From Siphonodentalium dalli (Eukaryota > Mollusca > Scaphopoda > Gadilida > Siphonodentaliidae): a stretch of 64,000 nt of DNA. The first letter of the stretch is position 1. Every line of letters begins with the position of its first letter. Below, in pieces: positions 1-64,000 of the stretch. The position numbers and the translations under genes were made by a program. The stretch is taken from NCBI GenBank assembly GCA_032622095.1, contig CP136068.1, positions 161,155,465 through 161,219,464 of the forward strand. The letters are read 5' to 3'. The notes beneath the pieces were generated by a model. The model was not told where the DNA came from. It made no database searches and saw only the letters and a list, made by a program, of their open reading frames with translations.

Positions 1-107
1 TTGCTAAGAACTATTGCGATGTGGTTGCAAGAATGGGTGCAAAAACAATTGTAAATTCTCGAGGGCATCATTACGCTGCACTGCTCTATGCAGTTGCAAT
101 TGTAAAT

Positions 108-252
108 ACAGTAACGCCCTAAGTAATCGACCCCTTAACCACATCATAATTATGGGCAAGTTTCAGAAAAATATCCATATTTCCGACTAAATCCTGAAAG
201 TTACCCATAATTCTGCTGTGGTTAAGATGTCGATTACTTAATGCATTACTGT
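108..252. repeat. Foldback (imperfect inverted repeat)
   Basis: The left arm starts ACAGTAACGCC and continues through TAAGTAATCGAC and TTAACCACA. The right arm reads TGTGGTTAAGATGTCGATTACTTAA and ends CATTACTGT, so the two ends pair over most of their length around a short centre. It codes for nothing visible. It is probably a small MITE-type element; no target-site duplication is clear. Confidence 0.7.
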
Positions 253-1589
253 AAGTGTTGCCAAAAGTGACATGTATGCACATTTTTCCAACTCTTTAGG
301 GTGCGTTCACACAACTAGCAGAATTGACTGGCGATTTGTCATGAATTCTTCATACATGACTATCCATTGCACATTCTTGAATGCCACTTATCGCAGAATG
401 AGTGTCTTCGACTGTTTTATCCTATATTGGAGCGGTGAAATGCCACGAGTTATTGCACGATTGATTCTCATAATATATTATAATCAAATTGTTTAGCACA
501 CTTCAGTTGTATAACAACTATATAGGGAATTACATATATCTCACGATATTGCTATTGCAAATGTAAACAATTCATATCATACCTTGTCGCACATAATTCG
601 CACCTACGCTCGTAATAAAAACATTTGCTTACCTCTATTTTGAAGAATTATAGTTAATATCATAAATATGTAAACTTTGCGGTACTTGTATGTTGCGCAT
701 ATAATACCACAATGATTAGCAGCTTGTCAAATTGCGAGTAGGTGTTATTATAGCTGCACAAAGGTAATCGGGTAGCTCCATAGCAACGGTTGCCAAGCAG
801 TTTTGTACCAGACCAATATGGTCCACACACGCACTCGCTAAAATGATATGATATAAATTTAACGCGGAAGATTGTCATAATCAACCATCAGATAGTTTTA
901 TATCATAGAAATGCTTCTCGTGTCATTGTAACCATCAATTATAGTAATCAAAACAAACAACCCATTGTTTTGTGTTTTGCATTATATTTACGCTATTCCA
1001 TCATCTTCTGGCCTATAATTTTTGTTTTGCAATCCTAAGAATTGTTATATATATACAGAGTGATTTATCAGTTTATATTTTCTTGTCAAAGTACATTTTA
1101 TAATAAAAAATGTACACACATCTCAATAAAATGTTGATACACACAGACAATAATAGGGACTTTCAAACAAATGGCGGCCATTTTATCCGCCATTTTGATT
1201 CTACCCAACTATAACGGACACATGAGTCAATGGATATATAGCCTGATCCCTTTTCAGTACAAATAGGTACATAAAACATTTGTTTTTCGATCAGAAACGG
1301 AGTCATAACGATGCATACTTGTTGGGATTGAGAGAAAAACAAGACTTGTTGTCAAAACGGTTGCCATGGCAACCATGAGCATTCTCCAGCTTGGCATGAT
1401 ATCAAAAATGTGTCTTATTGTTATATGTAGTACATGCGTGTCAAGTTTGGTGCTTTTACCATAAAATGCACGATTTTGTCATCTATCCGCCCCACTATTA
1501 TAAATCTTGGTTTAGACATCAGCTTTCGATAATAAAAGGCCTATTATATGCTAATAATACAGGCACATATATAAGTAGAAGCATCTTCT
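253..1589. other. AT-rich stretch, no gene seen
   Basis: Only short reading frames without recognisable domains are present. A small inverted motif, GGCGGCCATTTTATCCGCC, lies near 1171-1189. I see no splice-flanked exon, RNA gene or transposon end here. Confidence 0.5.
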
Positions 1590-2612
1590 GTCGAGTAGTT
1601 TCCGGCCGAAGGCCGGGTAGGATGGTCGGACTGCAGTATGCAAGTCCCTTCACCCTTCCTTGGTTTTCCGATGGAGATCGGTAATTTTGGCTGTTGTAGG
1701 TGCTGTGGTTGGTAGCAAGGTGGCGAAATCGTGGTGGGGGAGTCCTAGCGGCGGTTGTTTTGTTTCTTTCTATTTCTATTTCTCTTTTTTGGCGGTGGTT
1801 CGGATGGTGATGTTTGCAAACTTGGAGTCGGACGATTAATGATCTTTGCGGTTACTGCTTGTTGTAATTCGACTTGTCTTAATGATTCTTATACTTTCGC
1901 TAACATTCCATTGTGTGCTTTTGTCTTTCTTTTTCTTCGGAATCGGAGTCGGAGTCGGAATCAGATGTGTCGTCGGAGTCGGAATCAGATGTGTCGTCTG
2001 GGTTGGAGTCAGATGTGTCGTTGGAGTCGGAGTCAGATGTGTCTTCGGAGTCGGATGTTGGTGCTTCGTTTGCTGTAGGAGAGGCAGGTGAAGACTCCGG
2101 TTAGGTGTATTCCGGCGTCTTCGGATTGACCAAGGGAAGTGTCCGCGTCTATCCGTGGCGATGGAGAGTCCTTTACCACTTCGGGCGGTGCATCGATCTC
2201 GGTTGCGCGGGAGGTGTCGCCTGGTGTGGTATCAGTCGATTTTCTCTTTTTCCCCTCAGCCAATCTCTATGTGTCTCTCTTTTTCCTGGATGGAGTCTTT
2301 TTCTATCGCTTCTTCCTGGCTGGTTTGGTAGTTTCCAGTCCTCTCCCGGTAGAGAACCCTGATAAGGGCTTTGCCGGGCAGGACTGGAAGTCCAAAACCA
2401 ACTGGTATCCGCCTTTGTGTGCATGGAGTGACCAGCTCACACAAGGCGCGACATGCATGGAGTCCAGCATTGTTGTGATAGCATTCGGGAATATCGGTGG
2501 CGTAGTCATCCTGAGAGGTGGCGATCCTAACTCTCTGGTTTCTGTTTTGAAGTAGAGGCATCGCCAGAAATGAGGGTTCATATGCACAGTGCGTAGAACC
2601 ACCCTTCTTCAT
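1590..2612. other. GC-richer island, possible decayed coding remnant
   Basis: This block is clearly richer in GC than the sequence around it. Near 1935-2060 a GGAGTC-type hexamer repeat makes an acidic Ser-Glu run on the + strand (SESESESESDVSS-type, ending in a stop at about 2104). On the - strand, frames between 2612 and 2033 read as lysine/arginine-, proline- and cysteine-rich protein, but shift frame several times. The block could be a piece of a retrotransposon ORF1 or of a pseudogene. I could not assign a family. Confidence 0.3.
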
Positions 2613-3923
2613 TTATTAATATGATGTATAAGGTTACTAGTATGGTATAATATATTATATAATCTGATATATCGTATTTCTACTATGATACACCAGATAA
2701 GTAATCAGATATTGTTCAATCAAGATAATTATCTTAAGGGCTGACAATTCCTCGTGTCAACCTGGACACACTGTGGTAACTATTTTATTATGACACTCGC
2801 TGTTTGATTGGACAAGACGTCGTGACGTTGAACGTTGCTGTGCAAACTGATCTAGTTCCAGGTCTAATAATTAGTTATGTTAACCCCCGAAGTTTCTAAC
2901 ATCACTCAGATATGTTACTAACATGTTGTTTCATTGATGAGGTAAACATCGTTAGAGATCTCGATCTTTTCCTTACGTGTTTACATGGATACTGTACTCA
3001 CATGTTGTTATTGGTTTCTATAGTGTCTCAGTCGTAGAATAAGGTATCCATATTTCCATTATTTGAAAGTCTGTTGAGTATGGCAGATTAGCCGGAATGC
3101 GAAAATACAAATTGTTATTGTCGAGTAATTTGTGTACAGTTTTCAGCAATTGTATCAAATAAATGTTATATTATATGTAAATTAGTCCTATAAACTCATT
3201 TAAGTTATTGTATAGCCACCAGTCAGTGAGTGGCTTGAGTTTACGCCCCATATCAATATATTTGATTACACGATCATGTGTGCCACGCGTTACCCAATCC
3301 ACTATCCATGAAATAATTTGATTACGTCTCGTACACGGAAATTCGTAATTTATTTTAAAGGCATATATAAAATTTATATCAAATTATTAACTTTCATTTT
3401 AAGATAACATATTAAGCTGATCATTTACGGAATAAACCTTCCACTCAAATTACTTATGTTTCTATATAATATCAATATTAAATCGTTGTTATCACCGGGA
3501 ATTTATTGAAATTGGGGAATTGGAATTATATAAATTGGAGAAATAAAATTATGATCATATACTAATTCAGAATAATAATCTGTTATATCAGTATATATAC
3601 ATACTAAGTGTGATTATCATTAAATCCAGCATTCCGATTGGTCGGCGCCCACGTTACTAGTTGCAGTTATTTATCGGTGAACCGAAAGAGGTCATAACTG
3701 CAACACCATAATTACATTGCCAAGTCATTGGTTTTGAAAAGAAAAACGCGTAATGTTTTGGTCGCATTTGGACTCGCGCATGATTCAGGTTTCAATATAA
3801 AGAAGTTGTTCCTGTTAACTTTTGCCAAGGGTGCTATGGGATATTTTGGGTTGGTTTTGTCACGATACACTTTTCGATTTAAATACATTCACAAAAGTGG
3901 CTTTTTCGCTAAATGTATATACA
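2613..3923. other. No gene seen
   Basis: AT-rich sequence with only short frames. No exon with credible splice sites and no recognisable mobile element was found. Confidence 0.5.
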
Positions 3924-4086
3924 TATAAGGATTAACTGTCATGTGGACTGTAATTATGGATATGTAACCGTTAGATAAGTGGTCATAACTTGTATGTAAA
4001 ACTCTTCGGGTTTTACGCAAGTTATGACCACTTACCTCACGGTTACATCTCCATAAAAACTGTCCACATGATAGTTAATCCTTATA
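3924..4086. repeat. Long palindrome / foldback MITE
   Basis: The outer ends are TATAAGGATTAACTGTCATG and CATGATAGTTAATCCTTATA. The arms of about 70 bp pair with a few mismatches. The centre holds a second, perfect small hairpin, GTAAAAC-TCTTCGG-GTTTTAC. Such a structure would extrude as a cruciform or fold as RNA. There is no coding capacity, so it is probably a non-autonomous foldback element. Confidence 0.8.
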
Positions 4087-5153
4087 TAATAATCTGTTAT
4101 ATCAGTATAATAATATGTTATATTAGATTAGATCAGGTGTTAACGCTACATGCAGACAGGCAGATACATTAAAAAGCAATAAGCCAAGAACATGTTTCTC
4201 ATAATTTTTACCAAAACATTAATTTCGAACTATTTCGCTCTAAGCTGCACTCGGGTTTTTGCACATCGTGAATGCTAATTAGTTCCCTTGACCTAATAAA
4301 TGTAAGGGCGCCATCGAAGTAACGAATGTACAACTAAGGAAAATGACATATTTACTCCACAAAAGGCAAGTTTTATGCGATGGATAAATAAAATATGTAG
4401 CTAATGTTGTCCCTTAAACTGTTTGTGTCCACTCGGAGTATTTGGCATCTATTGGAATCGGCAGAGACTCGCCCAATATATGTTCAAATCCCCCCCACGG
4501 ACATAAACAATTTAAGCGACGACACTGGCCACATATTATATATATCAGAATAATATTCCGATATGACAGATTAAGAAATCTGACACCAGAATAATAATTT
4601 ATGGAGGGACCAATAGATATTACTGTCTTACTTGTGATAGCTTGCCATTCGTCAGTCAAACATCGTCATCTAGCATATGAATGATGGAGATTTACATTTA
4701 ACTTGTACAAGTAACAGTATAGAAATTCAAGGAATATTTGTTTAGGATATGACAAGGAATAATGTGAGTTTCTGAATTGGAATAAAAGAAAACTAAAACT
4801 CGCCAACATTCGTCACTTCCGGAAATGCAGAAAATTATCGATTATATCAAAATGAGTTGTTATTAATAGCATATTCCTATCCACAATGTGGTATACACTT
4901 AATGTCCCTATCTCGGAATGTTATGAAGACAAATTAAATCCCTGGTACTTAACTTCATTATGTGTGCAGCTCCGAATATCATAAAATACAGCACGGCAAT
5001 TAGAAAAATGCTAGAATGCGGCCTTAACATAGCGGACACAAACATGAAGAAAATGGCATTAAGAACAATGTGGTTACATAAGATGGAACACAGTCAATTT
5101 TTTACTCCTGCTCTAGTCCATATTGTCTGCAAACAGCATTGTATAGTCTGATC
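4087..5153. other. No gene seen
   Basis: AT-rich sequence upstream of the first recognised EGF exon. The 5' exons of the EGF-lectin gene (signal peptide) should lie here or further left, but no splice-bounded signal-peptide exon could be picked out. Confidence 0.45.
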
Positions 5154-5385
5154 TATCAACATTCAGAATGCAGAAACATGCAGCATAACAGCGGCCTTGC
5201 GGTAGGCGATGTTGTTATCAGTTGGCAGTCGAAGGCATTTCATATTAATTGATATGCGACCAATTTAATCACATTTTGTTATTTGAGTACACCATATTAG
5301 GTACCATCATAAAATACCATTGTTATGTTGCATTTAGTAATTCGTAAACAAGTAACAGATATAAATACACTCCTCTCTTCCACAG
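5154..5385 (+). repeat. Duplicated intron module upstream of EGF exon 1
   Basis: It starts TATCAACATTCAGAATGC, passes through a GATATGCGACCAA-type segment and ends at the acceptor TCTTCCACAG. Diverged copies precede EGF exons 3 (5898-6152), 4 (6484-6613 plus 7019-7112) and 5 (8926-9149). This shows that exon and upstream intron were duplicated together. Confidence 0.75.
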
Positions 5386-5499
5386 ATATTGATGAATGCG
5401 CATCAAATATGTGTGTCAACGGAATTTGCCAAAATGAGATCAACGAATTCTACTGTAACTGTTCTGGGACCGGATTCAACGGGACGAGATGTGAACAAG
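5386..5499 (+). CDS. EGF-like domain exon 1 (calcium-binding type)
   Basis: A 114-nt exon between acceptor CTTCCACAG and donor G|GTTGGC, phase 1-1. The codons read [30 protein letters not shown] and FNGTRCEQ. The six cysteines of an EGF fold are present. The DxDEC start and the C-x-N-x4-F-x-C pattern ([10 protein letters not shown]) are the known consensus for calcium-binding EGF with Asx hydroxylation. It is the first EGF exon that can be seen; earlier ones may lie outside the window. It is nearly identical to EGF exons 2-5, so it belongs to a recently duplicated set. Confidence 0.88.
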
Positions 5500-5705
5500 G
5501 TTGGCATTCTTCTTATCGTCTCAATTTATCAATCTTTCTCTAGTCTATATTATTATATTATCACCCCTAACAATATACCTAACTATTGTATTATATTTGT
5601 TTTTATTTGTATACTTCATGTGTGGCTACATGTATATACACTATTTGAAATATGTTGTTGCCCGAATTGTGTTCTATGTCAATAATAGTCTTCTCCATGC
5701 CACAG

Positions 5706-5819
5706 ATATGGATGAATGCGCATCAAATCCGTGTGTCAACGGAACTTGCCAAAATGAGATCAACAGCTTCTACTGCAATTGTTCTGGGACCGGATTCAGG
5801 GGGACAACTTGTGAACAAG
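5706..5819 (+). CDS. EGF-like domain exon 2
   Basis: A 114-nt exon, acceptor ATGCCACAG, donor G|GTTAGA, phase 1-1. It reads [30 protein letters not shown] and FRGTTCEQ. Six cysteines and the calcium-binding consensus [10 protein letters not shown] are present, plus an Asn-Gly-Thr sequon between Cys2 and Cys3. It lies 206 bp after EGF exon 1. Its downstream intron matches the intron after the decayed EGF copy at 6374-6405, so exons 1 and 2 were duplicated as a pair. Confidence 0.88.
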
Positions 5820-5897
5820 GTTAGAATTCTTATTAACTCATTAGTCCTGCTCCATTCTATATTTTCTAAAAACAGAGCAAACTGTCGTTTGTCATAT

Positions 5898-6152
5898 TAA
5901 CATTCAGAGTGAAAAAACACGCAACATAAAGACAGCATCTTATGTAACGTGATGTTTTTATCATTTGGAGGTCGCATACATTTATCCTTCATCGGCATTG
6001 ATTGATTAAATATGTGACAAAATTTAGTTTGTAATTTGAGCGCACAAGAGTAGCTACTATATTATGATAAACCATTATTATTATTGCATTTTGGAAGTCT
6101 TATAAAACGATGTCACCATTTCAATCCGCGACTACATTACACTTTTCCACAG
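5898..6152 (+). repeat. Duplicated intron module upstream of EGF exon 3
   Basis: A copy of the module seen at 5154-5385 and 8926-9149. Shared pieces include ACATTCAGAGTGA, GGAGGTCGCATACATTT, TTGATTGATTAAATATG and CACAAGAGTAGCTAC. The end ACATTACACTTTTCCACAG is shared exactly with the acceptors of EGF exons 4 and 5. Confidence 0.75.
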
Positions 6153-6266
6153 AAATCGACGAATGTGCATCAAATCCGTGCATCAACGGAACTTGCCAAA
6201 ATGAGATCAACGAATTCTACTGTAACTGTTCTGGGACCGGGTTCAGGGGGACAAGATGTAAACAAG
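6153..6266 (+). CDS. EGF-like domain exon 3
   Basis: A 114-nt exon, acceptor TTTTCCACAG, donor G|GTTAGC, phase 1-1. It reads [30 protein letters not shown] and FRGTRCKQ. It has six cysteines and the calcium-binding EGF consensus. The last residues are CKQ where the sister exons have CEQ, a G-to-A change. The following 90 bp of intron are almost identical to the intron after EGF exon 1, placing it as the first member of a duplicated exon pair. Confidence 0.88.
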
Positions 6267-6373
6267 GTTAGCAATCTTCTTATCTTCTCAATTTATCAAT
6301 CTTTCTCTAGTCTATATTATTATATTATCACCCCTAATAATACCTGACTATAGTATTGTATTTTTTGTGTGCA

Positions 6374-6405
6374 TAAACGGTTCAACGACACAACCTATGA
6401 ACATG
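6374..6405 (+). pseudogene. Decayed EGF exon remnant
   Basis: The stretch AACGGTTCAACGACACAACC, then TATGAACATG followed by GTTAG, aligns with the 3' end of the EGF exons (GGATTCAACGGGAC.AGATG.GAACAAG|GTTAG). The sixth cysteine codon is lost (TGT to TAT) and the 5' two thirds of the exon are missing. The following intron matches that after EGF exon 2. This is the deleted partner of EGF exon 3 in the second copy of the exon pair. Confidence 0.65.
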
Positions 6406-6613
6406 GTTAGAATTATCATTAACTCATTAGTTCTGCTCTATTCTATATTTACAATAAACAGAGCAAATTGATGTTTGTCCTAGTAACATTCAGAATGAAG
6501 AAACATGCAGCATAAAGAGAGCGTCTTATGAAACGTGATGTTCTTATCATTGGGAGGTCGCATATATTTCTCTTTTCTCGGCATTGATTGATTAAATATG
6601 CGACCAAATGTAG

Positions 6614-7018
6614 CATGATCGAGGGGCGCCTGTGGCCCATAAGATACTTATACCTATTATTTATGTGGGCAGTAGCCTGTATAGGGGCGCCTGCGGCGCA
6701 TAAGATACTATGGGTGGCGGGATGGGATGGTGGGTGGGTACATACCTCTACACACTAATCATCGAGGGGCGCCTGTGGCGCATAAGATACTTATACAGGT
6801 CTATTATGTATGTGGGCAGTAGCCTCTATAGGGCGCCTGCGGCGCATACGATACTATGGGTGGCGGGATGGGGTGGTGGGTGGGTAACTCACAACTATAG
6901 CATGATCGAGGGGCGCCTGTGGATCATAAGATACTTATACCTATTCAGTGATGATCGGATGTGGTCTGTGGGGTCTGCCAAAGGATTTAGTCATGCAAAG
7001 AGTAAATCCAAGATGTAG
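6614..7018. mobile_element. Inserted G-rich repeat element in the EGF4 upstream module
   Basis: It interrupts the conserved intron module between TATGCGACCAA and TTTGTTATTTG, which are continuous (9040-9066) in the copy before EGF exon 5. The insert is flanked by direct ATGTAG repeats (6608-6613 and 7013-7018). Inside is a tandem duplication of about 150 bp with units carrying GAGGGGCGCCTGTGG, GCGCCTGCGGCGCAT and runs such as GGGTGGCGGGATGGG. The latter (6712-6741 and 6859-6886) fit a G-quadruplex pattern. Only short frames occur. The family is unknown. Confidence 0.65.
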
Positions 7019-7112
7019 TTTGTTATTTGAACACACAAGAGTAGCTACCATTGCGAGAAAACCATTAGTTTTATTGCATTTCAATCCGCGACTACATTAC
7101 ACTTTTCCACAG

Positions 7113-7226
7113 AAATCGACGAATGTGCATCAAACCCGTGCATCAACGGAAGCTGCCAAAATGAGATAAATGGATTTTACTGTAACTGTTCTGGGACCGG
7201 ATTCAACGGGCCAAGATGTGAACAAG
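7113..7226 (+). CDS. EGF-like domain exon 4
   Basis: A 114-nt exon, acceptor TTTTCCACAG, donor G|GTTAGC, phase 1-1. It reads [30 protein letters not shown] and FNGPRCEQ. Six cysteines and the [10 protein letters not shown] consensus are present. It differs from EGF exons 3 and 5 at only a few codons (Ser for Thr before Cys3, Gly for Glu, Pro for Thr before Cys6). Confidence 0.88.
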
Positions 7227-7372
7227 GTTAGCATTCTTATCTTCTCAATTTCTCAAGTTATCTGCCTCAGAATGTATAAAATCGTTGCACTGTTAGCATT
7301 CACCTTATTTTTGTACTTAAGTGGTATACGAAATCAGGACGTTCACTTGTCACCAATCAATTGTAACAGTAA

Positions 7373-8503
7373 AATGGGCACCAATAATCTTAATATGATT
7401 ACATGGAATGCTACAGGCGTCATGTCGTCCGGTGATTACTTGAGTCAGTTGCTGAGAAGTGGTATACATGACATTAAAGTAAAACACGGATCATTATTAG
7501 CGGACATATATGGGTGGTCTGCATGGGTTGCGGCCCAACACTTTTGGTTGAATATGTTTTTGTCTATCGAGAGGGGAGGGCAATTGGAAGTAAACTGAAC
7601 GAGATCCAAACCTGTTTCGAATGTATAATCCACAATAATCACATAATGATCTTCAGAATGATACATTGAGGAAATTTCACAAACTGTTCTCATATACATG
7701 CATGTGCGCGGAAAATACAGGCACTATACACAGGTTTGCTTACGTCTTTTGTTATAAATGCCGGTGATATTTCATCAAACAAACTTCGGAGTCCGGACAC
7801 TACCGGCACATTGTCTCCTGTGTTCTGAACGATAATTCCATTATGACAACAAGGCGAAAAATAACTTAAACAGCTGAAACAGTTTATTGTCACAACGAAG
7901 AATCTGTTTTATCAAGAAACACGTTATCAGTATAAAACGTTCTCAAATTCGGGCACAAAATGATTTATCAATGCTGATGTATAATGCAGACCCAAGTGAG
8001 CCGATTGTCAACGAAATCATGGTAAAACGTTAATAGAGAATATTGGGACATGAGCGTAGCTGAGGATACTCGACTTGCCAGGTTCTCTGCCGTCCATCCA
8101 ACGTTATGCATGTCCCGGCTATGGGAAAATTGTCGTATATACCCAACCCATAAAAAATCATATTTAATTATTGCACGCCTTATTTGTATCCTGGATGGAA
8201 ACCTGCGTATTATGTGACAACAAACATAAATATCTTGTAAAACATGCCTTAATCGAATGTCCTTCCATTTGCGACGATAGAAATACATTTGAATTCGAGC
8301 TACTAAACGTGTTTCATATAGACATTTATATGCAGTATGACAAACTGGATGTAGAATCCAACACGCGCGTTCTACTAATATTTCTACATGAAAATATATA
8401 CTGTGCTCCCGAAGAAGAAAATAAACGAATAGACTTTATCGTGAACAAAGCTGCATTCATCTGGAGAGAATATGTTGATCGACTGACGCCAAGTCCTGAC
8501 TAG
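7373..8503 (+). pseudogene. LINE retrotransposon remnant (endonuclease start and C-terminus), internally deleted
   Basis: At 7386-7480 the frame reads LNMITWNATGVMSSGDYLSQ and then LLRSGIHDI. This matches the beginning of the AP-endonuclease domain of CR1/L2-like LINEs (WN.xG motif). The frame then leaves the family pattern. From about 8043 it reads WDMSVAEDTRLARF and RLWENCRIYPTHK, followed after a frame change (8171-8503) by CVLCDNKHKYLVKHALIECP, a C-x2-C...H...C knuckle typical of the LINE C-terminus. The reverse transcriptase between them is missing, so the copy is dead. It lies in the intron between EGF exons 4 and 5. Confidence 0.6.
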
Positions 8504-8925
8504 ATCTCCCAAAACCTTCATATAAACTCGACCATAACATGAAGTTATAAGCGTGTTCGTAATTGTTCATATCACATGTATATGTGTATTGTTTTACCAG
8601 TAAGTATATTTGTCTATATGTATATATGTATGTCTGTCATCTGTTTGTTTGTCTCGTATACCCGCTTGTCTGACTGTCGTATGTATGTCTGTAAGTACGG
8701 TATGGCTTTAGAATGGAATGTCTACGATATGTAGTGCATGAGTGTGTGTATATGTGCAGTTGGTTCATCGTTCATATTGGAACATGTATTGTAGATATAT
8801 TTGTAATCTTAAATTTCTTATACACTGTGTTATGTGCCAAATTGTGTTTGTTCTCATAATATACACATTTATATATGAATCCCCATAAATGGGGGATAAT
8901 ACAGATATATATATATATATATATG
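8504..8925. other. Intronic low-complexity stretch
   Basis: Rich in TGTATGTCTG-type words (8575-8760) and ending in a run of nine to ten AT dinucleotides (8903-8924). It may be the decayed 3' tail of the LINE just upstream. No coding signal. Confidence 0.4.
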
Positions 8926-9149
8926 AACATTCAGAGTGAAGAAACAGGCGGCATAAATACAGCGTCTTATGGTACGTGCTGGTGTTATCATTTGGAGGTC
9001 GCATACATTTCTCTCCGTTCTCGGCATTGATTGATTAAATATGCGACAAAATTTAGTTTGTTATTTGAGCACACAAGAGTAGCTACCATTATGGGAAAGC
9101 ATTACTTTTATTGCATTTCAATCTGCGACTACATTACACTTTTCCACAG
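8926..9149 (+). repeat. Duplicated intron module upstream of EGF exon 5
   Basis: The uninterrupted form of the module (ACATTCAGAGTGAAGAAAC, GGAGGTCGCATACATTTC, TTGATTGATTAAATATGCG, GAGCACACAAGAGTAGC), ending at the acceptor TTTTCCACAG. It serves as the empty site for the insertion at 6614-7018. Confidence 0.75.
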
Positions 9150-9263
9150 AAATCGACGAATGTGCATCAAACCCGTGCATCAACGGAACTTGCCAAAATG
9201 AGATCAACGAATTCTACTGTAACTGTTCTGGGACCGGATTCAATGGGACACGATGCGAACAAG
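9150..9263 (+). CDS. EGF-like domain exon 5
   Basis: A 114-nt exon, acceptor TTTTCCACAG, donor G|GTTAAC, phase 1-1. It reads [30 protein letters not shown] and FNGTRCEQ. It has all six cysteines and the calcium-binding consensus, with Asn-Gly-Thr sequons before Cys3 and Cys6. The following intron is 7.1 kb and holds the 62-bp satellite and a LINE fragment. Confidence 0.88.
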
Positions 9264-9329
9264 GTTAACATTATTATTTTCTGTATATCTAAGTTCTTAC
9301 TCTTTCTTTGGTTTATGCCGATAACAGAC

Positions 9330-11512
9330 AATCCTTAGTAAATGCTGTTGTGTATCAACATTCAGAATGCGATTAGGTGCGCACTTAATCCTTATTAGAG
9401 TATAATTATGTTGGAATGTATCAACATTCAGAATGCGATTATGTGCGCACTGAATCCTTATATTATTAGAGTATATGTTGTAATGTGTCAACACTCAGAA
9501 TGCGATTTGGTGCGCACTGAATCCCTATATTAGTAGAGTATATGTTGTAATGTATCAACAATCAGATTGCGCTTAGTTGCGCACTGAATCCTTTGTAGAA
9601 TATATGTTGTATGTATCAACAATCATACTTCGAGTAGGTGCGCACTGAATCCTTAGTAGAATATATGTTGTATGTATCAACATTCAGAATGCGATTAGGT
9701 GCACACTGAATACCTATATTAGTAGAGTAGATGTTGTAATGCATCAACAATCATACTGCGAGTAGGTGCGAACTGAATCCTTAGTACAGTATGTACTGTC
9801 AAGTATCAACATTCATACTGCGAGTAGGTGCGAACTGAATCCTTAGTACAGTATGTATTGTCAAGTATCAACATTCAGACTGCGAGTAGGTGCGAACTGA
9901 ATCCTTAGTACAGTATGTATTGTCAAGTATCAACATTCAGACTGCGAGTAGGTGCGAACTGAATCCTTAGTACAGTATGTACTGTCAAGTATCAACATTC
10001 ATACTGCGAGTAGGTGCGAACTGAATCCTTAGTACAGTATGTATTGTCAAGTATCAACATTCAGACTGCGAGTAGGTGCGAACTGAATCCTTAGTACAGT
10101 ATGTACTGTCAAGTATCAACATTCATACTGCGAGTAGGTGCGAACTGAATCCTTAGTACGGTATGTATTGTCAAGTATCAACATTCAGACTGCGAGTAGG
10201 TGCGAACTGAATCCTTAGTACGGTATGTACTGTCAAGTATCAACATTCATACTGCGAGTAGGTGCGAACTGAATCCTTAGTACGGTATGTATTGTCAAGT
10301 ATCAGCATTCAGACTGCGAGTAGGTGCGAACTGAATCCTTAGTACAGTATGTACTGTCAAGTATCAACATTCATACTGCGAGTAGGTGCGAACTGAATCC
10401 TTAGTACAGTATGTATTGTCAAGTATCAACATTCAGACTGCGAGTAGGTGCGAACTGAATCCTTAGTACAGTATGTATTGTCAAGTATCAACATTCATAC
10501 TGCGAGTAGGTGCGAACTGAATCCTTAGTACAGTATGTATTGTCAAGTATCAACATTCATACTGCGAGTATGTGCGAACTGAATCCTTAGTACAGTATGT
10601 ACTGTCAAGTATCAACATTCATACTGCGAGTAGGTGCGAACTGAATCCCTAGTACAGTATGTATTGTCAAGTATCAACATTCAGACTGCGAGTAGGTGCG
10701 AACTGAATCCTTAATACAGTATGTATTGTCAAGTATCAACATTCAGACTGCGAGTAGGTGCGAACTGAATCCTAAGTACGGTATGTATTGTCAAGTATCA
10801 ACATTCAGACTGCGAGTAGGTGCGAACTGAATCCTTAGTACAGTATGTACTGTCACGTATCAACATTCATACTGCGAGTAGGTGCGAACTGAATCCTTAG
10901 TACAGTATGTATTGTCAAGTATCAACATTCATACTGCGAGTAGGTGCGAACTGAATCCTTAGTACAGTATGTACTGTCAAGTATCAACATTCATACTGCG
11001 AGTAGGTGCGAACTGAATCCTTAGTACAGTATGTATTGTCAAGTATCAACATTCATACTGCGAGTAGGTGCGAACTGAATCCTTAGTACAGTATGTATTG
11101 TCAAGTATCAACATTCATACTGCGAGTAGGTGCGAACTGAATCCTTAGTACAGTATGTATTGTCAAGTATCAACATTCATACTGCGAGTAGGTGCGAAGT
11201 GAATCCTTAGTACAGTATGTATTGTCAAGTATCAACATTCATACTGCGAGTAGGTGCGAACTGAATCCTTAGTACAGTATGTATTGTCAAGTATCAACAT
11301 TCATACTGCGAGTAGGTGCGAACTGAATCCTTAGTACAGTATGTATTGTCAAGTATCAACATTCATACTGCGAGTAGGTGCGAACTGAATCCTTAGTACA
11401 GTATGTATTGTCAAGTATCAACATTCATACTGCGAGTAGGTGCGAACTGAATCCTTAGTTCAGTATATGGTGTCAAATATCAAAATTAAGACTGCGATTA
11501 GATGGGCACTGC
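9330..11512. repeat. 62-bp satellite array, about 35 units
   Basis: The unit begins GTATCAACATTCA(G/T)ACTGC, continues GAGTAGGTGCGAACTGAATC and CTTAGTACAGTATGTA, and ends (C/T)TGTCAA. From 9803 to 11476 there are 27 units at exactly 62-bp spacing with no length change. The seven units before them (from about 9351) are 62-68 bp and diverged, and the last one decays after 11460. Two forms (CAGAC and CATAC; TATTG and TACTG) alternate between about 9927 and 10423, making a 124-bp higher-order repeat. Units with TACTG carry the inverted repeat ACAGTA-TG-TACTGT. Every unit has the same polarity. It is intronic and non-coding. Confidence 0.97.
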
Positions 11513-12170
11513 AAATTATTGATGTTTTTTCCACAGTATTATACTATAAATCCGAGTTTGATAGTGTATACCTTTAACTTGTAATCATGTGTAATTCGCT
11601 GTGCATCTTGCTTTGGTCTGCTTCTTAATATTCCTGTATCTGCGATCACGTACATGTAAGTGAACTTATTTTTAGAGCTGATTAGGACACTCTCTGAATC
11701 GGCGGATATCTGACTATTTTATTGCGTTATATGCTTATATTCAGTGCAAAATTACGGCTGAGATATCATTTTTGTCATCAAGCTTTAGTTGTGTTCTTCC
11801 GTGACTTCGTGTATTTCAGAATTAACCAATGTTGTATTCCCCATAAACTATATTCATAAATGTTTCGAAAAAGAGTGACTTCTCCAGCATTACACTGCTG
11901 AAATAATGTTGACACTGTCTGTTTTCGGTTTCTATGTGAACCTGAAACGATGTTAGTCTACGAAAACAGGCCGATGCTATAATCATTAATATTTTCCTCA
12001 AAATTGTGGTGGTGGGGTTGTATTCACACGTCGTGTTGAGACTTCACTCGAGTGTTTATGTTGAAATTGTCAGTGGTGTGACTGTTTAGAAACACGTGTA
12101 CCTACATAAGAGGGTACACGCACCAAAATAATTTGGAAGAACGTGGATTACCAGTTTGATGACTACAACT
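11513..12170. other. Intron, no gene seen
   Basis: AT-rich sequence between the satellite and a LINE fragment. No exon or element end was recognised. Confidence 0.5.
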
Positions 12171-12340
12171 TACGAGTACAGATATTACACGGACCTATGC
12201 ATCATCTTCATCAGTTTTCATCGAAACATGAGTGGTTACGAGAAACTTGTCTCCAAGTCATAGCCCATTGCTGCTAGTCTTGAATGTTTCTGTCGACATG
12301 TCTACGGCTAACAAATAGTGTCGCAATATGCACATGGACT
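12165..12340 (+). repeat. Diverged repeat, copy A (see 13705-13880)
   Basis: This shares ordered blocks with 13705-13880: ATGCATCAT, GAAACATGA, GTC(T/G)CCAAGT, a GTCGA/GTGTCG segment and ATATGCAC. The similarity is loose and only by eye. The LINE fragment begins where copy A stops matching, as if the LINE had inserted into it. Confidence 0.35.
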
Positions 12341-12342
12341 GA

Positions 12343-13150
12343 ACATCCACTAGTGACAACACGAACGACGAGTGCGCCCGAATTGTCTCTGGTTGTACTA
12401 GGTCTGTTAGTGACAGAAAACTTTTATCAGAGGTTGGCTGGGAACTACTCAAAAATAGACGAGAAAATTCTAAACTTTACTTATTCCACAAAATTATTCA
12501 TAATCTGACGAATTATTCTGACCCCGTGTATCTCCAAGACCTGGTTCCTCCAATCGTATCAGACGTATCAAGAATTAACACCCGAAACGCCAAAAACTTC
12601 AGACTTCCCCAATTTCACGCAAATTCCCATGACAAATCCTTCACATTGAACACAGCAGCCCTCTGGAATTCCCTGCCGGCGACCACACGGGACATAGTGG
12701 ATCATGACGAGTTTAGAGCGACCATAAACAAATATTATGTAAAGAAAAACCCACTTTTCAAATACTGTTACACAAGAAAAGTCCAAGTAATTCACGCACG
12801 CCTTCGAAATTTCTGCAGTGATTTGAACTCACATAAATTCCAAAATTATATCTCTACCACTGACCGATGTCTGTGCGGCCAAATAGAAGATAACTACCTC
12901 TTTATATTCCAATGTCAGCGCTTTTCACTCCATAGACAAACTTTCCTTTATAATCTTCCAACTACTGTTATCCCCTCGGTTAATATCTTCCTAAATGGTG
13001 ACGACGCCCTAAGTGTGGACACGAATCAAACAATTTTTGAAGAATTCCAAAAATACATAATTCATACAAAGCGATTTCAATAGTGATATAGAGCTCCAAA
13101 AAAAAAAAAATAATAAAAAAAAAAAAATATATATATATATAATATATAGA
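12343..13150 (+). pseudogene. 5'-truncated LINE: C-terminus of reverse transcriptase ORF with poly-A tail
   Basis: Upstream of the longest frame, the sequence already reads ARIVSGCTRSVSDRKLLSEV, then GWELLKNRRENSKLYLFHKI. This is the thumb-region signature of Jockey/I/RTE-X-like LINE proteins. It runs on through NTAALWNSLPATTRDIVDH and a C-terminal knuckle, CLCGQIEDNYLFIFQC, to a stop at 13083. An A-rich tail (two A runs, then a TA repeat) follows at 13098-13145. The coding part is open from 12343 to 13083, so this is a fairly young, heavily 5'-truncated insertion. It lies in the intron between EGF exons 5 and 6. Confidence 0.8.
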
Positions 13151-13257
13151 ATTTTACATTTTAAACAAAGTATGCCGGTCAGTCTCAGTATTCTCAAAGC
13201 GAAGAATCCGTTCCGCATAAATAAATAAATAAATCACGCGTAACATCACAATCTGGC

Positions 13258-13345
13258 ACCTTTCACTCACTACTCTCTCGCTCTGTTTCTCTCTCGCTCT
13301 CTTTTTATCTCTCTATCTCTCCCATCTCTCTCTCTCCTCTCTCTG
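13258..13345. repeat. CT-rich simple repeat
   Basis: A polypyrimidine run of TCTC-type words (ctctctcgctctctttttatctctctatctctc and similar) just after the LINE tail. Intronic, and could stack as non-B DNA. Confidence 0.85.
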
Positions 13346-15039
13346 CAAATCATACCTTCGTACTCACAGTACACGAATCAAACCGATTTATAATGTATAT
13401 CTACTGCCGAGCCCTGAATCTAAAAGACAAAACGCATACACAAATTTGAAATATTTTACAGGGCCCCAAAGACACAACGTGAGGACGACATTCATAAAAA
13501 GCCACGTGCTTACTGTTGTTCTCCCCTATCATCAGATACAATTATATTCATAAATCATCCATCATTGTCATTCTGTTACCTTGTCAACTCATGTATAAAC
13601 TGTTCATGTAATTATAAATCTGATGGGAAATAAACAATGTTTAAACCAATGAACGGACGGATGATTACAATAATTACAATAATTTGATTTTGTCTTTTAT
13701 TTACTACAACTATTACAGGGAGAGATGCATCATGTTGTCATGGAAACATGAATATGTGACTATGTGAACATTGTCGCCAAGTTATCGCCGATTATTATGG
13801 AGTCTACTTTTGTTGTGGGCATTTCAGTCCGAATATATGTGACTGTTACTGTTAGTGTCGATATGCACCCACTACTAAGCGACTGGACAATTTCATCCCT
13901 GTGGCTAGACAATTCCATACCAAAACACGTATGCCAATTCAAATGTTTTAATTTTACATCAGTTTCAGTTATTACTATGATAGCTTTGTTCTTTTATGCC
14001 TCGCACTAAAAGGGGAGGCCCGTTGATATGTTTATATTGGTCGCAATTAGAGTTAAATTAAAAGCTCACTTATGTAGAATATCGATGCAGTTAGTAGGTA
14101 TGTGATCAATTGTTCATTCAATCATGTATCACATTTTAATTTCTATTTCCAATAACTCTTACATTTATTGTAAAGGGTAAGTACTGATTAATAATCCAGT
14201 GAAATCGAGCTATTGGCCGATATTCCTCAAGAATAATGATGGCTAAGGTCTTGGTGCTATTAATTTCATAAGCCTTGCAGTTTCACTCTACATACAATCA
14301 GAATATGACACCTGTATAATTTATGACTGTATCTAAAAATAATCCCTCCCCTCGTGAAATGGGATAAGGGAAATGCGATCGATGATTACTTCATGATCAT
14401 GTTACTAAACTGTATATATTTGTCAGATGCTATTGCATCTACAACATAGATATGAAGTAAATTCACATTGAATTAAGATTATTGCTGTTGCAAATGAGGG
14501 AGATCATGAGGCCTACTATACCAACCATGAAATGAGAATAGATCCACATAAACTATAACCATTGTGATTAAGGTGTAAGAACACATATATACTTTATGTA
14601 ACAATAACTTGCAACACATAAGTATATCCTAGTTGGCTATTGCTTTCAATGAATAACAATTGGTTGATCATTTTACTAAAGAGCTCAAGAAAAATAAACA
14701 ATTAATATGAAGATGTCCAATTAGTGGAGAGTTATGTTTTATCAGCCAGGTAATTTCTTTGCCCAATTTATAGATTTCGATAACTCCAGCAATGCCCTAT
14801 TTTTTGCTAACTAATACAACAGTAACGAGTAGTTTGTCAAAATAATGTAACTTCACATACAGCACGCCATAATCACATTAGATAATGCTATGGTAATAAA
14901 AGGATTCCACGAGAATGAGGACACATGAGATAAATACGGCCGTTAAGTGACTGTGATGTGATTATTAGTATACGATGATACGCCGACCTACACCAATTAT
15001 GAATTGTCCCGGTCTCATATGTCCAACAAATAACCTAGT
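13346..15039. other. Intron, no gene seen
   Basis: Contains copy B of the diverged repeat (about 13705-13880). A short frame at 13764-14009 has no recognisable domain and no convincing splice acceptor. The rest is AT-rich intron. Confidence 0.45.
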
Positions 15040-15405
15040 ATTACGGAAATAACACAAAGCGGAATGCTGCCAATGGTCAATAAACGGCTACACGCAGAGG
15101 GTTGGTTCCAATGGCAGATGATACACAACGAAGCGGAAGGCTTCCAGTGGTAAATTAAACACAACGGAACGGAATGCTTCCAATGGTAAATGAAACACAT
15201 CGAAGCAGAGGCTTCCAATGGTACATGTAATCACACTTCCATGTGATATTCATTTATTTGTAAACTGGCAGATGAAAAAATTATTCATCGAATGGTATGA
15301 ACAATGCCTCTAGAGATTTGATCCAACTAAGTTTAAACATCATAGATTATTATCTTCCGCTTCGTTGTGTTTCATCTGCCATTGGAACCAACCTTCTGCA
15401 AATAG
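15040..15405. repeat. Short tandem repeat with inverted partner
   Basis: Four loose copies of a unit of about 42 bp built on AACACAACGAAGCGGAA(G/T)G and CTTCCAATGG(T/C)A lie at 15050-15222. At 15356-15405 the sequence CTTCCGCTTCGTTGTGTTTC, then ATCTGCCATTGGAACCAACC, is the reverse complement of 15097-15146. The block could fold on itself. No target-site duplication was seen. Confidence 0.7.
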
Positions 15406-16367
15406 TAGAATAATCCTAGATTTGATCGACCCATTGTGCCATGGAGATGGACTACACCACCTAAATTATAAGGAGTTTATGTGTCTATATATAATATATT
15501 ATTCCTTATTAAGAGATTCATTATTGGGCTTTATCACCGCAATTTGAATATTCTTCATTGCGCTTAAGCTCTTAAGCTCTTCTTCTCAATAAGCTCTTCT
15601 TGTGCTTAATTTAAAAAAAAGTTATAATTGTATTGTAACTATTGGTTTGTCCTTTAATATTTCCATACATCATGCCCACATATATTATAATAGAATAGTA
15701 CTATTATTAGTAATAGTGCTCGTAGTAGTTAATACCACCTTACCGTCAATATTCTAGCATGGTTAGTTTCAAAATCATAACGTTAATTGTTATTACTATT
15801 TGTGTGTACTGTATATGTACATCAGTCATCAATTGGAATCCCAAACTTAAGCACAGCCTGGTTGAATATCTACCATATATGGTGGGTTATTCCCACATTC
15901 AAGCTGTTGGTGTCATTCATGTTATTTTGCATGCGAAGTGGTAGACCCCCCATAGCTTATCAATACCACTCAGGACAGTGGGTGTTTGTCCTCAATTAAT
16001 TGAATTCTTCCTAAGTTGTGAGGTAGTTACTTTTATTTTTTTGTCACGATGCTTCATTTCCAATTCTGAGTTTTGTATATGACGTCATTCACTTGCCTTA
16101 GGTATACGCACCCTTGGTGGTTGCTATGATGTAGACCTTTACTCCTCCGACCATAGACCTTTAAAACCACGTGGCATACACCCATCAAATTAGTTATGGA
16201 AATTACTGCGAGAGCACGTGTTTGTATCATTCTGTGTCGGTCGAACATAATTTTGCGGAATAAAGTGAAAAAGTGAATTTTGTAGATATAGAACACACAG
16301 TCCACTCAATTATTTGCGGTGTAACCTATTATGTTCTCTATCATCTCTTATATGTTTCGTTCCACAG
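15406..16367. other. Intron, no gene seen
   Basis: Only short frames. A small CTTAAGCTCTT tandem lies near 15563-15600. The stretch ends with the polypyrimidine acceptor TTTCGTTCCACAG of EGF exon 6. Confidence 0.45.
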
Positions 16368-16481
16368 AAATCAATGAATGTGCATCTGGTCCGTGTGTGC
16401 ACGGAACTTGTAATGACGTCATCAACGGATTCAACTGTAACTGTTCTGAGACAGGATTCAGGGGGACAAGATGTGAGATAG
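16368..16481 (+). CDS. EGF-like domain exon 6 (diverged)
   Basis: A 114-nt exon, acceptor CGTTCCACAG, donor G|GTTAGT, phase 1-1. It reads [30 protein letters not shown] and FRGTRCEI. Six cysteines are present and C-N-D-x4-F-x-C keeps the hydroxylation/calcium-binding pattern, with Asp in the key position. It is clearly more diverged than EGF exons 1-5, so it was not part of the recent duplication and is an older member of the same protein. Next in line is the lectin domain, 4 kb downstream. Confidence 0.87.
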
Positions 16482-16982
16482 GTTAGTATTAATACATTTT
16501 ACAGTTCACTCCGTCTACCGCCCTCACTATCTGTATCACTCAGTGATAATGATCTGTTCAGAATATATGGGAAATCGTGTTAGCATGGAAGGAAAAATTG
16601 GAGAGAAAAAAAATGGTTTGGTTCAAAGGTTGTTGTGTTGTGACTGCTATTATAATAAAACTGTGTTCCCGTTATGCGGTCAATAGCTGTCTCCAATGGG
16701 GAATACCAATAGTTTCGGTTGGCGCTAAACACTCATCGATTTCGCGCCTTTGTCTTCTTTCACATCCACTCAACCTCTTACTACATACTATTTATATCAT
16801 CAATTGCAGAATGAACTGCGCGATACTATAGGGAAATATGTCTCAATTCGCCAATGCGTAAGTAACTACTCGCACGGATGTGTATTTGCTTCGTCGGCAG
16901 TAATGTTCTTTAGAGGTAAACAGTTCGTTTATATGCGACGTTCCATACTGATTGAAGTGTTGATTTTTCAAGTGACTACATA

Positions 16983-17434
16983 TGTGACCCGCCATATCAA
17001 ATCCAGTCGGGATTTTTTTACCTTGTGCCAATGTATTCTCTTATATATGCGAGTCGACCATAGGTCGCCTCGCATATATAAGAGAATGCATTGGCTTAAC
17101 AATTTTTTATCATGTTTTGTAAATAAATGTTTCTTACAATTTTTAGGACATAAAATAAAAAAACATCCATTACCTGCAGGGAGCCCCACACATATATAGA
17201 AGCACATAGAAGAGTGTCGTCTGCTCATGTTTCTATGGGGCTCTGTATGGGTGAAATCATAAAATTGTTAAAGAATACAAGAACAAATTATTAAAATTGT
17301 AAAAAATTGTTAGGCCAATGCATTCTCTTATATATGCGAGGCGACCTATAGTCGACTCGCATATATAAGAGAATGCATTGGCACAGGGTAAAAACAATCC
17401 CGACTTACGACTGGATTTGATATGGCGGGTCTCA
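16983..17434. mobile_element. MITE-like element carrying the twin-hairpin module
   Basis: Outer inverted ends are TGTGACCCGCCATATCAAAT and (right, complement) TGAGACCCGCCATATCAAAT, continuing with CCAGTCGGGA/CCAGTCGTAA. Inside sit two 67-nt hairpins (17028-17094 and 17315-17381) in opposite orientation. Each is CCAATGCATTCTCTTATATA-type sequence folding back with one mismatch around an ATA loop. Between them is an AT-rich spacer with AAAATTGTTAAAGAAT words. There is no coding capacity. The same module lies in the TTAA elements at 37.1 and 49.7 kb, which have different outer ends. Confidence 0.8.
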
Positions 17435-17956
17435 TATTGCTAACGTTACACCACATTCGTCGATGACGCCAATAGAGAATAGTGTTCCTGGTGCTCCTGA
17501 TTTGTCCGATTATTAACGCATATCACGTAGCAGTGGTGCACCGACAACTGACTGTCATGAAATGAACTGTCTACCAATGTGTTGAGAGTGCACTTTCGAT
17601 ATTTCTATGTGGTTTCATGTATTCGGGGAGAACATTTGTATGTGGTTGTACATGGAAGAGACATGGTGTTAACTACCCATTTGCATGTGATTTAGTGTTG
17701 CCGCATGCATAAGGTCGAATTGTAGCAGAAAATATTTCACATGCATATGGGCGATTTCCTGACTGGTCTATATTGGTACAGTGTGGTCGCAATCGTGTGG
17801 TCTGTTAATTTGTCAGTGTGATGTGTATCATGATGGTGTCCAGATTATTCAATGACTATCCCTTTGCGTGTGAGATATTAATTTGTATGCATATTGAGTT
17901 GATGTTCATATATTTGTTGTCACTATTTGACTAATTCATGGATTTATTTCTTTCTC
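17435..17956. other. Intron, no gene seen
   Basis: No reading frame or element end was recognised. The stretch ends at a good acceptor-like tract, TTTATTTCTTTCTCAG (17943-17958). Confidence 0.45.
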
Positions 17957-17972
17957 AGGTTAAAGCATTAAA

Positions 17973-18203
17973 TTGTTTAACAACCTTGGCGTCCATTATC
18001 TGTCGCACGAAACACTGTCTCTGGACAATAATATAGCCTGTTTCAACATAAATCTACAAGATAAACATAGTGCCATGCAAACCTGTAATTCCCTCGTGTG
18101 TCACGAGGAATGCCTTTACATAGAAATTTCCATAAATGTCCTGTGTAGGAACTGTTACAACAGAATTCATTATGTTGCCGGTTGTGTGATGGTTCAGGAA
18201 TGA
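17973..18203 (+). other. Cysteine-rich open frame, possible relic exon
   Basis: The frame reads NNIACFNINLQDKHSAMQTC, then NSLVCHEECLYIEI, VLCRNCYN and YVAGC, followed by a stop. The C-x4-C-x3-C spacing and the position before a lectin domain recall PAN/apple modules, which often precede C-type lectin domains in molluscs. However, the frame is closed by a TAA at 17961 between it and the acceptor tract at 17958, so it cannot be spliced in as it stands. Perhaps a decayed exon, perhaps chance. Confidence 0.25.
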
Positions 18204-19080
18204 TGTATTGTTATTATTTGGCATAGAAATATGATTAAATCGGGACAATATCACGCACGATTATAGATAATTATCTTGATCGCACTGAACTTTCTTCAAT
18301 GAACAGAGGCTCTATCAATGACGGTTTACCGAAAGCTGAATTTTATATGACAATTAACTCAGAGTAGTTGTCAACATGGACTCACTGAAACACACACATT
18401 GTGTGTTACAGTTCTATACCAATCCAATTACGGCTGCTATGGTTCTATACATGCAATTAATTCGAACGATTCATAGATGCTGCATTAATAAAAAAAATTA
18501 CGGATTATTGCAGATAATTCCCCGACCTGTGGGGTGGTATTATGGGCTATTTAAGTACAACAATATATTGTACCTTCTTGCCCATGTTATTCCGAGCCTG
18601 TATATATGTCAAAATTCTGACAGCTAGGACTATGTTCAACCATTAACTTGAGAAATGGATGTTCTTTTGTAAATACTGGCTGAACAATTGTAGAGGGTGT
18701 CACTCTTTTATAATTTCAAAGAAACGATTTACGTGTCACTTAAGCTCTCCCTCAAAGTATCCGAGCATTTCAGCCTACCAGTATTTTCTTTATGAAGTTT
18801 CCCGTGCCTGTTATTCAAGACAAGAGAATATATCGATTTGTTAAAATTTAAGCTCATAATCAAAAACAAAATCTTAGCCTGACTCTGCGTCGATTATACT
18901 GATGAACATTCACCCGAATCTCTAGAAATGACATAAAAATCGGATGTATATGAGTTATTATAATTCAATTTGTATTCCACCAATGACGCTTCTGGTTGTC
19001 ATGCTTTAACACAATGGCGGGTATCACCAGACTTGATTCATTTCGGTATCCGTTAAAGGCCTAAAACTTCATGGCAGCCG
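18204..19080. other. Intron, no gene seen
   Basis: AT-rich sequence with short frames only. Confidence 0.45.
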
Positions 19081-19087
19081 TCAGTTG

Positions 19088-19184
19088 ACAATCGGTTATA
19101 AATACTCACTTGTCTCGCCTGTTAACGATGAACCACCCGGTTATAACTACTCGCTTGTCTCGCCTGTTAACGATGAACCACTCG
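19088..19184. repeat. Two-copy tandem repeat, about 49 bp
   Basis: CGGTTATAAATACTCACTTG and CGGTTATAACTACTCGCTTG each continue TCTCGCCTGTTAACGATGAA and CCAC. Two adjacent copies with few changes. Confidence 0.85.
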
Positions 19185-19456
19185 CGTGATTAATGATATC
19201 AATGATTAGTGTGACCATGTCAAATAGATGTAATTTACAGACATACATTACATACAATTGTCTTTCCACCCTTTCTTCGGATAATACATATTGCCAAGTG
19301 GTTATTGTTGAATAATTTATACATGCCTCAACCATTTGATTACAATACAAATGCTTGTCAATGTATTAATTACAAATGTAATACACATACTTATTTCCAG
19401 TTTTGTGTATTTGGTTACAAATACAATACGTTTCAAAAAGTAATCAAATGTGTAAT

Positions 19457-19684
19457 AGATAGTATTACTAGTAACCAGTGTTTTGATAAGTTGCTCGGTG
19501 ATATATTATCTATAGATAGTATTACTAGTAACCAGTGTTTTGATAGGTTGCTCAGTGATATATTATATATAGATAGTGTTACTAGTAACCAGTGTTTTGA
19601 TAGGTTGCTCAGTGATATATTATATATAGATAGTACTACTAGTAACCAGTGTTTTGATAGGTTGCTCAGTTATATATTATCTTT
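19457..19684 (+). repeat. 57-bp tandem repeat, four copies
   Basis: The unit AGATAGT(A/G)TTACTAGTAACC, AGTGTTTTGATAGGTTGCTC, AGTGATATATTATATAT recurs at 19457, 19514, 19571 and 19628. As 57 is a multiple of three, the + strand stays open (19305-19700) and would give a 19-residue repeat such as TSNQCFDRLLSDILYID. Differences between units change amino acids freely (Ile/Val/Thr before Thr-Ser), which argues against selection on a protein. Intronic minisatellite. Confidence 0.9.
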
Positions 19685-20321
19685 AGATATAAACATCTAA
19701 CAAACCAGTTATTGGTGGAAACATTTGTGAATATTTTCTGTGGGTGGAATTTTCATCAACGATGTAACATATATCAAGTTTGTATCAATTGGCCCCATTC
19801 AAGTATTTAATATAGTAAGACAAATATTTTCGCTCAACTTTTTACAAAAACAATCTAAAATACTTTGATCAGATCTAATCAGAAGTAACACACAATTAAT
19901 TCAAAATACATTCCCAAAGTATTTTATTACAAATACAAATAATTTGACTCATAGAATTCTTTATTACAAATACGATACACAAAATACATCAAATTTTGTA
20001 ATCATTACAAGCACAAAACAAATACATAATACGATTATCCCATCCCTTAATAACTAGGTCAACGAAACTACGCTTTTACATTTAAGAAGGCGCTCCATTC
20101 GTTAATTTTCAAAAACATCTCAATTTCAAATAATTAATTTGAAGAGAAACATCATTATTCTTTATAACCAATATATGCTACTGTATTATAACAACACGTG
20201 TTTACCCTCACAATATGAGAGATGTGTTCGAATTATGAAAAAGTGATTTTACAAATTAAAAACAACCATTTCTTCATGTAGGTCAATATACCGTTTGACA
20301 GGAAATATTTTCAAAAACACT
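19685..20321. other. Intron, AT-rich, no gene seen
   Basis: Contains repeated ATTACAAATAC(A/G)ATAC words (19370-20030), possibly an old degenerate repeat. Confidence 0.45.
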
Positions 20322-20408
20322 CTGCACTATTTATTCTTATTTATACTCAGTCTACCATCTGAAATTGCACTATTTATTCTTATTTATACTCAGTCTACCA
20401 TCTGAAAT
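20322..20408. repeat. Two-copy tandem repeat, about 43 bp
   Basis: GCACTATTTATTCTTATTTA followed by TACTCAGTCTACCATCTGAAAT occurs twice in a row, without visible differences. Confidence 0.9.
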
Positions 20409-20561
20409 AATGACTCTGTTAAATTTTAGTCATTTGGCAATTATTTGCATGACTATTTGTTTACGTGTAAAGGAACAAAACAACCACGTTTCCAATAAAT
20501 TATGTAGTTTTATGGTAATTTTTTCATAAAAAAATTACAGTTCGTCTTCATGTTCTTGCAG

Positions 20562-20732
20562 TTTGTCCTACTGACTACAAGTCATACCAAATGTACTGCA
20601 TTGGAATCATTAATGGCGCATATAGTCGGATCGATGCAGTTGCACAGTGCGCAGCTTCCGGAGGACACTTGGTGCAGATACATGACGAGGCGATATACAG
20701 CTACATCCTATCCAGACTCACAGTTTATGAAG
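20562..20732 (+). CDS. C-type lectin-like domain, N-terminal exon
   Basis: A 171-nt exon, acceptor TTCATGTTCTTGCAG, donor G|GTACAT, phase 1-1. Codons read CPTDYKSYQMYCIG, then AYSRIDAVAQCAASGGHLVQ and IHDEAIYSYILSRL. This is the classic first half of a C-type lectin-like fold: a leading Cys pair (CP...YC), then an amphipathic helix with A-x-x-C-x-A-x-GGHLV. It joins in phase to the exon at 29527 through an 8.8-kb intron, giving ...TVYE then EYWIDG. Ligand binding cannot be predicted from this half. Confidence 0.88.
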
Positions 20733-20823
20733 GTACATTTCGTGAGCCAATTATGTGACACTGAACTGGAACATATATTGTCCGTAATAGAATCGTGTTG
20801 TTTTGAGACAGTGCGATTTTTTT

Positions 20824-20892
20824 GGATTGGTGGGATTTGAACCCCGGCCCATGACGGCGAGCGCGCCTTTCGACTCAAAGTCCGACGTCAAC
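20824..20892 (-). tRNA. tRNA-like remnant (pseudogene or SINE head)
   Basis: On the - strand the T-arm/B-box GGGGTTCAAATCCCACCA is preceded by a possible variable-arm hairpin GGCG-CGCT-CGCC and an anticodon-like loop in GGACTTTGAGTC, which suggests a Ser/Leu-type (long variable arm) tRNA. The acceptor stem and the A box are not convincing and the T-stem pairs only partly. It lies just beyond the 3' end of the - strand LINE. It may be a tRNA pseudogene, a SINE fragment, or the LINE target. Confidence 0.35.
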
Positions 20893-20909
20893 TTACACGC
20901 TTCTAAAAA

Positions 20910-23900
20910 TATATATATTTTTTTTAAATATTTTATTAAGATCCTGATAAGAATATCTCATAAATAGGCGTACACATATTAATATATATATTATGATGGT
21001 TGATTAATCTATTGAACATAAAGTATAGATTGTATGTTTGATATATTATTGCTTTTGTACCAAACATTTTTCAATTATAGTAAACAAATAAATGTTTAGT
21101 TTATTGATATATTATTGCCGTGGGGTGGAGGGGGCATTCCATCTCAGTGGAGAGTACATGTGAATTACATTTATCTTCATCCCTACAATTGGTATGCAAA
21201 AACATTAGTTGAATTTGGAATTGATGGTAATGTAAACAAAAAACATTTCCAGTTTTCTGTTGACTTATTGATATGTTAACAATGGTTTCAAGTCTTCCCA
21301 TCTTGTTTTAAGATGATGAGCCCTACTGACTTCCAAGTGACTTGTACTGAGACATTCAATGTTTTGGTAGTATTTAAGATGTTCAATGAGGCCAGTTAAA
21401 GTAGGATTGTTTTTCCTCATTTTACATAAATATATATTTTTTCTATAAAGTAATATACAAATATCCAATATTTCAAATATGGCTTCTTCTGTGTCTCCCA
21501 TTCCAAGCACAGTATATTCTGGGGTGAGATCTATTGGAAATGCACATTTTTCTTTGAGTAGCTGTTGAAATTAAAGCAATACAGTTTTTGAAATGGAACA
21601 TTCATAGAAGAGATGTAGAACTGTTTCTCTTGAGTTTCCACAGAAGGTGCAACGTTCTGTTTCTGATAGTTTGCACTTGAATAGTTTCGAAATTGAATAC
21701 AGTATATAATGATTGATCTTAAATTGGAAATTAAGTAACCCTGTATCATCTGTAATTTGGTATGGAGGTTTATAGATTTCACTCCAATTCAAGCCACTAA
21801 TGGGTTTTCCTAATCTTTTTGCCCATTTGTTTTGAATATGGGTTGGTTGTTCAACAATATTTTCCAGAGGTATGGGATAAAATGTTTTACAGGTTGTTGT
21901 CAAGTTTTCCAACTTATCTATTTTTTATTTTTTTTATCAGAATAAGTTTCCTATTTCCCCTCACACATGTTCTCGATTGAGATGGTATTGCATTCAAAAG
22001 TCCCTGGTAATATGTAAAAGGAGTGCGTAAATTATATTTACAACAAAATTCACCATAGTCCAGGAATCCTGAGTCGTCTTTCATAAGATCATTTATAACG
22101 AATATATTATTCTTTATCCACTCTTTATTAATGAACATATGCCTGTCCACTATGATATGTTTACTTAAATGAATCGGTTGGGATAGGATATCTTCCGGGG
22201 CTGTGCTGAGATTTTGGTCCACTAGACTCCAAGCATATAAAACACTTTTCCAAAAAAAGTTCACCTTATTCCCCAGAACATTTAAGGCTTCAGTGTGAAG
22301 ATGCCAAATTTTATTGCCACCAAATGGCTCCAAATCATCCATGATAATAATTTTCCAGCTTGCCAGGTTGGATGGATCAAGAAATATTTTCACCCAGGAT
22401 ATTTTCAAAGCATTGGAGAAAGACTCTAGATGGTGAAACTTCAAACCACCATCCTCAATTCGATTGATAATAACTTTGCGTTTTATTTTATCATTTTTTC
22501 CCGACCACAGAAAGCGAAAGAAAGCTTGCTGTATTTTTTATGTGGTATCACTGGAGGGGGGAGGTAATACTGATAGACAATGTCTTAGCATAGGAAGTGC
22601 TAGGGTCTTTATTACAGTTGTTTTTCCAATGAGAGATAACTGCCTAAATGACCAGTCATTTAGAAGATTTTCAATTTTTTGCAATTTTGTCCGGTAGTTG
22701 TTTTCAATATAGTTTTCATTGAACAGATTAAATTCTATACCAAGAATAGTTACAGCGTTTGAATGGTTCCATATAACAGGTTCTTCTGTTCGTATTTTTT
22801 CAGCACAGCCCCGTTTCGATCCAATCCATAATACTTGTGTTTTTTTCAAAATTAGCATTTAGACCTGATATTTGTGAGAATTGTATTAAACGCTTCGTTC
22901 AAGGATTGTGAGTCATCCACAAGGAACAGGGTCATATCATCTGCATATTGTGATATTACGAATTCTGATCCATTGATTTTTATACCTTTTATGTCTGGGT
23001 TTTGTTTAATTGATGCGTTAAGAGTCTCCACCGCCAGGGTGAACAGATACGGTGATAAAGGTGCTCCCTGTCTCACACCTCTGTGTATATCTAATTTTTC
23101 AGATAAATTCCCATTGTTAATATTATAACTAAAACTGTCTGTGTAGAATGTTTTAACCCAACTAATAATATCTGGTCCGAATTTAAAGAATTTCAAACAT
23201 TTTTCCTAATTGGGAGTCTGAGATCAGCTTAGGCCGGAATGTTTTCATTCTGTTAGCAATTACAGATGATGCAATCTTCGCGTCAACATTCAGGAGAGTG
23301 ATAGGTCTCCAATGTTTTATATATTCTCTTGGTGTATTGGGTTTTGGTAAGCAAAATATTATTCCACATCTCTGGGTTACTGAGAGTGTTTGAATTTTAA
23401 ATCCATGATTTAATGAATTTATCACAAAGTGTCCAACATCTTTCCAGAAAAATTTGTAGAATGGCACTGTGAATCCATCTGACCCTGGAGATTTATCATT
23501 TTTCATTTTTGAGAATGCAGTTGAACATTAAATTTCCTTGAATATGCCATCTAGAGACTGACTTTCATTGTCATCTAAAAATTCAGGAAAGGGTTGCTTT
23601 CATCACAAAAAGTAAATTCTTCATTTTCCGCTGTTATGGGAGAGAGTTTTGATTCATATAGATCTTTATAGAAGGCATGCTGTTATTTCATTATTTCCGA
23701 CAAATTGCTTGTTTCAGACCCATCGCTTTTTATTAATCTCGGTATGCTTTTCTCAGTGTAGCTTCTTTTTGCCAAATTGCAAAAGTATTTAGTTGATTTC
23801 TCCCCTTCTACTTTCCATTTTGCCTCTGTTCTTAGTATGATTCCTTGTATTTTGTTGTCCCTTAATCTAACTAACTCTGATTTAACTTTTTCAATTTCTT

Positions 23901-24896
23901 CTGTGGTCGATTCGTTTCTACTTTCCAGTTCTTCCGTAAGCTTCAAAAGTTTAAGCTCTAAGTTTTTTTCTAAGTTATCTCTTTCTTTTTTCAATATTGA
24001 AGAGTAGGCTATAGTCTGTCCGCGAATCATGATTTTTAAAGTTTCTCAAAATAGTTGATCGTTAATTGTAAAACAGTTCTCTTCGCCAAAAACTGTGTTT
24101 GTATTATTGCTATTACATGTATATTGGTTGACCATGTCTGCAATTGTTGTTTTAACTGACTCGACATACTTCGTGTCTCTGAATAAACTATTATTGAATT
24201 TCCATGTACCCCTGCCTCTAAGATGACTCACAAATTGTAGACTCAGGCTAACTGGACTATGGTCAGATGTATAGCTCAACAGTATTTCCGAGTTTTTAAT
24301 AAATGGCTGAAGATCAGGTGAGGCCAGGAAATAATCTAGACGAGCCATTTTATTTCCTGGACCTCTCCAGCTATATCTTTGAGAATCAGGGTTATGAAGT
24401 CCCCACACATCACGTAAATCTAACCTGTTTTGTCAGAATTTAATTTTTTCATTTGATTTAAGCTTATTCCTCTGTTTGTATCGAACAGTATAAATTGAGT
24501 AATCTTGGGGTACATTCCAGTCACCAGCAATAATTATAGATGTATTTTCCAAACCATCAATCTGTTCGACGAAATATTCAAAGAAGCTTGGTTTATCATC
24601 ATTTGGGCCATATACAGCACAAAGACTTAATCTCTGATTCTGAATAGATAAATGAAGAATAATGAAATGACCTCCTGCATCCACTATTGTTTTATGTATC
24701 TTGTACTGGATAGTATTTCTAAACAGGATCGCAACACCTCTTTTAGCACTTGATAGTGCTTCATAACCCCATTCCATACGCCACCGTTTTTCAGTCTCTT
24801 TACTTGAATGTGTATCTATGAGCATTGTGATATACGTTTTATTTGATCTGAAGCCAACCCAAGACAATTCAATGCACCTATGGATATATTAGCCAT
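20910..24896 (-). pseudogene. Tx1/L1-type LINE, near full length second ORF, broken
   Basis: Read on the - strand, fragments in several frames follow the order of a Tx1/L1 ORF2. Start MANISIGALNCLGL (24896). Endonuclease: LCAVYGPNDDKPSFF, GDWNVPQDYS, YTSDHSPVSLSL (24867-24046). Linker: RGQTIAYSSILKKERDN (24030). Reverse transcriptase: DKSPGSDGFTVPFYKFFW, WRPITLLNVDAKIASSV, GVRQGAPLSPYLFTLAVE, ISQYADDMTLF (23506-22852), then LGIEFNLF and RQLSLIGKTTVIKTLA. C-terminal knuckle: CTFCGNSRETVLHLFYEC (21640). Frame breaks and stops separate these, so it cannot make the enzyme. The YADD active site is intact. The 3' end is A-rich (AATAAAATATTTAAAAAAA, complement, about 20910-20938). It lies in the lectin intron, antisense to the host gene. 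Confidence 0.9.
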
Positions 24897-25145
24897 TATC
24901 ATAATAGAAGGGGAATTTGGTTCTTTGCACAATCACAATAATATACATACATAAGATGAATTCAAATACAACACAAAAATACATGGATGCACAAGTAAAG
25001 ATGAGAAATACAAACAGGGTCCACATTTTAATGTTAACAAATTTTTTAACAACGAACCCCCAGCGGCTAGCTAACAACATGAGAAATGGTCTGATTTTGG
25101 TCATATTGTTGCATGTTCCCACATATCTCATGTTTATGCTTCTAA
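24897..25145 (-). other. Possible 5' part of the LINE
   Basis: A - strand open frame (25131-24889) runs into the LINE start, but it reads as hydrophobic sequence without an ORF1 domain. It may be a 5' UTR or unrelated intron. No separate ORF1 was found. Confidence 0.3.
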
Positions 25146-25307
25146 AAATAGGTGCATTGTGTGTTGTATAGTACCATGCATGTTAAAACATGTGCCTTGT
25201 GTGTTGTATAGTACCATGCATGTTAAAATAGTTGCATTGTGTGTTGTATAGTACCATGCATGTTCAAATAGGTGCCATGTGTGTTGTATAGTACCATGCA
25301 TGTTCAA
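25146..25307. repeat. 40-bp tandem repeat, four copies
   Basis: GTGCATTGTGTGTTGTATAG followed by TACCATGCATGTTAAAATAG recurs four times at about 40-bp spacing, starting at 25152, with a few substitutions. Confidence 0.92.
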
Positions 25308-25396
25308 AGAGCAACGCTCGGCATGTTTCGAAGACGTATATATAACACGACACTGTGTCATACCTACTATAATCTATTATAGTTATAGTCTTATTA

Positions 25397-25912
25397 GTTT
25401 ATATGTTGATTTGAGTGTACTTGTAATCTCATAATGAGTGGTCCCATTTGTTGTTAAGGAAACTGGACGGCATGAACAACAGTAATAAATGGCCCATGTA
25501 CACATACTAATTAGTGAATACCCAACGGAATTAATCAAACCCATCAGAAATGACACGAATGTTATTTGTTTATATATTGATTTGAGTGTCCGTTTATTCT
25601 CATAATAAGTGGTCGCATTTCTTGTTAAGGAAACTGGACGGGACGGACAACAATAATAAATTACCCATGTATACATACATTGTACCAATTAGTTAATACC
25701 CAACGGAACTAACCAAACTCATCAGAAATGACACGAGTGTTATTTGTTTATATATTGATTTGAGTGTACGTTTAATCTCATTATAAGTGGTCCCATTTAT
25801 TGTTAAGGAAACGGGACGGTATGGACAACAATAATAAATTGTCCATGTACTCATACCAATTAGTGAATACCGAACGGAATTAATCAACCCCATCAGAAAT
25901 GACACGAGCCAA
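25397..25912. repeat. Tandem repeat of about 170-180 bp, three copies
   Basis: Each copy begins GTTTATAT(G/A)TTGATTTGAG and ends CATCAGAAATGACACGA; copies start near 25397, 25567 and 25746. Shared inner blocks are GTTAAGGAAAC(T/G)GGACGG and ATACC(C/G)AACGGAA. It directly abuts the 30-bp array. Confidence 0.92.
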
Positions 25913-25916
25913 CTAG

Positions 25917-27710
25917 ATGCCAAGTCATGTCAGTATAATGGGTTCAGCGGTCAGTCTTGTTACTGCGGGTTTAGTGGTCAGTCCTGTAATTATAATTGGT
26001 TCCGCGGTCAGTCATGTCATTATAATGTATTCAGCGGTCAGTCATGTCAGTATAATGTATTCAGCGGTCAGTCATGTCAGTATAATGGGTTCCGCGGTCA
26101 GTCATGTCAGTATAATTGGTTTCGCTGTCAGTCATGTCATTATACTGGGTTCCGCGGCCAGTCCTGTCATTGTAATGGGTTCCGCGGTCAGTCATGTCAG
26201 TATAATGGGTTCCGCGGTCAGTCATGTCAGTATAATTGGTTCCGCGGTCAGTCATGTCAGTATAATTGGTTCCGCGGTCAGTCATGTCAGTATAATTGGT
26301 TCCGCGGTCAGTCATGTCAGTATAATTGGTTCCGCGGTCAGTCATGTCAGTATAATTGGTTCCGCGGTCAGTCCTGCCATTATAATGGGTTTAGTGGTCA
26401 GGCCTGCCATTATAATGTATTCAGCGGTCAGTCATGTCATTATAATGTATTCAGCGGTCAGTCATGTCATTATAATGTATTCAGCGGTCAGTCATGTCAG
26501 TATAATGTATTCAGCGGTCAGTCATGTCAGTATAATGGGTTCCGCGGTCAGTCATGTCAGTATAATTGGTTCCGCGGTCAGTCATGTCAGTATAATTGGT
26601 TCCGCGGTCAGTCCTGTCATTATAATGGGTTTAGTGGTCAGTCCTGTCATTATAATGGGTTCCGTGGTCAGTCATGTCAGTATAATTGGTTCCGCGGTCA
26701 GTCCTGTCATTATAATGGGTTTAGTGGTCAGTCCTGTAATTATAATTGGTTCCGCGGTCAGTCATGTCAGTATAATGTATTCAGCGGTCAGTCATGTCAG
26801 TATAATGGGTTCCGCGGTCAGTCATGTCAGTATAATTGGTTCCGCGGTCAGTCATGTCAGTATAATTGGTTCCGCGGTCAGTCATGTCATTATAATTGGT
26901 TCCGCGGTCAGTCCTGTCATTATAATGGGTTTAGTGGTCAGTCCTGTCATTATAATGGGTTCCGTGGTCAGTCATGTCAGTATAATTGGTTCCGCGGTCA
27001 GTCCTGTCATTATAATGGGTTTAGTGGTCAGTCCTGTAATTATAATTGGTTCCGCGGTCAGTCATGTCATTATAATGGGTTCCGCGGTCAGTCCTGTCAT
27101 TATAATGGGTTCCGCGGCCAGTCCTGTCATAATGGAATCAGCGGTCAGTCATGTCATTATAATGGGTTCCGCGGTCAGTCATGTCATTATAATAGGTTCC
27201 GCGGTCAGTCCTGTCATTATAATGGGTTCCGCGGCCAGTCATGTCATTATAATGGGTTCAGCGGTCAGTCCTGTCATAATGGGCTTCGCGGTCAGTCATG
27301 TCTTTATAGTGGGTTTCGCTGTCAGTCGTGTCATCGTAATGGGTTCCGCGGTCAGTCATGTCATTGTAATGGGTTCCGTTGCAAGTCCTGTCATGATAAT
27401 GGGTTCCGCGGCTAGACATGTCATTATAATTGGTTCCTCGGTCAGTCCTGTAGTTATAATTGATTCCGCGGTTAGTCATGTCTTTATAATGGGTTTCACT
27501 GTCAGTCATGTCATTATAATTGGTTTCGCTGTCAGTCATGTCATTATAATTGGTTTCGCTGTCAGTCATGTCATTATACTGGGTTCCGCGGTCAGTCATG
27601 TCATTATAATTGGTTTCGCTGTCAGTCATGTCATTGTAATGGGTTTCGCTGTCAGTCATGTCATTATAATTGGTTCCGCGGTCATTCGTGTCATTACGTG
27701 CGCTCGCGCA
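25917..27710. repeat. 30-bp minisatellite array, about 59 units
   Basis: The unit is GTCAGTCATGTCAGTATAAT followed by TGGTTCCGCG, with variants (CAT for CAG, GGG for TGG, TTCAGCG, TTTAGTG). About 40 units up to 27120 keep exact 30-bp spacing; later length changes of 3 bp keep the frame. As 30 is a multiple of three, long frames are open on both strands. A + strand frame of 624 codons gives (VSHVSIIGSA)n. Another + frame gives (GQSCQYNWFR)n, open to a TAG at 27412. The - strand gives (MTDRGTNYTD)n. Blocks of several units are themselves duplicated (about 26560-26760 and 26830-27060). It lies in the lectin intron and most likely is not translated. Confidence 0.95.
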
Positions 27711-28692
27711 ACAGTATGGCGATCAGACAGATTCGTAGGTTGGTGTTATCCTACTCCGTTTCACTCCATGACGTCACCAAAAACGACGTAAAACCTCGTG
27801 GCGTTCTGACATTTTTACTGTGCCGCGTTTTTGCTATGTTTATTTTATGTGTTGTTTTCGATTATTTGTTTGTCGCCGATATCGCCATTTGTCGGGATTC
27901 CCTGTTCTCTATTTAACACTGGCATGCTCGTAGTGAGCCTCGATTTCGATTTTTTCTCCCAGGTCAAAATACGTCAGAGTTATGACAAAAATAGATCGAC
28001 CTACATTTTCTCCATCAGAACTCTACATCAAAGAGTCTATAGACTCCTTCGGGACCTACATAGACTCCTTCATTTGGGTATTTTTACTTATAATTGGGAA
28101 GTTTTATCATTTTTGGTTCGTGCGAAGACCTCTTTTCATCGTGCGGGAAAAGAGAGACATTCAAACCGCGATTTCGTAATTCGACGCAATAGGCTGAATA
28201 GCCTAACCTTCAGCCGAGTTCCGGGTCAAATACGACGAATGACGTAACACAAAACAAAACGCATTTGTTGACACAAACACCGTTTGAAGAGTTTATTATT
28301 ACATAAAATGATCGTTATTGATTAATTATTGATTAATTATTGATATTTATTGTTGCATATTGGCTGCTATCAATATTTACACAAATGGTATTAATTATAT
28401 CTTATAATTGCTCCTTTGGTCAACTTTGACTATCGGAAAATGAAAATCAAAATATGCCGCTGAAAAAAATGTAATCGATATTAAAGTCTCATCCTTTCGG
28501 CAACATGGAATTGGTTTTAATTACTTAAATGATTAATATAGTAATTTGCCTTTTATCTGTGATGAAATGAGAAATGGTAATTGTCTTTTTTTGCTAACAT
28601 TAAATTAAATTAAATAAATTAAGTAAAATACAGTGAAATTATTTTTTAAATTATTGTTTATTACATTTTTGCGCACGTTGGCATCTCTCTGA
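27711..28692. other. Spacer between two 30-bp arrays, no gene seen
   Basis: Holds two short + frames (to 27916, and 27982-28179) without known domains. The first starts inside the last repeat units. Beyond about 28260 the sequence is AT-rich with ATTGATTAATT repeats. Confidence 0.4.
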
Positions 28693-28699
28693 GTGCATT

Positions 28700-29100
28700 C
28701 TAGTTATAATTGGTTTCGCTGTCAGTCATATCATTATAATAGTGTCAGTTATCAGTCCTGTAATTATAATGGATTTAGAGGTCAGTCCTGTCATAATGGT
28801 TTCAGTTGTATGTCCTGTCATTATAATTGTTTCACCGACCAGTTCTGCATTTATAATTGGCTCAGCGGTCAGTTCTGTCATTGTAATGGGTTCACCCGCC
28901 AGTTCTGCCACTATAATGGAATCAGCGGTCAGTCCTGGCATTATCACGGGTTCATAGGCTAGTCTTGTCATTAAAATGGACTCATCTGTCAGGCTTGCCA
29001 TTGTAATGGATTTAGCGGCCATACTTGTCATTATAATGGATTTATTGTCAGCTTTGTCGTTATAATGGATTCAGCAGTCACTCCTGTCGTTATAATGGGA
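28700..29100. repeat. Diverged copy of the 30-bp array
   Basis: About 13 units of the same 30-bp consensus (TATAATTGGTTTCGCTGTCA, then GTCATATCAT) with many substitutions, 1 kb beyond the main array. A + frame (28693-28962) reads QSCNYNGFRGQSCHNGF-type repeats to a TAG. An older, unhomogenised part of the array. Confidence 0.88.
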
Positions 29101-29526
29101 CATATGTAGTCGGATGTTATGTTATTCTCTTTTTTTTGCGATTGAATTCCTGTTATCAGTACATACAAGTAGATGTGTGATTCTTTAAATTTAGTTTCAA
29201 CTAAGATTATTTGGTAAAAACATGGACAACAATACAATTTTGGGAGGAAATCATCCGGATATGTACCAGCTATTGATGAACGATGCCTTGTGTTATGTGT
29301 TGTATATGTGTTAATGCTAGCCCGACTATTAGTTTACGTATGGAAAAGTGGTGAACAATTACCTCAACGTACGCAGTCAGGCATCCGTCATTTTCTTTCA
29401 AAAGTGGGGCCCATACCAATAATTTCGAAAGTAGCGTTCAGACCAAATATGCATGTGGCTGTTTGACTCTAATCAATAGGAACATTTCACAACGTATCAA
29501 CGTAAGGGGCTGATTGTGTGTTGCAG
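29101..29526. other. End of lectin intron
   Basis: No feature apart from the branch and acceptor region of the last exon (acceptor GATTGTGTGTTGCAG). Confidence 0.45.
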
Positions 29527-29708
29527 AATACTGGATTGACGGCAAGATAAATGCAGACGGACTATACCTCACACAGAATGATCAACAGATTCCGGACACA
29601 CATTGGCTGAACAAGGATTTAACATTATGGTATGCGGTGATGTCAACATCAGGATTCAGCAGCGCGTATAGCCCAAACAGCTATAATGTAGTATGCCAGA
29701 TATCTTGA
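29527..29708 (+). CDS. C-type lectin-like domain, C-terminal exon with stop
   Basis: Begins after TGTGTTGCAG in phase 1; reads EYWIDGKINADGLYLTQNDQ, QIPDTHWLNKD, LTLWYAVMSTSGF and YNVVCQIS, then TGA at 29706-29708. WIDG stands where lectin domains have WIGL, and the final VVC closes the first conserved disulfide with the Cys of the upstream exon. The middle Cys pair (usually one Cys before a W-x-D-x2-C stretch and its partner) is absent, as is any EPN/QPD-WND calcium-sugar motif. The domain is probably a divergent C-type lectin-like fold that does not use canonical calcium-dependent sugar binding (inference). Confidence 0.88.
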
Positions 29709-30209
29709 GTCATACCACAAACAATTTATTAGACATGAAGATTTTACACGTTGTCTAATATTTACATATATTTCATCATACTCATTCACAATCCAATCGA
29801 TTTAGCATGTAGTTCATCATACTCATTCGCAGTCCAGTCGATTTAGGATGAAAGCAATATAACAATTTCTACCAATTGTTGTATACGCATGTACCCGAAC
29901 CATAGAGATATAACTTGACTGTAATTTCAAACCTGCGGACACTTGTGTCACCACATAACGCAGATATATCCACTGGTTATGTGGTCCTACTGTGAGGCTG
30001 GTGATTCCTGCTGAATTGATATGGTACTGGTGCGGAAATCTGATGTTGTTAAGCAACACCACCAATATATTTCCTCAATGTTTCGTGTTGCCTTTGGGTA
30101 ATCTGAACGAAGAGAGGAAAAGTCATTACGTCACTTGTATAAAACATTAAACACGTATATATTGTAAAATATTATAAAATAACGGATGTGTTGGTTGTTG
30201 AAACCCTAC
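29709..30209. other. Presumed 3' UTR and flank of the EGF-lectin gene
   Basis: AT-rich. Two copies of TTCATCATACTCATTC lie at 29771-29786 and 29813-29828, followed by CA(A/G)TCCA(A/G)TCGATTTAG. No canonical AATAAA; an ATTAAA occurs near 30146. The polyadenylation site is unresolved. Confidence 0.4.
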
Positions 30210-30797
30210 CTTACTAGTATTTAAATTCGCGCAGTACTATTTTTCGCACACCCATCGGTGCGCGAATTTAAAACTGAACGAAAAATAGTACGACTCCAAA
30301 GTTTAATCTAAACCACAGTCCATATGAAATAAAAGAGTGCTGTGTTGTTGAGTTTACATATATTATGAACGGTTGAATAAACAATTACGCCTATACATAT
30401 ATGCATATATCTACATTCGGCTAACCGCTATCAAGACCATTGCTCGCAATTCAAGCGACAAGTCATGGTAACATAGTAGACATTGTTAAAATTCTTGTTT
30501 AAGAAAAATGCTAATAGTCCAGGTCGCCACACAAGTATCATGTATGGTATTACTAGTTTATTATCTACACGATGTAAATCCGCCGCGATGGTGTTTAATA
30601 TACACATATACTATATACAGCAATGACTAAAAGCCGAAACTGTCATCAGCTCCAAGATATACGAAAATATCACAGAAACATTGCGAAAATAGTTCTCTCA
30701 GTCTTGAATTCGAGCAGCTAGGTGCGAGAATTTAAAGTGAGCGAATTCAAAACTGAGCGAAAAATAGTACTACGCGAATTTATATACGAGTAAGGTA
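30210..30797. mobile_element. MITE-like element with 40-bp inverted ends
   Basis: Left end CCTTACTAGTATTTAAATTC then GCGCAGTACTATTTTTCGC. Right end (complement) CCTTACTCGTATATAAATTC then GCGTAGTACTATTTTTCGC. Both are flanked by TA, which suggests a TA-target (Tc1/mariner-like) mobiliser. A second internal inverted piece (GGTGCGCGAATTTAAAACTG, 30258-30277) repeats the motif. About 590 bp, no transposase. Confidence 0.75.
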
Positions 30798-30976
30798 CCA
30801 TGATCAGACAATATATTGCTGTCGTTTGGCAAACACCAGTGCAGCCATCATTAATATAAGGTTGAATATGTATGTTGTTGAGTGTTTCATACAGGGGCAT
30901 ACTTTTTCTCTATCCGCTCAGATTAGTAAAAGGCCACGAACTTTTAAAACATTGACAGTACTTTTTCTATATACAG

Positions 30977-31188
30977 CATCTATTTGCCCCAACATCAGCA
31001 TATCAATTCAACAGGACTCACCAACGTCATATCAAGTTAGCAGGACCACTTTACCAGGGGTGAATTGTTTGCGCCTATGCCAAACTAGTTTGCATGTACA
31101 ACACTCCTCTGTTCTCAAAATAGTTTGTTGTTCAAACGAAAAACGAACTGTTAAATCAATTATAAACATCAGGAAATTCATGAGTTAG
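30977..31188 (+). other. Possible orphan exon, cysteine-containing
   Basis: After the tract TTTTTCTATATACAG a phase-1 frame reads ASICPNISISIQQDSPTSYQ, VSRTTLPGVNCLRLCQTSLH, SVLKIVCCSNEK and ends TGA-free at TAG (31186-31188). The NCLRLC and later Cys could belong to a PAN-like module, and the phase agrees with the EGF-lectin exons. I see no second support and it could be chance. Confidence 0.22.
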
Positions 31189-32822
31189 GCAAATATTTAC
31201 CTGCATTTTGTCTAGCGCGTTGTGTTTCGCATAATATACACAAATGTGAGCAATGGTGTGTGGTCTTGATCAATGGTCGTATATGCAGTGAATCACTCTC
31301 CCCAGAGTGTTTTGCCTATCATACGCTATTTGCGTTAGAGTCTATCAGAGTCATCTTCTATATTGAGGAACTGAGAAACGATCGTGAATTCATTATTATT
31401 TATTATCGCAATTATTGTCTTTAGTAGTTCATAGGGTGAACGGTGTCCAATGCAGCTATACATCAATGTTTTAATTGTAATTTTAATTTTAATTTTTATT
31501 ATTCCTTGCATAGCCCTAGTACTTCATTACAATGTGGGCCCAGTGTCAATTTCGTCCGGCCTTGACCTTGACCTTGGTGGAACATTTTATCCGCGCAAAA
31601 GTTTTCGTCATAATTTGACCGAATTCACATGGTAGTATCGCTATGACAAGCCGATAACGATACCATAACATCTAGGTCAATCGGCAAAATGGCGGAGTGA
31701 TGGCGGCCTGAAAATTGAAAATTGAAAAATTGCATGTTTTCCTTGAACTCGCATCACCCGGAACGGATAGAGGCAGAGAGATGGGATAAATACCAACATG
31801 CAGGGCGTTGAGAGCTTAGTGCCCCGAAGTATATCGATCCAGATCCGAGGTCAAGTGCCGCTCAATGTCGTTCAATGTCGTAAAAAAATGTTTTTCTCCG
31901 AATTTTACCAAATTGACTCGCTAGTATGATTAGGCCAATCATACTACGATGCAGAGTAATGTCCGATTGAAAATTTTCGCTGCCATTTCCTTGTGCAAGT
32001 AACTGCTCCAAGGCGGATAAGGATATAGATAGATGTGACCGATACCAAAATATAGGGGACTGTCAGCTCTACCGCTGCGTGTAATCTTCGTTCAGTTTCA
32101 TGGTCATGAAAACATGTTCAGTACGAGTGGTTCAATGTCGTAAAATAATTTGTTCAACAGTTTACGCTTGAGTTACATGACAAGCGAAAACGGGTGTATA
32201 CACAACTAACTGACGCGACCCCTTTTTGTCGTATGTGTATGGACACATTGACTGCCTGATCTTGGTGTTGAATAGATTGATAAACATTGAAGTATCGAAA
32301 TTGCCGTGCAATTTCAATTTCATTCTAGTTATTATGTATTATCTTCGAGATATAATATGGTAGGTTGATGTGATTATTCTCCGTTATTTTCTGTATCTAC
32401 ATGTACGCCTGATCATTGTTGATTACTTTTCAGTAAAACAGTACATGTCAGCTTTCCTTTGAAATAATATGTATGCAGTTCAATTCAAATATATTGCCAT
32501 AGAAACAATTATTTGTATCATAAACAGGTGTAACACATGAACAGATACAATACACATATAGTTGATCAATAAGTTGTAACGTAGATTTGAAACATAGATT
32601 ACTCAACACAAAGTAGAATTGTGAGTTTTAAACTATTATTGTTCGCACACCGGATGGTCCATACGAAATATGTTTTCAACAGATAATCTAATATTATGGA
32701 TTAGAAAACCATATAGTGGCATAAAATAAACGGCATCATTCATATAAAATTCATCTTTTCTAAAGCTAGCAACATGATAAGTAACACTTGTATGAATGAT
32801 TCATGCAAGATAGTGACATGAT
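31189..32822. other. No gene seen
   Basis: Non-coding sequence. TTCAATGTCGT recurs at 31860-31880 and 32128, and TATGATTAGGCCAATCATAC (31925-31944) is a short palindrome. No exon or element was recognised. Confidence 0.45.
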
Positions 32823-32830
32823 ATATACAG

Positions 32831-33265
32831 GAGGTATCACCCACACCCTTCGGTACGCGGGATTCAGGGTGTTTCGAAGCCGTACGCTGGATTCATAACC
32901 CCGAATTAACTGGTATTCAGGTTCAAGCAAAATATCTTGGACGCAGGTTCTGATGGCGCAAAATAATATTTTTGTGCTAGTTATCTGTATGAGTGAGTGG
33001 GTAGAATAGCTTCTTGGGCATATTCGACCACCATGCCATCATAAAGTATTATTAATCGTTTCATAACGGCCTCATAACGCCCATAACCCGACCGGCACTT
33101 CTGATTGTATATGTCTGATATTAAAACAGTCAATTTGTATGTCATTTATCGCATATTATTTCCTAACATGTATTCGGAATTCACCCCCCCCCCAAATTAA
33201 CTGGTATTCAGGATTCACCCCCCAAAATTAACTGGTATTCAGGATTCAGGGGGGGTGATACCCTC
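32831..33265. mobile_element. MITE-like element with 6-bp target duplication
   Basis: Left end GAGGTATCACCCACACCC; right end (complement) GAGGGTATCACCCCCCC. Perfect direct repeats ATACAG flank it (32825-32830 and 33266-33271). Near the right end AAATTAACTGGTATTCAGGA occurs twice in tandem, with a third, diverged form (GAATTAACTGGTATTCAGG) near the left end. No coding capacity. The superfamily is not certain. Confidence 0.75.
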
Positions 33266-33530
33266 ATACAGGTAAATTACGGTTGCATCGCTGCAGGTGG
33301 AACTACATAGTTTTTACCTGTTCACGTAGTTAGTTGTGGCACACGTGTATGTTGTAAGCAGTCTTGTGTTAGTTTTCTTGAACTAGCTGCCACAAAATGC
33401 CAGGCAAATTTTCGAGTGTGTGAACACAGTTACTACTGTTGTCAACGAGTTATTGATGAATACGCAGATATCTGGATTTGATTATAACCAATAGTCACTT
33501 AAAGGCACGGATGGGCTTCGCGGCGGGTAT

Positions 33531-33821
33531 AATGGTCACACCCTTTAAAACTGCCATAAACAAAACGAATATTAAGATATAGACATATTTTGTTCTTTTA
33601 TTAGAAAAATCGCATACAATGTCATTGTCAAGTTCGTATGATGTGTTATGTTAAAAAAAGCCAGGTTTTTTTTTTTTACATTTTTGCTTTTGTTTAGATA
33701 ACAAAGCGTACGAACTTGACAATAACATACTATATAGACAACATTTATGACTGTATAAGAACAAAGTCTGCCTATATTTTAATATTCTATTAGCTTCTGG
33801 CGGTTTTAGCAGATGTGACCG
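33531..33821. repeat. Long imperfect inverted repeat
   Basis: Left arm GGTCACACCCTTTAAAACTG, ATATTAAGATATAGACATAT, TTTGTTCTT and GTCAAGTTCGTA. Right arm TACGAACTTGAC, AAGAACAAAGTCTGCCTATA, TTTTAATAT and GCGGTTTTAGCAGATGTGAC. Arms of about 100 bp around a centre with a T-run. Foldback/MITE type; no duplication was seen at the ends. Confidence 0.75.
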
Positions 33822-35703
33822 TTTTAACAGCAACACCCATCCCAAAAGCGATCCGTGCATTTAACCCATAGACTATGTTACATGTTATTGTTCATGAGAA
33901 AATATTATATCTTAAAAACCAGCGGCGTTTCTTGACAATTGCCACTGTTTTGTTACAGTACTGTTTATAAATAATATTGTCACTGGAGGATTATCGACAT
34001 TGACAATGTCGGGCGATATTTGTTTTTCTTGACAAGGATGACCTAACTAACGTTGTATTACTATTCAGATATATCCACTGCGGAGACATTACTGGGTGTT
34101 CAGTCACAACCAACAGGTCTCAGTTCAATATTGCCTACCTCTCACTTATGGGTCAGTCGCACGTATTGCCAAAATGTCCTGCTTTCAAAATTGATTTTCT
34201 CAAAATCTGTCAGGAATTTCTTGCTGACATTCGGTACAATCGATTATTGTGACAGAATATTTAAGAACCATCGACACGTTGAAAATTATAACCTCTTTTA
34301 CTTTACTTTTAGGGCATGAACAATAATTGAGATTTCATTGTTTTCCGTCACCAAGAACTTCTGTAAAATGGATTTGTTTCAAAAGTTCAGTTCATGTATC
34401 CGTCATATCATATCTGAAGATTACGAGAGGAGACTTAATTAGTCGTGATTCGTGAAATTTAATGATAGTTTTCACTTAGAAAGGCAACTACCCATAAATA
34501 ATGTTATATATTTGTGAATGTTCATTTCATCCCTGCGGATCAATGAAAACGTGGGACGAGATTAGTTCTGAGTTCATACCTTTGTTAAACCTGACCACCA
34601 TATCTCCTATGCATGGTGGCATAATTCCAGGTTATTGCTCCTCGATTGAGTGGATCACACTTCATATCGACATTTGTTTTAATTTGGTTGGACATTTCGG
34701 CTGCGTTATTCTTCATTATAATATATGGGGGATATGATGTTATTATACAATTCAATCTTTAACTCAACATTATGATACAAATGAAGCCTCCTCTCATAGA
34801 ACGAAGACAATAAGCTATTTGTCGATTGTAGTTTTTTCTGTGAAATTATTAATTATGCTATCAGTAATTGGTACCAAAAATATATTATATTATCAACCTC
34901 TCAAATGTATTAAAATCCATTGATTTGGTCGTCTTTTAATTATTGCTCAGATTATATATACAACGAAGAATTATTCGCCGGATATGTCCAGAATATGTCC
35001 TTGTTGAAAATCTCTATTTTGGCTGGATTTATGAAACACGTGCTTAATTTACTTATTATTAAATGATGTGTTTTTGCTGATTGTTGTGATATTTAATTAC
35101 CATTGATGACATATATTTTAGCTTAATATTGTGTTCAACATTTGACGTTTAATAAAAACATGACATGATTGTATCAATGCATTGTATACTTGGACAATGG
35201 AACGTATGACTTTCTGAAAATGAATCCTTTATTATAACAGGGCCGCTTGGTTGTGTTGTATTGGGTCCACACGATTTACCCGCATTGACTAAAGTGCGCA
35301 GGGTTCCCAAATATGACAACGAATGCGAAGTTATTTAATGTTTTGTTAGGTTGTCCGATAGGAATATAATTATGAACTCATTCAGGGAAAGAAAGAGACA
35401 GTGCATTTTTTTCAAAAAACACTAGCATCCGTTGTATTCCGTGATTTGTATCATTCATATAATAACAGTCGGGTTAGTTTAAACGTTTTACAGTGATTTA
35501 CTGGCAGACGCTATTTGAATAGTGTGGGTAACCTTAACAACCGCTTAGAGATACTGGGAGCCAGTTCAAGTGTATACGTATATAAAATGTACATGGACAT
35601 AATTAAATGACCCACAATGTTTTTATTTCAACTTGGATCAATTTCTTGTGAAGTTAAACAGAGTAGATTTCCCTTGGTCCATATATAGAGGATATCCAAC
35701 GAG
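33822..35703. other. No gene seen
   Basis: Frames at 34053-34319 and 34501-34737 show no domain. The piece 34180-34295 is a diverged copy of the repeat at 62600-62700 (shared ATATTTAAG and AAATTATAACC blocks). The rest is AT-rich. Confidence 0.45.
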
Positions 35704-35821
35704 TTATGTTGGGATATAAGATTTTATGAAATGAGATTGACAAATTTGATTCACGAGTCATATACAAGTTGTGAATCAAATTTATCAAATGAGTTTTATA
35801 AAATATTATATCCCAACATAA
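35704..35821. mobile_element. Small MITE, about 118 bp, CGAG flanks
   Basis: Ends TTATGTTGGGATATAAGATT and (right, complement) TTATGTTGGGATATAATATT; arms continue inward through GATTCAC...GTGAATC. Direct CGAG repeats flank it (35700-35703 and 35822-35825). No coding capacity. Confidence 0.75.
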
Positions 35822-35825
35822 CGAG

Positions 35826-36779
35826 ATGAAGATCTTGTATATCATATAAAAAAAACTAAAGCCTTATGCATTTTAACATCAGCTCTGTAGAGAACACCCA
35901 TACTGTATACAAGTCTCGTGTTGGCTCAGACGCTTCACCACTATACGTCAGTACTGCGCTACACGTGCAACGAAATATAGTCCCTTTTAGTTTCGTCTTT
36001 ATGTGACGCCTATTTGGTTATTTATTGGTAATATTTGTCAATAACATTATTTTGTCAATAATATAATATAATTTGTTTATCTTTTGGTATGGAAACAAAA
36101 TGACGTCACGCGCGCATGTATACAATGAAAGTGATTATCGCTGGGACTATTAGCTATTAGCCACTAGTGACTGATAAGAAAATATGTAATGGATTTGTCA
36201 ATGATATTATATGGGTTGCATGCGATATATGTTAATACGGAATGGTAGAGCACGTATGAACGTATGGACGAGAAATCGGCAAATATATTATTTTTGTGTT
36301 AAAATGTACTGGTCTACATATAAAAACCGATAACAGGCGTATCAATATGGCGTACAACATAGTTCCGATGAATCCAGTCTTAATGAGTATTTCCCACATA
36401 CTAAAACTTGAGTTACTGAATATTTGCTGAATATCCATTGGGCGGTTTAGGTGGCGAAAGTTACGCACGAGAAGAATTTGTATCTACTGAAGGGAATGAG
36501 AAAGGACTGCTAAGGTATCATGTAGATAACAAAATAGCAGTCATTATACATTCAGCTTCAACACATGATACTCTTTACGCCTTTACGCTCTTCGGGAGTC
36601 AGATTTGGACAACGACCATCCTTCAACTCGAGTTTATCTGAACTACCTTTAACAATGGCGGACAAAATCGGAGTGCGTTACCGATTGGCCGATCAAATGA
36701 CGTTGAGTGACGACGGATGCGCCTCCGAGAATGTTTCTTTGATAATAATAGAAATGGGAAACATACTAAAAAAGATGAT
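35826..36779. other. No certain gene; may include the 5' part of the Penelope-like element
   Basis: No clear domain. The part from about 36430 has GC content and word use like the element downstream and may be its decayed N-terminal coding region, but I could not match a motif. Confidence 0.35.
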
Positions 36780-39239
36780 AAACTCGAGTTGAAGAAGGCG
36801 GGTGGGATATTGCGCTGGACACATATATACAACTGGTGAAGAATGACATTATCTCGAATGTGAAAAGGAGTTCTGTCCAAAATCTGACGCTCGAAAAGCG
36901 TAAAGGCATGAAGTACTTAATAAAAAATCCCCAGATAATAATTCGACGGGCAGATAAAGGCTCAGGTGTCGTAATACTTAATAAAAATGATTACCTCGAG
37001 GGACTACGTGGATAGGTTTCGAAGAACAACTCATATAAACCCACCACTAAAAACGCGTGGATAAAGCAACACGAATGTTCGGTCAACTTTAACCCTTTAC
37101 CCAACAGAACGGCCCTGTGCCAATGCATTCTCGTATATATGCGAGTCGACCATAGGTCGCCTCGCATATATAAGAGAATGCATTGGCTTAACACATATTA
37201 AAAATGATAAAATTGTCAAAGAATGTAGAAAAATATTATAAAAATTGTTAAAAAATGTAAGAAAAAATTATAAAATTGTTAAAGAATGTAAGAACAAATG
37301 GTAAAAAGTGTTATTTTTTTTTTAGGCCAATGTATTCTCTTATATGTGCGAGGCGACCTATGGTCGAATCGCATATATAAGAGAATGCATTGGTACAGGG
37401 AATAACTGTAACCATCACAATGTGCTCGATGAACCGGTTCCAATGATATCCATATTTGTATGGTGTTATTGAGACAGACCGAAGATATTTTAGGCTGTTG
37501 AAGCTTTATTTGGGCGTTTTTGGCCGTTTTGTTGGGTAAAGGGTTAATTAAAATGAAAAATTCAGGAGTAATCTTCAGCACTCTACACAGATATATGAAG
37601 CCTAGAAATTCGACAGAAAGGAAACTTAAAGGATATGCAAAGCTTCATAAAGAAAATATGAGTTTATTTTTCGTTTTAGACGTGTTACGTGGATGGTGTT
37701 ACGGATTTACATTGTGCCTGTTGAGAACCATTGTAAGCGGGGTAATCACGTCAACGGATAAAAAATGGCAGATGTGACTGAGAGTGAATTACATAAGTTC
37801 GTTGAGGATTCTCCGAGCTTCGTAAGAGGTACAACTGATTTTTTAAATAATCTGGAATGCATTAAAGGACGGATTCCACAAAATTCTTTTATGTTTTCTT
37901 TAGATGTGTACAAACTGTTTACGTCGATTCCGAGGAATGAGGGCGTGTAGGGAAGGACTTGGCCAAAGGAGCGACAAATATATACCAACATACCAAGTTA
38001 TTAAAATGAGGTTATTTTTGGACAACAATGTGATTAGCGTAGGAGAAGAGTATTTTATCCAACATGAAGGTGTAGCGAGCGCGACCGAGCTGTGTATGAA
38101 CTATGCTTGCTCGTGTGTGCGGAAATGGGACGAGAAATTGATGATGTTTAAGGAACCTACTGCATTTTACCAGCGCTACATTGGTGACGGTTTTGGAATC
38201 TGGAGTTGGGTCTATAGAAAGTTTAATGGAATTTTATGACTATGCGAACAGCATACATTCAAACATAAAGGTAGAATTGAGATACGACAGGAAAATGATT
38301 GAGTTCTTGGACGTGTATGTAAAATCAACCGATACAGGCATTTACACTGACTTATCCCACAAAAACCCACCGACAAACAAATGTACCTCAATAGCAAGTC
38401 AGACCACCCGAGACATACCAAGAAGTCGATGGTATATGGATTAGGAGTACGAATTCGGAGGATTTGCGAGAAAAAAGGACTATGTACGACAGAGAGGCAA
38501 ACGTAAGAAGCAACTCTGGCTACAAGCATACAGCTCCAAATTTGTTGAGACGCAACTGACACGGGTGGTAGATTGTATAGGGATGTACCGCTACACGGGA
38601 CAAAGCGCGAATGACAAGAGTTCCTCTGGTCGCCACGTTCTCGAATAACCTCCCGGACCTTAGGTCGATTACACAAAAAACACATAAACGTGCTTCATGA
38701 CTCGGAACGGACGATAAAAGTGTTCTCGGAGCCTCCACTTATTGCGTTTAGGAGAGACTCAAATATATGTGATATATTGGGTCACGCAAAGACAAAACGT
38801 TTGGTCCGCTCGACACCAGGTCCTGTTCCCCTGTGCGATAAAAACTGCAAGTATGTATTTCAATTTCATTTGAACAAGTAACGAACTCCGTGAAAACAAG
38901 TGGTATACTGTTAGACATAATGTGAATTGTAAAGCTCAAAATGTGATATATTGCTTGTCATGTAGGAAATGCGAAACAGGTATATATATTGGTGAAACAG
39001 AACGCACGTTTGGGGAGCGGATGAGAGAACATATGCGGGATATTGACAATTTTGAGAAGACGGTTTTTTCTTATTTGAATTCAAATGGACATGGTGCCCG
39101 TGACCTAATGTTCTCCGTTCTGGACATGGTACATGGTGGACTTCAGTTGCGCCTAGTTAAGGCAGAGGCCTATATCATCAGGCGCTTGTACACACGGATA
39201 CCTAATGGACTAAATTATCGGCATAGGTACTTAGTGTGA
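36780..39239 (+). pseudogene. Penelope-like element: reverse transcriptase and GIY-YIG nuclease, broken
   Basis: In order, frames carry: WDIALDTYIQLVKNDI (36803) and ADKGSGVVILNKNDYL (36957) from the N-terminal RT region; a 451-bp MITE (37093-37543); GYAKLHKEN; FMFSLDVYKLFTSIP (RT motif A, 37889); GVASATELCMNYA; YQRYIGDGFGIW (38170); MIEFLDVYVKSTDTG and PTDKQMYLNSKSDHPRHTKK; LIAFRRDSNICDILGHAKT (38740). Last comes NVIYCLSCRKCETGIYIGET with ERTFGERMREH (38940-39030), the GIY-YIG nuclease of Penelope-like elements, up to EAYIIRRLYTRIPNGLN and a stop at 39239. Several frameshifts and stops, the MITE, and loss of the first catalytic Asp (YIGD where YxDD is expected) make it inactive. Confidence 0.9.
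37093..37543. mobile_element. TTAA-type MITE (piggyBac-like) with twin-hairpin module
   Basis: Ends CCCTTTACCCAACA and TGTTGGGTAAAGGG, flanked by TTAA on both sides (37089-37092 and 37544-37547). TTAA duplication with CCC/GGG termini is the hallmark of piggyBac-type elements. Hairpins of 67 nt at 37120-37186 and 37327-37393 face each other across an AT-rich spacer. An asymmetric block of about 125 bp (37400-37525) lies on the right. It is inserted in the Penelope-like reverse transcriptase. The copy at 49669-50061 is in the opposite orientation. Confidence 0.93.
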
Positions 39240-39240
39240 G

Positions 39241-39590
39241 AGTTACGATTGTTATGGTCAGGAATTGGTTAGGATTAGGGTTTGGTTACTGTTAGGGTTA
39301 TTGTTATGATTAAGGTTTGGGTAAGGGGTAGGGTTAGCGTTAGGTTATTGTAAGGTGCTGTGGTAGTTAGGGTTAGCGTTATGTTATGTGTAAGGTGCTG
39401 TGGTGGTTAGGGTTAATGTTATGGTCAATGTCAGGATAGACTTAGGTTGGGATTAGTGTTTGTTTATGGTTTGGTAAGGGTGTGGTGGTTAGGGTTAAAG
39501 TCAGTGTTATGGATTTAGTGTAGGGTTAGTGTTTGTTAGGGTTAGGATTTGGTTTGGTTAGGTTTGGTTAGGGTTTACACTTAGTGTTTT
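39241..39590. repeat. Degenerate telomere-like repeat tract (GGTTAG/TTAGGG)
   Basis: Dense GTTAGGGTTA, GGTTAGGG and GGTTTGG(T/G) words in one strand orientation (G-rich strand on +), beginning one base after the stop codon of the Penelope-like element. Units are irregular, so this is an old interstitial tract, or a satellite resembling the metazoan TTAGGG telomere. Confidence 0.85.
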
Positions 39591-39594
39591 TTTC

Positions 39595-40480
39595 AGTTTA
39601 AGCCCGAACATCGTTCGGCCCAATTTTTCGTCACTGAGTACGTTCCCATGTTTTTCATTTCCCCCAATTCCCAATGTTTTCCGGCCCGAGCAGCTCGACC
39701 CAAAACATTTTCAAACCAAAATGTTTGGCCGAGGTGGCGATGAACAAATTTGGAATTATTCCTGTAAATTTTGACATGTTTCGGCTCGAGCAGCGCTCGG
39801 ACCACTTTTCGACTCTCTTGCAAAACTAGACCCAATTTATGTTCGTCCAAGATGTTGGCCGATGTGGCTATGAACGGTTCTGGAGTTGTCTCGATCATTT
39901 CCGTCAATTTCCCGACTTTCCTTATTTTCGACACAATTTTTCAATTTCGACCCAATTTGTCGGCCCAATGTTTCGTGCCACATCACTGAGTATGTTCCGA
40001 AGGTCATTACCCCAATGTTTTTGACCCGAGCAGTGTTCGGACCTAATGACTAAATTTTGGGGTCATTCCGGTCATTTTATGATTTTTTTCGCACAAGCAC
40101 GCAAAATATTTGGCTATGAACGATTCTGGATTTACCCCGGTAATTTTCCGCACTTCCCCTATTTTCGACCCAAACTTTTTCCGGCCAACTTGTTTGTGCC
40201 ACATCACTGAATACGTTCAAGTAATTTCCCCCAAATCCCAATGTTTTTTCGACCCGAACAGCGTTCGGACCACTTTAGAGCCCCTTTTTCAAGCTCCACT
40301 CAAAATATTTTTGGCCCAAGGTGTATATGAGGTGTCAGTGAACTAATATGTGGTCATTCCGACCATTTTCTGATATATGACGATAAGAAATAAGGAATAA
40401 CGAATAAGGAACAAAATTCACGAATTTGGGGGTAATTCCGGTCAGTGTCTGACATTTTCAGTCCGAGCACGTTTCTAGAC
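39595..40480. repeat. Diverged tandem repeats (GACCCGAGCAGCGTTCGGACC units)
   Basis: The motifs CCCAATGTTTT, (G)CCCGA(G/A)CAGCG(T/C)TCGG and TCACTGA(G/A)TACGTTC recur around 39620-39700, 39770-39810, 39985-40040 and 40205-40275. Spacing is irregular (about 115-245 bp). Clearly GC-richer than the surroundings and non-coding. An old satellite-like block next to the telomere-like tract. Confidence 0.7.
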
Positions 40481-41892
40481 TTGATCTAGTTTTTGTATAT
40501 AATTATAATTGAATTTAATTTAATTTGAAATTGCCCAAATGTACCGAGGGATTCGTGGTACCATCCGTTGTTCGAGACAAGGATATAGTATATAACCCTC
40601 CTGCATACTGGCAGTGAAGTGGCCATATATTCTTGATTGGCGGGGTGTCCACTCCGAATGGCTAACCAACCAGACCAGACTATAAATACTTGTCTAACTG
40701 CTGTAAACAATTATATATGTTCACAAATTTGGACATCATTATTCATTGCAGTAGATTCAAATGCTCAATCTGAATTTGGTCAGTGTAATGCTATAATAAT
40801 TAGACTGACATTGTTCACACCTACGGGACACTATATAGTGAATGGTTTATACTCAACTGTTTGATAATTTATTATGTTGGCTAATATTAAGTTCGGTGGA
40901 ATTAGACCGCAAGCGGAATATAAGATGGTGCTCTTATGATTTATCTATTGGTGATTACTCCAATTTCCCACTCATACGTAGCTAGGAGCGACGAATAACA
41001 GCACTGTTGACCGCCTGATTCCAATGACGATAATAATGTGGAACGATTATCCACTGTATTGCCATGGAAATGGTGATCACTGGTGTTATTATAATACAAA
41101 CATCGGAAATTCCGCGCAATCCACCCTGTTCCATCACAAATATATATATTGTGTTTCGTGGTTCATTTACATGAATATTAATGGTGACTATTCTATACAA
41201 TCTATCGTTAGGAATGCCATATGAGATATTAACTCACGATATGTATATTCAAAGCTGGTGATGTCTTGGTCGAATTAAGACGAAAACATATAGCAAAATA
41301 TTACAAACGAACGTTTCAATCACTTTTTTTTATTTTCGTACTCAAAATCATCGGTTAATTACCAATAGAAAAAGTATACTGGAGAGAGTTTCGGCCCATT
41401 CAGTTGATGGATTACACGCCCTTCTTGAATGCGATGCCTTGGTCGATTTGAGGCGAAAACATATAGCAAAATATTACCACTCCACCCCACCCCCGGCGAT
41501 ACAACAACCCTCCCGAGATGCAATTACAGCAGATTCAACCCCAATCTACATATGTCACAAACAACACGCAGTTACTTAATTAATGCTTCTATATATTTAC
41601 CACAACGTTGGTAAATCGATGATTTGTGGCGGTGTGTGCCCATTGTGAAATATGCATAAATTTAACGTGTTCGAGCACTGTACTGGTATGACCTCAAACG
41701 CATCCCTGACAGGAGGCATGACCTATACATTCAGTCTATTCGAAGGATACTCATTTTGTTGCCATTTCGTGATTATATGTGTTGTTATTATTGGAAAGGG
41801 CAGTCAGTGTATAATCGTGTTTTATTTTTCTTGAAATACTATGGGTTGGGCGGTGGACATGGTCGATCTCAGACGCGAACATTATACAACAT
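40481..41892. other. No certain gene; one short direct duplication
   Basis: TTGGTCGA(A/T)TT(A/G)AG followed by CGAAAACATATAGCAAAATA occurs at 41267-41303 and 41440-41475. Frames near 40637-40864 and 41024-41224 have no recognisable domain or supported splice sites. Confidence 0.45.
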
Positions 41893-42475
41893 ATTATTAT
41901 CCATCCCTTAACTAACACCATTTCCGATTTGGCAAAAGCCGCCACGTGATAGTCCTGGAAAAAGTAATATTGGACTCCCGAAAGTCATATTGGACTCCCA
42001 AGTGTGCAATATCACTTTTGTATCGGGACTCTGTGACGTCACGAATTAACTATTGCGAAACGAATCGGTGAAATTGTGATGCGCGCGCAACGCTGGTGGG
42101 TTTAGCAGACATTTCACTTCGGCATTGAGTGTTTTTCATTTCCGTTTTACTGTTTAATGCATTCTGATGATCAAATACAGGCTTTGAAAGAGAATTGAGT
42201 GCCGATAAATATAAAAAATAACCACTAAAGTTTTATTCCCAAAATTTGAAAAAACATAAAGATGGATAAAAATAAAGTTATTATACAGTGTTGTGTACAA
42301 TTATGAGTTTTTCTTGTACTCGTCCAGTTTGTGGTGAAAAGATTGGACTCGACACCTGGACTCGTCAAAAAAACTCATGCTGTACACAACATTGTATAAC
42401 TTTTTATTATCCATCCCTTAACTAACACCATTTCCGATTGGGCAAAAGCCGCCACGTGACAGTCCTGGAAAAAGT
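41893..42475. repeat. 73-bp direct repeats bracketing a foldback element
   Basis: Two copies of ATTATCCATCCCTTAACTAA, CACCATTTCCGATT(T/G)GGCA, AAAGCCGCCACGTGA(T/C)AGT, CCTGGAAAAAGT (41893-41965 and 42403-42475) lie exactly 510 bp apart with about three differences. Between them is a foldback (42276-42403) with CGTCCAGTTTGTGGTGAAAA, related to the element at 44561-44726. The second copy abuts the recombinase frame. Confidence 0.85.
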
Positions 42476-43024
42476 CTCAGATACCCACACGACGGATCGT
42501 CAGTTTGGTTTAAGGCTCAAGTCCATTCTCTTGGGAATATCATGAAGAAGATGGCAGAGCAGGGTGGAATTCCAGGTCAGAAAACTAACCACAGCGGAAG
42601 AAAAACTACTGTTAAACGACTACGGGAGGCTGATTTTGACAATGTGGATATAATACAGTTGACAGGACACAAAAATGCTCAGAGTTTGAACGAGTACAGT
42701 ACAGTAACTATCAAAAAACAAAAAAACATGTCAGAAACCGTAACCCATCCAACAAATGTTGCTAGTACTAGTAGTGCTGAAAGTGGACAGGACAATTCCA
42801 ATGCTCTGTTTGATGAAGGGATAAATTTCAGTGTTGTTATTCGTGACATTGAGGAATTTGAACGCAATGTGCCTAAACCTGTTGAAAGTGAGAAGGAAAA
42901 TTGTATGCCAACCAAGACAAGTATATGTAATACATGTAGTCCACAGAATCAGCAATATCCCGTATTTTCTGGATCTACTGTAAATGGTGGTGTGTTTAAC
43001 ATAAACATTCAGATTCAAAAGTAG
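42474..43024 (+). CDS. Crypton/DUF3504-type tyrosine recombinase, C-terminal fragment
   Basis: From the end of the 73-bp repeat the frame reads SLRYPHDGSSVWFKAQV, HSLGNIMKKMAEQGGI, KTNHSGRKTTVKRL, IIQLTGHKNAQSLNEYSTV and ends QYPVFSGSTVNGGVFNI-, stop at 43024. NHSGRK (HxxR), GHK (second His) and the Y of EYS are the C-terminal catalytic residues of tyrosine recombinases. The WFKAQV...KKMAE...NHSGRKT...TGHK series is that of metazoan Crypton elements and their domesticated relatives (DUF3504). The N-terminal half and first catalytic Arg are missing, so it is a truncated element or a last exon. No stop interrupts about 180 codons. Confidence 0.75.
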
Positions 43025-43025
43025 T

Positions 43026-43155
43026 AAAATGCTGTGATATAGGGACTGTGATATAGAGACTGTGATATAGAGACTGTGATACATAGACTGTGGTACAGGT
43101 ACCATGATATACACTTAGAGACTTTGATATAGAAACTGTGATACGAGTATAGAGT
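43026..43155. repeat. 16-bp tandem repeat
   Basis: About eight imperfect copies of GACTGTGATATAGAGA, directly after the recombinase stop. Confidence 0.85.
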
Positions 43156-44520
43156 CTGTGTTGTTATTACTACAGTAGTATACAGATCTGTGTTCTGTGA
43201 TATATGATCAAGTGTTCAATTTCAATTGTATGAGTGTGTTAATCATGTTTATTAAAGAATTCAATATCAGACTGCTTTTTGAAACAATAAACTACTGCTG
43301 AGAAGACATGGTGAAGGGGTCCTGAATGATGGGAAAGGGGGTCCACTTCAGGAATTCCGACTTCACCCCCTTGGGTCCAAATTTTTTAACTGGTTTCACC
43401 AACATTTCCAACCGGAGTAAAATTTGATTTGCATCTCTATTTTCAACTTGATCTCCACAAAAAGGGTAATATGGTTTGTACTCCTACCCTATACATACCC
43501 ACCTCCCCGTTGGGGTTTTGCAACTGAGTTGAAAAGTGGAGCTCCAAAAAAGTTTCTAGATTCCCATTAAAAACCTAAAATTGGGCTAAATTGCAGTGGG
43601 AAATGTCATAATTTTACTGATGTTCCCACTACAAAAATGAGGGGGGTCCGTGGGGAGTTTACATCATGTACATCCTCAGTCTGGGTGAACGTCGACTCTA
43701 TATTTGAAATATAGAGTCTGGAGCTTATGTGGCCAAAACCATTTCTATTCAGCGAAGAGCTTCCCCAAAATGACGTCACGGATTAAAAAAAATACACATC
43801 GATGATTGACAGGTGTCCCCACGTGTTATTTGTTGTGCTTCGCAATAGCAATGGCCTGTGTCGCCACATAAACTTACAGCAGATAATATTTGTCGTGTGT
43901 GCGACTATTCTTTTTCGGGAGATGAACTCGCTGCATCAACCGGAAAGCTGCATCCGAGAGCAAAAAATAAGGTCGTCATCAAAAATGATGCTTTAGAACT
44001 ATTTAAAAGCATAAAATTAAGTCATTTCCTCGGTGTTAACTTTCAGATGACTTTTTTACGACAAATAATTTGATTTGCAAACCATGGTACAATAAAGTAA
44101 ATCAAATACACGGACATGAGTGAGTTCTATTTATATTTATGGGAGGCCAAGTTGGTACCATGCGCAGGCCTATCTATCAGGTCTAGCACATCCTTCAAAT
44201 TAATCCGAATATATAATTTCGAAGCCATTGTTGTCTCTGTTGTATTTGCAAGCATCGCTTTCGATCGGAGAAATTCCGCTCTGTTACTATATTTAGAGGT
44301 GACATTATGGGAGTCTCCGCCCTCTAACACTTGTTTATTAACCCATACGGTTTCATTGGACGGAAAATAATTTACGCAATCAATCAGATTACGGAATCCC
44401 GAGGACTTGGAAATGAGATAGCGATGTTATCCGTCAGACCTTATATTCAATGTTGTAATGAATATTTAGGTATGAGTTTACTCAGACTGGTACATCCTCT
44501 AATTATACAATAATTTTATT
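43156..44520. other. No certain gene
   Basis: May contain the 3' region of the Crypton-like sequence: ATTAAAG near 43252 and CAATAAAC near 43286 are possible poly-A signals. Short frames (43858-44073, 44116-44370) show no domain. Confidence 0.4.
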
Positions 44521-44560
44521 CCAAAAATTTGGGTAAACATACAGATGGATAATAAAAATG

Positions 44561-44726
44561 TTATTATACAATGTTGTGTACAATATGAGTTTTTTCTTGC
44601 ACTCGTCCAGGTTGTGGTGAAAAGTCATATTGGACTCGACACTGCGTGTCTCGTCCAATATGACTTTTCACCACAACCTGGACTCGTACAAGAAAAACTC
44701 ATATTGTACACAACATTGTATAATAA
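44561..44726. repeat. Foldback element (80-bp arms)
   Basis: TTATTATACAATGTTGTGTA at the left pairs with TACACAACATTGTATAATAA at the right, and GTCCAGGTTGTGGTGAAAAG and CATATTGGACTCG with their complements, meeting at a centre near 44643. The left flank ATTCC(C)AAAATTTG and CATA(C/A)AGATGGATAA is shared with the foldback at 42276-42403, so both are one family. Confidence 0.88.
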
Positions 44727-45411
44727 CTTTATAATATTATATGACATCGATATGCATACTTATAATAGGCGTGCATGTGTATTGCAATCGAATTTAATTT
44801 GATATGTGCATAAATGCATACATATAAATAAATATATAGCTTATATCTTTGGAAAACGGTATTTCTATTGTTATATCGATCCTACTAACAGCATCATCTT
44901 TTGTATAAATAGTTCAAGTGTCAACTCTTACAAAAGGCAGCAAAGCCGGCAACCGTGAAATCTGAGCAACATAAGCATATTCCAGCGACTATGACAGTAT
45001 TCACATTACCAGGAACCTACGTCACCAACCAAACATCTGACCCAAATCGGCACTGATTTCAAATTTGTTAAAATCATATATACGCGTTTGTCTGAAGCCC
45101 TAACTTAGTACATGCCCTGTGGACAATGCAAATTCAAAAGCACGCAATTATTAAAACTGATATGTAACTGCAATTTACAATAACAATAGGTATCGGTTAT
45201 ATCTAGTATGTATATCTTTGAAAAAACAATTATTATCAAAATATCATAAATGAGAACGCTCTTTGGTAACTGTACGATATGTCAAATATTTCAACAAGTA
45301 TAAAAAATAAGTTATATTCAAAACAAAAACAATTCTTATCTATCATATCGTAATTGATAACGCTCTTTAATATATACCGATCTGTAAAATGATATTATTT
45401 TCCTTTTGCAG
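44727..45411. other. No gene seen
   Basis: AT-rich, ends at the acceptor TTTTCCTTTTGCAG. Confidence 0.45.
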
Positions 45412-45647
45412 ATTTGCGGACAGACGAAACACATTCTGACATCATTGCAAAGGTTCCGACGTTCTATTCCGTTAAAGCATCACTGTACAGATCCCGAGCA
45501 AAACTCCACCCAAAACTACCACGACCTCAGCAGAGAAAATACAGGAGCATCAACAACAGTCTTCGTCACTACAAGAGAGTTTATAGAGAAGGGCAGTTGG
45601 GAATGTTAGAATATTTAGATTCAGTCGGATATTTATCTGGCTATTGA
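45412..45647 (+). CDS. Possible terminal exon resembling FLYWCH/MULE-type proteins
   Basis: After TTCCTTTTGCAG a phase-1 frame reads LRTDETHSDIIAKV, then FYSVKASLYRSRAKLHPKLP and RPQQRKY, ending TGA at 45645-45647; AATAAA follows at 45711. LRTD..HSD followed by SLYR.R....P.LP resembles the end of a FLYWCH zinc finger and the linker before a MULE transposase domain in invertebrate proteins of that type. The similarity fades after RPQQRKY and no transposase core follows. It may be a relic of a transposon or the last exon of a domesticated gene. Judged by eye only. Confidence 0.35.
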
Positions 45648-45711
45648 AGACCTGATGTAATGATTATTATGTTATTGTAATTGTCGTATAAATGTATTAT
45701 GTTATATTATA

Positions 45712-46369
45712 ATAAACCGTTAAGTGCAACTGTTGTTCAAATGAAATACCGGTAAATCAGCCCAAATGAAAAAACTGTAAAAACAGTTAAAAACCTAAGT
45801 AACTGCCGATACAGAATATAAGCGGCAACTCTTTCATGTTGAGGATTATCACACCTACCTCCGAAACAATACCTGCCGATAAGTGAGAACATCTCATCGG
45901 TTGTGCCTTGATTGTGAACATCAAACACACCTCAACCATGTAACAGATATGTGGAAATGCACATTTCTGTATCCATGCAATATCTGATTTATCTATTCAC
46001 TGCACGTCACCCACAGAGCCTGCCAGCCGAACGTCAACTTGACAAATTAATTCAGGCTCACACCAGATTCATCAGATATTATAAATATCGTATGAGTTAT
46101 TTAAAAGTCGAGTTATTTAAAAGTCGGTCAGTGTGGACCGGCCTTATTTCAATTAAATTATTTATATTCGTTGATTACATTTCATGTAGGTTTTATATCT
46201 TGGCTGTTCTCAAAGCAGCATTTTTTATATCTTGGCTGTTCTCAAAGCAGCATTGCTGTTCCTTTTTGTTATTCTGTTTATATGTGTTAGAACAACGGCC
46301 AGTTTCTTAACGATTCTGACCCCAATCGAGCACTCCCGCACTAATTTTGGGGTTTTTTATTTGTATATA
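45712..46369. other. No gene recognised
   Basis: Short frames only (for example 45951-46310). A direct duplication of TTTTATATCTTGGCTGTTCT with CAAAGCAGCAT lies at 46190-46251. Confidence 0.4.
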
Positions 46370-46507
46370 TATTGTTACGTCTTAGTCTAATTCACTGTCA
46401 TTTCTAATCACAGTTGCTTCAATCGATTTTGATAATCTGTTTCTTCTTGCCGTGATATGTCTTTGTTGCTAAAACGACGTTAAACCCCAATCAATCAATC
46501 AATCAAT
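46370..46507 (+). mobile_element. 3' tail of a LINE or SINE with (AATC)n end
   Basis: The stretch TTGTTGCTAAAACGACGTTA, AACCCC, then five AATC repeats looks like the conserved 3' tail of non-LTR elements and SINEs I know from molluscan genomes. The 5' limit is uncertain and no coding part was recognised. Confidence 0.55.
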
Positions 46508-48395
46508 TCATCCACTGCATGCTTTTCCGATAGCAGCTACCCGAACGTCTCCAACAACGGTTTACACAATACGTTTTGGGACGTACATGTATGATCCTAA
46601 CCCTGAGTTATATTAGTTCAAATTAAAGTCTGCATAGAATATATAATTGATTGATATTTCTATTGTCCTTGCTTATTTTAGAGAGTGTACACTGTGATAT
46701 GTTGTTGATTTTCGTCGATGCGCATTCAATGAACGGAGAGACCCATCTGGGCTGCGAAAATATTCAGTGTGACTTGGTATGAAGAAAGACAACTTGCTCA
46801 AATCATGTGTTACTTAAACAACTCGGAACCCGTTTTACCGACTTAATATGCAGCAAAACAACATAATATAAATCGCGTATTACTTCACCAACTCGTAACC
46901 CGTTTACACGGACTTCAGATGCAGCAAGACAACTTACTCAAATCGTGTATTATACTTCAGTGGGTACAATACCCTGAATCCGGTCAGTTATGGCATCATC
47001 TTTTATACTCAACACAACACTGAATCAATTTGAGCCATGGATTAGTGTCAAATACATTATTGTGCGCTATGAACGATGCAAACAACATTGTAATTATAAT
47101 GAAAATGTATTAATGACTGGAATCTGTTTCATATTATAGTAAGTATAATCGTGGTGTTCTATGGATCATTATCGTTTGTCTCTAATCCGAAAACAGATAT
47201 GACTTCGGGGGAGGGGCGTGACAAAATTTGCAGACACAGGGTAGTAAGAAAATATTTCCGCTATCTGACCACCCACCGCCAACCTCTGTGCATTTAAAAA
47301 AAAAAATTCCAGGTAAACTTTTTGGGACCCACCCCTAAAATTAGTAAATAAATCAGAATAAAATGAAAACAAATTATGTCAACCTGGTTCTTTCTGGAAA
47401 TGACTATTTAACATATTCCAACATATTAATACAACCCATATTAGCATTGGAGTGGTAGTAGTATGATTGTAAGCAAATTCATAAAAATCAGATCCCATAG
47501 ATATCTACTTCCAATCTTGTTGCCAACATTGAAATACTTCTAAGTGAATATATAAAGATATAATATTAGACATGTAACAGTTACCTCATTTATAATGGTG
47601 AATTATTGTGCACATACCGTGTTAAAGTTTGTTGGCAAATGCACTCCATGTGGCAACCCGAAGGACTGGGCAGTATGTCAGTGAGTGTTTATGTATGATG
47701 TACCTACAGTACCATCCTATACAAAATTTCCGACATCGAATAACCCACCCACCCATCCCTGTGCTTGGTCCTTTTCTGTAGATCCCCCCAATGACCTCGG
47801 AAAATCTGTTTCATATTATATTAAGTCTAACAGCTAGCAAGACCAGCGACATCGGAATCTGATAAACATAAGCAAAATATGGCAACCAGAATAAGAGTAT
47901 CATTGTATTAGTCCAAATAAACGTCTCCGTATAACATTTCAATTGATTGACATTTCTAGTGTACGTGTTGTTCTGATAAAATTTGTGAAGTGACACGTTG
48001 TAGACACACTTGGGTGATATCGGTTTCTCGCAGAACACAAGCTTCACCAGCAACAATTTACTCGAGAGACTGTTGAAATGTACAATGTGATAGTATAAGT
48101 GAAATGACGTTTAATTATTAAACACAAATCAATGGTATATATTTGCATCAATCTCCGGTTTGTCCCTCTTTGTGTGAAACATCCAATAACCCCATATAAG
48201 AAACTCATCGTCCCAATAGGAACGCCCACATAGGTTATTGGTCTAACACGTGGAATCACCTTAGGACGTTTTCCTCTTAGCCACTCCTCACCCAAATCAG
48301 TTGGGTAAGTTATTCGTATCACAGCACGAAGTATATTCCACACGTATTGTGAAGTATACAATTTGTGAGTGTTTTGATTCATGTGACACAGCCAA
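46508..48395. other. No gene seen; upstream region of the PAN gene
   Basis: CAACTCG(G/T)AACCCGTTTACA-type words repeat at 46810-46920. A C-rich block (47200-47345) resembles blocks at 47735-47800, 50870-50985 and 51620-51690 (GGGACCCACCCCC..AAAA-type), a dispersed unknown repeat. No promoter element can be named. Confidence 0.4.
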
Positions 48396-48762
48396 AATGG
48401 AAGACTTCCTTATTTGTGATCCCTGTGATACGAAACAGATAAAGGAACGGAGGTTTCCCAAAGTGAGGGAAAATAAAGGACTTAAATTGTGTTGGTTCTG
48501 GGATCAGTTGAAATTCGGATTGTTGTGTGGATTGCTGTTCAATGTTGTCGGTGTTTGTGCCCATCCTTTCGAATCCCAAGCGGATGGTTTTCTGACTGAA
48601 ACAAAGCTTTCAAATGTCAAGAGATGTGAGACAATGTGCACGAGACATGCGGACTGTACCAAGATCGGATACAATGTTAAAACAAAGATGTGCGTTCTCC
48701 TGCAGCCAGTGGACTCTGGAGGTGCACAACCGTCAAATGAGTGGTTCATGCTAGACACAAAG
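48396..48762 (+). CDS. First coding exon of a PAN/apple-like membrane or secreted protein
   Basis: ATG in good context (CAAAATGG) opens a frame with MEDFLICDPCDTKQIKERR, a basic stretch, then a hydrophobic segment LKFGLLCGLLFNVVGVCA (residues about 40-57) that could be a signal-anchor or late signal peptide. After it comes FLTETKLSNVKRCETMCTRH, ADCTKIGYNVKTKMCVLL: the C-x3-C-x5-C...C spacing of PAN/apple modules. The exon ends ACAAAG|GTAAGA, a perfect donor, 122 codons in. An upstream in-frame start (48301) exists, but its context is weaker. Later exons were not found in the window. The function is unknown; PAN modules bind protein or carbohydrate outside the cell. Confidence 0.65.
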
Positions 48763-48807
48763 GTAAGACTGTAGTGTTGTTGTAAACTAAAATCGTAAGA
48801 TGCATCT

Positions 48808-48918
48808 AATGGTGTGAGAGTTGGTTGCTAATGGTGTGAGACTTGGTTGCTAATGGTGTGAGACTTGGTTGCTAATGGTGTGAGACTTGGTTGCTAATGG
48901 TGTGAGAGTTGGTTGCCG
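48808..48918. repeat. 22-bp tandem repeat, five copies
   Basis: CTAATGGTGTGAGACTTGGT followed by TG recurs five times just inside the first intron of the PAN gene. Confidence 0.95.
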
Positions 48919-49114
48919 ATGTGCTTGAATGGGCACCGCTTTATGGGTGACATTTCAAATAAAAAACATCGCAGCTGATTCAAACCCCCATAATTCGAAC
49001 ATAAATGCCTAGTGACGCGTTTTTCATAAATGGAAGCAAATGAAAAACATTTTCAATATAAATTGCTCTGGATTTCATCCAGCGAATGCTCAAAGATCAA
49101 CGGCTTCATTACAA

Positions 49115-50290
49115 TACTGGCGTTATATATCCTCAATATACGCTCTATATGGACCTAAAATACGAATTTTAGAACAGTCCAAATCGGGAATATTTTCACA
49201 CGAAATAATCCCATATTGGCAGAATTTAATCTACCCTTTTGCTCCGATAGGACTTTCCACATATACGTTCTTTATAATAGTTTTCACTGCTGCCCGCACC
49301 ATTCGACAGAATAATGGGTATATTGTCACTGTGGCCTTATTTGAGAATCAAATAACTCCAAAATGAACCTTGTGTGATTATATAGGTCCAATATGAACCA
49401 GTATATACGAGGATATCACACAATATGAGCAGGGTTGAGGCTGCCGATTGTCAATTTAGCAAATTGTTAAACAAAAGTGAATTTGCAACAATAGAAATCC
49501 GATTTGCAACAAAGACTGCAACACATCATCGCTTAAATATCGCAGATAATCGACCTTTACTGCGAAATATGTGCATAATGTGATTATATGATTCTGAAAG
49601 AAGCCGATAATGGACACATGTCCGTCATTCCGTTTTATGGTGCGGGCCACACTGAAAACACATGTTAACCCTTTACCCAACAAACCGGCCAAAACCGGCC
49701 AAATAAAGCTTCAACAGCCTAAAATATCTTCGGTCTATCTCAATAGAACCATACAAATATGGATATCATTGGAACCGGCTCCTTGACCACATTGTGATAG
49801 TTACAGTTATACCCTGTGCCAATGCATTCTCTTATATGTGCGAGTCGACCATAGGTCGCCTCGCATATATAAGAGAATGCATTGGCCTAAAAAAAATCTT
49901 TTTTTTAACACTTTTTACCATTTTTTCTTACATTCTTTAACAAATTTATAATTTTTAATGTGTTTAGCCAATGCATTCTCTTATATATGCGAGGCGACCT
50001 ATGGTCGACTCGCATATATAAGAGAATGCATTGGCACAGGGCCGTTCTGTTGGGTAAAGGGTTAAAGAACGTAGTACATCTGCTTAGTCGTGATTTGGCT
50101 TATTTGTGTCATTGTCCGCACATAACGAATCTATAATTGGTGTACTGTGAGTCGATAATGTGACTAAAACGCTCTCATGCTTAGTTCATTATCGACTCAA
50201 AATGAGGCGATTCTACACAGTTCAACGACATAAAACAAATTTTATAATAAGCAGATAATGTGCGGGTTTACGGAAAACAGCCTGAACACT
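49115..50290. repeat. Dispersed inverted family, copy 1 (holds the TTAA MITE)
   Basis: GTTTTCACTGCTGCCCGCAC with CATTCGACAGAATAATGG (49282 onward) reappears inverted at 49605-49660 as CCGTTTTATGGTGCGGGCCA. ATATCCTCAATATACGCTCT (49128) is shared with 54561. The right part (TGGCTTATTTGTGTCATTGT, AGATAATGTGCGGGTTT) is shared with 52.9-53.05 kb. Family name and class unknown; non-coding. Confidence 0.75.
49669..50061. mobile_element. TTAA-type MITE (piggyBac-like) with twin-hairpin module, second copy
   Basis: CCCTTTACCCAACA...TGTTGGGTAAAGGG with TTAA at 49665-49668 and 50062-50065. Hairpins at 49819-49885 and 49968-50034. Opposite orientation to the copy at 37093-37543: the asymmetric block with GAAGCTTTATT-type sequence is now on the left. 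The spacer between hairpins is shorter (82 bp compared with 140). No transposase. Confidence 0.93.
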
Positions 50291-52159
50291 GGCACTTACA
50301 TGTTGGCTTTTGGCAAATGATCCCCATCTGGCATATAATAAAGCTTGCAGCCAATTAATCGGAAACAAAACACATATTTCTATCCAGTCGCAACATTTCT
50401 AATTGAAAGCGTGTAATGGGTTCGCGGCTTATATCATATCGACACATTGTATCGCTGGAGTGAATTTGTTTCTAATTTCTACTCGAGTATAACACATAAT
50501 AGGCTATTAACTCCAGTTTGACAAACAATAGTCAAACAAAGGTCTTGCGAAGTATAACTCTTCAGGAAACTGTCTTTTGATAGTAGGTGTGAGATAACTT
50601 ATCATGAATATGTGCTCTTCATAATTCAGTTATGACAATAATAACATATGATTCGTAAGCATTTTGAAGATACTCAATTCAAAAGAGGCACCAAAATATA
50701 TGGGTAGGAAAAAAATTGGCAAAAGAAAATCAAAAGTGGTTAAACAAATTATAAAATTGGCAACAAGTGTTGGCAACTGGGAATTGTTGGGCAGCACAAA
50801 TATGAATATTTAGTTATTCGCTCTTTAAAATAACCCGCTATGTCGGGGGGTCTGGAAAAAATTGCACATATAAGGCCCAAAAAGTTATTTTCCGAACTCG
50901 AGGGACCCACCACCCATTTGTGCAAACAAAATATTTTTTTCCTCCAAATGTTTGGGGACCCACCCCCTTTCTCATGTTTTTATCAAAATTTCAGAGTTTT
51001 TTTTAGCAGTTCTTCAATAACTGTGTTAACTGTCTTTCAATCCCATTCCACTATCATTTTTGGTACGGGTATAGACCAGCATGAGCGAACGAAAATGTAC
51101 ATATCACAGGTTTCGCCCATCAATGCATGCCAGAGTAATTGTCCTTTATTGACTTGTAACAATATGCAAAATATTACTAATTTTGTCTATTGGTACTGAT
51201 TGGTACATGTAAATGTACAAATATTTTGCTGCATTTTATGATAATCACTGATAATCGCCATTAATTGTGAGCGTCGGCTGTCGTCGGGGGGCATAGGCCT
51301 GAAATGTTATAATAGTTGTTGCCGGGAGCGCTTTTCGAAAGTATCAGACAGTCACATATTAAATAATCTGATAACGCTGGATAACGATGTACCAGTACTT
51401 ATTGTAGTATGTCATCATCTGATGGGTTCAAAAAGCATTTGAAATCCAGAATGTTGCCATATCTGAGGCTAAAGAGTTACTATAGCTGCCTATATATCCA
51501 TATACCAACAATCATGGTACTAACATGCTTACAAACAACATTACATGGTCAGTAATTGTAAATAGTTTGAAAAAATTCCATTTTGGAAATACATTACAAG
51601 CACGATTTTTTCGGGCTCTGGAACACCCACCCACCCCGACCCTATATACGGATTTTTTGTTTGCAGACCCCCCCCCCTGGCTGTGTTCTTATTTTCAAGT
51701 GAACAGGCTGACACGTTATGTAATTTTTATGTATGGGGTATTATGTATGGGGTGTTATTGGTCATATAGTTATCTTATTATTGGATGGGTGTATCATATA
51801 CCATTCTACCTTGAATATGTTTAGCTGTTTGGCTATAATGGACGGTGTTATCCTTCTTTCGAATGGCATGGACTGCATTTGCCATGTGGTGAATCTACGT
51901 GTTGGTGTGTTTATATGAGGCATATTTATTGATGTGCATGCACTTAAGAAATATATCTTGTCGCTCAAACATCAAATGATCAATTGACCAAGTGGCGTCA
52001 TAAATTCGTAACATTTGACTGGCTGCTGGACAGTGTTCTCGCTCTGGTCAGTTGCTCTGCTGTAGCAGCATGTTTTCCTGATATATTTCGGCTGTAAAAC
52101 TAGTTGTTTGTTTAAAATTTCATTTGCAAATATTAGCAAGTGTCTTGTTGATTTCTCTA
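50291..52159. other. Intron or intergenic, no gene seen
   Basis: Short frames only. C-rich words (50900-50985, 51620-51690) belong to the dispersed repeat noted at 47.2 kb. Confidence 0.45.
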
Positions 52160-52765
52160 GGTACTTACGTACTGAAGTACTGATGGTTAGTCAGCAGTAT
52201 GGTCACTTATGTAATGAAGTACTGATTGTTATTTATCAGTATGGTTATTGCTGATTTATCTAGGTACTTATGTACTGACGTACTCATGGCTAGTTAGCAG
52301 TATAGTTACTTATGTGATGAAGTAATGATGGTTAGTTAGCAGTATGGTACTGAATTATTGCTGGTTTGTTAGCTATATGTACAGACGTACTGATGGTTAT
52401 TTAGCAGTATGATTTATGTAGATACTTATGTACTGATGGGCAGTTTGCAGTATGATTTATCTAGGTACTTATGTATTGAAGTACTGATGATTAGCTAACA
52501 GTATATACTAAGGTACTCATAATTAGTTTGCAGTATGATTTCTCTCGGTACTTGTTTACTGAAGTACTGATGGTTAGTTAGCAGTATGGTTACCGTTGAT
52601 TTATCAAGGTAATTATGTACTGAAGTACTGATGGTTAGTTAGCAGTATGGTTATTGTTGATTTATGTAGGTAAATACGTACTGATGTTAGTTAGCAGTAT
52701 GGTTATTGTTGATTTATGTAGGTAACTATGTACTGAAGTACTGTTGTTAGTTAGCAGTATGGCAA
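52160..52765. repeat. Degenerate minisatellite, about ten copies
   Basis: Irregular units of about 48-68 bp built on TAGGTACTTATGTACTGAAG, TACTGATGGTTAGTTAGCAG and TATGGTTATTGTTGATTTAT. The GTAC-TTAT-GTAC part is a small inverted repeat. Confidence 0.9.
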
Positions 52766-53050
52766 ATTCGCACATAATCGACCTATAATATGGAATAGGT
52801 ATATAATGTGATTATTTGATTCTGAAATAAGCAGATATTGGAGTCTTGGCCGTTATTTCATTTTATGGCGTGGACCACAACGAAAATAGATGTTAAAGAG
52901 CGCACACCTGAAAAGTCGTCGGTTGGCTTATTTATGTCATTGTGCACACACAATCTGCTTAGAATCGCCTCATTATGATTCGAAAATTTGACTAAAATGC
53001 TCTATTTTTCAGCACATTATCGATAATGTGCGGGTTTTCGGGAGAACAGG
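52766..53050. repeat. Dispersed inverted family, copy 2, with empty TTAA site
   Basis: Parallel to 49530-49668 plus 50062-50290 but without the MITE: TAATGTGATTAT.TGATTCTGAAA, CCGTTATTTCATTTTATGGC, GAAAATAGATGTTAAAGAGC, TTGGCTTATTTATGTCATTG, AATGTGCGGGTTTTCGG. The TTAA at 52893-52896 is the un-inserted target. Confidence 0.8.
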
Positions 53051-54554
53051 CTCTCATACCCGAAGGAATGTTGATGAAATTCCCTCTATGCCGTAATAAG
53101 TATCGAATATTTTCCGTGTACATTTTAGTAACGCGGTTATAGGCGAGATCATATCACTCGATGATTCTGTCATTTCTATGGCGGAAAATCAATCAAACAT
53201 TTAGGTTATCGAGAAATAACCTTAATTGATAAATGCGTGACAACCAACGGTGTTTTGTATTCCGTGGTTTGCCAGCTGATGATAAAAGTATTTACTGTTA
53301 GCACGGAGAATATATTAGTATCGCATATATTCCCACACCTTCAATTTTCAACACGTTTGATTTACTATTTACAGTACATCTATATCACAATTGCCAATCA
53401 ATGATGTGGCATAATTTGGGAATTAACAATTATTGAAACTATCAACGTAGTATAGGTGTTGACAACATATATTTTACGAATACGGTTTAAGGGCTCAAAC
53501 CATTTCCCTCAAAATTGTATAGAATAAAAATAAAGGATTATGTTAACTTTTACTGCTAAACACAGCAACCGAGCCAACGGATGCACCATTTTAAAAGTGT
53601 TGTTCACGGTGGAGTACCTTCACTGTTGCTCATCTGTTCCCCGAACATCATTCCTGTCCCGTTTTATGTTCCACTTCGAAGTTGATTTTTGTTTACCTTC
53701 ATTGCGATATTTTGACACCATGGGGGCACCCGCACAGAAAAATATGAGCTGGACTATAATTTATCGCATTTAGAAATGTCGCCGTTTGGATAGAGGCTCG
53801 GTAGATAATACTCAACGGCTATGTGTGGAAATTATTTGGTTGCACGTTCTTAGTCATAGCGAAATTTATACTGATCACTTATACATCTCACATATTTCTC
53901 CAATGACCGACAAAATAGTGGAAATTTCGCTAGCATAAAATAGTTCTACACACCGTGATTGTAAATTACGATGAAATACATTTTTACAAACGAATCACGA
54001 CCTGTGTTGTTTCAAGTATTACTTGGAATCATTTAGAAATGACTGTTTTATTGAGTCATCACAGTTAACAAATGGGAGTACAAGATCGTAACCTGATGTT
54101 AGGCTATCACAAATTTAGAAAGTAATTTGGATCGTCAGCGAAGGGCCGAGTGAAATGTATAGCCAAAGGGTTTAATTTAGATTTTAATAGTATATATATG
54201 TGTTGTAGGAGCAGACAAAGCATATTTGCGCAAGGATATGTTGAATATTTGCCAAAAGTCAAAGCAACTGTCCCGGCATTTTCAGTGTTTTGCATGGAAT
54301 TTGGAGAAACGCTCTTTATTTTACCATGTCAGAAATAGACTACAATGTAACAATAAATCCTCTTCATGGTACCATGCTGAATAAACATCGGGACGAGATT
54401 GTTCTAAATGTTATAGCATCGACATGGTTCTCCCAAAAATAACAGCACGTTATCGGCTTATACTAGGATTAAGTGCCATTTCCTAGTCTGTTCTCGGGAA
54501 AATAAGCACTTAACGGTTGTGTTTTAATGAGCGAAAAAAGCTGATATTATAATT
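53051..54554. other. No gene seen
   Basis: Short frames only. GGAATCATTTAGAAATGACT (54026) recurs at 56430, evidence of another dispersed repeat. Confidence 0.45.
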
Positions 54555-54980
54555 ATTTATCCTCAATATACGCTCTGTGTGGACCTAAACCAGTCCAATA
54601 TGGTACTATTTCCATACAATATATACCCATATTGGCATTATTTATCTACCTGTTTTCATCGACATGACTTACCAGAATCACGCTCTTTATAATGTGTTTT
54701 CATTGCGGCCCGCGCAATTCAACCGAATAACGAGTATAAGCTCACTCTATGTTTTTTTCATAATGAAATAAGTCGAAAGTGAATCTACATGTATGTGAAT
54801 ATTTAGGCCCAATGTGAACGTATTTGCATTATCGACTCATAATAACTTATTATAAGTTAATTATTGACGGACAATAACACGAATAAACCAACTCAGGACA
54901 GAGCAGATGTACGCTATTTAAAATGGGTTTTCACTGTGGCCCGCGCTATTAAACGGAATAACGGATATGGTTCGAATCGA
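54555..54980. repeat. Dispersed inverted family, copies 3 and 4
   Basis: TATCCTCAATATACGCTCTG, CATTGCGGCCCGCGCAATTC and, again at 54930, TTTTCACTGTGGCCCGCGCT with ATTAAACGGAATAACGGATA. Related to 49.1-49.7 and 52.8-53.0 kb. Confidence 0.7.
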
Positions 54981-55075
54981 CAGTTTAAACTAGTTTAAAC
55001 TGAACTCGATTTAGTAGTAAAACCATTGGGTTTTTAGTAGTAAAACCACTGGGTTTTAGTAGTAAAACCAAGTTT
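54981..55075. repeat. Perfect 22-bp palindrome and short tandem repeat
   Basis: 54981-55002 is a perfect palindrome (CAGTTTAAACT followed by its complement). It is followed by three copies of TTTAGTAGTAAAACCA(C/T)T-type units of 21-24 bp. TAGTTTAAACTA recurs near 56629, so the motif belongs to a larger scattered family. Confidence 0.85.
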
Positions 55076-55929
55076 TACTCGAGCGCGGGGACAACATGGA
55101 ATTGGTCGTTTGCCTTATAGGTGGGCCAGAATTGTTCAATTATAGGATAGGAGGCGTAGTATGCCTGTCTGTTATGGCTACTTGTCAATTCACTGTTGTG
55201 CCATGCGCACGTTGTCGATAGTCTAAGAGACATTTTTGCGAATAAAGAATAACATGGTCCATAGCCAATTTTTAACCCATCGGTGGTACCCCACGGTTTA
55301 GGGGTGCGGTGTTCCGGATTTATTTGGGGCGGCACAGTGGACGCCCAACCATGCCATCAAATTGGCCGAAATCCTTACCGTCCATACTCCATTTTCATCG
55401 CCCTCATGGTGGTAACCCTCCCCCCCCCCCGGGGAGGGCTAGTGTGTTCCTAATGAGTATTTGGGCAGACTACCAACCCATGCCGTAAAATTTATCGAAA
55501 GAGCGTTTTGCTTAATTGGGAATGGGAAATAAGTTCCAAAAGTTATCTTATAAGCACCGACATTACCGCCCCCCCACAATTCCTTTGAGATTCTGCTATA
55601 TTACATCAACTGCACAGGAATATTGAGTGACAAACGCCCAGGGCATAAGTGACTTCCCCAATTCAAAATAAACACTCTCATATACGCGAAGAAACAACCT
55701 CAACACTGGGCGAAAATAATCGACCGAATAATAAAACCCAGCAAACTATAGGTTTTAGTAAAACCTGGGATTAGGTGGTTTTACTTTGATGTTTTAAAAA
55801 AGTATATTTTAGAATATGTTTTCGATGCGAGACGTATGGTACGGATAAATCAGATATAGCTAATCGTCTCTTGGTGATTGTTTTGCCAACTCATTAAGTT
55901 CAATTAGCGACATTATCATAACTGTATCA
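55076..55929. other. No certain gene
   Basis: A - strand frame of 86 codons (55335-55075) has no recognised domain. A run of C residues lies at 55420-55431. Confidence 0.4.
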
Positions 55930-56985
55930 CGCCAATAAAACCTAGTTCTAATTTAATTTTACTCCACTAACACCTAGCTTAAACTAGAGTAAAACCAGGT
56001 CTGGAATAAAACCTAGTCTAAACCAGAGACACCTATTCGGACCTATAAGTCCACTATTGGCTTACATGTATATCAGAATAAAATAATCCAATAGTAACCT
56101 ATGTGTACATGTAACACGATATTGACATTTTTCTTATATTCATTATATACAACTTTCAAATAACGATATTTTGCATATCGAAACTACTATTATGTAAGCA
56201 TCATAAATACTAATCGAAGTAGAGTTAGTCTTCCTGGAGGTGATATTTTTTTTCAGATTTGTATAATGATTATGCGATCATAGATATCATTTTTAGCAGA
56301 ACCATATCGGTGCCACTGCTTAGTTAACAGATGTTCCCCTTCTTAGCTCCAGAAATCCAGCATGTTCTGCTTCTTATCAATTATAAATGTTCCACATTTA
56401 AGACAAACAATAATTGAGATTTTGCATGGAATCATTTAGAAATGACTGTGTTATTGTTTGTGAGTAATTTATAATTTTGACAGTGACAAAGTGGTAGCAA
56501 ATATTGGGGAAATGACCCATATATCGCTCAACTTTCTCCATATATCCCACTCATATAAACACTCAAATCCATATGTCACATATATAATAACTGATATATA
56601 TTCACAACAAGAACTCCCACTAAAACCTAGTTTAAACTAGAGTAAATCCAGGTCTGGAATAAAACCTAGTCCACTACTGGCTTACATGTATTTCAGAATT
56701 AAATAATCCAATAGTAAGCTATGTAAATGGTATAGGTCGATTATGAATATACTTGCGCGAGGATATGTTGAATAAATTGTTGGGCCATATGTAAAAACCC
56801 GTATACAATTACTTAATGGGACTTTTAAAAGTATGTGAGACAACTATAATGAAAAAGTACATGTAACACGATATAGACATTGTTCTTATATTCATTATGT
56901 ATAACTTTCAAATAACGATATTTCGCATATCGAAACTACTATTATGTAAGCATCATACTTACTAATTGAAGTAGATGTAGTCCAA
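55930..56985. repeat. Direct duplication of a block of about 300 bp
   Basis: 55968-56222 and 56614-56972 share ordered blocks: AACTAGAGTAAA(A/T)CCAGG, TCTGGAATAAAACCTAGTC, GGCTTACATGTAT(A/T)TCAGA, GTACATGTAACACGATAT, CTTTCAAATAACGATATTT and CATATCGAAACTACTATTAT. The second copy has an insertion near 56730-56855. No coding capacity. Confidence 0.88.
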
Positions 56986-57360
56986 TAAGTTATAGATCAA
57001 AGCATTGAAAGCTTATTCTGCAAATCATATTTAGACTAAAATATTTCAATTTACTACGCGATGATTGTTGACAAAACACAGTACCAGTGTTGTTCACATA
57101 ACACGTGTGTGAACGCTCCCCATGTCGTTATTAGAGAGCTATCAGTGACGACGTTAAGAACACAGTTTATATATTTCCCCACGTTCTTCCTGGTGGTGAT
57201 ATTTTTAACAGATATAATGTATAATGTTTTGAGAATGTAGCCACTGTGATTGCCTTGGGTCCACTAACGTATAAGTATCGACCTACTGGTGCTCCCCAAA
57301 ACCGATCATAGATGTACACAACGCGGTTATAATTTCAACCCACCATGGCACTTGAGCAAC
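56986..57360. other. No gene seen
   Basis: Nothing recognised. Confidence 0.45.
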
Positions 57361-57567
57361 ACGGGATTGTCGTACTGCGAATATTGATTGATATTTTACA
57401 CTTCTCAGGTAATCTGTGTAAGCATATGTTATCTGAGACCATCAATGTGGCCGCGGTATTATCAACACGGGATTGTCGTACTGCGAATATTGATTGATAT
57501 TTTACACTTCTCAGGTAATCTGTGTAAGCATATGTTATCTGAGACCATCAATGTGGCCGCGGTATTA
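57361..57567. repeat. Perfect 106-bp tandem duplication
   Basis: ACGGGATTGTCGTACTGCGA through GGCCGCGGTATTAT appears at 57361 and 57467 with no visible difference over about 100 bp, so it is very recent (or an assembly artefact). Confidence 0.95.
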
Positions 57568-59504
57568 TGACACTCTCGTGGTAGAACATTGCAAATCTCG
57601 GAGCCTGAATCGATTTCCGTCCGTTGGTCTGTTCGAGTACATCTGATGTATTCACGGTTTAAAATCTGGTTGTGGGATTTAATTTCATTGTTAAATTTTA
57701 CCTTGGGAGAATAATTGTAAATCTTGTCTCCTGTGGTGTATCTATTGTAAAACCTGTGTTGATCTGCGGTCGTTCTGCAAACCAACAAAGAACACCGACA
57801 GACATGAATTCCATCCGTATTGGCTCAGCTTCTATACAACTTACTTATTTCAACAATGATTTCGTAGATTGTCACGTGCCGTTATATAGTTATTACACAC
57901 CCTACCACTTTATTCGTGCTCCCAATAGAGACGTGCATATCGATGCACCAAAAACAATAAAGTATTATGAATGTACTACTTAAAAATATGATTTAATCAA
58001 ATAACTGACAATGTAGTAATACAAATTATGTTGCTTTTTTTCCATCAACCACAAATATACAGAACCGACCAGAAATATTCTGGTTTATGTCGCATGCCAA
58101 AACATCAAATATTGAACATAAACATTAACGCTTTATTGTATGTACGTTCAACTAGGTTGTGCCATCCGGATTCAGATACATATTGTAAATGTTGATCCAT
58201 ATAAACAGATGATCCCGCAATAAAGCGTGTGCTTCAAATATTTACATGATGGGAGAGTCAGCTCCGTTGTTAAATTTTACCTTCAGAACATCAGTTTGAC
58301 ATTTGAAGAAATTTTAGGTCACGTTTATGTATTTCAGTCTGTGGTGGAACTGATCATCGTGCGAAAAAACTAAATGGTGAAGTTGTTGTACAGACATATT
58401 GATGGCTCATCGTAATCTATATAATATCCTAAATATGACATAAAATATTTCAGTGTAAAATTACAAATTTGCTCAAAATGTTCAGTTGAAAAGTACTATA
58501 CGTTGCACATTCAAAGAAAAGGACACGGTGGCTCCAGTGCGATATTTGTATGGCTCCAGTTGGAAAAAGAGCAAAAATGATATGCTCAAGTGCGCATCCA
58601 CGAGAATTATTTCGATATTGCACATAATTCATCGATAGGCGTTTTAGCCGAGAATAATGGCATCGTATCTAATATCTGTGCATTTGTCTCTTTGCAGAGC
58701 AAATATAGATGTTAGCGTTGCAAAATATATATAGGGCGGTTTGTTTCCCCGACAAACCAATCACAAAGGTTGACATATTCAAAATGGCCACCACTTTTAA
58801 GAAATGGCCGCCGTTTTCAGCTTTTACTCAACGCATACGACGAATGTGACTTCTATTCCTTATTTAAAAAAGTAAATATCTCACTCAAATAAAGGGCGTA
58901 ACTGCTGTAGGACGGCCACAAACTCTATTTTCACACCCGATCTAACGTGGCCGCCGTCCACATGGATTCAAATAGGGAACCCATGACAGTTATCTACCCC
59001 TACTCCTTCCTGTCGCCGCGTATCGTGGCTGGAATACATGCTAATGTGATATTATCCCCGGCGACACGTCCCTGCATGACAGAAAAAATAAACCGTGTAG
59101 CATCGAAATCAACATGAAAGCACACTGAAATGACGATTTCACACTGGTGCACTTTCGATAAATGCGCACCCGTCGTGTAGCTTGTTAACGCGAAGGCAAC
59201 GTATATTTTTGTGATAGTTTATAAAGCTTGTTTTAACAAACTTACGAACCCCAGATGACAATGATTATGATCTTCAATACTAAAAACAATGCCAACATGA
59301 CAATAGACGGACGATTGTACTAAAATTGAGCACATGTTCCACTCTATCGGATTTGTCACAGTAAAATTAATTAAAGCACTGGAAATGATGAGGTTGGGAA
59401 AACATACAAACAATTGCAGGTTTATTGAATCTTGTGGACCATGAGGCGCTTTACATATACATAATGGACTTTTATTGAGTGGAAAAAGTAATCTACATCT
59501 ATAT
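57568..59504. other. No gene recognised
   Basis: A + frame of 103 codons (57672-57983) has no domain I know. AAAATGGCCACCACTTTTAA and AAATGGCCGCCGTTTT at 58780-58815 form a small repeat. Nothing else was recognised. Confidence 0.4.
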
Positions 59505-61200
59505 TTGCGAATGTCGGTCTGTCTGTCTGTGTTCTATAGCAATTCACAGGGGACCACCTACATGGCACAAAAGGAGTCTAATATGGGTACCTTTTTACGA
59601 GAAAGATAATGGCGAGGGTTAGAAATTTCTAAAGTGACACCGTTGTTGTCAGGGGCAGAAAAGGGGGAGGGGCAGAACAAAATTTGTAGCCGATTGCCAC
59701 GAAACTTATATATAATCATCCCCATAATATGAGGAATCTAATGGTGTCGTTTAAATATGTCAAAAATCGCGCTGTTTGCGTCAGAGATGCCCGGAAGGGG
59801 AGAGGGGCACCAAATTTGATCAAAATAATTTTAGCGCCGAATTCCACCAAATTGATGCACATTCTTCTGATATCTTCTCAATGATACAAGGAATCTTATT
59901 GTGTGATTTAAAGACGCCAAATTGGTGTCGTTGGGTTGAGAGGTTGAGTGGGGGCGGTGGGTGGGTACTAAATCTGATAAGAATTTGTTTAGTCGCCGAT
60001 TGCCAATAAACTTATACAAATTCTTCCCCATGGTATGAGGTGTCTAATGGCGTGGCTTAAAGCTGTCAAAACTGGCGTCATACTATTCAGTAGTGCATTC
60101 GAGTCAGGGGTCCACTCAAAGGGAGAGGGGCACCAAAATTGATACACAACATTTTTAGCGTCAATTTTCACCAAATTTATACACATTCTTATCCATGATA
60201 TGATGAATCTAATCGTGTTGGTCCTGCTTTGGTGAGAGATGGCGTGGGGTGGGATGGGCACTAAATTTGATAAAAAATTGTTTAGTCGCGGATTAGGGCC
60301 AAACTTACAAATAATAATCTCCATGATATCTGGAGTCTAATTGTGTGGTTTAAAGATGTCAAAAGTGGGGTCATTCGAGTCAGGGTGAGAGGGACACAAA
60401 CATTGATAAATATTATGTTTAACGCCGATTTCCACCTGATTGATACACAATTGTTCCGTGATACAAATAATCTAATTGTGTTTTTTAAATGCGCCAAATT
60501 GGTGCCTTTTGGGTGAAAGATATGCAATGGTGGCCCTAAATTTGATACGAATTTGTATACTCGCTAATTTTCATGAATTTTATATACATTCATCTCTATA
60601 ATGAGTCTGGGTGTGTGATTTAATGATGTCAAAAGTGGCACCGCTTGAGTCCGAAATAGGGACGGGAGTGCCAATTACCATCAAACTCATACATGTTCTC
60701 AAATGATACAATGAATCAAATATTTGCGAAAATCTGTCTATGTTCTATATCTAACTTTAAGGGTACAATCGAGATGGCACCAAGGCGGTCTAATAGGGTA
60801 ACTGTTTATGAGTAAGACAATGGTGCTGGTTAAAATTTTCTAAAGTGACGTTGTTGGTGTCAGGGGATGGGCTATTTTAGCGCAGATTTCGACCAAATTG
60901 ATATATTATTCTTCTCCGTGATACGAGGAATATAAACGTGTGATTTAAAGACGCGAAATGTTGGTGCCGTTTGTGTGAGAGATGAGGGGGGTAATAACTA
61001 TGATAAGAATTTGTTTAGTTGCCCATTACCACCAAACTTATATATAATCATCTCCATTATATAATGCATGAATGAGTCTAATAGACGTGATTTAAATACG
61101 GTTCAAGTCATAGCACTGATCCCACCAAATTCATGCACGTTCTTCTCTAATGATATGATGAATTAAATCACATTCGGGGGTCGTTTTGGGTCATGGATGG
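59505..61200. repeat. Diverged tandem array, about 140-bp units with longer-period repeat
   Basis: Blocks such as GAGAGGGGCACCAAA(A/T)TTGAT, TTTAGCGCC(G/A)A(A/T)TTCCACC, AATTGATACACA-TTCTTCT, CATGATATGA(G/T)GAATCTAAT and GTGTGATTTAAAGA recur roughly every 120-150 bp, about eleven times. The header TCTGTCT(G/A)TGTTCTATA with CACC..GGCGGTCTAATA occurs at 59516 and 60731, giving a longer period of about 1.2 kb. Non-coding. Confidence 0.85.
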
Positions 61201-62599
61201 CGAGCGGAGATTCACTAGAATCTATAAGATTGTTCACATCGCCGATATCCAACAACGTTCTATATAGTCATCTCCCAGGCCATCTCCATGTCGTTCTAAA
61301 GAGTTTTTGGCTTGGCATTCCAAGTGCACAATCTCGATAAATGGTGACCGAATTAAGTCACTTGAACAATTATATCTTCTCAACTGGATGGAACTTAGGG
61401 TATTCCTATAATGATCTAGCAACACATGTACATAGAAGAAAGCATTAAAAGTATATTTATATCAATCTATTTAAGAGATACATATATTCATTCAAACTGA
61501 GGGACCTTGAATCGTCAGTGGATTGCATATTAGAATGGCTCATGTATATATATTAACACGATTGAGTCTGTCCCATTCAATATAGTTTCCACAAAAAAGT
61601 TAGAATTGCCAAGAGATATGGAAATTTAGAGCAGGCCTGATGAAAACAGTAACTTTTTTTCGTGAACCCATTTATTCACCCATTTGTTTGCAGTGCCAAC
61701 ATTAATAATATATATGTATAATATCACATGGTACATATAAACATTCCAATATATGGTGGTTATAGAAAATATCTCATGCAAAAACAAATGACGTTAATTA
61801 GCATGGAATATTTGTGCTGAGTTTTAACTCGGAAACAGGAATTACTGTTCGGGAGACTGTTTACCTCGTGTACAATTACTCGCATCTATGTTGCGCAAAC
61901 TTGGTTTTTACGGTTTAAATATTTATACATTATTAGACCTGAACTCGGAAAAGCGTTTTCGAACCGGGGTGCTCACGAAATATACCCTGTACAAAATCGT
62001 ATCCTCTATATACCGCACAATATAATTTGTTATGCCGGATTACACAACAGTTTACTCACAACATTCTAGCTGAGATATAATCTGTTGTTACCCATATTGG
62101 GCAATATAAAGCTTGAAATCGAAAGAACCAATTAAAAAGGTGAAATAGTATATCTGTTTTGCATCGTCACAAACTGGAAAATTTGCACCGCAGTTTGTGC
62201 AGTTCATCAAAGTAAACCATATTGTGTCTGAATATGAACGGCAACATTGTCGTCAACCTTTTGAACAAAATCCCCTCCAACACTAGAGCTGTATTTGTTC
62301 TAGAAAGTAAAATAAATCTTAAACTTGCGAGCTCTAATTTCTAATTGAAAACCACTAATGTTCACAAAGTTCCAACCGATTGTATATAATCCCCGATAAT
62401 TGTCACAACATAATAGCGTCTCACAGAGTATAATTACACGAAGTGGTTAACACGTTTCTTATCCGTGTACAATGTGATCGAATTACACCAACTCAATGGT
62501 CGTTGATTTCCACACTGAGCATTGATTCCCCACAGTGAGCATTTATTTCCATCGGCAGCACATTTTGCCAAACACTCCTAATATGTTCAAACGGATGCT
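61201..62599. other. No gene seen
   Basis: AT-rich, short frames only. Confidence 0.45.
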
Positions 62600-62965
62600 C
62601 TCAAAATATGTCTAGAAATTTCATTTTAAAATTTGGTACAAGCCATTTTTGTGACCAAATATTTAAGGACCGACTACTAGTTGGAAATTATAACCACATT
62701 ACTTATATTGCATGAACAATATTTGCAATAATTTGTAGATACGTGCATACAAATTCCACGATATACATATACTTGCATATTGTCCCTGATAATTATCACA
62801 GTATATAATAGCACACACAGACACACGTGAACAAAGTAGATTATGAAAAGCGTCAGCGCGTTTCGTATCCCCAAATATTTAAGAACTGTCAACTAGTTGG
62901 ACATTATAACCCTATTTATTATACTTTTATTGCATGCAAAATATTTGCAATAATGTGTAGATGGA
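62600..62965. repeat. Tandem block of about 217 bp, two copies
   Basis: CCAAATATTTAAG(G/A)AC then CTA(C/G)TAGTTGGA(A/C)ATTATAACC, and CAATATTTGCAATAAT(T/G)TGTAGAT, occur at 62655 and 62872. A third, diverged copy is at 34252-34291. Confidence 0.85.
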
Positions 62966-64000
62966 CATTTTTCAAAAAAAGTGGCCTATTTCTGTCCATC
63001 GCCATTTTTTTTTTAGAAAAGTGTATTAATGATCATATGTTTTTATTTTGAGATATAAAATGGGATGGGGTCGACTTATTGCAGACCGTATATCATCCGC
63101 TCCTTGATACCTCTACAATCCAGAGACTCGTAATGTAATATGCCTGATTATAAAATCACAAAATATGCGAAATGTTTACCAAGTCAAGTGACATAATTTA
63201 GGTCACAACACTGTCCCACGATGGGTGGTCCATACTGTTACCAAGAGAGAAACACATAATACAACAGTCTTGTCATTGGCGAATGAGGGAGTGCAAATTG
63301 GTTTCCAGTACTACTCACCAATACACATGGCTCAACAACTGTTATCCGGTGGTCGGTTCAATTAATTTGCCCGTAATTGACAGTATCATTCATCAAACAG
63401 GTGAGTACATTGGAAGTGTGTCACTACTATTACCCATAGATACAGGTCTGTGAGTTTACTTTCAGGTATATTCATACAAATCCCACGATTCCTATGGATC
63501 AATAATACTTACTCGAAGTAAGTTGCGGTGTGCACATTAGTGACGTATTTGGCACGTTTGCTTCTGGATTTCGATCTCGCGCCCATAAATGTACATGTGC
63601 TATTTCCTAGTAGTTCTGGTTTACCATCTAGTTAAATCATGGACATGTACACTTGATTAGTACACTATCCGATTATTGTTATAAGTGTTATATTAGCGAA
63701 TTTCTCTTCATCGTTTGTTTCAATTGATTAAACCAATAATAACTGTTGATATATTAGTGACTTTCGTCGATTCATCTTTGTTGAAATCGAACCATCTTAT
63801 CTAGAAAATACCGTATTGCTACAATACCGGGTCGTTTAAAATCTTAGCCGGGAAAGTTTGAAGTCTATATTAATAACCCTAAACGATCGACCGTGTGTGA
63901 TCTTACTCGGTGTATGTGTGAATTATACCTTATAATGTTAGCAATCCTTCTTAACCAGTAGTGATGCCCGAGGTAAGATCGATGGTAAGATCGATACAAG
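62966..64000. other. No gene seen
   Basis: Nothing recognised up to the window edge. A second-to-last exon of the PAN gene could be hidden here, but no frame with domain evidence exists. Confidence 0.4.

Follow-up and report, generated by a model that had tools for sequence, protein, structure and literature searches.

A twin-hairpin core shared by MITE families with different outer ends in the genome of Siphonodentalium dalli

The window analysed here, a stretch of 64,000 nucleotides from the scaphopod Siphonodentalium dalli (contig CP136068.1), contains six hairpins of 67 nt, which had been pointed out in a first-pass annotation made from the sequence alone. All six were confirmed at the positions given there and found to fold (predicted folds of -46.7 to -50.9 kcal/mol), and they form three inverted pairs. 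In the usual form, an outer stem of 26 pairs is followed by one T.C mismatch (G.A in the inverted copy), 5 further pairs and a 3-nt loop. Three hairpins depart from this form: that at 17315 has a 5-nt loop, that at 37120 one extra mismatch, and that at 37327 a wider internal loop near the tip. In each pair, the second hairpin nearly matches the first one's reverse complement and is not merely another palindrome, and this, together with the T.C mismatch, gives each hairpin a direction. The inverted arms of the three pairs are 102, 79 and 75 nt long, with complementarities of 93, 92 and 99%.

The pairs at 37 and 49 kb had been assigned to TTAA elements and that at 17 kb to elements with different ends, a distinction that corresponds to the two types designated P and M below. 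The 17-kb pair is enclosed by GTGACCCGCC...GGCGGGTCTC ends in an M-type element on the forward strand (16984-17433), recognized by inverted arms at 16980-17009 and 17408-17437 and flanked by ATAT at 16980-16983 and 17434-17437. Its core, ACCTTGTG ... CACAGGGT, spans 17020-17389 (forward strand), as judged from the sequence and the inverted arms, and holds the left hairpin at 17028-17094 (forward, -48.9 kcal/mol) and its inverted copy on the right at 17315-17381 (reverse, -48.3 kcal/mol). The other two pairs lie in one element type with TTAA CCCTTTACCCAACA ends, present in opposite orientations; both elements carry TTAA at both ends and were delimited by inverted arms and locus comparison, and their cores by inverted arms. 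The 37-kb element (37089-37547, forward) has its core at 37113-37400 (forward), with the left hairpin at 37120-37186 (forward, -46.7 kcal/mol), an AT-rich spacer with units of about 31 bp at 37200-37313 (forward; period 31-32, 3.4-3.6 copies) and the inverted right hairpin at 37327-37393 (reverse, -47.8 kcal/mol). In the 49-kb element (49665-50065, reverse), the core lies at 49812-50041 (reverse) and the hairpins at 49819-49885 (forward) and, as the inverted copy, at 49968-50034 (reverse), both with a fold of -50.9 kcal/mol. The three elements are 401, 450 and 459 bp in length and have inverted ends, as is characteristic of MITEs, and no coding frames of 150 aa or more, the size considered, are present inside them.

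Several other features were noted in the window. The 37-kb P element is embedded in sequence (36900-37088) with a frame that reads IIIRRADKGSGVVILNKNDYL and resembles a Penelope-type reverse transcriptase. There is a long tandem array of 34 copies of a 62-bp unit at 9352-11501, and an array of 59 copies of a 30-bp unit at 25923-27696, the latter inside a 624-aa open frame. A frame at 42542-43024 is weakly similar to phage-type integrases (PF00589, 17.5 bits against a cut-off of 27.1).

The hairpin was then counted in the whole genome of 2.23 Gb. The exact 27-base hairpin tip occurs 118,241 times (59,250 + 58,991), whereas the reversed control gave 0 matches, which excludes chance. The figure counts hairpins, about two per intact cassette, and diverged copies are missed by exact matching. 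Among neighbouring hairpins separated by fewer than 420 nt in the loci fetched, L090-L109 excepted, the inverted, mismatch-polarised layout was observed in 84 of 86 pairs; of the two exceptions, one had the opposite orientation and the other the same orientation for both hairpins. The core begins and ends with a 7-nt foot, CCCTGTG; between the two feet lie, in this order, the 67-nt hairpin, the AT-rich spacer and the reverse-complement hairpin. The earlier description of the hairpins as always occurring in inverted pairs is correct for the window but does not extend to the genome, where one family (S, below) has a single hairpin. In one region (G000:C1:742234-915864), hairpin pairs recur every ~14.5 kb and then every ~11.2 kb, a regularity indicating that large tandem duplications carry hairpin elements.

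Forty loci were first picked by hand from those listed for the initial 6 Mb of contig 1, and several of these are tandem-array copies. By eye, 19 were of the P type, 10 of the M type and 6 of a further type, S, while 5 had no recognised outer ends, two of these being near-copies of each other. Further outer contexts, which the first-pass annotation had proposed to look for, were indeed present, and more of them than it had seen: one core occurs under at least four sets of outer ends, P, M, S and T/U.

The P family is a TTAA element with 37,166 exact junctions between the left end and the core and 40,012 exact tails. Its arms begin with TTAA CCCTTTACCCAACA and reach the core after 24 nt on one side and about 150 nt on the other. 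In one copy (L165) the long arm is present on both sides, and the short arm may therefore be the result of a deletion. Of 20 P loci, window copies included, 15 have TTAA on each side, and 3 of the 5 misses were tandem-array copies. The S family, another TTAA element (TTAACCCTTTSAGTGCCAGG), has one hairpin and part of the spacer, that is, half a core, with 13,153 exact junctions between S and the core. T/U is also a TTAA family (TTAACCCTTTCATGACGGGAGCT) and carries twin hairpins where complete; 698 exact junctions between T and the core and 276 U-type tips were counted. U has the same stem as T, another hairpin tip and a short, different spacer. The TTAA sites were counted for P and judged by eye for S and T/U.

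The M family is represented by 19,784 exact ends, two per intact copy. Its arms are symmetric, GTGACCCGCCATATCAAATCCAGTCG...GGGATTTTTTT preceding the core on both sides. The flanking 4-mers conform to AWWT in 20 of 24 cases on the left and 21 of 24 on the right, and identical 4-mers flank 14 of 24 copies. Shuffled pairings gave an average of 10.1, and 2.3% of the shuffles reached 14 (L043, L044 and same-site repeats were left out of this analysis). A 4-bp target-site duplication is thus likely for M, although not proven. The numbers of exact ends or junctions in P, M and S agree with the high copy number expected of MITEs, and the three features in the window are members of a very large MITE lineage. 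It had been considered that every copy might lie in one type of outer element, the 17-kb copy being the product of a single recombination. The M ends and S junctions counted above show otherwise, and a single recombination was rejected for the 17-kb copy, as M is a large family.

Additional structures were observed in and around M elements. At 17179-17245 of the window and at L038, L048 and L056, a further palindromic piece, GGGAGCCCCAC...GGGGCTC, was noted inside M cores, and three M copies adjoin an outside TTAACCCATAGAG... end. Two loci, L043 (G000:C1:4495800-4497900) and L044 (G000:C1:4549400-4551500), have GC-rich inverted repeats enclosed by M ends that carry half a hairpin. A 177-aa frame between the M-type ends of L044 matches the Bcl-2 family (PF00452, E 1.7e-13), a cell-death regulator gene.

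We then compared the cores of the different families. The 67-nt hairpin consensus is identical in P, M and T, and a spacer unit like CTTACATTCTTTAACAATTTT was recognized by eye in P, M, T and S, indicating that their cores are close kin. One explanation would be common descent only, with P, S, T and M representing a single old family that kept its hairpins as its outer ends diverged. The ends of P, S, T and U do share the start TTAACCCTT. However, the P and M cores are nearly identical and their arms display no likeness by eye, and gradual divergence would hardly have spared the cores. M sites, moreover, are mostly AWWT and not TTAA. We therefore consider descent without exchange of ends quite unlikely.

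The homology between families ends sharply, stopping at or next to CCCTGTG at the T left, T right, M, S and P junctions. This common boundary could also mean that the core once moved by itself, and the first-pass annotation had proposed either an independent mobile unit, inserting into other MITEs, or a structure captured by two element families. A discrete unit would account for the end of homology at or beside CCCTGTG at several different junctions, for the 5 of the first 40 loci without a recognised outer end, and for a locus (L082) in which a core with T-run ends sits within a P element. On the other hand, cores standing alone between target-site duplications of their own, for which the annotation had suggested a search, did not emerge. 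In a direct-repeat test of 25 loci, no consistent duplication was found, and only one locus, L085, had a long repeat (27 bp) abutting both junctions. A 15-bp repeat in L072 lies 48 nt from the left junction, and matches in the remaining loci were at most 11 bp, except for a 15-bp match in L061, which is an M copy. Twenty loci with a T-run left end also speak against a free unit. On the right, 8 of them have full or partial M arms, 1 a P end and 1 a T-like end. Of the others, 6 are truncated inside or past the first hairpin, 1 is contained in P, and 3 seem bare at either side. Taken together, what stands of the proposal is one structure in several families with a common boundary, while independent mobility of the core is unsupported and, in our judgement, unlikely. 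L085 itself (G000:C3:256661380-256662080) is an M copy without its left arm, in which the 27-bp direct repeat adjoins the T-run at one junction and the M end at the opposite one.

If the core had been inserted into existing elements, copies of these elements without it might be found. Insertion into the centre of ready-made palindromic mini-elements (P and M), with the palindrome tips as the target, would agree with the symmetric arms of M and of the P copy L165, and M without its core would leave a nearly perfect palindrome. The coreless centres expected are GTTACAGTTAT directly followed by ATAACTGTAAC in P, and GGGATTTTTT followed by AAAAAATCCC in M. A short-gap search for asymmetric P without a core, however, gave 4 matches, each of which keeps letters of the core; we read these as deletion derivatives. 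We also examined 20 P tails with no exact left junction listed nearby, and none was coreless, all 20 carrying hairpin sequence. No P element without a core was thus seen in the tests made, which included a comparison of the 40,012 tails with the 37,166 left junctions. M loci fetched by the M end alone (L041-L047) had hairpin sequence or its remnants wherever they were read. We regard an origin by insertion into palindromes as doubtful. The presence of hairpin sequence in all of the P tails examined indicates that P multiplied with the core in place.

A related possibility is that the core is a discrete hitch-hiker, transferred from one MITE family to another on at least a few occasions through a single-strand process guided by the hairpins and free of target-site duplication, and that it then used host transposases to multiply. 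We regard this scenario as rather improbable.

The relative age of the cores was estimated from the divergence of their hairpins. Mean differences from the common consensus per 67 nt were 3.1 for T (10 hairpins), 1.6 for S (7) and 0.75-0.88 for P and M (20-33), in an ungapped comparison allowing at most 12 differences, with samples of 7-33 hairpins that had been selected in different ways. U hairpins differed by 1 to 13 letters from their own model (12 hairpins; ungapped, so that indels inflate the figure). The T/U loci compared were chosen by an exact U tip or T junction, except for L050, L051, L063 and L066, which came from a separate search. The U tip differs from that of T in two base pairs, changed on both sides, and in the loop, with the T.C mismatch kept; T opposite C was retained in 97 of the 100 U-type tip matches listed, the pattern having allowed either letter. 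The tip change corresponds to one or two events, and lends modest support to a kept structure. These results suggest that U came first and T next, followed by P, M and S, the samples behind this order being small and chosen by differing criteria.

Strong selection acting on the hairpin of every copy was rejected. Within families, most of the stem pairs that have changed are broken (23 of 35 in T and 58 of 75 in U, the latter figure inflated by indels), so that single copies are not maintained by selection. In the P sample, pairwise differences were 1.8% and 4.1% in the hairpins, 5.2% in the spacer and 3.7% in the tail, as computed from the 13 of 20 loci in which both hairpins could be located, with one outlier retained. 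The hairpins are long, near-perfect and of pre-miRNA size, and could in principle have been kept for an RNA role, as microRNA-like or siRNA precursors, which would be compatible with the other readings. However, Rfam gave no family in the window at the gathering threshold, and a described RNA family was thereby rejected; we consider an RNA role very improbable. The exact tip had 0 matches among viral contigs and among the genomes of bacteria and archaea, in a search from which near records may be left out. A twin-hairpin layout of this kind was not found described in article titles and abstract openings, which were covered in part.

Taking these results into account, we favour as the probable explanation that a MITE lineage with an old twin-hairpin body, U and then T, gained new P, M and S ends at the same boundary and multiplied through those ends. 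The body would be oldest in the TTAA family, as U and then as T. The founders of P, M and S would each have acquired a T-like core about once, at the same boundary, and each family would then have multiplied, core included, by way of its outer ends. The finding of TTAA at both ends of most P loci agrees with multiplication of this kind. The TTAA families may have relied on piggyBac-type transposases, and M on a different enzyme. With less confidence, we suggest that new ends arose by fold-back copying, in which a core beside a new flank would fold through its inverted hairpins and copy the flank across. Symmetric arms and a sharply defined limit at the foot would be the result. No intermediate of such copying was seen. 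Against this scheme of origin, S is not symmetric, and the left and right arms of T differ beyond ~22 nt.

As for transposases, at least 128 piggyBac domain matches are present in the genome. In 20 loci holding 21 of these matches, with about 1.4 kb on each side, no P, S, T or U ends and no hairpin were found, although the ends could lie beyond the stretch. Three piggyBac transposase loci (L095, L096 and L100) show TTAACCCTTTATCTGC... ends; one end reads TTAACCCTTTATCTGCTATACGCGACATAA, of which the first ten bases are the same as in the ends of P, S and T.

MITEs are commonly presented as reduced copies of a single transposon. The elements described here are a kind of MITE with an unusual inner cassette that is reused under several ends. 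As one inner body is found under several unrelated ends and at no fewer than two kinds of target site, the inner part, and not the ends alone, may matter for success. The sharp boundaries and symmetric arms also make the birth of new MITE families testable in one genome. MITEs of the piggyBac superfamily resemble the elements described here in being short, in their TTAA target, in tips starting with CCCTTT... and in palindromic sequence near the ends. In piggyBac, both ends have identical 19-bp palindromes, to which the cysteine-rich C-terminal domains of the transposase bind (PMC11707139). By analogy, the hairpins may serve as palindromic sites for transposase binding close to the ends. According to the same paper, piggyBat can be inhibited by subterminal sites (PMC11707139), and to that extent a binding role of the hairpins need not be a helping one. 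Here, in contrast, the palindromes are 67-nt hairpins in inverted pairs and occur also in M, which is not a TTAA family, and this weakens the analogy. Foldback-type elements and MITEs such as Angel of fish have been proposed to spread through hairpin intermediates. They share with the present elements long inverted repeats able to fold, and fold-back copying has been proposed as the source of copies, whereas in the present elements the arms are palindromes in their own right and different end types have the inner part in common. IS200/IS605-like elements have hairpins near both ends, as is the case here, and no target-site duplication is expected for them; the hairpins of S. dalli, on the other hand, are mutually inverted, and belong to families with inverted terminal repeats and TTAA or AWWT flanks. 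With more than a hundred thousand exact hairpin tips, the cassette is an unusually clear example of how a single inner part can be reused beneath different outer ends.
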